From: Telopea speciosissima
Taxonomy: Eukaryota > Streptophyta > Magnoliopsida > Proteales > Proteaceae
DNA: 64,000 bases
Assembly (NCBI RefSeq): GCF_018873765.1
Contig: NC_057924.1
Location: 2,108,001-2,172,000 of the forward strand
Direction of reading: 5' to 3'
Below the pieces are notes generated by a model that was given only the letters and a program-made list of their open reading frames with translations, was not told the DNA's origin and made no database searches. Shown here piece by piece: positions 1 through 64,000 of the stretch (positions within the stretch are counted from its first letter, which is position 1; each line of letters starts with the position of its first letter). A program made the translations under genes and the position numbers.

Positions 1-3000
1 GATATACTTTTGACATTCAAAAAAAAAAAAAATTTACCCATCATTACATGAGGTTTCGACCACCGGGAGAGGGTCATAATGTCTGCAACATTACTCCTAT
101 TTCTACATAGAGGCTTTTCTAGACCGTTGCAATAATAATTCAATTTTTATCAATATTTAATATTTGTTGTCTAAGAGAGTGGGGATAGTGGTGCGTTGGT
201 GGACCAGGTATACCTCCACAAAGGATGCATATGAACTGTGAATGGGAGAGGGACGGGTGGTGTGGAGCAGTATGGTTTAATTTGTGTACTAGCCTGACCA
301 GCTGGCCCAATGAACGCAAACGTTCGTCTTTTTCGTATCTCTCCAACATCAAAATTGGAGAGACATGGAGTGGTAGGTTGGTGCTTATCCCCGTCTGATC
401 TAGGGTTTATGTAAGTCTTAAGTCAATCCAAGGTTATTAAATTTGGAATCGGATCAGGATCGGGTTCGGCTGGTTTTGATCCTATTTTTATTTCCAATTG
501 GCTGGAATCAGTCTGGAATTGATTAAAATTCATTAGATGCAGTCTGAACCCTATAAATGGAAAACGAGAGAAAATGAGATCAGTCTCACCTGATTCTGAT
601 CCAAATCAGTTGATTCAAATTCCGTTTTTTTGAAATAGTGAGTCAGTTTCAAGCTAGATGCTGTTCCATTAGATGTTGCCTTGTGGTATCAAAGGTTGTA
701 TCGATCTCTAACAATGCCAATATGCTCGTATTGGATTAGAGTCAATGGAATTAAAAATAAAAATAAAAATCATACATCAACCAATTGATCGATATCGATA
801 TTAGTCTTCGACAATATCGATATTAATATGACCTATAATATATCAATATCTTAATCCATGATAATTAAGGTATTAAAAGATGGAATCATGGATGGAATTG
901 GTCCTCACAATACTGATTCAGATCAGATCTGAATCAATCCCTATCAATTCTGATCCCGATCAAATCAAAATCAATCGGAATTAGTCCCAAAAACCCTAAA
1001 ATCACCCTCCCATCCCAAAACACACCGATTCTGACTCTATCAAATTGGCCAAAACCCAGATGTCAATTCAAAACCATCCATCAATTTTCAATAATTTTTT
1101 TTGTTCGGGGGTGGAGGGAGGAGGTGGCACAATGAGACTTTACAGGGGATGCCCACCATCTCCAGTTCTCCACCGACACAAATTTGCGCTTTAGGTCTGG
1201 TCTCATGGGTTCAGGTGGAAAGTGGAAATCTGAAATCACGAAATTGTTTGATTAATCCTTCTCCCCACCTTTTCAATTATTTTTAACTACCCCCCACTAA
1301 TAAGAGTTTCACAGTCTCGGGTCCCGAGCGAAGAAACTGAGAATTCCCTTTTCTTATCAACCAAACACCCCTGAAATCTTGGTTCCTGAACGGTTTTAAA
1401 CCAAACGGTCTAATCTCGATTTCAGCCGATCCATGCTGGGTTTCTTAGGTTCAGACCAATTTTGATTAAATCAGAATTAGAATCGGTTAGACCTGATTCA
1501 GTTCTCGATTCCAAATTTAAAAATATTGGGTTGTGCTGTTGTGAGTTGTAATGTGACGTACCCATGCTTGATTTATTTCTTTGAAGAGAAGGTTCTTTGA
1601 GGCACACCCATGAGAAGCAGTGAAAAGATTTCATACATCAAGAGATAGTGAGATCATTTCATGTGAGCAGGAGAGAGAGAAGATGTTAGTCTACCCTCCA
1701 CCATGCATCAAGGTATCAACATTATGTCGGTAGTATTGATCAATATGTATCGATGTCATTGATACTCAATACCAATACAATACTGATAAGGATGATAAGG
1801 ATTATAAGGATTACAAGTATTAGTCAAAAAGTGAATCACTTTTTAATTTATGCCCAATACAATTCAATCTATATTGTATTGGTATTGATATCGATGTAGT
1901 GATCGATATAGCCATTGATACTTATAATCCTGCCCTATGGCCATCGATACCGATTCTTATAATCTTACCCTCCATGGCTCAAAGATAAGTTTTTCCACCA
2001 TCAAAAAAAAAAAAAGGTTTTCCCATTTCTTTGTGGGTTGATTCTTCCCCACACCCCAATGAGACATAAAACTTGTCTAAACTCTTAAACAAGGAAAATT
2101 TATGAGTAACACACACTCTTATAATCTTACCCTCAAAACTTTTTCCAATTTTTTTGTAGGTTGGTTTTTTATTTTTATTTTTTACTCCAATAGACATAAC
2201 TTGTCTAAACTCTTAAACAAGGAAAAATTGTGAGTAACGCACACACACCTCATTAGATAGAGTGAGTGAGAGAGGGAAGAAGAAAGATGAGGTGAATCAT
2301 GTATTCTCTATAATGGAATACCATGAGCACCCATGTACGAAGTCCCATCTACAGCCTGTGTGTTAAACTATGTGCCCAAATGCTACTGGTCGTTTGAAGT
2401 GTGTCGAACACTACCATGCAGCGCAATGGATCCAGTTCCATGGTAAACGTTCACGATGTCACATGATGATTTTTACCAAGGAAAAAAAAAAGATATCACA
2501 TGATGAAGGAAACCTTTCTCCAAAAAATAAATGTGAAAAGAACATGAATATCTTACTTCTTATTTAAATAATAAATACTAGTAACCGTTCCTATCAAAAA
2601 TAAAATAAATACTAGTAACCCTATTAAAGAAAAAATACTATCGACTAATAATAGTCTAACATAGAAAAAGGAGAGACTTAGGGTAAAGGAGACAAATATA
2701 TGGTGGCATCCCATCTGCATCCTTCCAGAAGTTCTTTTATAAGGAAGCAAATGGGGCCAATCCTTTCCAAATTAATCACATAGACATGATTAGCTGTATC
2801 CAACGAATATCTCACTTCCAAGTTATACCAGCTCAAGCATGTCTTTTTCCTTTTCATTTATTGGTACACGTAATCAGAGAGTCATAAGCCCATTAAAATT
2901 TAAAAAACAAAAGGTTCAAAGGAAGAAGGGTGGGTGTGGATTGTGGAATGTGAATTGTGGATCATGGTTTTTAGATATCGGTTCCCTCTATTCGACCCTC

Positions 3001-3095
3001 GATCGTGATCGATATCTATATATATTTTTTGGGATGAAAATGTAATTACACAAACCACACACCAATCTCAAAAGGTCGATCGTGAATTCGTGATT
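1..3095. other. Gene-free AT-rich flank left of the tandem duplication
   Basis: No convincing coding region is seen; all open frames are under 75 codons and lack recognisable motifs. The text is rich in degenerate GATTCGGAT-like and TATCGATAT-like strings that recur elsewhere in the window (near 22750, 43050, 47800, 51700), so it looks like decayed dispersed repeat DNA. An imperfect tandem repeat at 1948-2250 is listed separately. Confidence 0.6.
1948..2250. repeat. Imperfect tandem duplication, two units
   Basis: The string CTTATAATCTTACCCTC occurs near 1953 and again near 2120. The block AGACATAA...CTTGTCTAAACTC...AAACAAGGAAAA...GAGTAAC occurs near 2062-2112 and again near 2192-2242. The units have diverged by small indels and substitutions. 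No coding content. Confidence 0.6.
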
Positions 3096-3104
3096 GATAT
3101 TGAT

Positions 3105-4455
3105 CTCTAATTGAATTGAATTGGGTAATACGGTAGAAACATCTAATTTTTTATTGAAAAAAATGATATTTTGATCTTGTATCTATCTGATTCGATCTAA
3201 TACACAATTAATACATATCGGTATCGACGATGACCGATAAATCATTATTGTGAGCTAGGAGAGTCTTAAGACAGTAGAGTGGTCTTTATCCAAAGCTGCT
3301 TATGATTTTATGCATCCTTCGCTGTTAGGGAGATACGATAAACCTTGTATAGGTGTATTCTTGCCTCTTGGATGATCGATTATGAAAAGTTCAAGGTCCT
3401 AGAGCTATGGTATTTTTAAATTGGAATCGAATTGGTTGAATGGACTGACATTATTTAATTTTGGCATTCTAATAAATATATAATAATGGAAACATTTAAA
3501 TAAATTTGATTATTTATTATATTGTAAAAACTTATTTTCTGAAATTAAATAACAATTTAATGGTTTTACTTAAAAAAAATTCTTAAAATTAAACAATTTT
3601 AAATGGAAGTAGTAGAGTTGATGTATCGACCATGACATCTAAGACAACACTAAATCACAAAATCTTTGTCTTTCAGATAATTAGTTCACAAAAATAATAA
3701 ATCTCTAATATAATTAAGTATCCTAATCACTTGTCTACCATGACCATGATGACTTTTCAACATGTTGATATGGTGTCTTTTAGATTTTATTGAAAAAGTA
3801 GTAGTGTTTAAATGATAAGGACCTTGAAGAAACAAGGGAAAATTTGCATTCATTAGATTGAGATAGATCATTAAATCCTACATGAGATTTCGTGTATATA
3901 TTTCAAAGGAAAGCGCTTCTATAGGGGAAGTGTGGCTCCTGCGCACACGGGGGCCAATGGGAGAATGCATGCAGGCAACAACAGGGGCGTCATTCATGGG
4001 AGAGCAAGGCAGTCATTTTGCCTCCCTTTGTGTCTGAACTCTCCCTCACTAGAAAATTTTCTCCATATTTCAAAGGGAAAGAAAAGTTCTCTGAACCATT
4101 GGAGTATGATAAACTAGCATTTTTATGTTTATCTCTCTCCTCATACGAAATGACCTCCCTCCCCTGTCATGTATGATACTCTTTTATTGCATCTCATTGT
4201 TGCATTTCGGTGTACCACTTGCGCAAAGAATCCTTTCCATATTTCAAATCATCTTATCCACGTGGGGATTGGGGGTGGGGGTGCGGGTAGGGGGGCAGAC
4301 ATGTGAAAGAGGAGGAGACTTTGTGGTTTAATGTTAATTTTAAAATGGGAGTATTACTGGCAAAAAAAAAAAAAACTTGGGGGCGGAGTAGTTTTGTTTT
4401 TTGTTTTGAGATGTTACGAAGGAAAATCAAAAGGGGGATACTACGTGTAGAACTA
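3105..4455. other. Upstream part of duplication copy 1, no gene seen
   Basis: Aligns with 23193-24156. Copy 1 holds about 250 bp near 3370-3625 that copy 2 lacks; whether this is insertion or deletion is unclear. The portion at 3900-4330, a conserved stretch around GTGTGGCTCCTGCG and CACGGGGGCC, looks like a dispersed repeat but has no clear ends. No supported ORF. Confidence 0.6.
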
Positions 4456-4624
4456 GGAAAATTATCGTCTCCATTTATCAGCCCCTCTATTTACTCTATT
4501 TCATCTAATAGGGGGGAGTGGACCCCACCCAGGCAGTGTGTTCGGGCAGGGAATTGGGTGGTCATTTATGCCCCCCTATGAGATGAAATGGAGGGGCAGA
4601 TAAATGGAGTCAATAAAGATCCGA
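4456..4624. mobile_element. Small MITE private to copy 1
   Basis: About 169 bp with inverted ends: the left arm reads CTCCATTTATCAGCCCCTC and the right arm in reverse complement reads CTCCATTTATCTGCCCCTC. It is flanked by AGAACTA on both sides (4449-4455 and 4625-4631). Copy 2 has the uninterrupted site, GTAGAACTAAGGC, near 25168. The 7- to 9-bp target repeat suggests a hAT or MULE derivative; the superfamily is not settled. Confidence 0.75.
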
Positions 4625-4780
4625 AGAACTAAGGCTTGAAACCGAGACCTCAAGTGGCCTAAGTGCTTGCCTTGCTAGCCCATTTTTTGCTGCGCTAGGT
4701 AGTTGTCTCGAACGAGCTATTACTTTCCATGTTTCATCCAGTACAATGATCAATTGGGGTTGTCTATCTTCTTCTACTTC

Positions 4781-5266
4781 TCTATCGGAAAAAAAAAAAA
4801 AAAAAAAAAAAAAAGGGAGATCTAATCTCATATGCTTAACAAAGAATTTTTCTTGAAACTCTTAGGCTTTGTACGAAGTTTAGCTGGAGATGGAGCTCGT
4901 GCCCTCTAGTGTTTGAAAAACACCAGTAGCGTCTGTGTTGCATCTAATTGATTGCTCTTTCTTCGATTGAGCATTGATACTTGTGGAGTCTCTCTCAGCT
5001 GGCGTAAGTCACAACTGAGCCACTGCTCTTTGGGGGAGACAATTCCTAAACTTGGCTTCGAAGGAGCAACCTTGGTTGAATCGCTTTTTTCTTTTTCCCG
5101 GTATGTAGCTCCACAAGCTAGGAGTGCATCATCGGGGCAGGGCGAAAACGGTCGAATATATCGGAATTGGATCCCAATACTAGCTGCTGCCTAAAGGTGC
5201 TTTATGAAAGCCGATCCACAACAGTGAAAGTATGATTGATTCCGTCGATCGAACAAAAACCGCTTC
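4781..5266. other. 486-bp filler insertion of possible organelle origin
   Basis: Copy 2 reads CTACTTCCTAGTTT without interruption near 26337, whereas copy 1 has 486 bp between CTTC (4777-4780) and CTTC (5263-5266). There are no terminal inverted repeats and no longer target duplication. Apart from a 26-bp A run near its left end, the insert is more GC-rich than its surroundings and looks unlike nearby repeats. End joining of a captured fragment (mitochondrial DNA is one candidate) is inferred, not shown. Confidence 0.45.
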
Positions 5267-5697
5267 CTAGTTTAACTTAAAAAACCAAATGTAAGGGTGG
5301 TTAAGTAGGGTCTATAGTAGGGGTGTCATTTTCCAGCCCGAACTGGTTGGACAAATAGAAGACGATAGGAAAATGAACCGAACCCTTATTGGCTTTGGTT
5401 TTCATTAAATCAATAGGAAATTTAACCAATACCAAGAAAACCCAATAAAAGAACATTATAAACAATCCCAAAAATGGATCAATAAGAACCCGTAAAATCA
5501 ATCCAATCAAGACCGAACCGAACCAGGCCGACTAAGAACTAAATTTGGTCTAATACTAGACCGAAACTGATCAACTCAATTGATATCGAATCAGACCGAT
5601 TGATACCCATAGTGGTCCATGATAGAAAGGTCATGGTTTATCAGAATTGGATAATGGCCAAGACAGTGATGGACAAACTGAAGTATGTATCCATGCG

Positions 5698-6070
5698 TAA
5701 GGGTTTCAAAAGCAAACGAAACCATATACCAAAATCGAATCGAATCGAATCATTTAAATTGAAACCATAAAACCATTTAATAAATGATTCGATTATGGTT
5801 TCAAAATTGAGGCCGTTTAATTAAATGACGAATAAACCTTGTAATTCGCTTAATTATGTATAAATATAACAAAATTTTACCCAAAAATAATAGAAATAAA
5901 TGTAAAAAAAGAAACCGTTTACTGAGACTGAGCCGAACAATTTAAAATCAAAACCGTGAAACCGTTTAATAAATGGTTCGGATATGATTTCAAAATTGAA
6001 ACCGTTTACTTAAATGATTTAAATCAAACCGGATCATTTAACCGAAACAAACCGTTTAACACCGTTATAG
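5698..6070. mobile_element. hAT-like MITE private to copy 1
   Basis: Flanked by the 8-bp direct repeat TCCATGCG (5690-5697 and 6071-6078), the length typical of hAT elements. The left end starts TAAGGGTTTCAAA and the right end in reverse complement contains TAACGGTGTTAAA. The interior is AT-rich, with repeated ACCGTTTAA and ACCGTTTAC strings and no transposase. The exact right end could shift by a few bases. Confidence 0.65.
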
Positions 6071-6510
6071 TCCATGCGGCATTCGTTAGTGCTAGACGAA
6101 ATAGACATGACAGTAAATCTCAAATATCGTGGGGAAGTGGCACAGCGTGTAGCGCATCATCTGATGGTCTGCAGTGCATGAGCATGCAGTTTAACTTACA
6201 GGTGGGCTGTTAGGATGCGTGCCCGTGCGTTGCAGGCCGTCGAATGTGCGCCACACGCTGTGTCGCGCTACAGAGGAGCCCCACGCAAAACACACCAGGT
6301 CCCTCTCCTCAGCATATTCAAATCCAATGCATATCTGTCTCTCTCTCTAACTTTGCAGATTAGGGTTTCCTTTACGGCACAGTCTCGTTATTTTCGGGGC
6401 CAAAAATTCTCCAACTTTCAGGTAAGGAGTCTTAACAAAATCTGATTTGCATATTTGCATATTTGCATACCCTTGAACGAAACATATTTGCATATTGTGG
6501 GGGGAGAGTC

Positions 6511-8598
6511 ATGGATGAGGGTGACGGAGGAGATCGAAACGAAGCAATCTCCGCAGTGGCTGACGAAGGTTTCTTGGGGGAAGAGGATGACGACTACGAA
6601 GATCTTTACAACGATGTTAACGTTGGGGAAGGATTTCTTCAGTCTCTCCGCAGCAACGAGGATGTGGGCTTCAGAAACGGGGAAGCGGACAGGAAGATCG
6701 AGTCGGCTGCTGAGTCTAGGGGTGTTTTAATCCCTGGGGTTCAGGATACCACTGCTGGTGGTGGTGGTGGTGGTGTTGTCGAGGTTGGAGAAAGTAAGTT
6801 TGAACAGGATGTTGGTGCTTCGGGACTGGTAAGTGTTACTATGGCTCCTGCTAGAGTAGAGGGCTTTCAGAATTTAGGGTTTAGAGGCAATGAGTTAGCA
6901 CCGAAAGGGTCGGTCCCTGTATCGGCAGCTGCTGGTGGTGGTGGTGGAATGAGGGTTTCTTTGGGCCCTTCATCCGGTAAAATGGTTGAAAATGAAGTGC
7001 AACATGTTAATAATTCTATGCCTTCTCAGGGAATGACTCAGCAATCTCAGATTGTAGGCTTTGGGAACGTTGCCAATGAGGGTTATGCGAGGCAGCCAGG
7101 AGGGGGAGGGGGTGGAGTGGGTGGAAATGCAAATGCTAGTGGCGGGTCTGGGGGTGCCAGTGGTGGTGGTGGGACCATTCTTTTTGTGGGTGATCTGCAT
7201 TGGTGGACAACGGATGCTGAGCTTGAGGCAGAGCTCGGGAAATATGGGGCTGTGAAGGAGGTGAAATTTTTTGATGAAAAGGCAAGTGGGAAATCAAAAG
7301 GGTATTGCCAGGTTGAATTCTATGATTCTGCCACAGCAACAGCTTGCAAGGAAGGGATGAATGGGTATGTCTTTAATGGGAGGCCATGCGTCGTGGCCTT
7401 TGCTTCACCATATAGTGTTAGGAGAATGGGAGAGGCCCAGGTGAACAAAAACCAACAAATAACCCAGACCTCTCTTGCTCCAGGGAGAAGGGGAGCAGGG
7501 GATGCTGGAGGTAGAAGTGGTGGAAATGCCATTGCAACAGGTGGGAATTATCAAGGTGGGAATTATCAAGGTGGAGATGGGAGTAGAAATTATGGTAGGG
7601 GCAGTTGGGGAAGAGGTGGTGCCCAAGGAATGGGGAATAGGGGGCAAGTTGGCCCAATGCGAAACAGAATTGGTGGGATGAGTGGGAGGGGTATAATAGG
7701 CAATGGTGGTAATGGATTTGGACAGGGGATCGCAACACACCCACCCTTGTTGCATCCCCAAACAATGATGAATCAGGGTTTTGATCCAGGTTATGGAGCA
7801 CATATGGGGAGGATGGGTGGTTATGGAGGTTTCCCAGCTCAACCAACTGCTCCTTTTCCAGGGATATTGCAATCGTTCCCTCCAGTTGGTGGTGTGGGTT
7901 TGCCTGGAGTGGCTCCTCATGTTAATCCAACATTTTTTGGGAGGGGCATGCCAACAAATGGAATGGGGATGATGCATACTACTGTTGTTGAGGGACACGG
8001 AATGGGAATGTGGTCAGATCCTAATGCAGCTGGATGGGCTGGTGATGAGCATGGTGGGAGGGCAGGAGAGTCTAGTTACGGAGATGATGCTGCATCAGAC
8101 CCTCAGTATGGAGAAGGAAGCCATGAGAGAGGGGGGTGGCCTAATGCAGTGAAGGAGAAAGAGAGAGCCTTTGAGCGGGACTATCCAATGAAGGAGAAAG
8201 AGAGGGCCTTTGAGCGGGACTGGTCTGGAGCTTCTGACAGAAGGTATCGAGATGATAGAGAACCAGGATCAGATAGAGATATACCAAGGGAGAAAGATAT
8301 GGGTCATGATCCTGATTGGTCAGAAAGAAGGCATCGTGAGGATAGAGAAACTGGTCGAGACCGGGACCGAGACAGGGAACGAGATCGTGAGCGTGAGCGG
8401 GATCGAAATAGAGATGACAGAGACAGATACTTGGATCATCACAGATACAGGGACCGTGAATCTGAACATGATGATGAGTGGGACAGAGGAAGATCTTCCA
8501 GGACCCACAGCAAGTCACGTCTGTCTCAAGAGGAAGATCAACGTCCAAGGTCAAGGGATGCTGAATATGGGAAGAGACGGCGGCTACCCTCAGAGTGA
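6511..8598 (+). CDS. RRM protein with Arg-Asp/Glu-rich tail, CFIm68/CPSF6-like (copy 1)
   Basis: Predicted nuclear RNA-binding protein of 695 residues in one exon. The ATG at 6511 is preferred over the in-frame one at 6463 because the acidic MDEGD start matches what I recall of the plant family. An acidic N-terminus (residues 1-60, with LYNDVNVGEGFL) is followed by Gly-rich linkers, one RRM at about 223-299 (RNP2-like ILFVGDL, RNP1-like KGYCQVEF), a Gly/Pro/Met-rich middle, and an Arg-Asp/Glu tail at about 600-695. This architecture resembles the Arabidopsis At1g13190/At5g55670 group, related to the large subunit of cleavage factor I in pre-mRNA 3'-end processing. The role is inferred from architecture. 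Copy 1 has a 13-residue tandem repeat (547-559 and 560-571) absent from copy 2. The frame is intact. Confidence 0.93.
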   Translation: MDEGDGGDRNEAISAVADEGFLGEEDDDYEDLYNDVNVGEGFLQSLRSNEDVGFRNGEADRKIESAAESRGVLIPGVQDTTAGGGGGGVVEVGESKFEQDVGASGLVSVTMAPARVEGFQNLGFRGNELAPKGSVPVSAAAGGGGGMRVSLGPSSGKMVENEVQHVNNSMPSQGMTQQSQIVGFGNVANEGYARQPGGGGGGVGGNANASGGSGGASGGGGTILFVGDLHWWTTDAELEAELGKYGAVKEVKFFDEKASGKSKGYCQVEFYDSATATACKEGMNGYVFNGRPCVVAFASPYSVRRMGEAQVNKNQQITQTSLAPGRRGAGDAGGRSGGNAIATGGNYQGGNYQGGDGSRNYGRGSWGRGGAQGMGNRGQVGPMRNRIGGMSGRGIIGNGGNGFGQGIATHPPLLHPQTMMNQGFDPGYGAHMGRMGGYGGFPAQPTAPFPGILQSFPPVGGVGLPGVAPHVNPTFFGRGMPTNGMGMMHTTVVEGHGMGMWSDPNAAGWAGDEHGGRAGESSYGDDAASDPQYGEGSHERGGWPNAVKEKERAFERDYPMKEKERAFERDWSGASDRRYRDDREPGSDRDIPREKDMGHDPDWSERRHREDRETGRDRDRDRERDRERERDRNRDDRDRYLDHHRYRDRESEHDDEWDRGRSSRTHSKSRLSQEEDQRPRSRDAEYGKRRRLPSE

Positions 8599-8809
8599 CT
8601 GAATGCTCTGAATCTGGTCAGCTGGATAATCAAATTCTGAATTACATGGGATCTTCATAGTCATTCATTTTTAAATACATAGTTTTGTGGACGTTTGTGG
8701 TCTTTTGAGAATGCTGTCCCCGTTGTACCAGTAAGGACTTCATTGCCTACGATCTCTTGCTGAAGCATATTCTAGCAGGAGTGCGGGTTAATTATCATAA
8801 TGGTGAAAA

Positions 8810-9455
8810 GTAAGTTCAATACTTGAAAATTTTTATTCTTCAAATATTCTCTTATGGTTTTTCCGGCTGTGTAGTTTTCCAATGGTCATGACACTTTTTC
8901 ATATTAATCCTCCCACTTTTTCTTAACCAATGCTGTGCTATGATGTGCATATTTTAATTACTTTTTATTTGCATCTCTGTTAATTTTTTGGAGTGGCTAA
9001 AAATGCACACTCCATAGTCGCAGCTACAGTCTCTGTTTGGAGGTTCTGATGCTCTGCTTCTGTGCCTACAAACCAGCAATTACATATAGTTACATTAGTC
9101 CTCTGTCATTAAGCCTTTTTTTGGAGAACTAAGGATTAGTGTTTGATATGGGAAATAGAAGTTGTTATCAGTGCAACTAAAATCTTGAACATTCAGTTAG
9201 TCTATTGTTTTGTGGTTTAATTAGAAAAGCATTATTATTAAGCTGAATTTAGCCCCATTGATAGGAAATTGAATGACAGAACCTTCTCTTCTTTTTTCAC
9301 ATGAAAGCATGTCACTGATATTTAAACACAAAGAAATGCACATTCTGATTATGTCCTATGAGCATTGGATCTGTATGATGAACTGGAGTAATCTAGTTGT
9401 TATCTTTGATGAATTAGAAAATCCTGGTAAGAGCCAAAATTAAATTTTCTTACAG
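8810..9455 (+). other. Candidate intron in the 3' UTR of RRM gene copy 1
   Basis: A strong donor (GAAAA|GTAAGT) lies about 210 nt past the stop codon. A strong acceptor (TTTTCTTACAG) ends at 9455. Both sites are kept in copy 2 (29076 and 30083) although its intron has taken up a MITE. A splice junction more than about 55 nt after a stop can mark an mRNA for nonsense-mediated decay in plants. Splicing is inferred from site quality and conservation only. Confidence 0.5.
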
Positions 9456-10471
9456 TGTGACCTTGCTCCAGCTGTATAGCATTGGCTGTTGGGTTTATTT
9501 GGGGATGATTGGACATATCCGGCCTTTTTAAAGGACCAAAGCTGCCTGACAAGTTGAACCTTTTGATCAAAAGGGAAGATTCTGTGCAAGATTGATCCAT
9601 TTACAGTATGATGTTTTGGAGGAAGAGGAACAACTGCAAGCCTGAAGTAAAGGTGCTATCAGTTGATGTGGTGGAGAGCAATGGCAACCTTGTAATTTGG
9701 GTTCCAGTTTCCACTGTTAAAAGAATTTGTGGGATCAGCTATACATCTTTTTGTTAAAATCAGAATGAGTGCATCGACGGAGAATGTTAGGATTGTTGGT
9801 CCATCATTGTATTATTAGGATTTTTTTTTTCCCCATCATTGTATTGGTAGAATTTTTTGGGCCATCATTGTAAAATCTGGATGTAGTTCTTTTGCTGTTC
9901 CTTTTGTGTGAGCCTTTGTATACAGGGCTTGACCCTTCATATCTCCCATACAATTGTATTCGTCAGTTGGAACATTAAGATGGCTCGGATGTTCTATCAT
10001 CTGTCTGTTTTTTAGCATTTGACGTAGATCTTTTGCAGTTCCTTATGTACAGTTTCAACCTTTGTATATGGGCTTTGCCCCTTCCTACATCTAATAGAAT
10101 TGTATTGTTAAAAAAACAGAGGATATGACTTAGCATTCTGTCATCTGTCTTTTTCTTGCCTATCTTTGTCATTGGCTCTATGATTTTACATGCTGTACTG
10201 GAAGCTTCATATTCTTTTTGTTTGCCCAGCTAGTTTTTCTTAAACTTAATTGTCATGAAGAGTTGGTGGATTTTCTGTGTGGATGGCAGCTAAAATTAGG
10301 GTTCTACCTGTTTACTTATCTGCTTTTCTTCCCAGTTCTATTTGGTGGCGGTTCTTCTCTCCACTCTCTCTTTGTTCATTTGTGCTGTAATTTTTCCGTC
10401 TTTTCTTTAAGTTTTTGGTCCTATTTACATTTTATTTTCTATGCGTTGTTCTCATTTTGATGTGGGTACAG

Positions 10472-10533
10472 GTAATATTCGACCTAATAGTTGATGGGCT
10501 TATGGAAACTGATCAAATCAAGTTCACACGGAG
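10472..10533 (+). other. Possible internal exon of an unrecognised gene, copy 1
   Basis: A 62-bp open segment lies between an acceptor (GTGGGTACAG) and a donor (CACGGAG|GTACAG). It reads VIFDLIVDGLMETDQIKF and ends in phase 2. The segment at 20922 could join it in frame. The copy 2 equivalent is 31066-31127. Short length and lack of a known homologue keep this speculative. Confidence 0.3.
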
Positions 10534-11265
10534 GTACAGATGGAAGTAGTATTACTCTCTAGGGTTGTAATATTGGGCGTTATTAACTCTAAAGCTAAAT
10601 AATTAGTTTAGATAGAATAAGTATAGAGGAATTCGATTGAGAGAATGTTCAGCATCTTGGGATTTAGGAACAGAATAAAAAAATGTACTGAAACTTGAAA
10701 AATTACAACGAATTTGAAGGGCCAAAAGCATTCATTGCGGTTCAATCATGTAGACTTTTGCTGAGAAGGTTGAACTTCTTTAAGATTTCCCAGAATTTTC
10801 AGCAAAGGAACAACATATGCTCACTGAGCAGCATGTTATCCAAAAACTAGCGAAACATTTTATTTATTCAGAAAACAGATTTAGAACTGCAGAATAGCTG
10901 AAAACATGTTCAGATTGACAGAACATATGTTCACCGAGAAGGAAAGAACATATGTATCCAAAAATTAACGAAAAATTTTAGTTATTCAGAAAACAGATTT
11001 AGGACTGTAGAATAGCAGAAAACAATAAGGTTAGGACAGAAAAACACGTTCAGGCCGACAGAATAAAAAAATAACAGTAACAGATAGAAAGCGAGGCAAG
11101 GAATACTTAAATTAGATGCAAAATAGGGAATCAATTTAGAAGAGAGTTATGGCATGCTTCTTCTCAAAAGAACAACTTTATCTCTTCCAAATCTCTCCCA
11201 CTAGTGTCTCGAAATCTTTTACTAAAATTAACTTTCCAAAATATACTATGAAAGTAAAAGAACTC

Positions 11266-12440
11266 TGATGCAGCACCATGTGCCCCCACCTGAAGGAACA
11301 AGAAGAAGAAGCAGCCCTGAAATTAGGGCTTAGTTTGGGAGCCATAGCTTAGGTGTACATTTACTAGGTTCTATACTTAGTTTTATTTCAGCTTATTTGT
11401 AAACTTAAATTGAACCGGTTTAAACCATGGTTCAATTTAAGTGATTTAATTAAGTGTCTTTTGTTTTTAGTTATTAGGGGTAGATAGGACTTCTAACCTT
11501 TTAAAAATTTAAGTTGTTTTAAGTGAGGGAAGAGTTTAATTTGTATTAGGATTTGGCCTGTGGCCTTTTATTATAAAATTTCAAATCGTGGGAGGCTCCC
11601 CCACAAGTTTTATGAATTAAAAAAATCGTGTTTGCTGCCATTGTTGCTGCTGCTGCTCCTTGTGAGTGTTTGCCTTGTTGTTCTATCAAGGAAGAAAGGG
11701 TTGGTGGATCTCTTACGACTCCTTACACCATGACAGCTAGGAGGGTCCCTAAGATTGAAGGTGGTTCTATCCTTCTCCATTGTTCAAGCTCATCTTCAAG
11801 CTGCTGTTACTGGAATTCTGCAACATCCAGTAAGTTATTTAATTTTTTTCTGCAACATCCCTTCTTATTCTAATCCTCCAATCTAGCCCTAACCCATCCC
11901 CATCAATCTCCACTAAAACCTAGGTTATCTAGGGACTGTTCAGCCCTATTCTACCGTCCATATCCTTTCAAACTTCAAGCATAACACCCCCGCAGTAGCC
12001 CCTACACTTGATTCAGATTGCTGCCCCCATTCCTAGCTCAAAACCCTAAAATCCCCTCATCTCTACAAAACCCCAAATCCGTCCTAGACCTAACTAACCA
12101 TCAGAATTGCACCAAACCACAGCCGAACCATCCCCTTGTTGCCCCTAGGACTCGGCTAGAACCCCTGCCCAGAATTCCCACTCCAAACCTTAAATTCACC
12201 CTTTTTCCTCATTTTCAAAACCTGAAACCCTAACCCTAAATTTCTGAATTTTAATTTTTTAATTAAAACTTCATCAAACCTATACCATTAGCTTCTCCTA
12301 GACCTGCCTATTAAAACCATATAAAATTTGACCCCATTCTCATAAACCTAACCCTAATTTTGCCCATTTGAACCAGCAGCCCCCTTTTGATCCTGTTGCT
12401 TGGCCTCTGGCAGGATCCTTCTCCTATCTAGAGCTACATT
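11266..12440 (+). mobile_element. Solo LTR, probably Ty3/gypsy-type, fossil
   Basis: A 1175-bp segment starting TGATGCAGCACC and flanked by GAACTC direct repeats (11260-11265 and 12441-12446). It matches, in opposite orientation, the segment at 14732-15875; shared strings include TTTGTATTAGGATTTGG and GGAGGCTCCCCCAC. It is absent at the same place in copy 2, so it arrived after the duplication or was lost there with nearby bases. No internal region is attached. Superfamily assignment is tentative. Confidence 0.75.
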
Positions 12441-13379
12441 GAACTCCCACAACTTGGACCAATAGCCAAACTTTGATAGGTCCATTGTACTCTTATTAAG
12501 TACGAGTATTGAAGCCCCATGTTTGGGCTTGAAAATATGTAGGTTAAATGTATCCCACAGCTCTCTACCCCTCCCCAAAACCAAAAAAAAAAAATAAAGG
12601 GTTAAAAATTAGAATAAGAGAATACAAGAAGAAGAAGAGCAATTAATGATTATGATAACAATGACATTTCAGGGAATTTTTTTGGAATGTCTGTTCTCTT
12701 CAGCACTAATTGGTTAGGATTCTCAACATTCTTGGACTGGATTTGTTAGTCAAAATTGATGAGGTTTGTATTTGCCACTGAGATATTGTTCTGTTTGGAA
12801 TCTGTTCTCATTTTGTGAATGAAGGTAAGTGAGACGCAACCCTAGTTTAGAAATGTTACTATGATTGCTGAAAGGTAACATTGTCTATTACAAGTTAGGA
12901 AAAGATATTACATCTGTGTTAGTATCACCAAGAACTATGCTGCCACCATACAGGGATAAGTATTCAACTTGCAACTGTTTCCAGACATTGTGGGCTAAAA
13001 TTGGATTATTATCGGAACCCACAAACTCCTTTAGTTGATAGAGCCCATTATATTACTATAGAACCAATATCAGCAATAATTCAAGGCAAATGTTAGGTTT
13101 TGTCATGAAATAACTCTGTTCTTGTTCCTCTCCTTCCACAAGGACCAAGTAATCCAAAAGGAAGTCATCTTCAGAGTACAAGTGATTTGGGACTTGATTT
13201 ATAGTTGACTGGGTTCTAGCCGTTTTATACCAAACTTGCCAACAAAATGTTTCCAGGTATTGCATGTATACACTTCAGGAAGAGATGATTGGTCAGATTC
13301 ATTTCACATTTAAACATGGTATCAAAGTGGGGTTTTTGTCTTGGAATCCTATCCGGGAGGGTTTTGGAGTTGTTCCAAC
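12441..13379. other. Non-coding paralogous stretch, copy 1
   Basis: Aligns with 31855-32800 of copy 2 with scattered substitutions and small indels. No coding region or repeat end is recognised. Confidence 0.55.
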
Positions 13380-13827
13380 CTACCCCCCATCAACTTGGTA
13401 TCAAAGCTATGGAGAGGCGGTAGGCAAGATCGACGGTTGTTGCATTCTACTTCCAATTGAAGATTTATCATGCAAGCTTGATTCAATGATTCCATTAAAC
13501 TCGTGGACGAGTTTTGTTTCAAGATGAGGTGAGCTGATGTAGATCAAAGTTCCATATGTAGCCGTAGGAACAAGGCCCCAAAACCAGCTCAATATCGTTG
13601 TGATATTCAACTGCTGAGGGAGGCAGCCTGGTATGATGATGTGGCAGGTTTTTGTTGGTTCGATGGAGCATCACATAAGGCAGCCTAAGTCCAGATTGCA
13701 TGGTGCTAATTCAGGTTATATTTGTAGCCTTGCAAAAGAACTGATGTAGGTCGAAATATGAAGAAGAAAAGGCCAAAGCACTGATCACATGAACAGTGTC
13801 ACAGCCCATATTTGCCTTTTTGGGAAT

Positions 13828-14081
13828 TGTCAATAACAGCAAAATAGAAGAAGGGAAGGAAGAAAGAAAGAAAGAAAGAGGAAGAAGAAGAAGAAGAGGA
13901 AGAGAAGGGAGAAGATTGAGGGAGAAGGGCTGGACTCTCTAATCTAAAGAGAGTCCAGAAATCACATTAATATAAAGGGATATGTATAGGGGTAAAATAG
14001 GAAACAAATAAGAGCTTAGCGCCATATAGCTGACGCTATTCTCGAGATGGGCTATTCCCATAATACTCTTTACATCTAACA
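13828..14081 (-). repeat. 3' LTR of the copia element
   Basis: 254 bp, starting TGTCAATAAC and ending CATCTAACA on the plus strand. It holds a GA-rich simple repeat that explains most of its length difference from the other LTR. The purine-rich tract CCAGCTTGAGGGGGAG, read on the minus strand, abuts it. Confidence 0.9.
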
Positions 14082-14731
14082 CTCCCCCTCAAGCTGGAGC
14101 ATATATATCAATCATGCCCAGCTTGTTACAAATATAGTCAACCCTCCCACTTACTAGAGACTTAGTAAAAATGTCAGCAAGTTGTTCTCCAGTCTTGACA
14201 TACTTTATACAGATTACGCCCTATTGGAGTTTTTTCTCTTACAAAGTGACAATCCACCTCAATGTGTTTAGTTTTCTCATGGAACACGGGGTTCGAGGCA
14301 ATATGTACTGTTGCCTAGTTGTCACACCACAATTGCATTGGTGTAGAGCTCTCAAACCCTAGTTCAGTCAACAACATCTTCAACCAAACTAATTCACAAG
14401 TAGCATGTGCCATGGCTCAGTACTCTGATTCTGCACTCGATCTAGCCACTACACTCTGTTTCTTGCTCTTCCATGAGACAAGATTCCCTCCAACAAATAT
14501 ACAGTAGCCGGTAGTTGATCTGAGATCAATTGGTGATCCAGCCCAACTCGGGTATGACCATGATCAGTGTACACTAACCCTTGTCCAGGAGCCTTCTTGA
14601 GGTACATCAAAATCTGAATGACAGCATCCCAATGAGATGTCCTGGGAGATGACATGAATTGACTCACAAAACTCACCGGAAATGAGATATCAGGTCGAGT
14701 GATTGTCAAGTAGTTCAGCTTTCCAACCAAC

Positions 14732-15875
14732 TAATGTAATTCAGATAGGGTAAAGCCCTACTAGAAGCCAAGTAAAATCAAGTTCTGATCGAGTCTGCTG
14801 TTTGGGGCAGATTTGGATCTGTTTAGGGCAAATTTAGGGTTTAGGCTAGGGTTAGGGGTGAATGTGATATATGGTAATGATCAGCAGGTCTAGGGGATTA
14901 TTTTGTTATAAAAATATTGGGATTTGGATGAGTTTAAAATTCCTGCAGAATTAGGGTTAGGGTTTGGGTGTTAGGTTTCAAGTTCTAGGGTGAAACTTAG
15001 GGTTTTGGATGGGGGTTTGAAGTTGGGTTTTAGATGATCAGATTGGGTTCAAACTAGGATCGAGTGTAGGGGCTGGGATAGGGATGATATGCCTGAAATC
15101 TGAGAGGAATTGGGTAAGGGGATAGGGCTGGACAGAACTTAGATTGAACTAGGGTTTATGAAATTAAAACAGAAATTAAAGGGGGATCGAATGGGGAAGG
15201 AGAAGGAATGGAAAACAGAATTTAAATTCAAACTTACCCCAAGAATCCACCGACAGAAGCTTGATCAATGAAGGATGAAACCACCTTCACAAAGAGAGAA
15301 CCTCCCAGCCGTCACGGCGTAAGGAGTCACAGGAAGTCCACCTGTCCTTCTTCCTTGATAGATCCACAAGGCAACACTCCAAGGAGTAGGAGTAGGACCA
15401 GCAGCAGCAGCAATCGGCAGCTAGCAAACAGTCTTTTTTGTCTAAAATTCAATTGTGGGGGAGCCTCCATGATTTATCTTATTCATAATATGGCTTTATG
15501 CCAAATCCTAATACAAATTAATTACCTCCTCACTTAAAATCGTGGAAGGGGCCTAATTAAACAAAGCTAATAACTTAAAAACCCCAAAAAGACTTAATTA
15601 CCCCTAATAACTTAACTTAAAAGATTCTAACTTAAAACTATTGATTTAAAAGAAGATTCATTACTAGCCAATAGGATTTAAGAACCTATTAGCCAATAGG
15701 AGCACTTCACTTAAATCAGACCAACTAAACCAATTGGATGCAACCAATTTAAACCGGTTCAACTCAAAAAATAGAAAATAAACTAAGTATGGAAAATGCA
15801 AGCAAAATAAACCTAACCTATGGCTCCCTAATTAAATCCTAAGTTCAGGACTTCTTCCTACTTGGGGCTACATCA
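14732..15875 (-). mobile_element. Solo LTR nested inside the copia element, fossil
   Basis: 1144 bp, flanked by CCAAC on both sides (14727-14731 and 15876-15880). It belongs to the same family as 11266-12440 but in opposite orientation; read on the minus strand it starts TGATGTAGCCCC. It splits the copia coding region between reverse transcriptase and RNase H. It is therefore younger than the copia insertion. Confidence 0.85.
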
Positions 15876-18800
15876 CCAACCTTCTCTATCTTTTCGGATC
15901 ATCAAGGGCATCTCCCTCATCTGCAACAAGTTTAGTGTTTGGATCCATTGGGCTATCAAGCGGTTTGCACCCTAACATCCCAGCCTCTGTAAGTAAGTCA
16001 AGAGTATATTTTCGCTGTGAGAGAGATATTCCGTTCTGAGATTGAGCCACTTCAACTCCTAGGAAATAATTCAACTTTCCCAAATCTTTAGTTTGAAATC
16101 TCTGTTGTAAATGAGGTTTCAAACTATCGATGCCTGTAAAGTCATCACCAGTAATCACAATGTGATCAACATATACAATCAAAAAGATTCTTCCAGCACT
16201 TGTTTGATGATTGAAAAGAGAATAATCACTATTGCATTGTGATAGGCCAAACTCAAGAACCACATTTGTAAAGCGGCCAAACCATGGTCTCGGAGACGGT
16301 TTCAATCCATACAAAAACTTATTCAATGTACAAACCAGCCCAGACTCCCCCTGAGCAACAAACCCTAGAGGTTGCTCTATAAACACTTCCTCATGAAGAT
16401 CCCCATGGAGGAAAACATTCTTGACATCGTGCTGGTGCAGAGGCCAGTGATGCGAGGCAGCAAGGGAGATCAAGACACGAACAGAGGAGAGTTTGGCAAT
16501 TAGGGAAAAGGTATCCAAGTAATCGAGACCATACACCTGGGCATAGCCTTTAGTCACCAACCGAGCTTTCAGGCGAGCAAGAGAGCCATCAGCATTAACT
16601 TTGACCACATAAACCCAGCGACAACCAATGGCAGATTTTCCAGGGGGCAGTGGAACAAGATCCCAAGTGTGGTTATGGTCCAAAGCCTGCAATTCATCTT
16701 CCATAGCTGTCCTCCAGCCAGAAATAGATAAAGCCTCTGCAATGCTCTTTGGAATAGGATGAGATGCAACAGTGGAAATGCAAGTTTGAAAGGTAGGAGA
16801 TAAACCAAAATAAGAAACATGAAAAGAAATTGGATGTGTAACACAACGACGGGTACCTTTCCGATGAGCAATGGGCTGGTCCAAGTCAGAAAAGGGAGGA
16901 TCAGGTATAGGATCCACAGACGGCGAAGACGTAGCAGCAGAAGGAGTTTCAATAGGGGCAGCAACTTCTTCTCTTTGACGAGGTTCATGGTGATACATAT
17001 GAATGATGGGAGGCCGAATAGGGGGCTGCACAAGAGGCGGAGCAACAAGAGACCGTACAGGAGGCTGAATAACACAAAGAGGAAGATCCTCACCCAAGGA
17101 AGGATCCTCGACAGGCTCATGCACATAAGATTGAGATCCAAAGAAGGAAACATTAGCCATAACAAAATACTTGCGAAGAACAGGGGAATAACAATGATAC
17201 CCCTTCTGAACACGAGAATATCCCACAAAAATGCATTTAATGGTTTTAGGGTTTAACTTCGATAACCCTGGAGTATGGTCACGAATAAAGCAGACACACC
17301 CAAAGACACGTGGGGACAAAGGGAATAAAGACTCAGAAGGAAAAAGCAAAGCATGAGGAATGCCCCCACGTAGGATAGAGGAGGGCATTTGATTGATAAG
17401 ATAACAAGCAATTAACACTGAATCAGCCCAGAAAGTCTTGTCCACTTTCATTTCAAAGAGAAGGGACTGAGTCACTTCCATCAAGTGACGGTTCTTCCGT
17501 TCAGCCACACCATCTTGTTGGGGTGTGTCTGAACAAGAAGACTGATGAATGATTCCACGAGTGGTCATAAAGTCAGAAAAAGGGGCGGAAAAATAGTCCC
17601 GTGCATTATCACTACACAACACCTTAATATAAAATCCAAATTGATTCTTAATTTCAGCAATAAATGAAGAAAAGATAGAGAACAATTCAAAACAACTTTT
17701 CATTAAGTACAACCAAGTCACATGAGAGTAGTCATCAACAAAAGTAACAAAATATGTAAAACCCAACTTGGAAGACACTCGACAAGGACCCCATACATCG
17801 GAGTGAACCAAAGAAAAGGGATGTAAGGCCCGTTTGTTGACACAAGGGGGATAACTCACATGATGGAGTTTCCCAAACTGACACGGCTCACAATGTAAAA
17901 CTGAAAGGGAACGCAAACTAGGAAACAATTTTTGCAAACTCTGTAAAGATGGATGACCAAGGCGACAATGAAGTTGATGAGGGGTAACGATGCTCGAACA
18001 AGCAACTGAAGATGCGTCCTCCAGAAGATAGAGCCCCTCGAGACCCTGCCTCTACCAATCGTCCTCCTCGTCCGCAAATCCTGAAAGACACAAGAATCAG
18101 GAAAAAATGTTATAGAACAGTTGTAGGCTTTGGTAAGTTGACTAACAGACGAGATTAAAAGGAAATTTAGGCAAATACGAGGGAGAGGTTAAGGAAAAAG
18201 AAGAAATGGGCTGCACAATACCAGTGCCTTTGACTATAGCACAACAACCATCAGCTAAAGTGACACTCGAATGAGAAAGTTGTAAAGAGGAAAAGATACC
18301 TGAGATGCTAGACATATATGGTCTGAGGCCCCTGAATCAATAATCCAGGGCCTAGAAGTGGAGAGGCACATAGTGGCATTACCTTTCTGGACAAAAGTAG
18401 CAATGGAAGAGATGTCCTGAGCAACCTTGCCCTGGCTGTAGCGAGCATACTCCTCCTCTGTCATAGTCAAAGTTACACGGCGTTCCTCAACAGGTACAAG
18501 TGGGGCTGCAGGGTCTACACTAGCAGTGTTAGCTAGCTTGGCTGCAGGTTTGCCATGTAGCTTCAAACAATAACGCTGAATGTAACCAAATTTGCTACTA
18601 TGTTGGCAAGTCCTTGGAGGACCAGATCTCTCTGACTTCTCAGACAAGTCATGGGTACTAGCAGAAGGTGCAGCTGGGGGGGTCTTGGTAGATTGACGAC
18701 CCCCACTGCGGCTACTACTCACAAGAGCAGAACTATCACCGGAAGAGACTCGAGTAGTGTCACGAGATACACAAAGAACCCGAGAAAAGTGTCTGCAAGA

Positions 18801-20052
18801 GATGGAACTGTAACACCCCCAAGAATCTGAGACCGTACTGAGTCAAAGTCAGGGCCCAAACTGCCCAAGAAACTCATAACTGCTAGTTGCTCACGTTGTT
18901 GCTGCATTTGGGTAACATCAGAGGTAATGGGCAGCAAAGCATTCAACTCCTCATACATCCTCTTGAAATCAGCAAAGTGTTGGGTCAATAGTCGACTCTT
19001 TCTATCAACTCGATAAAACTCTCGAGAGAGTTCATAAATCCTGGAGAGGTTGTTGTGCCCAGAGTACAATACAGCCAGATACTCCCATAGGTCCTTAACA
19101 GTGTCAATATGGGTCACAAGATCTACAATATTGCTGTCCATAGAGTTGAGACCCAAGATGCGAGCATCAGCAACCTCCCAAGCCTCATCATCCATTTTGG
19201 CAGGTTTCTTGCCAGTCAAATTATACTTCTCACCCCATCCAGTGAGAACTACGGTCACAATCTTGTGCCATTGTTGATAATTCTGACTACCTTCTAGCTT
19301 CTTAGAGGTCAGAAAATTAGGTGAAGAGGATACAACCGCAGTCACAGCCTTGGTGTCCGTCGATGTCTCTCCCATAATTTCCACCAAAGAAGAGCACCAA
19401 GCACCAATAATTGAAAACAGAGTAGTCCTCAAACAGTAGCAACAGCCCAAAAAGACTTCAATCTCAACAGGAAATCAGAATAGGCTTCAAACAGTAGGAA
19501 CAGCTCAATAATCATCAAACAAGTGCCATTAGACAGCAAACCAGCAACATAATAGGCATCAAACAGTAGCCCAACCACCACAAAGTAACTCAGTAGCTCA
19601 ACAAGAATAACTCGATAGCAGCACAACAGCGTAACAGAGATAAAATAGTCAACAAACAGTCCATAAAATCGATTCAAGAAATTGATATCCACACCAAGAC
19701 TCATGCAGCAATTTAATCCATAACAGAAATGGATTGCAGCAATGGAAAATCACCAAAGAAACAGTCCAGAAATGCTTCCCATTCAACTCGAAAATAGGGT
19801 AAACCAGTGCAAAGAACCCCAAACCTGAGACAGATTAGGAATCGAGGCTTCTAGACCATTGCGGCAATCCTTCAAACACCTTCAAGACATCGAAAATGGG
19901 GTAAACTACCCCTACAGCAGTGTAAATCCCTAGAGAGTCTTCAAAACCTTCAAGAGTCTATCCCACCTTCTTCACTTGGTTACAGAAATAAGAAAGGGAC
20001 TGAAAGAAGAAGTGGAAGCAGGCCCTACTGGATCAGAAATGCTCTGATACCA

Positions 20053-20290
20053 CGTCAATAACAGAAAAATAGAAGGGAGGGAAGAAAGAAAGAAAGAGGA
20101 AGAAGAAGAAGAAAAGGGAGAAGATTGAGGGAGAAGGGCTGGACTCTCTAATCTAAAGAGAGTCCAGAAATCACATTAATATAAAGGGATATGTACAGGG
20201 GTAAAATGGGAAACAAATAAGAGCTTAGCGCCATATAGCTGACGCTATTCTCGAGATGAGCTATTCCCATAATACCCTTTACATCTAACA
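20053..20290 (-). repeat. 5' LTR of the copia element
   Basis: 238 bp, adjoining the primer-binding site at its low-coordinate edge and ending CATCTAACA at 20290. It agrees with 13828-14081 apart from a few substitutions and a shorter GA-rich run. The base next to the primer-binding site differs from the canonical CA end. Confidence 0.9.
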
Positions 20291-20921
20291 AGAATGTTTT
20301 TTAGATGATCTGGTGGACCCCTTGGCTAGTTGTATGGAGGATGGTTTGAAGGTTAACTGTGTGCAGATTTTTTTCTCAAGAGATTAGGCTGTCGAGATAA
20401 ATTAGGAACTCAGTTTGTCTTTGCATGGGGGGCTTAGTATTCAGCTTTAGTTTCTATTTTTAGATTAGATTAGTTTCTAAATTCCAGGACTCTTTATTTT
20501 GCCAACTAATGGGGTTGGATTTCTTTGTAATTGGTTTATTATTATGACAAAGTCTAGGGGTTTCTTTTCCGCACAAGAAAGAGTTGTTTTTATGTAATGG
20601 GTAGTTTCTATTTTTAGGATTCTTTATTTGTCAGTTAATTAGATTTCTATTTGGATTTTATTTTATCTCTATAAGACTTTGATGTAATCGATTTGAAGTT
20701 TATAAATAAAGAAAAGAGGGCTGAAACAGCCAAGTTGAGTTTGGAAAAAAAAAAAGAATGAGCTTGGTTAAAGCCATTAATGGCTATGAGAGACAGCTCC
20801 TGTAAGAAACAGGTACTGAGGCCGTGGGGTGAGAGACCTAAGGGAGAGAGTGAGAGGCTCAATCCAAACTATCTTCTATTTTTTTTTTTTAATCTTTTAT
20901 TCCAATCTATTTTGGTGACAG

Positions 20922-20994
20922 TTATGTCCTGAAAGTTCCTGATCTGCTGAAGACTATTCGAAAGACTGAATCAGCCATTGGAATTGATGTTTGA
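20922..20994 (+). other. Possible terminal exon of an unrecognised gene, copy 1
   Basis: A 73-bp segment follows the acceptor GGTGACAG and ends in TGA. It contains LLKTIRKTESAIGIDV. Its phase (one base, then codons) matches the end of 10472-10533, and copy 2 keeps the same frame at 38687-38759. The acceptor AG spans the inferred end of the LTR fossil. No family is recognised; chance is a real alternative. Confidence 0.3.
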
Positions 20995-21089
20995 TTGTTG
21001 CATGAAGGCTTAAGAATATCAGTACATTGATCCTACTGTAGTGTGGTTCTTAGTTGAACTTCTTCTACATTAAATTTGTTAGACGGTTT

Positions 21090-22439
21090 TAAAGAAACAA
21101 AGTTGAAAAGAATGTGGGTTCAAAGAAGAATAGAAGGATTATAGTAATCCACCTATCTAATCTACTCTGCCTGAGAGAATCGATCTGCAAAAACAATTCA
21201 TCCTGTGGGTGTAATATGCTTGGTACAGTCCTATGTATGTCCCTTTTTAAGATCATTGGCTTCTTAGAATGTACTGTAGGTGTTTGTTGTTTAGGTACTC
21301 TCTGCTTTTTCTACTTTGCCAGTTGTTTGGTATGCTTTTTTTTTATCAGATAAGAATTTGTTAAGCAAAATGAGAGAATGACACTGAGCTTAACAGAGAG
21401 GAGAGCCACCAGGTTAAAGTCTTTCCGCCAAAACAGTCATATTCTAGCAGTTTTAGCTATTTGCATTTTTAGAGATAGACTTGAAAGAGGAAGACTCATA
21501 GTATGTTTTAATATCTTGTACAAAATTCATGATTCTCCAGCCTACCGAAATGTGAGGCTAAGGGTTGATTCTGTCTAGAACTTCTTTGGCATTGCCCAAA
21601 ATGATTAGGTTCCTAAGAGCAGGTTTTTCAACAGCTTCTAGTTCCTTCAAAAACCCAAATGCTTAAATTTCTTTGGCTGACCCTTGCACTGATTTTCAAG
21701 TGACTGCTAAGGATTATCTTCTTCATTCCTGGTATTGGTATCATTGGAAGGGGGTGGGGGTTTCGCTTTGTGTGTCATAGAGGAGGAGGGGGGGGGGGGG
21801 GGAGATCCATTGGAGGTGATTACAAGGGTTAGAGACAGTCACTATGGAAACAAATTGATTTCTTAACTGCCCCACATACCAACGTAAGAGAGTCATTAGG
21901 AGACATTGCAGAAGATGGTGTTGGATTCTACCATGATTTCCGCAAGTCTTCCCATGAAACAGTTTACAACCTGGACCTTTGAGGTTGTTTGGTATTTTAG
22001 GTATGTCCTCCCTTTTGGCATCACTAGCTGTTGAAGAGTAGATTGATGCACAACGTTTGGAATCTCGCATCCTCTGCTACCCCCCCACCCCCATAAAAAA
22101 AAAAGAAAAAGAAAATATCCTTTTGCAGCTTATTCCTCTTGTAGTCTTGTATCATTTCCTTTTTGGTTTAACCTGTTTCGCTTTTGTGCTGATGAATTAA
22201 GAGTTGATGGTTCCATGTTCTATTCTTTAGCTGATTTCTTCTCTCTGCAGTTTGAAGGGGCATTTGGAATCCAGGAAGTGGGGCTGCTATGTCGTTGTCT
22301 TTGCATGTGGGCTGATTCTGATCCGTCATGGAGAAAGGCAGAAACTAAACCTGTAGAGGGAGAGGTGAAAGAGACATGAGAATAGGAGATTTCCAGTTAC
22401 ATCAATGTAGTATGAACTTAACTATCTTTGTAATGGTTC
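21090..22439 (+). other. Near-identical tract shared with 38855-40202
   Basis: Apart from homopolymer lengths, I see one substitution (C near 22189 versus A) over about 1.35 kb. The flanks differ at several percent or more on both sides. Small identical ORFs here (21114-21353, 21378-21578, 21741-22070) show no family features and are not called as genes. An exon-like patch after an acceptor (TCTCTCTGCAG) lies at 22259-22378. Confidence 0.7.
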
Positions 22440-23183
22440 CTTTTCATGATGTTCCTCGTCTTTATGAAACCACATAAGAAGTGTTTATTAGAGGACAGTC
22501 GTCGGTTGCATGGATTTGGAAATCGAACCAGAATCAGCGGACCTTGTTTCCAATTAACGCCAGTTATGGATGCACTTATATCTTATTCTTGACAAAATGC
22601 TCGTTCTTTTAGTCAGTAAAATAGAAAAATCATTGAAACTTACCTCTTACAGTTAGATCCACAAGACTTGTTTAAAAATCTAAAATATTATAGATTCGTG
22701 GGAATGTTTGCTACTTCTTCCTGATTCCATTTTCTAGGGTTTTGGTAGATGCTGGCTAGTTTCCAACAGAGTCCGATTCGATTTGAATCAGAGTTAATGG
22801 AGGTTGATACCATGCCTGATTCTGGGTTGTAGAAATTTTTGTAGGTTGTGGCTGGAAGTAATGCTTGGATGTGAATGAGTTGTAATGGGGTTTGAGGACA
22901 CGGTTTTTTTAATGTGTGCAGCTTTTGTATCTTATGGTTTATATATCTTTGTTATTATTATTTTTCCTATTAGGGACTTGGAACAGTATAAATTATTTTT
23001 TGTGACCATTCTTGTTGCTTCCTCCTCCCTTTGCCCCAAATACTTTGAACGGTATTTGGGTCTATGGGTCTATCAGTCTGAGCTAGCTTCCCCAGTGATC
23101 GTTTCATACATGGAGTGTGGAAATTTCATCCTCTCACTGTTCATTATATATATATGGAGAACAAATGTTTTTAACAGTTCAAA
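22440..23183. other. Right end of duplication copy 1, no gene seen
   Basis: Aligns with 40203-40955 of copy 2, with clustered substitutions at 22440-22560 and 22978-23060 and an identical stretch between (about 22751-22977). No supported coding sequence. Confidence 0.6.
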
Positions 23184-23192
23184 GATATTGAT

Positions 23193-24164
23193 ATCTGATT
23201 GAATTGGATTGGGCAATACGGTAAAAACATCTAATTTTTTTATTGAAAATATGATATTTTGATCTTGTATCTGTCTGATTCGATCTAATACACAATTAAT
23301 ACATATCGGTATCGATGATGACCGATAAATCATTATTTTGAGCTAGTAGAGTCTTAAGACGGTAGAGTGGTCTTTCGCCAAAGCTGTTTATGATTTTATG
23401 CATCCTTTGCTTTTAGGGAGATATGATAAACCTTGCAAAGTTGTATTCTTGCCTCTTGGATCGACCATGACATCTAAGAGAACACTAAATCACAAAATCT
23501 TTGTCTTTCAAATAATTAGTTCACAAAAATAAGAAATCTGTAATATAATTAAGCATCCTAATCACTTGTCTACTATGACCATGATTTCTTTTCAATATGT
23601 TGATATGGTGTCTTTTAGACTTGGTTGAAATAGTAGGAGTGTTTAAATGATAAGGACCTTGAAGAAACAAGGGGAAATTTTTATAAATTAGATTCAGATG
23701 GATCATTAAATCCTACATGTGATTCCATGTATATATTTGAAAGGAAAGTGTTTCTGTAGGGGGAGTGTGGCTCCTGCGTGCACGGGGGCCAATGGGAGAG
23801 CACATGCGAGCAACAATAGGGGCGTCATTTATAGTTTCATGAGGAGCAAAGTGGTCATTTTGCCTCCTTTTGTGTCCGAATTCTCCCTCACAAGAAAACT
23901 TCTCTTAACCATTGGAGTATGATATTCGAGCATTTGTGTGTCTATCTCTCTCCTCATATGAAATGCCCTCTTTGTCCTCCCATGTATGATACTGTTTCAT
24001 TGCATCTCATTAATACATTTCCGTGTACCTTGTGCTCAGAGAATCCTTACCATATTTCAAATCATCTTATCCACATGGGGATTGGGAGAAGGGGAGAAGA
24101 CATGTGAAGCAGGAGGAGATTTTGTAATTTAATGTTAATTTGAAAAGAAAAACAAACTTGGGAG
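23193..24164. other. Upstream part of duplication copy 2, no gene seen
   Basis: Counterpart of 3105-4371. It shares the conserved GTGTGGCTCCTGCG stretch near 23766. No coding region is supported. Confidence 0.6.
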
Positions 24165-25095
24165 TAAGGGTGTCAATTTGGGATCAGAACCGGGAACTGT
24201 CCCAATACCGTCCCGCTAAAACCCGGTATCGGACTGTCCCATTGGTAAATGGGACGGTACTGGTATCTGATTTTGGTACCGAATGATAAATGGGATGGGG
24301 CAGTTCTGAGAAGGGATTCCCAACGGTACCAGTACCGAAATACCAATTAAGTACCGGATGGTACCGAAACTACTAGTACCATTTAAAAAGAAAGAGTATA
24401 TAAGATCTCTTTTTTTTATAAAAAAAAAGGTATAAGAATTACGACTCATTGGGGTTTCACTAATTGCCTTTTGAATACGAAGAGGAACAATAGGTCAATA
24501 GCCGTACCTTGAAGTCTCTCTTCACAGAATCTGCTACAGGGCTCTTCCCTCCTCCCTCTTCCCTCCTCCCTCCTCCCTCCTCCCTCCTCCCTCGACCAAC
24601 TACATCTACCAGGTTCTTCTTTTTTGCACTTCGTACCATACTACCATGTGACATGTGTGATAAATAGAGTTTTGTTTGGGAAAATCAAAGAGGAAACACA
24701 ACGGGATTCTTCCATTTTGTAGGACTTCTCTAGATTTAAAAAAATGAGAAACTTATTACATGTGATCTTAAGGAGTTTGAAGAAGTAAAACTATGATTTC
24801 ATAATTTAAGTTGCTTTACAAAAAGTAGTAGACAACTTAGATTTCATGATAGTGAAAAAATTTCACAACACTAATAAACCTGCCTTGTTAGAAAAAATTA
24901 AACTTTTTCTCCCTTTTTTTACAGTACCTAGAACCTTTTAAAAACCGGTACCATCCCATCCCGCTAGTAATCGAGACTGGGATTTAGGTTTGGTCCCGTT
25001 AACTAAATGGGACGGTACTGGGATTGGCACTTTTGGTACCGATACCGGTACCGTCATGTCCCAAATACCGAGAACCGTCCCAATTGACACCCTTA
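24165..25095. mobile_element. hAT non-autonomous element, 931 bp, private to copy 2
   Basis: Flanked by the perfect 8-bp repeat CTTGGGAG (24157-24164 and 25096-25103). The termini TAAGGGTGTCAATTTGGGA and its inverted partner CCCAATTGACACCCTTA mark a hAT-type element. Subterminal DNA carries many GGTACCG and GGGACGG strings on both sides. A CCCTCCTCCCTCC run lies near 24550. No transposase is present. Copy 1 has the empty site at about 4372. It is homologous, in inverse orientation, to 52292-53210. Confidence 0.9.
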
Positions 25096-25303
25096 CTTGG
25101 GAGGGGAATAGTTTTTTTTGGGGGGGGGGATGTTACAAAGGGAAATCAAAGGGGGGATAATATAAGTAGAACTAAGGCTCGAAACTGAGACCTCGAGGGA
25201 CCTAAGTGCTTACCTCGCTAGCCCATTTTTTTTTGGCTCCGCTAGGTAGTTGTTCCGCATTATTATTTTCCATGTTTCATCGAGTGCAATAAGATCAATT
25301 GGG

Positions 25304-26034
25304 TAAGGGTGTCAAAATGGAACCAAAACCGATTGTTGGAACCAGAATCGATCATTTACGATCGAATTGAACCGCACCATATAAAAATGATGCGATTTTG
25401 ATTTCATAGATTCTATTATCGATTTGGTTTGATTCAAAATCGAAAAACTGTCGGTTAACCGAAAAGAAACCAGGTAGAAAATCGAGATTAGGAATATTCT
25501 TATTTGTTTAGAATGGGGTTAAGCACTCTAAAATATTAAGACTCCTTATTAAGATTTTTTTGAATTTCAGTTTGAGTGCCAAATTCATGAAGGGTTAGAA
25601 GGTTTTATTACAAGCATGTCTTAATGGACTTTGTTAATGAATCGAGTGGAGTATGGATTGGTGATGTCCTTAGGTTGGTTTCCTTTACGGTATTTGGCGG
25701 CCTTAAGTAATCACTTAATTAAAATTATCATTGCAGCTAGCATGTCTAAGTGAAATTTGCCTAGAGTTAGATGTGTATGAAACAACATAATTTCTCCCTC
25801 ATAACAAGGACAAGGAAAATAAAATTAAAAGGTACAAAGTTGAAACCAGTATTACAAATCGCATATAAATCGGATAACGAAAACCGAATAAAAACGGCTA
25901 AAATCGCATCGCATATAAAACGATTTTGATTTTGGGTGATTCTTATGCAGTGTGGTTTTGATTTCTACCTTGCAAAATATGCACCGAACCGAAACCGCAC
26001 CGTATAATCAAAACCACACCGTTTGACACCCTTA
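25304..26034. mobile_element. hAT non-autonomous element, 731 bp, private to copy 2
   Basis: The ends TAAGGGTGTCAAAATGG and GTTTGACACCCTTA are inverted repeats. Flanks CAATTGGG and GAATTGGG match at seven of eight positions. Copy 1 has the uninterrupted GATCAATTGGGG near 4749. The interior differs from the 24165 element except at the ends, so this is a second subfamily. Confidence 0.85.
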
Positions 26035-26042
26035 GAATTGGG

Positions 26043-26640
26043 GGTTATGTACATGGTTCTTAGTATCGTATCGGGGCGGGCGATACGTACCAGTTTTGCT
26101 AGTCACCGATACCATATCAATAGCACGGTACGGACAAGGGGTAAAATGATAAAAAAAAAACTCATTTTTAAGGAGATTCAAGGGTAATTTTGTACGATAC
26201 AACTGATCCAAGCTGATACCGTATCGGTATCATATCGATTTTGCAGATTACCAATACCCGTTCCGATATCGTGCACTAAAACCATGGTTACATATCTGCT
26301 TCTAATTCTCAACCCAGCGAAAAAGAAAATTCTTCTTCTACTTCCTAGTTTTTGCAAAAAAAACCTAATATAAGGATGATTAAGTAGGGTATACAGTAGG
26401 GGTATCATTTCCAGGCCAAACCGGTTGGACCAATAGAAAGATGATAGGAAAATGAACCAAACCCTTATTGGTTTGGGTTTTCATTAAATCAATAGAAAAT
26501 TTAACCAAATCAGATTCTCCGAAACCAAGAATCCGATCATGGCAAAGACTGTGATGGAACAACTCAAGTATCGTGGCTCGTGGGGCAGGAAAAAGCACCA
26601 CAGCCAAAAATCTACGCTATACGCCAGGTCCCTCTCCCTC
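26043..26640. other. Promoter-side region of RRM copy 2
   Basis: The segment 26050-26290 is rich in GTATCGGTATC-like strings and bounded by TACATGGTT and AACCATGGTTA; it is absent from copy 1 and may be another small repeat. Beyond 26350 the sequence aligns with 5275-5440 and then with the 5' UTR region from about 6290 of copy 1. About 700 bp of copy 1 (5500-6290) has no or weak counterpart here, so the two genes have partly different upstream DNA. Confidence 0.5.
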
Positions 26641-26830
26641 ACAATATTCAAATCCAATGCATATCTATCTCTCTCTAACTTTGCAGATTAGGGTTTCCTT
26701 TACGGCACAGTCTCGTTATTTTCTGGGCCAAAAATTCTCCAACTTTCAGGTAAGGAATCTTAACAAAATCTGATTTGCATATTTGCATACCCTTGAACGA
26801 AACATATTTGCATATTGTGAGGGGAGAGTC

Positions 26831-28864
26831 ATGGATGAGGGTGACGCAGGAGATCGAAACGAAGCAATCTCCGCAGTGGCAGACGAGGGTTTCTTGGGGG
26901 AAGAGGATGACGACTACGAAGATCTTTACAACGATGTTAACGTTGGGGAAGGGTTTCTTCACACTCTCCGCAGCAACGAAGATGTGGGCTTCAGAAATGG
27001 GGAAGCGGACAGGAAGATCGAGTCGGCTGCTGAGTCTAGGGGGGTTTTAATACCTGGGGTTCAGGGTGCCACTGGTGGTGGTGGTGGTGGTGTCGGGGTT
27101 GGAGAAAGTAAGTTTGAACAGGATGTTGGTGCTTCGGGACCGGTAAGTGTTACTATGGCTCCTGCTAGAGTAGAGGGCTTTCAGAATTCAGGGTTTAGAG
27201 GCAATGAGTTAGCACCGAAAGGGTCGGTCCCTGTATCGGCAGCGGCTGATGGTGGTGGTGGAATGAGGGTTTCTTTGGGCCCTTCATCCGGTAAAATGGT
27301 TGAAAATGAAGTGCAACTTGTTAATAATTCTATGCCTTCTCAGGTAATGACTCATCAATCTCAGATCGTAGGCTTTGGGAACGTTTCCATTGAGGGTTAT
27401 GCGAGGCAGCCAGGAGGGGGAGGGGGTGGAAATGCAAATGCTAGTGGCGGGTCTGGGGGTGCCAGTGGTGGTGGTGGGACTATTCTTTTTGTGGGTGATC
27501 TGCATTGGTCGACAACGGATGCTGAGCTTGAGGCAGAGCTCGGGAAATATGGGGCTGTGAAGGAGGTGAAATTTTTTGATGAAAAGGCAAGTGGGAAATC
27601 AAAAGGGTATTGCCAGGTTGAATTCTATGATTCTGCCACAGCAACAGCTTGCAAGGAAGGGATGAATGGGTATGTCTTTAATGGGAGGCCATGCGTCGTG
27701 GCCTTTGCTTCACCATATAGTGTTAGGAGAATGGGAGAGGCCCAGGTGAACAAAAACCAACAAATAACCCAGACCTCTCTTGCTCCAGGGAGAAGGGGAA
27801 CAGGGGATGCTGGAGGTAGAAGTGGTGGAAATGCCATTGCAACAGGTGGGAATTATCAAGGTGGGAATTATCAAGGTGGAGATGGGAGTAGAAATTATGG
27901 TAGGGGCAGTTGGGGAAGAGGTGGTGCCCAAGGAATGGGGAATAGGGGGCAAGTTGGCCCAATGCGAAACAGAATTGGTGGGATGAATGGGAGGGGTATA
28001 ATAGGCAATGGTAGTAATGGATTTGGACAGGGGATCGCAACAAACCCACCATTGTTGCATCCCCAAACAATGATGAATCAAGGTTTTGATCCAGGTTATG
28101 GAGCACATATGGGGAGGATGGGTGGTTATGGAGGTTTCCCAGCTCAACCAACTGCTCCTTTTCCAGGGATATTGCCATCGTTCCCTCCAGTCGGTGGTGT
28201 GGGTTTGCCTGGAGTGGCTCCTCATGTTAATCCAACATTTTTTGGGAGGGGCATGCCAACAAATGGAATGGGGATGATGCATACTACTGTTGTTGAGGGA
28301 CATGGAATGGGATTGTGGTCAGATCCTAATGCAGCTGGATGGGCTGGTGATGAGCATGGTGGGAGGGCAGGAGAGTCTAGTTACGGGGAAGATGCTGCAT
28401 CAGATCTTCAGTATGGAGAAGGAAGCCATGAGAGAGGGGGTTGGCCTAATGCAATGAAGGAGAAAGAGAGGGCCTTTGAGCGGGACTGGTCTGGAGCTTC
28501 TGACAGAAGGTATCGAGATGATAGAGAACCAGGATCAGATAGAGATATACCAAGGGAGAAAGATATGGGTCATGATCATGATTGGTCAGAAAGAAGGCAT
28601 CGTGAGGATAGAGAAACTGGTCGAGACCGGGACAGAGACAGGGAACGAGATCGTGAGCGTGAGCGGGATCGAAATAGAGATGACAGAGACAGATACTTGG
28701 ATCATCGCAGATACAGGGACTGTGAATCTGAGCATGATGATGAGTGGGACAGAGGAAGATCTTCAAGGGCCCACAGCAAGCCACGTCTGTCACAGGAGGA
28801 AGATCATCGTCCAAGGTCAAGGGATGCGGAATATCGGAAGAGACGGCGGCTACCCTCAGAGTGA
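26831..28864 (+). CDS. RRM protein with Arg-Asp/Glu-rich tail, CFIm68/CPSF6-like (copy 2)
   Basis: Tandem paralogue of the 6511 gene: 677 residues, single exon, intact. The same start context and acidic N-terminus support the ATG at 26831. The RRM spans about 218-294 with ILFVGDL and KGYCQVEF. The Arg-Asp/Glu tail spans about 580-677. Three differences stand out: the second Trp of DLHWWT is Ser (residue 227); one unit of the 13-residue KEKERAFERD repeat is present instead of two; and Gly-rich linkers are slightly shorter. Predicted role as for copy 1: a nuclear RNA-binding protein in mRNA 3'-end processing or splicing. Both genes have a full open frame, so neither is an obvious pseudogene. 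Confidence 0.93.
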   Translation: MDEGDAGDRNEAISAVADEGFLGEEDDDYEDLYNDVNVGEGFLHTLRSNEDVGFRNGEADRKIESAAESRGVLIPGVQGATGGGGGGVGVGESKFEQDVGASGPVSVTMAPARVEGFQNSGFRGNELAPKGSVPVSAAADGGGGMRVSLGPSSGKMVENEVQLVNNSMPSQVMTHQSQIVGFGNVSIEGYARQPGGGGGGNANASGGSGGASGGGGTILFVGDLHWSTTDAELEAELGKYGAVKEVKFFDEKASGKSKGYCQVEFYDSATATACKEGMNGYVFNGRPCVVAFASPYSVRRMGEAQVNKNQQITQTSLAPGRRGTGDAGGRSGGNAIATGGNYQGGNYQGGDGSRNYGRGSWGRGGAQGMGNRGQVGPMRNRIGGMNGRGIIGNGSNGFGQGIATNPPLLHPQTMMNQGFDPGYGAHMGRMGGYGGFPAQPTAPFPGILPSFPPVGGVGLPGVAPHVNPTFFGRGMPTNGMGMMHTTVVEGHGMGLWSDPNAAGWAGDEHGGRAGESSYGEDAASDLQYGEGSHERGGWPNAMKEKERAFERDWSGASDRRYRDDREPGSDRDIPREKDMGHDHDWSERRHREDRETGRDRDRDRERDRERERDRNRDDRDRYLDHRRYRDCESEHDDEWDRGRSSRAHSKPRLSQEEDHRPRSRDAEYRKRRRLPSE

Positions 28865-29075
28865 CTGAATGCTCTGATTCTGGTCAGCTGGATGATGAAA
28901 TTCTGAATTATATGGGATCTTCATACTCATTCATTTTTAAATGCATAGTTTTGCGGACGTTTGTGGTGTTTTGAGAATGCTGTCCCCGTTGTACCAGTAA
29001 GGACTTCATTGCCTACGATCTCTTGCTGAAGCATATTCTAGCAGGAGTATGGGTTAATTATCATAATGGTGAAAA

Positions 29076-30083
29076 GTAAGTTCAATACGTGAAAATGTTT
29101 ATTCTTCAAATATTCTCACATGGTTTTTCCTGTTGTGTAGTTTTCCAATGGTCATGGCACTTTTTCATATTAATCCTCCCACTTATTCTTAACCAATGCC
29201 GCTATGATGTGCATATTTTAATTACTTTTTAGGGTAAATTACACGTCACCCCCTGGTTTTCAAACGAAACTCAAATCACCCCCTGTGTTAGACCCCAATA
29301 TGACAAATTAGTCCTTACTGTTAGTTTTATGCTGTTAAGTGATGAAGTCAGCCAGTTAAATAAATTTAAATCCCTAAACTACCGTTGACATCCAAACATA
29401 GATTTTGAAGGGTAGTATTGTAAATTTAATTCTAATGTTTTAGTACAAGGGTAAAATAATCCTTTCACACCAATAACTAACAGTTGACTAACACCGTTAC
29501 TGTAGAGGGGGATGGATGAGTATTTTCAAAAACCAGGGGGCGATTTGAGTTTTGTTTGAAAACCAGGGGGTGACGTGTAATTTACCCTACTTTTTATTTG
29601 CATCTCTGTTAATTTTTTGGAGTGGCTAAAAATGCACACTTCATAGTCGCAGCTACAGTCTCTGTTTGGAGGTTTTGATGCTCTGCTTCTGTGCCTACAA
29701 ACCAGCAATTTCATATAGTTACATTAGTCCTCTGTCATTAAGCGCTTCTTTGGAGAACTAAGGATTAGTGTTTGATATGGGAAACAGAAGTTGTTGTCAG
29801 TGCAACTAAAATCTTGAATATTCAGTTAGTCTATTATTTGTGGTTTAATTAGAAAAGAATTCTTGTTAAGCTGAATTTAGCCCCATTGATAGGAAATTGA
29901 ATGACAGAACCTTTTCTCCTTTTTTCACATGAAAGCATGTCACTGATATTTAAACACAAAGAAATGCACATTTTGGTTATGTCCTATGAGCATTGGATCT
30001 GTATGATGAACTCTAGTAATCTAGTTGTTATCTTTGATGAATTAGAAAATCCTGGTAAGAGCCAAAATTAAATTTTCTTACAG
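29076..30083 (+). other. Candidate intron in the 3' UTR of RRM gene copy 2
   Basis: The donor (GAAAA|GTAAGT) and acceptor (TTTTCTTACAG) are the same as in copy 1. The intron is longer, largely because a 356-bp MULE-type MITE lies inside it at 29232-29587. Inferred from sequence only. Confidence 0.5.
29232..29587. mobile_element. MULE-type MITE, 356 bp, private to copy 2
   Basis: Terminal inverted repeats of about 50 bp begin GGGTAAATTACACGTCACCC at the left; the right end is its reverse complement. The 9-bp target repeat TACTTTTTA (29223-29231 and 29588-29596) is the hallmark length for Mutator-like elements. Copy 1 has a single TACTTTTTA at the same spot (near 8963). No coding capacity. Confidence 0.93.
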
Positions 30084-32800
30084 TGTGACCTTGCTCCAGC
30101 TGTATAGCATTGGCTGTTGGGTTTATTTGGGGATGATTGGACATATCAGGCTTTTTTGAAGGACCAAAGCTGCCTGACAAGTTGAACCTTTTGATCAAAA
30201 GGGAAGATTCTGTGCAAGATTAATCCGTTTACAGTATGATGTTTTGGAGGAAGAGGAACAACTGCAAGCCTGAAGTAAAAGTGCTATCAGTTGACGCGGT
30301 GGAGAGCAATGGCAACCTTGTAATTTGGGTTCCAGTTTCCACTGTTAAAAGAATTTGTGGGGTCAGCTATACATCTTTTTGTTATAATCAGAATGAGTGC
30401 ATCTACGGAGAATGTTAGGGTTTTTGGTTCATCATTGTATTGTTAGAATTTTTTGGGCCATCATTGTAAAACCTGGATGTAGTTCTTTTGTTGTTCCTTA
30501 TGTGTGAGCCTTTGTATACAGGGCTTGACCCTTCATATCTCCCTTACAATTGTATTCGTCAGTGGGAACATTAAGGTGGCTCGGATGTTCTGTCATATTT
30601 ATTTTTTAGCATTGGACGTAGTTCTTTTGCAGTTCCTTATGTACAGTTTCAACCTTTGTATATGGGCTTTGCCCCTTCCTACATCTAATATAATTGTATT
30701 GTTAAAAAAACAGAGGATATGACTTAGCATTCTGTCATCTGTCTTTTTCTTGCCTATTATTGTCAATGGCTCTATGATCTTACATGCCGTCCTGGAAGCT
30801 TCAGATTCTTTTTTTGTGCCCAGCTAGTTTTTCTTAAAACTTAATTGTCATAAAGAGTTGGTGGATTTTCTGTACGGATGGCAGCTAAAATTAGGGTTCT
30901 ACCTGTTTACTTATCTGCTTTTCTTCCCAATTCTATTTGGTGGCGTTTCTTCTCTCCACTCTCTCTTTGTTCATTTTTGCTATAATTTTCCCTCTTTTCT
31001 TTAATTTTTTGGTCTTATTGACGTTTTATTTTCTATGCATTGTTCTCATTTTGATGTGGGTACAGGTAATATTCGACCTAATAGTTTATGGGCTTATGGA
31101 AACTGATCAAATCAAGTTCACACGGAGGTACAGATGGAAGTAGTAGTACTGTCTAGGGTTGTAATATTGGTTTAGGAACAGAATAATTCAAGTTATTAAC
31201 TCCAAAGTTAAATAATTAGTTTAGATAGAATAAGTATAGAGGAATTGGAGTGAGAATGTTTAGGAACAGAATAAAAAAATGAACTAAAACATGAAAAATT
31301 ACAAGGATCTGAAGGGCCAAAAGCATTCATGCGATTCAATCATGTAGACTTTGGCTGAGGAGGTTGTACTTCTTTGAGATTTCCCAGACTATCAGCAAAG
31401 GAAGAACATATGCTCACTGAGCTGCATGTTATCCAAAATCAAGCGAAACATTTTAGTTATTCAGAAAACAGATTTCGAACTGTAGAATAGAAGAAAACAT
31501 GTTCTGATTGACAGAACATATGCTTACTGAGCATATGTTCACTGAGAAGGAAAGAACATACATATCAAATAATTAACGAAAAATTTTAGTTATTCAGAAA
31601 ACAGATTTAGGACTGTAGGATAGCAGAAAACAATAAGGTTAGGACAGAAAAACATGTTCAGGTCAACAGAATAAAAAAATAACAGTAACAGATAGAAAGC
31701 AAGGCAAAATACTTAATTTAGATGTAAAATAGGGAATCAATTTAGAAGAGAGTTATGTCATGCTTCTTCTCAAAAGAACAACTTTGTCTCTTCCAAATCT
31801 CTCCCACTAGTGTCTAGAAATCTTTTACTAAAATTAACTTTCCAAAATATACTTGATAGGTCCATTGTACTCTTATACAGTACGAGTATTGAAGCCCCAT
31901 GTCTGGGCTTGAAAATATGTTGTTAAATGTATGTACACCCACAGCTCCCCCCCCCCCCTCTCTCTCTCTCCCTAAACCAAAAAAATAAATAAAGGGATGA
32001 AAATTAGAATAAGAGAATACAAGAAGAAGAAGAAGAAGAGCAATTAATGATTATGATAACAATGACATTGCAGGGAATTCTTTTTGAATGTCTGTTCTGT
32101 TCAGCACGAATTGGTTAAGATTCTCAACATTCTTGTACTGGATTTGTTAGTCAAAACTGATGAGCTTTGTATTTGCCACTGAGATATTGTTCTGTTTGGA
32201 ATCTGTTCTCATTCTTTGAATGAAGGTAAGTGGGACGCAACCCTAGTTTAGAAATGTTACTATGATTGCTGAAAGGTAACAGTGTCTATTACAAGTTATG
32301 AAAAGATATTACATCTGTGTTAGTATCACCAAGAACTATTCTGCCACCATACAGGGATAAGTATTCAACTTGCAACTTTTTCCAGACATTGTGGGCTAAT
32401 ATTGGAATATTATCAGAACCCACAAACTCCTTTAGTTGATAGAGCGCATTACATTACAATAGAACCAATATCAGCAATATTGCAAGGCAAATGTTAGGTT
32501 TTGTCATGAAATAACTCTGTTCTTGTTCCTCTCCTTCCACAAGGACCAAGTAATGCAAAAGGAAGTCATCTTCACAGTACAAGTGATTTGGGACTTGATT
32601 TATAGTTGACTGGGTTCTAAGCTTCTAGCCCTTTTATACCAAACTTGCCTACAAAATATTTCCAGGTATTGCATGTATACACTTCAGGAAGAGATGATTG
32701 GTCAGATTTATTTCACATTTAAACATGGTATCAGAGTGGGGTTTTTGTCTTGGACTCCTATCCGGGAGGGTTTTAGAGTTGTTCCAATCTACCTCCCATT
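29588..32800. other. Paralogous downstream region of RRM copy 2
   Basis: Aligns with 8964-11260 and 12460-13380 of copy 1. It lacks the solo LTR and about 50 bp around that insertion site. A 60-codon open frame at 30236-30418 is also present in copy 1, but there it ends early, so it is not called as a gene. A possible exon at 31066-31127 is listed separately. Confidence 0.5.
31066..31127 (+). other. Possible internal exon of an unrecognised gene, copy 2
   Basis: Counterpart of 10472-10533, with the same acceptor, donor, length and phase and one residue changed (Asp to Tyr in LIVYGLMETDQ). Conservation of frame and splice sites is the only support. Confidence 0.3.
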
Positions 32801-33370
32801 AACTTGGTATCAAAGCTAAGGAGAGGCGGTAGGCAAGATCGACGGTTGTTGCATTCTACTCCCAATTCAAGATTTATCATGCAAGTCTGATTTAATAATT
32901 CCATTAAACTCGTGGACGAGTTTTGTTTCAAGATGAGGAGAGCTGATGTAGACCAAAGGTTCATACGTAGCCGTAGGAACAAGGCCCCAAAACCAGCTCA
33001 GTACAGTTGTGATAACTGCTGTGGGAGGCAGCTTGGTCTGATGATGTGGCAGGTTTTTGTTGGTTCGATGGAGCATCACATAAGGCAGCTTAATTCCAGA
33101 TTGCATGGTGATAATTCAGGTTATATTTTTAGCCTTGCAAACGAATTGATGTAGGTCGAAACATGAAGAAGAAAATGCTAAAACACTGTTCACATGAACA
33201 GTGTCACAGCCCATATTTGCCTTGTTTGGGAATACTTTTTAGTAGATCTGGTGGGCCCCTTGGCTAGCTGTATGGAGGATGGTTTGAAGGTTAGTTGCGT
33301 TGAGATTTTTATCCCAAGAGATTGAGCTGTCGAGATAATTTAGGAACTCAGTTTGTCTTTGCATGGGTGG

Positions 33371-34315
33371 AGGCAAAAGTCGAGTTCTAGGGTCAAAAAC
33401 TACAATTTCTGACGAGATCTCGAGATCTCGAGATCTCGCGAGATCTCGGTGATATCTCGAGTGAAATCATGGTTTTTTAGTACAAAAACCAATATCTTGA
33501 GAGATCTCGCGAGATCTCGCGAGATCTGGTTGGCCCAAAGATGCTAGTTAGTTGTATTTAGCCCAATTTTCACCCAAAAACCATTTCCAACATAAGAGAG
33601 AGCAGAACGAAGTTCTTAGGCTCTAAACCAAGGAAAAACCTCTCCTTCAAATTTCTTCTTCTTTCTTTCGATTGTTGGATGGAATGCCTTGTTTGGAGTT
33701 AGATTGAAGTGCCAAAGTGAAGATTCAAGTGCCAATTTGGAGCATCATCACCTATTTGCAAGATTTCAAAGGTGTTTTCTATTTCTTCCCAAATCTATTT
33801 TTTCAAAAAAAAATTTTGTAATCCTTGTTAGATTCATGTGGTTTTAATATATGTTGAACATCTTTGCCGATCTATCACTTCATGGAGTCGGATTTTTTTG
33901 TTAATAAATTATTCAATCTCATTTTATGTAACAAATTAAGTGAACATTGATGTAATGTACATTTTATTTGAATGTTTTGATTGATGTGTGCTAATTAGAA
34001 TGTTTTGATTGCTAATTTGCTATGTTTTACTAAATTATATATAGATTATGTTGTTTTAGACTTTTAGTCGACTGTGCTACCAACCTATGGTCAGTGAAAC
34101 TCATATTTGGACTTGTTTTTTTGGCAAATCGGGCATGCCATTGTGTTTAAATGGCACGAAATAGCTGGATACCAAGTTTGGACCCAAAATATGTACAACC
34201 CCACCGAGGTTGGGAGTCAGGAGTCCAAAAAAAAAAATTGTCGAGATCTCCGAGATCTCGCTCGACTCGGTTTACGGCCTGCGAGATGCCACGAGACCGA
34301 GTTCTCCGAACCTTA
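33371..34315. mobile_element. Palindrome-rich insertion of unknown class, private to copy 2
   Basis: 945 bp absent from copy 1. Its left part (33410-33530) is packed with CGAGATCTCG and CGCGAGATCT palindromes, and its right part (34238-34300) repeats GAGATCTCCGAGATCTCG. Both borders carry an imperfect direct repeat of about 40 bp, from GTCGAGATAATTTAG to TTTGCATGGGTGG (33329-33370 and 34316-34355); copy 1 has one such unit near 20394. The middle is AT-rich, with no coding sequence. The long flanking repeat fits no standard transposon class. Confidence 0.6.
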
Positions 34316-34560
34316 GTCGAGATAATTTAGAACTCGGTTGTCTTTGCATGGGTGGACTTAGTATTCGTTTTAGTTTCTATTTTTAGATTAGATTAGTTTC
34401 TAAATTCCAGGACTCTTTATTTTGCCAACTAATGGGGTTGGATTTCTTTGTAATTGGTTTATTATTATGACAAAGTCTAGGGGTTTCTTTTCCGCTGAAG
34501 AAAAGAGTTGTTTTTATGTAATGGGTAGTTTCAATTTTTAGGATTCTTTATTTGTTAGTT

Positions 34561-37500
34561 TTTTTTTTGGGTGAATCAATGAATTTATTACCAAGGAAAA
34601 GAGAAACAAGGGCCCCCTTAGGGGGAAACAACAGCCAATGGCTAAAGAAAATCAGCTAGAGCCAGCTGAAGAAGAGAAAGAAACATTTGGGACACCCCAG
34701 GAGACAACAATTAGCCTGTTCCTTGGGGTGTCGAAACAAAAGGAGGGACGAGCTGACAATAGTTTGGAGGAGATTTCAAAGGAAATGGAGTCCCAAATCT
34801 GTTGATAAGAACGAGAATTGGAGGTCTATTTCCTAATATTTCGCTCCATCCAGATGTGATTTAGCGCAGCACAGAAAGCCATCTTCCCCACAGTGTCACA
34901 AATAGAAGCCCCTCGGAAAGTCATATCTATCCAAATCCATTCTCTAGACAAAGGGAGAATACTTCTCTGGGCGGGCCAGCACTTAGCTAGAATACCTTTT
35001 CAAATGGCTTTGGAGGTCGGGCATTCAAAGAAAAGATGATCCGAGTCTTCCAAGTTGTTCCAACAAAGGCAGCAAGCATTGGTAACTTGTATGTGACGCC
35101 TGCGGAGGAAAGCAAGGGTAGGAAGACAGTTGTTGAAGACTCTCCAAGCAGTGAAGGAATGGCACGGAATATGATGCTTAAACCAGAGGAGCTTCCTCCA
35201 ACCAACCAAAGGGCCTTTGGATTGGATAAGATTCCAAGCTGCCTTGGAGGAGAAATTCAGCAAACCATCAGCTGTCCAGGAGACACAGTCACCTCTAGAA
35301 GGCAGTCTTCTTTGGATGGATAGAAGGTCATTCCAAAGAGGAGAGAGAGACTGGGAGGAGGAAGGGGGAGGAGCCCTCTCATTGAGATGAAGGATGTCTG
35401 CAACAAGAGCCATTCTGTGAAGGCCTGAAGCATAGATCGTCCTTGGCGTGACAAGGTGCAAAAGGATCCCTTTAGGGTGCCAGTGATCCAGCCAAAGGGA
35501 GGTAGAGAGGCCATCTCCAATGCGGGAGTGGATATAGGAGAGAGCAAGGTGGTGGGACTCCAGGATCTTGCGCCAAACCCAAGAAGCATCAGTGGAGACG
35601 GAAGCAGTCCAGATGGAGTCTTGCCGAAGAATCCTCGAATAAATCCAATCAACCCAAATGCTCTTCTGTTTAGAAGCAATCCTCCAGATGAGCTTGATAA
35701 TACCAGCCTTGTTGACTTCTTTGATTCTTCTTATGCCCAGCCCTCCCTCCATTTTTGGGAGGCACACAGAAGCCCAGGAGGTGGGGTGGAGAAACCTGGA
35801 TGTCTCAGCTCCCTTCCAAAGAAAGGAAGCAAGCAAAGATTCTATGGACTTGATGGTAGCTTGCGGGAGACCAAAGATTCCAGACCAATAGATATAGGAG
35901 GCTTCCAAGGCAGATCTGATAAGGACCAGCCTACCCGCATAAGATAGGAGCTTGCCTTTCCACAACTGCAGTCTTTTTCTCATGAGGCCCAGCATGGGGG
36001 TGCAATGGTGAGCAGTCAATCTAGCCGGAATCAAAGGAAGGCCCTGGTACTTGATAGGAAAGTGCCCCTCTTGGAAGCCTGATTTGACAAGGAAGTCCCC
36101 TTTGTGAAGCTCTGGAAGACCCGCAAAGAAGATAAGGGACTTGGAGGGGTTGATGCGCAGACCTGAAAGCTCATGGAATTGCTGCAGGCAAAGCATAATG
36201 CACTCGAGAGAAGCAATGGAAGCCTTTGAGAAAATCATCAAGTCATCAACAAAAGCAAGATGGGTGAGCTTTAGAGCTTTGCACTTCGGAATAAGGGGGA
36301 TAAGCTACTGATCAGTACATGTCTGAATTTGCCTAGAGAGAACTTCCAAGGCCAAAGTGAACAAGTATGGAGAAAGGGGGCACCCTTGCCGAATCCCTAC
36401 AGAAGCTCCAAAATAACCTGTAGGACTGCCGTTGATAAGGACCGAGAACTTTGGGGAGGAGATGCAACAACTGATCCAGTGAACAAAGGGGATAGGGAAC
36501 CCCATCTTGAGCATGACTTGAGAGATATAATCCCACCTTAAAGAATCAAAGGCCTTGTGAATGTCAATCTTGAGAAGGATAGCTTGCCCATGGTTTTTCC
36601 TGTCAAAACCTCTAACTATGTCATTAGAGAGCAAAATGCTGTCAGAGATGTTTCTTCTTGGGATGAAAGCAGATTGGTTGTCACTGACCAACAGATCCAC
36701 AACAGTCTTGAGTCTTCTGGCTAGGATCTTAGCAATAAATTTGTAGAGGATATTGCATAAGGCTATGGGCCTAAAGTCATTCATAGCCGAAGCACCATCC
36801 TTTTTGGGGATGAGGCACAGGAAAGTATGGTTGACCCCATTGATCTGGCTGGGATTGTAGAAGAAGCTTTCAATGGCTGCAATGAGATCCAATTTGATGA
36901 TGTCCCAGGTAGAGAGGAAGAACCCCATGTTAAAGCCATCTGGCCCAGGAGCACTAGACACTTTAAGGGAATGAATAGCTGCCAAGATCTCATCTTCTTT
37001 GGGGATGGAGCTAAGGACATCAATGTGACTGGAAGGAAGGAACTTGTTGAGTAAATGGCTGGGCAGAGGAGTATCTCCCATCGAGGGGGCATTGAAGATG
37101 CCCTTGAAGTGCTGAACAGCCAGGTCCTTTATATCCTTGACAGTTGTAGCAAGAGAACCATCATTGGAAGTGAGTTGAGTGATGGAGTTTGCATTGACAT
37201 TGGCCTTGATAGAACGATGGAAGAAAGCAGTATTTGAATCCCCCAACTCAAGCCATTTGATCCTGGATTTTTGCTTGAGGAAGCTCTCTTCCTGTGAGAG
37301 CAAAGAAGAAAGCTCAGCAGAAATAGTCTTCTCGGCTTCAGCCAAAGAAACATTGTGCAAATCTGCCTGCAGCTGAATTTGAACATTAGCCAATCTCTCT
37401 TTGCACTCAGTAACTTGGAGAGAGATATCCCCAAAGGTGCTTCTATTCCAAAGCTTGAGAGCTTCCTTGACATTGCGGAGCTTTCTGGAGAAGGCTATAA

Positions 37501-38390
37501 GGGGAGAGGAGAAAGCCAGCACAGGTTTGGACCAAGCATTCAGAACCGTGGGAATGAAGGTTGAGTGAGAAGACCACATGTCAAAATACTTGAAGGGTTT
37601 GGGGCCAAAGGAGATGTAAGGCTGGATGGGAAGGGATATAGGGGTATGGTCAGAAATGCCTGGACTATCAAAAGAAGCCTGGGAGGAAGGGAAGGAGGTG
37701 AGCCAGGCTTCATTGACTAAGACTCGGTCTAGCTTGCAACTGATACGGTGGCATCCAGATCTTTTGTTGCTCCAAGTAAGAGGAAAGCCTGTCCACCAAA
37801 GATCATTGACCCCAATGTCATCAATACAAGAGTTGAAACTGTCCATAGCCTCCAAGTCGAGATGATTGCCACCTTGTTTTTCATGACTGAAGCGGATGAC
37901 ATTGAAGTACCCTCCCAGGCCCCAAGGAAGAACACCAATACTGCTGGCAGTGGCACACAGGTCATCCCAGAGAAGAGATCTTTGGATGTGGCAGTTGAGA
38001 GCATAAGTGGCAGTGAAGAGAAAGGAGTCAAGGCCTGAAGGATCAGAGAATTTAAGGTGGAGAAATTGGGAGGAAGAGGAAAGAAGGGAGATGGAAATTT
38101 TTCTAGGATCCCAAATGACCCAGATACGGCCATTTGGATGGGAGGAATAGTTAGAAAGGAGGGACCTGCCAGGGGCGATGGACAAGAGGATATTTGCAGC
38201 ATTTTGCTCCTTGATATGAGTTTCAAGGAGGCAGCAGAAAACAAAGCGAGAGGAGCGAATTTTGGAGTGAACGGTGGCTTGTTTCAAGGCAGAGTTAAGG
38301 CCTCGAGAATTCCAAATCAGGCCTTGGATCATTAAGGAAAGGGGAGAAGGGGCAGGGGGGACTCCAGGAGTCTAGCCATTAATGGCTTTA
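34561..38390 (-). mobile_element. L1-type LINE, 5'-truncated at the start of ORF2, private to copy 2
   Basis: Minus-strand element of about 3.8 kb inserted in the LTR fossil; copy 1 has the empty site near 20636. The poly-A tail appears as a T run at 34559-34568, next to a typical plant L1 3' end. ORF2 (38332 down to 34652) would have 1226 codons in one frame: endonuclease about 1-230 (WNSRGLN, LLETHI, SDHTPI), reverse transcriptase about 470-720 (DFRPIAL, LLKIDIHKAFD, RQGCPLSPYL, FVDDLMIF) and a zf-RVT region near 1050-1110. Three in-frame stops interrupt it (36302-36304, 35000-35002, 34826-34828), with no net frameshift. The endonuclease GGDFN motif reads GGYFN (Tyr142). ORF1 is missing. 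The flanking TTAGTT repeat is short and uncertain. Confidence 0.92.
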
Positions 38391-38686
38391 GTTAGATTTC
38401 TATTAGGATTTTATTTTATCTCTAGAAGACTATGATGTAGTCGATTTGAAGTTTATAAATAAAGAAAAGAGGGCTGAAACAGCCAAGTTGAGTTTGGAAA
38501 AAAAAAGAATGAGCTTGGTTAAAGCCATTAATGGCTGTGAGAGACAGCTCCTGTAAGAAACAGGTACAGAGGCCGTGGGTGAGAGACCCAAGGGAGAGAG
38601 TGAGAGGCTCAATCCAAACTATCATTCTTCTATCCTCTTCTATTTTTTTTTTTTTAATCTTTTATTCCGATCAATTTTAGTGACAG

Positions 38687-38759
38687 TTATGCCCTGAAAG
38701 TTGCTGATCTGCTGAAGACTATTCGAAAGACTGAATCAGCCATTGGAATTGATGTTTGA
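38687..38759 (+). other. Possible terminal exon of an unrecognised gene, copy 2
   Basis: Counterpart of 20922-20994, with the same acceptor position, phase and stop. Two residues differ near its start (Val to Ala, Pro to Ala). It would be separated from 31066-31127 by about 7.6 kb, mostly fossils. Confidence 0.3.
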
Positions 38760-38854
38760 TTGTTGCATGAAGGCTTAAGAATATCAGTACATTGATCCTA
38801 CTGTAGTGTGGTTCTTAGTTGAACTTCTTCTACATTAAATTTGCTAGACAGTTG

Positions 38855-40202
38855 TAAAGAAACAAAGTTGAAAAGAATGTGGGTTCAAAGAAGAATAGAA
38901 GGATTATAGTAATCCACCTATCTAATCTACTCTGCCTGAGAGAATCGATCTGCAAAAACAATTCATCCTGTGGGTGTAATATGCTTGGTACAGTCCTATG
39001 TATGTCCCTTTTTAAGATCATTGGCTTCTTAGAATGTACTGTAGGTGTTTGTTGTTTAGGTACTCTCTGCTTTTTCTACTTTGCCAGTTGTTTGGTATGC
39101 TTTTTTTTTATCAGATAAGAATTTGTTAAGCAAAATGAGAGAATGACACTGAGCTTAACAGAGAGGAGAGCCACCAGGTTAAAGTCTTTCCGCCAAAACA
39201 GTCATATTCTAGCAGTTTTAGCTATTTGCATTTTTAGAGATAGACTTGAAAGAGGAAGACTCATAGTATGTTTTAATATCTTGTACAAAATTCATGATTC
39301 TCCAGCCTACCGAAATGTGAGGCTAAGGGTTGATTCTGTCTAGAACTTCTTTGGCATTGCCCAAAATGATTAGGTTCCTAAGAGCAGGTTTTTCAACAGC
39401 TTCTAGTTCCTTCAAAAACCCAAATGCTTAAATTTCTTTGGCTGACCCTTGCACTGATTTTCAAGTGACTGCTAAGGATTATCTTCTTCATTCCTGGTAT
39501 TGGTATCATTGGAAGGGGGTGGGGGTTTCGCTTTGTGTGTCATAGAGGAGGAGGGGGGGGGGGGGGGAGATCCATTGGAGGTGATTACAAGGGTTAGAGA
39601 CAGTCACTATGGAAACAAATTGATTTCTTAACTGCCCCACATACCAACGTAAGAGAGTCATTAGGAGACATTGCAGAAGATGGTGTTGGATTCTACCATG
39701 ATTTCCGCAAGTCTTCCCATGAAACAGTTTACAACCTGGACCTTTGAGGTTGTTTGGTATTTTAGGTATGTCCTCCCTTTTGGCATCACTAGCTGTTGAA
39801 GAGTAGATTGATGCACAACGTTTGGAATCTCGCATCCTCTGCTACCCCCCCACCCCCATAAAAAAAAAAAAGAAAAAGAAAATATCCTTTTGCAGCTTAT
39901 TCCTCTTGTAGTCTTGTATCATTTCCTTTTTGGTTTAACCTGTTTCGCTTTTGTGATGATGAATTAAGAGTTGATGGTTCCATGTTCTATTCTTTAGCTG
40001 ATTTCTTCTCTCTGCAGTTTGAAGGGGCATTTGGAATCCAGGAAGTGGGGCTGCTATGTCGTTGTCTTTGCATGTGGGCTGATTCTGATCCGTCATGGAG
40101 AAAGGCAGAAACTAAACCTGTAGAGGGAGAGGTGAAAGAGACATGAGAATAGGAGATTTCCAGTTACATCAATGTAGTATGAACTTAACTATCTTTGTAA
40201 TG
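38855..40202 (+). other. Near-identical tract shared with 21090-22439
   Basis: Identity is almost complete, while the neighbouring paralogous DNA differs at many sites. No gene is recognised in the tract. A patch after the acceptor TCTCTCTGCAG near 40018 is exon-like but unassigned. Confidence 0.7.
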
Positions 40203-40958
40203 TTTCCTTTTCATGATGTTCCTCATCTTTATGAAACCACATAAGAATTGTTTATTAGAGGACAGTTGTCGGTTGCATGGATTTGGAAATCGAACCAGTT
40301 TCAGCGGACCTTATTTCCAGTTACGCCGGTTATGGATGCACTTATATCTTATTCTTGACAAAATGCTCGTTCTTTTAGTCAGTAAAATAGAAAAATCAAT
40401 AAAACTTACCTCTTACAGTTAGATCCACAAGACTTGTTTAAAAATCTAAAATATTATAGATTCGTGGAAATGTTTGGTACTTCTTCATGATTCCATTTTC
40501 TAGGGTTTTGGTTGATGCTGGCTAGTTTCCAACAGAGTCCGATTCGATTTGAATCAGAGTTAATGGAGGTTGATACCATGCCTGATTCTGGGTTGTAGAA
40601 ATTTTTGTAGGTTGTGGCTGGAAGTAATGCTTGGATGTGAATGAGTTGTAATGGGGTTTGAGGACACGGTTTTTTTAATGTGTGCAGCTTTTGTATCTTA
40701 TGGTTTATATATCTTTGTTATTATTATTTTTCCTATTAGGGAATTGGAACTGTATAATTATTTTTTATGATCATTCTTGTTGCTTCCTCCTCCCTCTGCC
40801 CCAAATACTTTGAACAGTATTAGGTTCTATGGGTCTATCAGTCTGAGCCAGCTTCCCCAGTGATCATTTCATACATGGAGTGTGGAAATTTCATCCTCTC
40901 ACTGTTCATTATATATATATATATATGGAGAACAAATATTTTTAACAGTTCAAAGATA

Positions 40959-43900
40959 GGAATTTCGTTCTCTTATAGCAAATAATCGGATTATCAATCA
41001 CTTTAAACATATGGCTAAAGTACCTACACTTCTGAAAGAAATATCCTAAAAGTCTAAATACAAAGTCAAACTGCCACTTCACTTGGTGTCAAGTGTTTCT
41101 TTCATTGACTTGCACGGTTGTAGAAATGCACCTAGTTAGGGGTGTAAATGAATAATCGAAATCCGTTTTCGTATTCGTGTTTGTATCTGTTTAGCACTAT
41201 CCGAATCCGTCCGAAAGCTAAATGGATATGGATATGGATAGGTTATAGTTATCCGAAAAGCTATATTTATATGTAAATAGATAAAATATTCGATCTGTAT
41301 CCGTGTTCATATCCGTTTAGCACTATCCGAATCCGTCCGATAGCTAATCGGATGCGGATGCGGATATAGCACTATCCAAGCCGAATCTGATCCGTTTACA
41401 GCCCTACACCTAATACATATTCTGTACACTACCAAAAAAAAATCAGAGAGTACAGCTTTTACAATAATAAGAGTTTTCAAGTACAATGTTGAACTCATCA
41501 TTCATGGATATGCCATTGCCATTGTTAAACTTCCCCCCCCCCCCCCCCCCCCCTCCTCAAATGTTGGAGATGCAAAATTCCAATTCCTACCCAAAAGCAA
41601 TGATCCTTTGTTGGAAAAGGTATTGTTTACCTACATTTCTCCACACTCTCGCTCCAATATATGTGGGTCTTTCTGTTGATGAATCATGCGATGCGGCGCC
41701 ATTGGTTGAGTGTGGGGATTCCATTACACGCCGGTAGCATGTAGATCCCCTCCCCTCATTATGTCCAGTTCCACAAGATCCTGCAAAGCAATTGGAAACA
41801 CAAACATCATAAACCAATTCAATGTATCGCAAAAAACCACGCCGTTGAAGGAATTAAATCAATCGAATCGGTTGAGACCAATCATGATTCCAGAAAATTC
41901 GAACCGACCAAGATTGATCCCAATACGGATGATTAGAACTGGTCTATTCAATTAAGTGATGACATGTGTCTTTTTACTTCCATAAATAACCCTTAATCTG
42001 GGTATTTATAAAATCAAAAGACACATATATACGAGAAACATACCCACATGGGTAGGAATAAGTGATACAGACTCAAATTAAACACTAGATAGTCCTAAAG
42101 GCACAATAATGACCCTTACATTTGAACACAATTATTATAAATTAAAAAAAAAAAAAAAGGTAAAAAGAACACTGCCTCATCATGTAGCCCTTGTGCTCAG
42201 ACACATGAGCTTCTGAAATTATGATCCTGTCTCCTATGAAATAAAACATCATATCCATGTATATGATTTTGTGTGTTCTCTCATTGGCTCCCACATTGGA
42301 TAGGAAGGGCTACGCAACCAGTCAGCAATATCTTGCCCCGAAAAAAAATATTTGGATTCAACTAATAGCTTGACTGAATGATCTAACCATTTGACAAAAA
42401 ACATTATCTTTGATTAGCAGAAAAGGAAAGGGGAGATAGAACCTCAGTCTCTCCGATAAAGAATTTCCCCCCACTTCAGAAAATAACTATTAGGAATCTA
42501 AAGAGGCAAAGTACTTATTACAACTTCCCTTTCTAGTTTCTACTTTCTAGTGGTTGTTGCTCTATAATGGAGTGGAGGACACTTTTCTAGGTTCCTTTTC
42601 CACTGGGTGGAGGAACCTTTTTTTCCACGGTTTACTTATTCAAGAAGATGAGGATTATTTCCCAAGGAAAATGAGAAATTAATTTTTTTTTCTCCTGTAA
42701 CCATTTTCATTGCATTTCTACGAAGGACTTAGCTTAAAATCATCAATTGGGATTTTTTTTTTCCTTCTATTAATCTAAAAGATCTCTTATGATAAGCCCC
42801 CCCAAAAAAAAGGCCTTGGATTTGCAACAAGGTTTGCCTATATTGAAAAATAAAATGCAGGCCTATTAAGAAAAGCCAATTATTTAATTCAAATCTAGTG
42901 CAAATTTTGAGTTAGGTAATACTTGATGGAATTCCGGTGAATGTAAAGGGGGGCCGGGTGAGGACATGGAATAAAAAATCATAGATCTGATTGGCTGAGG
43001 CAATCCTGATTTTGGCCAATCCGGCTCGACAGATCCCCTTCTAAAATCTAGGGTTAGGGCATATTTCATCCAATTCGGATAGAATTCGAATCGAAAATCC
43101 AGATTAGAATCAGCCAGAATCAATCGGGACCCAATTCCACTCTTTAAAACCAAGTTAAAGAGCATCAGTAATTTGTGAACTAAACTTCATTGGGCATGGT
43201 TTGAGTGTTGAAATGTCAGTATCATTAGAAGAAACTGAAATAAGAACATAAAAGAGTGTCCCAAGGCATTTGATCATATCACCATTTGAGAATAAGCCTC
43301 TGGGTCATTATTTCAAATACCTAAGGGAGGTTTCTGTAATTTTGTCCAAATGATATTTGCTCACAATGGCCACAAAGAATAAGATATGTCCCACTCCCAC
43401 CCCACATTCTGACATGATAGGATTTACTTTTTCATTGTTTCATGTACATCACTAAAAGTGGAAACAACAGGATGGGAACTGGTAAAGGGTTCCCTACATC
43501 TCTGCCTCCTATCTTCCTAAATTTGTTCCATTTTTTCTAGCTTATATTGATGACTTTTTTTTCAACATTTGTTCTATTCTTCCTTTATTATTTGTTGCTT
43601 ATTTTGACATCTCAGAACCCAGAAACAAGACTTAACCTTGCAATTTACAGTTTATTTCTTTGGCACATTTCTGGCGTGACTTGAACCCAAGTAACTCAGC
43701 CCAATGTGGGACAGCATCAATATGAAATATATTTTGGTATTAAAATCCTCTGCAGTACCGGTAGGACGGTGGTACACATCTGGCGGCACAGCAGAGGCCA
43801 TGTGTGCCATGTGTGCCACTCTAAACCATATCTATTTATGTACTTGGATTCTATACTTCATCCACTTCAAAAAAATAAAAAAATATGGATTCATACAATG

Positions 43901-45749
43901 AAGTTAAGATGGATTTTTAAGTTCAAAACTAGCCAACTATATGAAAACATCTTTCATTTATTAAAAAAATAAATATATCTAACCCAGTTACCCTTTGACC
44001 CATAGATTGGTTTTGTTCATTAGACCCAATCCACTTTGGGGGTGAATACTTTGGATGGCTGACCCTCAGGTCCTCCATGGTTTAGAAAATCAGAATCGGA
44101 TTGATTAAATCGAATGATCCAAATTGAGATCAGGTCCAGCTGATCCAATTCTAATCAGCTGATTAGAGTTCAGGTAGATTCTGGTCGATTCTTTTCGATT
44201 CTGTTTATTTGAACTACCGGGTCATTTCTTCTCTCCCCCCTTCCAAAACTCTCTTCCTTGATTCTGAAAGATTCGATATGGTTGATTCTAGGGTTTTGGT
44301 CATTCGATCACTGAGTTTTCAAATTTGAGAACCAATTGTAAGGTTTTTGGAACCGATTCCTACGAATTTAGACCAATTCAACATGGTCAATATCAGGGTT
44401 TTGCTCACCAGAGTCTTATCTTTCCCTAATCTAGCCAGTAGAAAGATCGATAGAAAGATGCTTGATTCAATCGTTTTTATGCCCCTTTGTCCAAAGAGAG
44501 GGATCTATTTCCAAATGGTTGACTCACTGCTCTCGTGGCTAGCACCGAAACAGTGCTTTACCCCTAACTATCCAGTCAACTGTTGCGCCTCAATGTATAA
44601 GGTTACTCATCCTCTTAGCACCCCTCAAGTCAAGCTGAGGCTGGCTGGTGGGAACACAAAGATAAGAGAGTTAACTAAGTTTTAGATCAACCAAATTGAA
44701 CTCGTTGAGCTTTAACCCCCTTTAGGGATTGGACGACTAATAAGCCATTTGTAAAAGTTGATCATGAGTAAGACAACTTGCTTACAAAGAACCTCTTTTG
44801 TGGTAAACTACTACTCAAAATTCATTTGTCCTCATTGCCTCTATTGTCACGCTCCCGCGTTCCGGTGCTCTAAGATCAACTTACTCTCCATTAAGCTCAT
44901 CCCTTGCCTGCCTGGTTGAAAGTGAACCATAAAATGTGGTTAATGGCAAAAACAAAAAAAAAGGTCAAAACCATCCCAATAGGTTTTCCCAAAAATCCAC
45001 CCTCTGTGGCAAGGCATAATGACAGTCCACATACCTCGAATTGCAGAATTAAGTCCTAATGGAAGCAAGTAAAGAGTGATTGCCTAATTAATAACCGCCC
45101 TGCTATGGAGCTAAGTTACACCGCTAAGTTGAGATTCTCTTGCGAATTCTACAACCGATTTTAAGGTTTTTGGGACTGACTCCCATCAATTTTGATCCAG
45201 GTCGGATCCACATCAACCAGAACCTATTTGACCCCAATTCCAATTTTGATTCCCTTGGGTGAAAGGGAATGAGAAACTTGGAACTGAAGGGATATATAAA
45301 TTTCAAAAGAAAGAAGATAAAGAAGGCACTATTCATCAAGAAGAAATGAACTCCATGGGGCTGTGATGTATGGTACAGATTGATTACAGAATAGGAATCT
45401 TTTGTTCCTCTCAATTAGATACAAGAAACCTTTTTTTTTTTTTTTTTTGAAAGGATCAGAAGGTTACAATCTTTATGTTACACATCCTTTTTTACCCCTC
45501 CGGTGTTGCTGTTATACATTAGTATTACTCTTACCCCCTCCTCCTCCCCCCAAATTACAAATTCCAACCCCTTTAATCCCACAAAAATTAAAAACTCTAA
45601 TAACCCTTTTAACGCCCTAAGATTTTCACATTACAAAAAAAAAAAAAAAAAAAACAAAAAACCCTCTATCCAAAATCCTAAATAGAAAAAATAAAAAAGA
45701 GTAGACAACAAGTACTTATACCACCATAGAAACAATCCCAACCATCCAT
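40959..45749. other. Intergenic region between the duplication and NF-YB
   Basis: No ORF exceeds about 115 codons and none shows a known motif. Contents: a hAT MITE at 41137-41406, a C run near 41531-41553, a partial relative of the 55515 fold-back element near 43750-43810 (TCCTCTGCAGTACCGG, CAGAGGCCATGTG), GATTCGG-like degenerate repeats near 43000 and 44150, and T and A runs near 45430 and 45635. Confidence 0.6.
41137..41406. mobile_element. hAT-like MITE, 270 bp
   Basis: The left end TAGGGGTGTAAATGA and right end CGTTTACAGCCCTA are inverted repeats. Flanks CACCTAGT (41129-41136) and CACCTAAT (41407-41414) match at seven of eight positions. The interior repeats ATCCGTTTAGCACTATCCGA-type units twice. 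No coding capacity. Confidence 0.8.
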
Positions 45750-46418
45750 CTACCCATCATTAATATACCTTGGTCTCCCAGAACCACCACCACCACCATC
45801 GCCGGAGTTGGGGGAGCTGGCTTGGGCAGGAACACCTCCATCCACAACCATCTGATGATAATGTCCAGAACTGTACATCTGTCCTTGATGATGATGGCCC
45901 ATCATCATCATCGCCGACTGCATCCCACCGTACATTCCACTTCCGCCGTTGTAACCAGCACTCCCACTTCCCGGATTTACAACACTGCCATTGCCACCGC
46001 CCGCTGATCCTCCGGCACCTGAACCACCGGAGCCGTCCTTCTCACCTATACGACCCATGGAACTCTTCTCTCCCTCCATCTCCCGAAACTTCTGGAGATA
46101 AATCTTCAAGGGCTCCACATACTCTTCGAATCCAAGAGTAGTCATGGCCCATAGTAGATCATCGCCGTTAATTGTCTTCCGCTTCTCTCTCTGGCACTTA
46201 TCTGAAGCTTCTCCGGTGATGAAACTTATGAACTCCGACACGCACTCCTGAACGGTCTCCTTGGCGTCTTTGGAAATTTTAGCGTTGGCAGGGAGTGCCT
46301 TCTTCATGATCCTGCTCACGTTGGCTATGGGAAGGAAACGATCTTGCTCTTTCGGAGAGAATTCGCTGTTGGCGTTGCTGTTATTCGGACCGCCGGAGTC
46401 ATTGTCTGAGTCTGCCAT
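45750..46418 (-). CDS. NF-YB3: Nuclear factor Y subunit B, NF-YB3-like
   Basis: 222-residue histone-fold subunit of the CCAAT-binding NF-Y trimer. In the family it pairs with NF-YC in the cytosol or nucleus and binds CCAAT boxes with NF-YA. The NF-YB2/YB3 group acts with CONSTANS-type proteins in flowering. Residues 1-23 ([10 protein letters not shown]) are acidic and Ser/Asn-rich. The conserved core at about 24-115 includes [35 protein letters not shown] and [20 protein letters not shown]. The tail (116-222) is Gly-rich, then His/Met-rich ([10 protein letters not shown]), longer than I recall for Arabidopsis NF-YB3. Intact and intronless, as is common for this subgroup. Cross-species orthology is inferred from the core and start. 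Confidence 0.96.
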
Positions 46419-46983
46419 GAAATCCGGTACAGATCAGGATTTTGCTTGCTTTTTTACGTTGGAAGATGGACCAAAGAAAAGAAACCCTTAACAGTTAACA
46501 CAACTTTTTGGTAGTTTTTTTTTTTTTTCTTCAGCTTTTTGGCTTTCAGTAGAATACAATGATTGAGAAAGCTATCAAGACAACAATCATGAATGAAGGA
46601 TCTCCGTCATTGAGAAACTCAAAAGAAAAGACCATTTGGCTTTATTTCCTTTCTACCACACGGGTAAGAGCTGAGACACAGTAGCAGAAACAGGAGAAGG
46701 AAAGCATCGATAAATTGAAGAATTTCGACTGTCTTCTCCGGCTAAAATAGACCAAAAGAGTGAGGAAATTAAGGTTCCAAAGGATGAAGATTCGACCAGA
46801 ATTGAGAGAAAGAAATAGGAAGGGAGAAGAGGGTTTGAAGGGAAGAAGAAGAAGAATTGACCAGATTCGGAACAGACACTGACGCTTGTGGGGCGGAGGT
46901 CATCGGAGAGAGAATTGGAACAAACGCCGGAAAAGTTCTTACAGAGCAACGAGAGGAATTTTGGAAAAAAAAAAAATTTCCGC

Positions 46984-47066
46984 AGAGAGAGAGAGAGAGA
47001 GAGTTGGGTAACAAATGTCGGGTCCGTTGGATTAGTGGCCTAATATCGCATCGTGAGCGACACGTG
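46984..47066 (-). promoter_or_regulatory. GA/CT repeat and G-box upstream of NF-YB
   Basis: A (GA)n run at about 46984-47002 reads as CT on the gene strand, a frequent plant 5'-UTR or core promoter element and a target of BPC-type GAGA-binding proteins. An ACACGTGG G-box (CACGTG at 47061-47066) lies about 640 bp upstream of the start codon. No TATA box is assigned. Function is inferred from motif type and position. Confidence 0.45.
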
Positions 47067-48142
47067 GGAGGTTTAGGGCCGTTTATTTATCGATAAGTTT
47101 GCGTCTCGTGGATAGGTCTTTTGTCGTTTGATCCATGGACTGACCGAATGATCTCGACCCCTTGGCCTTTGGGGAGGCCTGGGAGCCCTTCCGCATGTGG
47201 TCGGTGTGAGAACCAAGAACCCTCCCCGATGTCTCTACTCTGGTTCGATCCAAAGCCCTCCCTCAACCGCTCCGGTCTGAACCAATTGACCCAAGCCTTG
47301 CTAAGTTAGGATAGTTAACTTTGGCCCCAATTTTTTTGGGAAGAACTCGCCATTGAGGCCAATGTAGGGGGACTCTCTCACACCACACCAATTAAATGCA
47401 AGTGAAAAATATAACGGGTAAAAATTTTTCACACAGCCAATAGTATGGTTTTATTATTTTCTCTCTTCTTTTTTGATCATATTAAAAATAATAGTAATAA
47501 CTAAAAGGGAGAGGGTTTTTTGCCTGGCATGATGGCTTCTGCACTAGCATGGGTTCAATCACAGTGCACACGGAATCCCAATTAGGGAGGGATTTTTGCA
47601 TTCATGGGATGCGAGGTGGTTTTTTCACATACTTATGTGTCTGTGCGCAGGTGCCACGCTATCAGGCAAAGTTCTTTTACTCTTCCCTAATTAAAACGAA
47701 GAACTACTGTGAAACATTGAACCAATCAAGCATAGCACACTGTGAACATGGTTCAAAGTAAACGGAATTGGGCTCTATGGATTCTGTTCCCAATTCAGCT
47801 AGAATTGATCGAAATCAGCTTGAACCTTAGAAATCAATTATGAATCGGTTGATTCAAATCGATCAAAATTGGTTCAACGAACCAATTCCGATTCCGATTC
47901 CGATTCCTCATACCATGAGTCATGAACCTCATGCAGAAGGACCTTATAGTCCTAAAGTTTGAAGATACAAATATACTAAATAAATTGGGGGATTAAGGTA
48001 TTGTCTGAGGAATTTGCTTATTTATTGTGTTACTTTTGGTAAGGATAACAAATTCTAATGCTTTGAGGGGAGGGGGGGTTGGTCTTACTTATAATCAGGG
48101 AAAGATGACTTGGTTTTGTTTAAAGGGCAACCAAAAATTTTT
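47067..48142. other. Intergenic region upstream of NF-YB
   Basis: No gene seen. The stretch at about 47500-47700 has loosely inverted ends (AGGGAGAGGGTTTTTTGCC against its counterpart near 47660-47690) and may be a decayed MITE. The remainder includes degenerate GATTCCGATTCC repeats near 47880. Confidence 0.5.
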
Positions 48143-50154
48143 GGGAAAATTACATCCGCCTCCCCTGTACTTTGGCCTAATTACACGTTCCTCCCCTTGA
48201 TTTTTCCACCTTACATTTTGACCCCTTATGACTGACGGTGTTAGAGTGCTGTTAGTTAATAATTTGAAAAGACAGTATTACCCTTTACTAACAAATTAAA
48301 ACTGCATTTTCTATTCTACCCTTTTCATCATCTTCAACCTAAAACACCTCTTTCTTTCCTCCTCCACCACCAATACCACCTCCACCACTATTGCCGCTGC
48401 CTCCTCTTCCTCCTCCACCGCCAACACCATCACCACCGTCACCGTGGATGGTGATATACGAGGGTCTAACCTGCCAATGAAACTCAAATTTGATATTAAC
48501 TAATTAATGGCCAAACAGAAAGCTCATATTTAAGGATCCCAAAAATATGGTTTCATGAGAGCTTGCACCAGAAACCGGAAACACCTTCTATAGATCAAAC
48601 TCATTCCATTGTTTCAGATTGGTTGCAGAATGTGGTCTAAGGGGAAAAATAGAGGGCACAAGCAAGTTGCTCCGATTTGCATATGGCTTTGGAAGACCGC
48701 CACCTCCACCGCCGTTTAATTTCTTAAATATAGGTGATTTTTCTCGTCCGCCGTTCTCCTCTGGTATCATTGTAGTAGTCTGATAAAAACAGAGGTCGAA
48801 GAACATGGGCATGAACCTTCACCGTCTGAGGTTGGACCCAGCTGCTGCTGATTTCCAAGCTTCTGTTGGTGCTGGGGTCTAGAGCAATTCCGACTCGTCC
48901 TCGGTCGTCGATTTCAGCCACCACCCACAGAGTTCTCCTAGGAGATTCGATTTTGACCTGAATCTCCCCCCTGCACCGAAAGTTGTTTGATACCTCAATT
49001 TGGGGGTCGCCGGTTCAGATGGGACTTTTTATCCCCAAAAAAAATATTTTTATTTCTTGCTTCTTTAGTTTTGAACATAAAATCGAGAGCGGAATTGTAT
49101 GTAAATGTTTTTTTTTTTTTAATCCAACACTGGTTCTTTTGCAACTGAAAAATCAAAAGTTTCTTCATGTTGTTCGTTACTACAGCCATTGTAACCTTTT
49201 CACTGAAGAGATAGAAAACGCAGAGATGGGAGACTGCGTTTTTCCATGTTGAAATTGCCCTTTGGTTTTTTGCAGGTTGAATGGTTTTAGATGAAGAGAT
49301 AGAAAACGTAGAGATGGGTTTTGAGTCGTAGGAGTGATTTTTTCTTTTTTTAATTTATATTGATTCTCTCTGGGTTTGCGGAGAATTGGTTTACAAGAGA
49401 ACTGAAAACCTAATTCCATAGTGGAGTGTTAAAATCGATAATGCTATCAAGGAGAAAATTTCCAAAAGATATGTGAAGAAGAAGAGAGGGGGCGGGGGGG
49501 AACAGTAGAAAGATTAGGGCTTTGTGATATAGAATCGTAGAATAAGAAACCAGAAGAACCAGCTATCGCGATGACGAAACGATGTTCCCTGATGGATCAT
49601 ATGATTCGAAACCTACGAAACAATGATTCTAACTATCCATGGGAGCCTCAGTAGGGTTTCTGGTTTATAACACCACAAGCTCGAAGGATATATCGGTTGG
49701 TGGAAGGAAGAAGAAGATGATGGAGAAGAAAAGAAAAAGAAGATCAACAGTGGAGGAGAAGGTTCAGCTAGGTTACCTACCGTTAGGGTTTAGTGAAGTG
49801 GAGAGGAAGAGATGGAGGTACTCCATTTTTGTTCTCGCCGGAGTTTGCGGGAGAAGGTCGGGATTGGAGGAGCAGGAAGAGGAGGAAGAAGAAGAAGGGT
49901 AAAAGGGTCTATTTACATGGATCAAAGGTTAGTGTGGGGATTAAATCAAAAGGGTAACTGAGTCATCTCACAAGGATCAGGGTTAGTTTGGGGATTATGC
50001 TATGCCACATCAGCATTTAACAGACGGACAGTAACGACAGGGGTGTAATAGTAGTTATTTTCAAAGTAGAGGGGAGGGATATGTAAGGTGGGAAAATCAA
50101 GGGGAAGAACGTATAATTAGGTCAAAGTACAGGGGAGGCGGATGTAATTTTCCC
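48143..50154. mobile_element. Mutator-like element, 2.0 kb, possibly carrying captured sequence
   Basis: Perfect 9-bp target repeat AAAATTTTT (48134-48142 and 50155-50163). Inverted ends of at least 70 bp, starting GGGAAAATTACATCCGCCTC on both sides, with only a few mismatches. No MUDR transposase is seen. The interior includes CACC/CCTCC-rich DNA (48355-48450), gene-like minus-strand frames at 48588-48960 (with FKKLNGG and VVAEIDDRGRVGIAL), and a plus-strand frame at 49639-49902 with an acidic, Lys-rich composition. Long inverted ends around gene-like filler fit a Pack-MULE, but no donor gene is recognised. Confidence 0.88.
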
Positions 50155-50814
50155 AAAATTTTTTTAATGGTTGGGCTCACCTAGGGCTGACTAGTAGACT
50201 GTTTTAAGTGCTGACACATCCCTTCCTAAAAAAGGATATAAAGACTAAAGACCATGTAACACTAACACCTACTTGCAACTTAAAAATCAAAACTAACACC
50301 TAATAACTTGGTATTATTATTTAGTTATTAACAAAATGACCTAACTATAATACCAATTTAATAATTTTAAGGACCAAACCATAGTCGATGAGAATTTTTG
50401 TTCTGTAGTACCATTTTTTCCTCTTTCTTCGGTATTTTTTTGCCGTTTTCTATTGAGCCAAAGGCCCAATCATGGATTTAAATGACTCGAGTCAACAAAG
50501 CAGGTTTATCTGTGTTTAGATTGTAATTTATTTTGACTTGATTGTAAGGATTCAGATTTTGAGGTAGAGACAGTGTTTATCTTCTCCTGGGTTGGGGTAA
50601 TGGGTTGGGGTAAAGGCGGGTTAGATCCTCTTTTGTATTGTTTTTTTACAATTATTAATAAAATCTCAAGGGTTTCCTCAGATCTCAGATAATATACGAG
50701 TTTAAACAAAAAAAGGATTTAAATCAAGGTATCTGATGTCTTATTGGTTATTGGCAATATCAATATCGATATTGGTATGGATCAATCGTATCAGATTGTA
50801 TCAGACATTCAATA

Positions 50815-50934
50815 GATAACCATCATTTTTTTTAATGTATCGATTATCATACCTGATACATATTGATTAATACTGATAACCATCATTTTTTTTAATGTAT
50901 CGATTATCATACCTGATACATATTGATTAATACA
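50815..50934. repeat. Perfect 60-bp tandem duplication
   Basis: The unit starting GATAACCATCATTTTTTTTA occurs twice back to back (50815-50874 and 50875-50934) without a single difference, including an eight-T run. It is either very recent or an assembly artefact. Confidence 0.9.
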
Positions 50935-51031
50935 CCGATATAGTATTGAGATTTAAAACCGCGAGGCCAAAACAATGATTTGAACACCAACCGTTGGATC
51001 TACAATGATCTAATCACAACCATTCAGTATG

Positions 51032-51067
<36 letters not shown>
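51032..51067. repeat. CT microsatellite
   Basis: Eighteen CT units without interruption. A second CT-rich tract, partly imperfect, lies at 51344-51371. Confidence 0.95.
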
Positions 51068-51071
<4 letters not shown>

Positions 51072-52291
51072 AACTCCTCTCCAGTGCACCCCCGAGCTAG
51101 CCAATGTCCGATGCACCCCCAGAGGCTGACATGTAGCAAAGTTGTTGTTCGAAGGACAAGGATGGATGCATACATCTGAGTGTGGTGCACATGCAATGGA
51201 GAGAAGAATTTCTAACTCGGTAGTGGGCATCCATCCTCGCTATTCAAATGGCACCTCAAACACGTGTTGACCTTTAATGCTACGCCTAACATGTTCCAGC
51301 GCAACCCGGGTTGTAGAGGAGCCGAATCCCTCTCTTTCTTTCTTTCTCTCTCTCTCTCTCTCTCTCTCTCCTCCAACTTTCTATCTTCGACACGAGTTAT
51401 ACCCGACTTTCACGGACGAATCTCTACCTCCTTGCTTTATCGGACGATTCCCGTGATATCTATCTCTGTTGTAGGTTCATACTTCATAGTTTCACACTAG
51501 TTATATATATAGGAGGAGTATTTGGTTAAACCAACCTCACTCACGGATTGCAACCTCTTGGATTCCCACCCGTCCCTTCTTAATTTTTGATGCACGGTTT
51601 TTCTGCGATGGATCAAAAAGTCCCTTTTTTTTTTAATGGTAAAAATAGATGTTTGTGCCGAATCCATCAATCCATATAGTATCGGTCTCGGGATCAATCA
51701 TGACCAATATCAATCCGATATTGATTTAGATCGGTCAAACTCGGTTTGGATCAATAAAAAATTATAAGAATCCAGATTTTCTTGAATTGGGTTTGATTCG
51801 ATAAAAAATATTAAAAATCGATACCGGTGGATTAAAAAAAAACCAAAAATATTTTAAAAAAACCCCAAAAAATGGCAACTGTCGAATCGAATCTGTCAAT
51901 CCAATCGAGTTGACCAATTCAAGGAACAATCTAGAAATACCTTGACAGATCGTTCATGGCTGATACCAATCCGATCTAAGATTATGAACCATGATACTAC
52001 CGATACCTAATCGTGAACATAGTTTCACCAAAGTTGCTAATTTTAGTGTTTTTTTTTATATTTTTTTTATCGTATAATTTGGTATTTCAAATTAAGGAAA
52101 AGGTTCTTGTGCAACTGGTGTAACCTGTAGGGCACACTTTCATCTTTGGGTCTACATCTCTCCTTTTCATATGAAATGTCTTTGTTGCCTCTTTCATCTT
52201 TGTGTCTATATCTTTTCTTTTCGTATGAAATGTCTTTGTTGTCCTCTAACATACGATATCATCTCACCGCATCTCATATGTGGGTTTTTCT

Positions 52292-52928
52292 TAAGGGTGT
52301 CAATTGGAACGGTTTCCGGTATTTGGGACAGGACGGTACCGGTATCGGTATTAAAAGTGTCAATCCTAGTACCGTCCCATTTAGTTAACGGGACCAAACC
52401 TAGATCCCAGTCCTGATTACTAGCGGGACGGGACGGTACCGATTCTTAAACGGTTCTAGACACTGTAGAAAAAGGGAGAAAAAGTTTAATTGTTTCTAAC
52501 AAGGTGGGTTTATTAGTGTTGTGGAATTTTTTCACTATCATGAAATCTAAGTTGTCTACTGTTTTTTATAAAGCAACTTAAATTATGAAATCATAGTTTT
52601 ATTTCTTCAAACTCCCTAAGATCATATGTAATAAACTTCTCATTTTTTTAAATCTAGAGAAGTCTTACAAAATGGAAGAATCCCGTTGTGTTTCCTCTTT
52701 GATTTTTTCAAACAAACTCTATTTATCACACATGTCACACGGTAGTATGGTACAAAGTACGAAGTGCAAAACAAAAGAACCTGGTAGATGTAGTTGGTTG
52801 AGGGAGGAGGGAGTAGCATTGTAGTAGATTCTGTGAGGAAAGACTTCAAGCTACGGCTGTTGACCTGTTGTTCCTCTTCGTATTCAAAAAGCAATTAGTG
52901 AAACCTTAATGAGTCGTAATTCTTATCC

Positions 52929-52961
<33 letters not shown>

Positions 52962-53210
52962 AAGAAAGATCTTATATACTCTTTCTTTTTAAACAGTACT
53001 AGTAGTTTCGATACCATCCGGTACCTAATTGGTATTTCGGTACTGATACCATTGGGAATCCTATTTCAAAACCGTCCTGTCCCATTTATCATTCGATACC
53101 AAAATCACATACCAGTACCATCCCATTTACTAACGGAACGATCCAAAATCGAATTTTAGCGGGATAGTATTGGGACGATTCCCGCTTCCAATCCCAAATT
53201 GACACCCTTA
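52292..53210. mobile_element. hAT non-autonomous element, 919 bp
   Basis: The perfect 8-bp target repeat GTTTTTCT (52284-52291 and 53211-53218) flanks ends TAAGGGTGTCAATTGG and CAAATTGACACCCTTA. The interior is the reverse complement of 24165-25095: shared landmarks are the GGTACCG-rich subterminal blocks, AAAAAGTTTAATT, TCTAACAAGG and the long poly-purine stretch near 52930-52975. No transposase. Confidence 0.92.
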
Positions 53211-53218
53211 GTTTTTCT

Positions 53219-54000
53219 ATCCTTGCTTGCTAAGAAAACCTTCTCCCAGCAACTACACTATTAGACTGGATGTTGATGTCATTTTCTCAAATTTATTTTA
53301 TTTTTATCTCATAAATAATTTTTTTTCTTCTTTGATCCCTTTCCTAGAATTCTAGTTGGGGTGGGGGTGTTCTTGTTTTGGTGCCATGCGAGTGTTCCAC
53401 ACTCCCACTACAAAGTGGAGCATTTTGTCCTTTTGTATTTTTTTCTCAAAGACTTTTCAACTTCTCACCCCGTTTTATAGGAATTTAAAAAATAAAAATA
53501 AAAATTTAATCGAGGGAATAGAGTCATAGACCACCACTTGCAGTCTTGAGAGCGAGGTGGTTGGCCCCATAGCCCATTGGCTCTCAGGTGATGGTCAGGT
53601 GGGTGGTCCCATGCGCTGTCCCAACATACACTCCCCAAAGAACAATGGAAAATTATTCTCTTCAATTCCTTATATCTTGGTGCAATAGTGCTATTATGGA
53701 TGTCCGACACGTAACAGTTCGGACATCCAACAGTCCAAGCTCATTAACTATGTTTGTAAGCTTAGATATGTTTTTGTAAGTTTATTGAATATCATGGACA
53801 CCTCAAAAACTATAAAAATATCAATTTTCCCCCTAACAACTAAGCCAAGCATAGTTAACACCTAAAGTTGAAATGTACATTTTAACCCCTTTAATTATTT
53901 AAATAAAAACTTCTCATTCCACCTTCTATCCTTTTCTTCCCTTTTCATACAAAACAATGAGACGAAAACCAGTAGGAAGGGAGTGTACTTCAGCTGTGAG
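53219..54000. other. Intergenic, no feature seen
   Basis: AT-rich DNA with no ORF above about 85 codons and no recognised repeat ends. Confidence 0.5.
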
Positions 54001-54029
54001 ATCTCTCTCATAAGTCATAAGGGATCCAA

Positions 54030-55017
54030 TCATGGAGAAATTACAGGGTAAGCTTTCTTAATCGTACTCCTCTTGGAAGTAACCAACATCGAACCTAATG
54101 GATCAAGAAATAATGGGAGGGTATTGATTTCTGCAGCTTGAGGTAGCGGAAGAACAGAACCAGACCTGAAGTTCATCAAGTTGGAACCTCCAGTGTCCAG
54201 GCAACTGTTGGGGCTCAGATTAGGGTAAGTAATTAAACCCCTACATTTCAGCTCGAATTGATGGAGTCCCAAAGAAATCAATCCAAGGGTTTAGGGCTAC
54301 TAAAGACGTAGTACAGAATAGACTGACAGAGAAAGAGGTTGTCTCAGCTCCATTTGTGTGCAAACGCTGAGACAATCATTTATGCTGTTGCTTTACGTCA
54401 GGCAGCCAATTCCAACGAAGAATCCATCGGTGAAGACGAAATTGGCAATGGCAAGGAGAAGAGGCCCGACCAAGAAGACAATATCACTTCCAAGATGGGT
54501 ATGATATCTGACGCCTATTGTAGTATATGCTGACGAGAAGATCGCTTGGATTTCGTCGATTCCCCTTTCCTATTTTGGTTGGTTTTGAATATTTTGATTT
54601 CCTGATTTGATTGGTTATAGGGGTGATGTGGATTATTCCAAATTTGGTGGTCTATCCTCTCCTCTTGGGAGAAAAAGAGGTGGTTAGTTTCTAGGTTCTC
54701 TCACACTATACATCATCGTTCTGAATTCTTCAAAAATTGAGTGCAGCGTGGAGCATAATCTCCTACACAGTCCTTTCGTGTCTCCTACGAAGTCTGCCGA
54801 AGCCACTTGTGTTTTCTCCACCTCCAGAGATGCGGCATTGGATTCAGAGAACGGTGCTGCCTTAGCTTCATCATCGTCTTGTAACAGTATCCAAGCGATT
54901 TCTCCCCCAAAGGGGCAAAAAAAAAAAAACTCCATTTTTGCTAAATATATAGTTCAGCATAAATGGTTGTCTCAGCGTTTGCACAGGTCCTGCTGTTCTT
55001 GCTTCTTCCGCCTTTAG
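54030..55017. other. Gene-like patch, unassigned
   Basis: Base composition is closer to coding DNA than in the flanks. Plus-strand frames at 54339-54533 (GEDEIGNGKEKRPDQED, ending near a possible donor AAGATG|GGTATG) and 54748-55017, and minus-strand frames at 54030-54281 and 54684-54935, all look composed like protein. They overlap or lie in conflicting orders, and none has a known domain. It may be a decayed gene or captured fragments. I cannot choose a strand. Confidence 0.25.
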
Positions 55018-55267
55018 GCCATTGACGATGATGTGAATGGTGTTTGTATTTGGAGTTTTAACCTTGAGGGTATTATGGGAAGTGCACCTTGTGGTAAGGG
55101 TACTTTCGCTATTAAAAAATAGTGAACAGTCACTTAAAACCTAACAGAGTGGACTAAGTAGAAATAAAGTCATAATATAAGGAGTGTTTGAAATATTCGA
55201 TAAACTTACTGGGGAAATGACATTGATTATAAACATCCCATTTTTATTTCTGGGAAAAAGATCTTTG

Positions 55268-55408
55268 TCTGGGAGTGTGGCCTACGCCAACACTCCCATG
55301 AGTCTATCTCTCTCTTTTTCATGTGAAAAGATACTTCTACCCCCTAGTTTTAAGGAGGAGAGAGATAGACACATGAGAATGCTGGCGTCGGCCACACTCT
55401 CGGACAGA
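55268..55408. repeat. Inverted repeat, MITE-like
   Basis: Arms of about 50 bp: GGGAGTGTGGCCTACGCCAA on the left pairs with the reverse complement of the stretch near 55384-55408. Both arms contain GTCTATCTCTCTC. A similar degenerate structure lies at 55780-55920. Confidence 0.65.
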
Positions 55409-55514
55409 AAACTAATTCCTTCTATTTTTATTTTTGTTTTTGGGTGGAGGAAGCACAAGAGTCAAAAAAGCAACCTCATCCTGGACTTCGGCCAACATTC
55501 TATTACATGAATTT

Positions 55515-55661
55515 TTATCCTCTCCTGTTACAGTACGGTACAGTAATGCATCGTGCGATGGCTGCAGAGGCCATGTGCACCATATGGGGCTCGTTGTGCC
55601 ACATGGCCTCTGTAGTGCCGCATGATGCAGTACTGCACCATGCTGTAACAGAAGAGGATAA
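55515..55661. repeat. Fold-back element, about 147 bp
   Basis: Nearly the whole segment is palindromic. The left arm begins TTATCCTCTCCTGTTACAG, and the right arm in reverse complement begins TTATCCTCTTCTGTTACAG. Arms of about 70 bp share GCAGAGGCCATGTG-type cores. Related sequence occurs near 43750. It is probably a small MITE, and a transcript would form a long hairpin. Confidence 0.75.
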
Positions 55662-57365
55662 CAGTAGCCACCATCACACCGAGAGATACTCCCCCCCCCC
55701 CCCTCCCCCAAAAAAAAAGAAAGTATTGGCACCATTATCTTGTACATTGAGCCATCTATTTGTTCTTACCTTTTTATATTTAATGTTGGGAGTGCGAAGT
55801 GTATGCTAGCGCCTCTTATGTCTATCTCTCTTCTCCTACAATAGGGAGGCTGATATATCATTTTATAGGAGGGAGGAGAGAGATAAACACAGGGAGGCAT
55901 TAATATGCACTCTCTTAGTATCCTTGGATTTTTAGAGTTTTCTTTGTCATATGATTAATTTTGTATAGGTTAAATTTGAGATGTGAAGAGACTTTCGGTC
56001 TTCCTATCCACCAAACTTAGGCCCGTTTCAATTGCCATGTGGGTTTTACCACAAAAAAAAAAATTGCCATGTGGGGCACACCATATGGATGAAGGTATCG
56101 ATAGCTTATCGGTATTGCCCTTATCTGATACTGATATGGATTGGTATTCGGAGGCATTGGCCACAAAGTAATTCCTTTTTGAATTACAACCTATACAGGC
56201 AAATATCAGTATCAACGGTGACCGATATGACTTACTGTACCAATATCTATAACCCTTTTCCTTTCCTAAGCCGAATCGCTCATTAGATCTGAGAATTTAA
56301 AAGGTACCACCGTGGTCCCTATCCCACCATTTTCTCTCCCCCCCCCCCCTCCCCCTCCCCCTCCCCCAACATCCTCAGTTACTGCAAATTAAATTTCTCC
56401 GCAGTGACAGACCATTCCCAAGAACGTCACCAAACTCACAAAGTCTTGCATCTTCCCAGGAAAACCAAACTCTTCTCTAGCTGCTAGATTAAGGGTTCCA
56501 GACTCTGGATCAATTCAAAATATGCCAGTCCGGAATGTCCAGAATCAAGGTCAATCACGGCCAATTCTGATCCTAATCAGCCAGGGGGGACTATAGGCAA
56601 CAGCAGCATTAGCCCTAGCTGAGTGAATAGTTGAACTATAAACTGTAATAAACCCTTGACATTCATGGCCCTACAACATCACAAGCAGGATATTTCTGAA
56701 TCCTTGTCCAACCAGAAATGGTTACTCAAATCTGGCACTGCCATGAGACAAGCAATCACACAACTTTGTCTTTGATTTATTCAGGAAATCAAAAAGATGA
56801 TCAGAACCCCTACAACAAGTAAAAGGAAAGCGGAAAAAAGATGGCCACAGAGGATGCAAAGCATAAATTACAAGGTAAACAATGACTTCCATGTCACAGC
56901 CAAAAGAGCTACAATATCATCTAAGATGAATGTGACATTGCTTTTTTCTATGCGGTGACAATACAACAGACTCGGGCTAAAACTGTTAAAAGGTCCCTCT
57001 GGCCTACTTGTAACTTAACAGCCACACCAGCTATTTTATCCAGTAGGTTAAATAGGTGGGGCACTTCTTGTAAGATTTCTTTGCCCAAAATGCAGAACTT
57101 TCATATCTAAGACAAAGAAAACAGTTAGAGTTAGGTCGGGTTTTGATTATGACAATATACATTAACCCCACCCTGCGGCAACTATTCATGGAGTTATTGG
57201 GGCCATTTGTTGGGCGATAATTTTCAGGCAAACTCCACTTTTGGGGCTGATTCTGCAGAACAGCAAAGTTACCTGGCTTACTGTATCCATTCAGGTCAGT
57301 TCAATATTGAGAAATAAAATGACTTCGAGGAATCTTTGATCATGCATCCATAACATGTCATCCTC
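55662..57365. other. Intergenic and 3' flank of the DEK gene
   Basis: Contains a C run at 55691-55702, a C-rich run at 56339-56368 and degenerate ATCGGTATT repeats near 56100-56240. The 3' UTR of the minus-strand DEK gene probably ends somewhere in 56750-57660, but no clear polyadenylation site can be fixed. Confidence 0.45.
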
Positions 57366-57367
57366 CC

Positions 57368-57531
57368 TGCCAACTGTGCAGTTCCACCACCACTCATTGC
57401 CTGAAAATACTTCTGTTGCCGGAATTATATGACTACAATAAATTACAGCTGCCAACTGTGCAGTTCCACCACCACTCATTGCCTGAAAATACTACTGCTG
57501 CCGGAATTATATGACTACAATAAATTACAGC
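57368..57531. repeat. 82-bp tandem duplication, two units
   Basis: The unit beginning TGCCAACTGTGCAGTTCCAC occurs at 57368-57449 and 57450-57531 with two or three mismatches. It lies 135-300 bp past the DEK stop codon, so it may be in that gene's 3' UTR. Confidence 0.9.
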
Positions 57532-57665
57532 TGCCAAGCACAACAGACCATCCGTTTATCAATGATAATCAACTGAAATGAAAAAAGTTGGGGTGAGGGA
57601 GGGGGTGTGTGTGCATATATTTGAAAGCAAACCACTGCTCACCTATGTATCTTTCATGTAAACAG

Positions 57666-58940
57666 TCAAACCTCCACCTCTTGACCTGCAGTTGGTTGAT
57701 CTTTTTCATCACCTTCTCCCTCGACATCCTCATTATCTTCCTCCTCGCCAGCTAGTTTTGTAAGCTCTTCTTGGATGAGAAGCTTTATAGCTGACTTTCT
57801 TGACTTGAGATCAATCTTGAAATGCCGAGCTGAAAGCAAGTAGAAGTTGACACCTCAGTGCTATTCAGTGCACTTCACTCATTATCATTAAAATCAAATT
57901 AGAAATCAACTGGAATTTTTTTTTTTTAAAAAAGCACCTACCGAGCATCTTGAGAATGTCAATGAATGTTGCCTAAAAAGTAAAAGCAACAAAAGGGGGA
58001 AAAGAAAAGGAAATTAGTTCTGAATTATAGTCAATAACCAAAACCAAACCAAACCAAACCACCAATTAAACTTCTTTTTCTTTTGGAGGGGGGGGGGGGA
58101 GGGGAGGGAGGGGAGAATAGTGTCCTGGGAAAATAGAGGGATACACAAGTGAAAACTGAGAATGGAATTGAAGTACAAGCTACCCCTGCAGCCGTCGGGA
58201 TGTAGGAGGATAGGAACACCATTGATTAACAAGGGTAAAAGAGGGGATAGGAGGAAGAAGAATCAATTACAGCAAAGGTTAGAATCATTTGATTGTGGGT
58301 AGTAGACGAGCTTTTAGATGCTGCACCACAAACGGACTGTTTGTGTCTGTGAATACCAAAGGAGAGAGGCCAGATGCCCCAACTTCAGAATTTCCTTCAT
58401 TAATGAGTAGAGATGATTACATTAAGCAGCCTACCGTATTGAAGTCGACTTCCTTCAGAATTTGACAGATTGATCTCCTTAGTTCATCTTCACTTGGTCC
58501 GGGTTCTTCCCCTCTGGATTTATCCTTCCCTTTCACTACCTTTTTACCTTCATAAAATTAAGACAATTTTAGGGCATTGTTTTTCCGGATGAATACAGAA
58601 GTTAAAAGACATTTAATCCTCATCATCATCACAACAACTACACCATGTTACTGTCCTTAAAAAAATAAAGGTAGTAGAATGACTTGATTCTCATAACAAA
58701 GTACTGAAAACCATGAATGAAACATTTATTTATATAGATCTTTCAAATGAAATAATGGTTCTCTACCAAAAAGAAAATAATTGCAAGAGAAAACGGTTTT
58801 TCTTTAGCCTGGAAACAAATCCACCAGAACTCTTCCCCTCCCCCCTCCCCACCCCCACCCCGCTTTATTTCCCAGACAAAGCAATCAATTTTTACTTCAT
58901 TGCATAAAAGAAAGACAACAGAGGAGTTTATTCTCTTTTA

Positions 58941-58971
<31 letters not shown>

Positions 58972-61697
58972 ATTTGGGGGGCGCGGGGGAGGTGTGTGAC
59001 TTGTGAGTATTACCAGCTTTCTCCTTGGTGGCAGATTTCACTGGGTTTGAGGCATTTTTCCTGGTCTCCTCATTTTTCTTCTTTCTTGAAAACACCCTTG
59101 GGCTTTTATCACTGTTGTCATTGACCTTAGAATGTTTAGATGACGTTTTTGTTGGAGTTTTTTTTGGTGATGTAGTTGGAGTGGCTTTCCTGGAAGTTGT
59201 ATATTTCTTCATATTAGTTTTCCCATCAGATTCCTTCTTCGATGACGATTTCCTCGAACCACGTTTATGCTCTTCCATGTCTTCTTCAGACTCTCCTATA
59301 GATTCATCTTCCTTATCCTCATTCTCAGAATGGTTAAGAACTTCTTCAGGTGCATCCGGAACGCCATTGTCATTCTCTTCATCCTCTTCTTCTTCAGACT
59401 CATCTTCCATGTCAGGCGCATTCTTTTTTTCCTTTTCTTTTTTTGGAGTGTCTTCAGACTTCCTTCGTTTCTGTGGAATAGAAAAAGTTACGGGGAACAA
59501 CATTAAATAGTTTGCAGCTTTCCAAACAACCAGGATATACAAATCACCATGGCTCAAATTCAGAAATCCAAAATGATTTGCATGCCTCTGGTTCTATTAG
59601 TATGTGTTCTCTTTCAAATGCTACAACAGATGTTTCCATTTTCACTAAATTCCAACTGTAACAGAAACCTTCATAAAGCAAATATATATGATTCCTTATA
59701 GAAACAATCTAAGGATTTCTTAAGACCCAAATTACAAGAAGTAAATAGAACACGCATACAGAGAAACAGAAGCAAGTGCTCAACGAATTTCATAAAAGAT
59801 TTCTAGTGTGAGATTAATCTTAGATGATAGAAATTCTTGTTAATGATCATTTTCCCCACAAAAGTTAAAAGAGTTTGACAGATTAGCAAAAGAGTTAACA
59901 GATTACACAATCCCCGTCTTCTTTCAGGATTAATTTTCGTGTCAAAATGACCATCCCAGAACCTGTCTGATAGAATGTGGCTGTTATCCTAGGTAGTGTG
60001 CTCACAACATGTGCAAGTGCATTGTAGACCAGAGTTAAGATACAACATCTAAATATATGACCATTATATTCCATAACCTGGCCAAAAGATCTCACCACTT
60101 GGATCCGCTTAACATATATACACACTCAAGAAGAGAGAATAGTGAATTCAGAGATTATATAATAAAGAAGTGAGTCAAATCCAATGAACATTAGAAATTT
60201 GTCTTGAATAAGCTCATTAGATCTATGTTTTTAGACCAATAGATATCTAAGTAAAACACCGTGAAACATTTTGAGCTCCACTAAAAAAATCCCACACTGT
60301 CACCACAAATCCTGTAGGATTCACAAAGAAAGATGGATACCCTTGATGAGAAGTTTGCAGAAGCACCACCTGACTTTGATGCAGTTCCCTTGACTGACCT
60401 CTTGCGCTTTCTATCTTTACTTGACTGTAGCACAATGAAGAGAAGAAAAATAAGGCAACACCAGAAGAGTGACTTTCTCATGGTGTAACATTTGAATCAT
60501 AAGTTCTAGTTGGGGAAAAGAAACCTGCTGTTTCTCTGTAATTAAAACATCAGTCCTTGCACGCGGAGCTGCCAAAAAGTCTATCAACTTCATAACAATA
60601 TCTTCCTGAAAATGCAAATCAAACTAATTAAAAAGCCAGACCCAACTTCAAGACCTGAAATGACAGCCAGCACAGTTAAATATGTGTGCTCTTCCGTATG
60701 TCAATTCGAACAAATCAATTGCTAGAACACCTTATGGATGACCAGGCCCCTTCACAAGAAAAAGCTTAGCCACTTCATATAGGCATGCCTGGCCTTGCCA
60801 TAGGGGCTCATGGATGTATGATCTTAGGTTTGAGTCTTTAGCAATATGCCAATTTTACAGCAGAATTTTAAAACTTCACTTCTATGGGCTGCCAGCATGG
60901 AATGACCACTATCGCAATGTAAGGAATACAATCATTCAGACAGGAAGATCCACTGAGTAAATTGTTATTTGACCATGAATGGTCAGGAACTTGAACTGGG
61001 TCATTCAGGCCTCAACAATCCAAACAGTCTTCACTGCCTGGCCAATAATCCTCGAAAACACTTACAAGACCCAAAAGCTTGCATCTACTATACTTAATAT
61101 TTTCTAGAGCAAAGTTTTAGATGTAGTACCTTCCTTGTTGTTGTCTTCACAACAGGTATGTCAAGCACATCACAGAATTTCAGCAACTTCTCCCTGAAGC
61201 ACTTATCAAATTTTTCTTTTAATTTCATCCTTTGCTTTTCCTGCACTTCCTTCAAAGTCCATGATTAGAGAACCAACAACAGGCATTCAGGTGGAAATCA
61301 CCTTATAAGTTATAACTGGTAATCCAAAAAATGAAGCCTATTCTACTCTTAACTAAATAGCTAGCCATCAGAGTACATATTACTTCTTACCCCTCTAAGA
61401 AGAAAAAGAAACAGCATCAGAAAGGTCAGAAACAAAAAGGTCCGGTTATTGTGCACAGTCGTATACGGTGCACTGGCCCTTCATCTTATAAGGGGGGGGG
61501 GCAAAATGGCATTAGAAGTTGTCACTTTATGCTTATTTGACAGCTTAAGTGACAACCATATAGATACACAACTGTGCATTTAAACTTTTGCCAAAAAATA
61601 AATATAAATTTTATCCCTGCCTTATGAATTTCTTTACCTCATTCTCATGCCACACAAAGCCAGAAAACTGGGATATGTTCTTCTTGAAATCAGATGC
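57666..61697 (-). CDS. DEK-domain chromatin-associated protein, eight 3' exons (5' part outside window)
   Basis: Nuclear DNA- and histone-binding protein of the plant DEK family, in which Arabidopsis members affect chromatin topology and gene expression. Exons from 5' to 3' on the minus strand: 61638-61697, 61130-61240, 60525-60605, 60341-60424, 59014-59470, 58435-58547, 57942-57972, 57666-57829. All junctions have GT/AG sites and keep frame, giving about 366 residues. Order: SAF-box-side region (KNISQFSGFVWHENE, FCDVLDIPVVKTTTRK, LIDFLAAPRARTDVLI), a Lys/Ser/Glu-rich disordered stretch (exon 59014-59470), and the C-terminal DEK domain (LRRSICQILKEVDFNTATF, RHFKIDLKSRKSAIKLLI), ending EVEV. 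The N-terminus must lie upstream; a MITE and an LTR-element start occupy the next 2 kb. Confidence 0.92.
58945..58971. repeat. GT microsatellite in a DEK intron
   Basis: Thirteen TG units (AC on the gene strand) lie about 45 bp inside the intron from the donor of exon 59014-59470. Confidence 0.9.
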
Positions 61698-62100
61698 CTG
61701 CATAAGTTAAAAACAGAAGGAAGGCTGAAGAAGCAGCAATTTGGGCACTTAATAAACCAACCAGCAGAAGACTAAGTGACAGATGTTCCCACAGAGAAAA
61801 CGACGAATAACAGTCTGAATTTCAAAAGTGGTGAAAAAACACAATCACATAATTTATTTTGTTCAATAAAAGAAATACAGCACAACCACCACCAAAAGTG
61901 AATCCAATGCCCATTCATATAAAAATATAATATGCCCAGAGGTAACACACTAACAATGCAATCAACATATCCGCCCACGAATTCAGTTCATGTGATTGAT
62001 CGCCATTACAGTGATTGAAAGCAAAATTAAAATCGAAACCAATCATATCTTCCATCAAGAAGTTTAATTGATCAAACCAGGACAACCCACGGATCAGTAA
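61698..62100. other. DEK intron sequence, no exon seen
   Basis: No minus-strand frame here resembles the DEK N-terminus. This is probably part of a long intron. Confidence 0.5.
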
Positions 62101-63024
62101 GCCCCATTTGGATAGCAGGGAGTGGGGAATGGGCCCCACAATTAGTGGGGTGGGATAATAGAGAAAGTTAAGTGGAGGGAGAATCACTGTAGCATCCCAC
62201 CCCATGTCATTTGATTGGCTAGGAAGAGTGAGGAGAGAGGGAAGGGAAAGGAGAGGGAGAGAGGGCGAACCAGAGAGGGGATGATGTGAGAGAGAGAGAG
62301 TCACTGTAGCATCCTGTAACAGCAGCTGAACCACTCATCTTCGACAGAACAAAGGTTCTGTTCCCCTCAATTACAGCTCCTGAAATAAGGGTTGTATACA
62401 TCTCCTTTCCACATCTCTCCTCTCACCCCCTCCCAATAATTACTCCCTTAGTTTCTTCTCTTTCCTCTCTATCTATATTTTATCCTCCGCAACCCATTGA
62501 TTCACCAGCAGAACGAGGTCCTAAGCATCGACACAGATGACCAACAAGGAAGAGCTGCTGAGGGCAATCATAGAAGCAAAGCCCTTCCTTGACCCACTGG
62601 CAGTTGGGGGTGGTTGTGAACTGTCAAGGGTAGCTCAAGTATGGAGTCCTTCAGCCTTCGTCTTCCCCCGCTCATCCCTTTCTATCTCTACTTTCTTGAT
62701 CTCATATCACAGGCTTCCTAGTTCTGCTCGCACGGCTGCGAACGTGACCATGGACCATCTCTCCACCCTCTCTTTGCTCCACGGCTGCAAATGTGACCAT
62801 TGTGCACTTTCCCTCGCCTTCCCCTAATCAGTAGGACTTTAAAAGGGAGTGGGATAGAGAAGACACAGTCCCGACATAAACCGAAAAGGATTTTCTCATG
62901 AAGTGAGAAATCGCACCCATCACAACGGAACAGTTGAAATTTGGAAAACCATGAGAAAGTCTAACAACTTTCCCTCACTGTTCATTAACACTCCCATCAA
63001 AACCCCCTCTATCCAAACAGAGCC
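62101..63024. mobile_element. PIF/Harbinger (Tourist-like) non-autonomous element, 924 bp
   Basis: The 3-bp target repeat TAA (62098-62100 and 63025-63027) flanks ends GCCCCATTTGGATAGCAG and, in reverse complement, GGCTCTGTTTGGATAGAG. Both the TAA target and the TTTGGATAG end fit the Tourist group. A 96-codon frame at 62537-62827 shows no transposase motif and is not called as a gene. It sits in the presumed first introns of the DEK gene. Confidence 0.75.
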
Positions 63025-63027
63025 TAA

Positions 63028-64000
63028 ATTAACTGACAAAAATATCATATCAGGCGTTTACATGTCAAAACCCTAAAAGGCTTACAGAACTTCCCATTTT
63101 CTCCCTCTTTTCTTCCCTTACCAGTTCCCACTTCTCATTCCCCTCCTACTTTTGACCATCATGCAAAGTTGCAGACTTGCAGGCCCTTCTTCAATTAGAG
63201 AACCAAGTAGCCCTTCATCAATTGGAGACAGAAATTGCAGACTCCCCTTCTTGCTTCTTCACTTTGACTGTCCAACATTTGACATAACCCTCCCAGGCAC
63301 CAGCAGAAGTTTGTAATGTCTCCTTGGCTCTTAACAGTCAGCAACTTGGAGAATCTGTGTGCTGCAGACATTTCTCTGATGTTATGGTTCCTCTTTTTTA
63401 TTCCTAAAAATCTTGATTGTTGATTTGTTTGTTCAGTATTCTTGATAAAGTTGTAGGATTATTTTTTTTTGTGATCCTGATAAATAACATCCTTTCCTGG
63501 TGAAACACAGAAGAGACTGTAGAAAACCAAAATAAAGCCCATGCTCTTTTTGTTTTTGTTTGCTTATTGCTCTTGATGACTAATATTTTAACGAGTTTGC
63601 TTTTATTTAGATTTCCTTTCTTCCTCCATTGTTTCTCTTATCCAGACATTATTAGATAGATATATTCTGTTTTTGAATAAATGTTTCTGAAGTTTAAATT
63701 TAATGAACAAGTTGCGGCTGTATCTAATGCAGGAGCATGATCACAGCAGCCCTTGTGGTTTTAGGTATCAGAGCTAAATCTAGCCATAGATACCATGGAT
63801 CCATACGAGAGGAATCTTTTCTTTCCAAAACATCAAGCAAATGAAGACCATTTGTGAATAGTTAGTGAGCATCTTGAGGAGTGTCAATGGAAGCCGGCCA
63901 ACCGCTACCCTCACTCGAACGACTGAATGCTTCCTTCGACAAGTTGATCTCGGTCATTGAACAATGGATGGAAGAGAAAGAACAAAGAAGATGATCCAAT
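63028..64000 (+). mobile_element. Start of an LTR retrotransposon fossil, continues beyond window
   Basis: GGTATCAGAGC at 63764-63774 resembles a methionine-tRNA primer site. It is followed at 63795 by ATGGATCCATACGAGAGG and gag-like text (LNASFDKLISVIEQWMEE). The DNA to its left would then be the 5' LTR, whose outer edge I cannot place. The visible part looks broken. Family (copia or gypsy) is undecided. Confidence 0.4.

Follow-up and report, generated by a model that had tools for sequence, protein, structure and literature searches.

In an ancestor of Telopea speciosissima, a block of about 12 kb with a likely RNA-processing gene on it was apparently duplicated head to tail, long ago; this and the later events proposed here are all of ordinary kinds. 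At a probability of roughly 0.8, we favor an account in which a single duplication was joined at the tetranucleotide GATA, transposable elements later entered one copy or the other, and a stretch near the right end was much later homogenized by gene conversion. The divergence between the two units is a mosaic, which the earlier note on this DNA did not report. Throughout, coordinates are positions in the window, the whole 64,000-nt stretch of contig NC_057924.1 that was analyzed.

Results

Two collinear units joined right end to left end

With one-sided segments included, unit 1 occupies positions 3096 to 23187 (plus strand, 20,092 bp) and unit 2 positions 23184 to 40958 (plus strand, 17,775 bp). 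Self-BLAST of the window linked them by a chain of collinear direct matches running from 3096-3373/23184-23461 to 20635-23187/38388-40958. The best direct matches had E values printed as 0.0, which places the homology well outside chance, and collinear direct homology stopped on either side of 23184-23187. The units are adjacent, collinear, direct copies with the right end of one abutting the left end of the other, the arrangement of a direct tandem (segmental) duplication, and the head-to-tail duplication claimed earlier was borne out. Without the seven unpaired segments described below, the units measure 12,151 and 11,716 bp, which upholds a tandem block and puts its size nearer 12 kb than the 11 kb first proposed. 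The ten aligned pieces contained 513 differences in 10,381 paired bases (505 in 10,320 with each base used once).

At the left breakpoint, GTGATT is followed by GATATTGAT, which starts at position 3096. At the junction, CAGTTCAAA runs into GATA (23184-23187, plus strand) and then TTGAT. At the right breakpoint, CAGTTCAAAGATA ends at position 40958 and is followed by GGAATT. GATA is likewise found at the left edge (3096-3099) and the right edge (40955-40958); the breakpoints read as the earlier note had them, with exactly 4 bp common to all three and no longer sharing. The join lies where it had been placed, but the interval of 23181 to 23192 was too wide for the overlap itself.

The block was considered as a mobile element, and this was rejected: its opening 60 bases, set against the reverse complement of the closing 60, shared nothing longer than 5-bp words, and the outer flanks, inspected by eye, lacked a target duplication. 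No RNA gene matched at Rfam gathering scores, ARAGORN found no tRNA, and plasmid searches, which are uninformative for plant DNA, returned zero matches.

A pair of open RRM genes

Each unit contains an RRM gene as a single uninterrupted open reading frame (ORF) on the plus strand. Copy 1 (6511-8598) encodes 695 amino acids with an RRM_1 match at 5.8e-15; copy 2 (26831-28864) encodes 677. Thirteen residues of the copy 1 protein are absent from the copy 2 protein, and three methods gave a Ks of 0.043 to 0.051 and a dN of 0.020 to 0.021. Against the PDB, CPSF6 (3q2s, 1.7e-9) was second of 77 matches to copy 1, the best being a poly(A)-binding protein. Among the 60 of these 77 matches listed, 3q2s spanned the longest stretch (residues 220 to 370), and many other RRM proteins also matched. 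The translation, read by eye and without statistics, has a clearly RD/RE-rich tail and a mostly glycine-rich middle. The traits described for the CFIm68/CPSF6 family are a proline-rich middle and an RS/RE/RD-rich tail (PMC3287031). Judged from its sequence, the pair probably encodes CPSF6/CFIm68-like mRNA 3′-end-processing factors. Two open copies of the proposed mRNA-processing gene are present, with a role in 3′-end processing probable.

The combination of an RRM and a charged RD/RE-rich tail resembles Arabidopsis CFIm68/CPSF6 (AT1G13190 and AT5G55670; PMC10839035, PMC3287031), a likeness by description. Arabidopsis is also described in these sources as having two such genes, but its pair lies on chromosomes 1 and 5, to go by the locus numbers, whereas the pair here is a local tandem.

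A second gene in the block was also sought. The Pfam scan took in nine proteins, five of them from further unit 1 ORFs (starts at 10134, 13198, 21744, 22047, and 22879), and none of the five reached the Pfam cut-off. Two had subthreshold matches, to DUF4846 (E of 0.077) and DUF3987 (E of 0.0028). A second gene was rejected as far as these five ORFs go.

Transposable elements and other segments in one copy only

Four transposable elements are each confined to a single copy, and the other copy has the corresponding empty site; their flanking repeats are exact for two, carry a mismatch in one, and are probable for one. A Ty1/Copia element (RVT_2 and Retrotran_gag_2; 13828-20290, minus strand) lies in copy 1, flanked by GGAAT and AGAAT, with its empty site near 33233 in copy 2. 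Its long terminal repeats (LTRs; 13828-14081 and 20053-20290) differ by a K2P distance of 0.035 (8 of 238 sites). Two long noncoding pieces from the middle of the block gave K2P values of 0.055 and 0.065, and the lower LTR value is as expected if the Copia insertion postdates the duplication.

The other three elements are in copy 2. A LINE (RVT_1 and zf-RVT; 34561-38387, minus strand) has the probable flanking repeat TTAGTT and an empty site near 20631-20636. A nonautonomous element at 24165-25095, with no strand assigned, has inverted ends beginning TAAGGGTGTC and an 8-bp flanking repeat, CTTGGGAG; from the repeat length and the ends we take it to be hAT-like, and a relative lies inverted at 52292-53210. 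A MITE at 29232-29587, also unstranded, has inverted ends and a 9-bp flanking repeat, TACTTTTTA, from which it is presumably Mutator-like; its empty site is at 8959-8967.

Three further segments, all unstranded, are one-sided. The 248 bp at 3374-3621 in copy 1 have ATCGA at each end; they may have been inserted there, or copy 2 may have lost them between short repeats. Parts of a 1.2-kb segment of copy 1 (11248-12472) resemble, in inverted orientation, 15258-15857 within the Copia element. On either side of a 945-bp segment of copy 2 (33371-34315) stands an imperfect 43-bp direct repeat, of which copy 1 has one occurrence.

Divergence along the block is a mosaic

Some 12% of sites differ between the copies at the left end and some 6% in the middle, and one tract has a single difference in 1346 sites. 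The left end (3096-5429) had 145 differences in 1252 sites, compared with 252 in 4279 in the middle, and is about twice as diverged (P of 9e-11). The two ends of the same duplication are also unequal (24/278 versus 26/750; P of 0.0016). Segmentation of noncoding sites into four parts gave 0.118 for 3096-5402, 0.057 for the middle, 0.0008 for the tract, and 0.034 for the right end. With all sites, six parts had a better BIC than four (3392.7 versus 3399.3), owing to a 50-column patch at 20396-20447, where the alignment had visibly slipped around the 43-bp repeat and copy 1 bases of the repeat were counted twice. Counts were remade using each base once, and P values moved little. In a comparison of 4346-6291 with copy 2, eight short matches were obtained at E values up to 1, some of them noncollinear. 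In CG/CHG contexts, 44 of 127 left-end sites, 77 of 450 middle sites, and 1 of 110 tract sites differed.

The excess divergence of the left end is not explained by one age with uniform rates, and both it and the unequal ends count against the favored account.

At a rate of about 6.5e-9 per site per year in plants, a K of 0.05 would correspond to some 4 million years, or more in a slow woody plant. One divergence value cannot date the pair, because divergence is a mosaic with probable recent gene conversion, and dating by Ks alone was rejected for the same reason.

Repeated homogenization is possible, though we consider it unlikely: the duplication would be as old as the left end at about 12%, and an older, longer conversion would have brought most of the middle down to about 6% ahead of the latest tract. 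The four segment rates and the unequal ends both suggest such a history. However, the left end, where 44 of 127 CG/CHG sites differ, may simply mutate faster or align badly, and independent evidence of the older conversion was not found. We are somewhat more doubtful of a fuller version, recurrent position-dependent conversion. Under it, most of the block would have been reset one or more times, one tract very recently, with the left 2 kb escaping since the duplication and the Copia, LINE, and hAT-like insertions breaking the block up into patches that each had their own history of conversion.

A tract probably homogenized by recent conversion

The near-identical tract spans 21090-22435 in copy 1 and 38855-40202 in copy 2, both on the plus strand. 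Over 1346 aligned sites it contains one substitution and one 2-bp indel in an A run, compared with 46 differences in 1200 sites elsewhere in the aligned piece that holds it (Fisher P of 1.5e-14). With the 2-bp indel left aside, 1099 paired columns in a row are identical within the tract; the longest such run in 10,000 shuffles of the piece was 706. Segmentations into at least four parts recovered the tract with and without CG/CHG sites. Such sharply bounded excess identity inside diverged homologous DNA is characteristic of interparalogue gene conversion, and recent conversion between the copies explains these sequences best.

Two other readings of the tract are improbable: strong constraint on a functional element, and a local error of assembly or polishing by which the sequence of one unit was copied into the other. 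Copied repeats are a known assembly error, a possible acceptor plus exon was seen by eye at 22250-22379, and the ORF at 22047-22376 is the one with the subthreshold DUF3987 match (17.4 bits against a cut-off of 27). Against these readings, CG/CHG sites that differ at 77 of 450 positions in the middle differ at just 1 of 110 in the tract, a 15-base poly-G run within it is equal in length in both copies, and two of its ORFs lack a Pfam match above the cut-off.

Tandem copies or two haplotypes

The units could also be two haplotypes of one locus in a highly heterozygous or hybrid plant, set in tandem by the assembler, with the tract a stretch that both share. False duplications, in which a gene can come to stand beside its own copy, are described as widespread in older vertebrate assemblies (PMC9516828), and allelic mosaics would also fit patchy divergence. 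According to the same source, a gap separating the two copies is among the signs of such errors, and the window contains no N. Moreover, a 4-bp overlap would give an assembler no basis for joining contigs, and a Ks near 0.05, 252 differences in 4279 middle sites, and 145 in 1252 left-end sites seem high for alleles. An assembly artefact is unlikely, to a greater degree than constraint or local error in the tract; we take the tandem arrangement to be that of the real chromosome.

Origin of the junction

The flanks were compared with the inner edges for a long repeat common to the left edge, junction, and right edge, which the earlier note had named as the finding that would overturn its claim; none was found. 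Among the top eight matches for each of four pairs, only short, weak ones appeared and none linked the edges, the best being 40 bp at 85%, far from both. Breakpoint probes of 106 to 110 bases matched each other and otherwise gave only 12- to 19-bp matches. Unequal crossing over between long flanking repeats is a named source of tandem duplicates (PMC11831494), but with an overlap of just 4 bp and breakpoints at which no long common repeat turned up, we consider it very improbable here.

The junction has the few-base overlap and lack of a long breakpoint repeat seen in microhomology-associated duplication, a weak match that arises by chance about 2% of the time: overlaps of at least 4 bp occurred in 0.0196 of 200,000 random breakpoint pairs from the window. 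The 4-bp overlap alone is only mildly beyond chance. At this frequency the overlap gives weak evidence for any use of microhomology, short of proof, and it was rejected as proof of template switching. Nor can a 4-bp overlap distinguish among MMBIR/FoSTeS, alternative end joining, and classical NHEJ. The earlier argument against crossing over between long repeats finds support; the step from 4 bp to template switching or microhomology-mediated joining, as it was put, does not.

Discussion

In the history we favor, a single event would have duplicated, head to tail, an ancestral block of about 12 kb with one probable CPSF6/CFIm68-like gene and its upstream and downstream DNA. The right end of the block would have been joined to its left end at the 4-bp GATA by nonhomologous or microhomology-type repair, perhaps end joining of staggered sister-chromatid breaks or replication template switching. 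Both RRM genes would have remained open as the Copia element entered copy 1 and the hAT-like element, the Mutator-like MITE, and the LINE entered copy 2 after the duplication. Gene conversion would then, at a much later time, have replaced some 1.35 kb close to one copy's right end with the sequence of the other.

Plant examples have been published both of tandem duplication with short microhomology (PMC13037888) and of conversion between tandem paralogues (PMC3749932). The BOR1 duplications of Cape Verde Arabidopsis thaliana are also direct tandem plant gene blocks (about 38 kb in one line), and two of their junctions have 3- and 6-bp microhomology (PMC13037888). As described there, they are variants segregating in one species with a measured effect on a trait, whereas the pair here has diverged; 26 bp of new sequence occur at a third BOR1 junction and none at the junction here. 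The tandem HMA4 copies of Arabidopsis halleri likewise show segmental homogenization beside distinct segments, extending into noncoding DNA downstream of the gene (PMC3749932); the tract here also lies downstream of coding sequence. That study had three copies, population data, and evidence of selection, in contrast with two copies in one sequence here.

This plant gene duplication has a birth junction that is legible to the base despite divergence of about 6% or more. It also shows that a single divergence value cannot date such a pair, since its parts differ by about 12%, about 6%, and less than 0.1%. Finally, if the gene encodes the polyadenylation factor that its sequence makes likely, the two open copies could matter for 3′-end choice.

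The duplicated block and its junction

The window (64,000 bases, 0 N, G+C content of about 40%) was compared with itself. Two direct, collinear copies meet at 23184-23187 (copy 1, 3096-23187; copy 2, 23184-40958), bearing out the direct tandem duplication proposed in an earlier note. Piecewise alignment in ten pieces gave 513 differences in 10,381 paired bases, or 505 in 10,320 when each base was counted once. The unpaired remainder consists in large part of one-sided segments; the upstream stretch (4346-6291 versus 24147-26620) was alignable in short parts only, some of them non-collinear. Without seven unpaired segments, copy 1 is 12,151 bp long and copy 2 is 11,716 bp long. Haplotype-derived false duplications, some adjoining the original gene, are described in excerpts of PMC9516828, but such an origin is made unlikely here by the absence of a gap and by how far the copies have diverged. 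The pair looks like a real and ordinary tandem duplication that has diverged and whose junction can still be read.

The three breakpoints have a 4-bp overlap in common: GTGATT-GATA-TTGAT at the left edge (GATA at 3096-3099), TTCAAA-GATA-TTGAT at the junction and TTCAAA-GATA-GGAAT at the right edge (GATA at 40955-40958). Overlaps of at least 4 bp occurred in 1.96% of 200,000 random breakpoint pairs drawn within the window. Short-word comparison of the left flank, the right flank and both inner edges yielded short weak matches and no long repeat linking the edges (for each of the four pairs, the eight best matches). Breakpoint probes (106 to 110 bases) matched one another on the expected sides and elsewhere over just 12 to 19 bp. 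Because neither approach gave an edge-linking repeat, crossing over between long repeats is disfavored, as the earlier note had argued. The 4-bp overlap that it describes is confirmed; with a particular microhomology pathway the sequences are at most consistent. Plant tandem duplications of BOR1 likewise have short junction microhomology, 3 and 6 bp in the portion of PMC13037888 consulted. A terminal inverted repeat was sought by edge comparison, and none was present.

The right flank contains an NF-YB-type transcription factor ORF (45753-46433, minus strand; CBFD_NFYB_HMF, 1.2e-27). Together with the Copia and LINE elements and the G+C content, it suggests plant DNA. Short tandem duplications lie at 50815-50933 (60 bp, about two copies, 100% matches) and 57367-57537 (82 bp, about two copies, 97% matches).

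The RRM gene pair

Each copy carries one uninterrupted ORF encoding a single RRM (6511-8598, plus strand, 695 codons; 26831-28864, plus strand, 677 codons). Among the best 60 of 77 solved-structure matches, a poly(A)-binding protein chain ranked first (1.8e-15) and CPSF6 (3q2s) second (1.7e-9), the latter with the longest coverage listed (residues 220-370). The protein has an RD/RE-rich tail. Since this tail fits the CPSF6/CFIm68 plan set out in excerpts of PMC3287031, that identity is likely, though short of proof. Two genes of this kind, AT1G13190 and AT5G55670, are present in Arabidopsis, according to part of PMC10839035. In the aligned coding sequence the copies differ at 54 of 2,031 bases, and in the protein at 31 of 677 residues (dN, 0.020-0.021; Ks, 0.043-0.051; three methods). 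KEKERAFERD occurs twice in frame in copy 1 (codons ~547-572) versus once in copy 2.

Segments present in one copy

A Copia element (13828-20290), flanked by GGAAT and AGAAT, is confined to copy 1; its two LTRs show 8 differences over 238 ungapped sites (K2P, 0.035). Copy 2 alone holds a hAT-like element (24165-25095) and a Mutator-like MITE, with exact flanking repeats of 8 and 9 bp, respectively, as well as a LINE with a probable flanking repeat, TTAGTT. The hAT-like and Mutator-like names are our assumption from flanking-repeat lengths. All four have an empty site in the opposite copy and were probably acquired after duplication. The hAT-like element has a relative (85%) in inverted orientation at 52292-53210.

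Three further unpaired segments, 3374-3621 (copy 1; ATCGA at both ends), 11248-12472 (copy 1) and 33371-34315 (copy 2; 945 bp between imperfect 43-bp direct repeats), lack a clear target duplication of any known type, and they may have been lost from the opposite copy. The 945-bp segment (within 33329-34356) contains repeated GAGATCTCG palindromes and resembles an insertion of the repair type or an element of an unfamiliar sort. Inverted relatives of 11248-12472 (71-73% identity) are nested within the Copia element at 15258-15857.

Uneven divergence and a probable conversion tract

Divergence between the copies is uneven along their length. With coding sequence left out, models of one to seven segments were compared by BIC. 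Without CG/CHG sites, four segments were best: 0.093 (3096-5354), 0.045 (5355-21096), 0/1220 (21097-22426) and 0.025 (the rest). With all sites, the four values were 0.118, 0.057, 0.0008 and 0.034; there a six-segment model scored better by BIC, owing to a 50-column patch where the alignment had visibly slipped at the 43-bp repeat.

Divergence is highest at the left end (3096-5429, aligned with 23184-26508 in copy 2; 145/1252 versus 252/4279 in the middle; P = 9e-11), where it is about twice that of the middle at CG/CHG and other sites alike. Older conversion of the middle, faster mutation at the left end or poorer alignment there may account for this.

The tract at 21090-22435 and 38855-40202, unnoticed in the earlier note, has 1 difference in 1,346 versus 46 in 1,200 in the remainder of its piece (P = 1.5e-14); all that separates the two sequences is one substitution and a single 2-bp A-run indel. 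At CG/CHG-context positions the copies agree in 109 of 110 cases, versus 77 differences in 450 in the middle, and a 15-base poly-G run is equal in length in both copies. Constraint fits these observations less well than recent gene conversion, which is the probable origin of the tract. Conversion among tandem plant paralogues, non-coding DNA included, is described for HMA4 in the part of PMC3749932 consulted.
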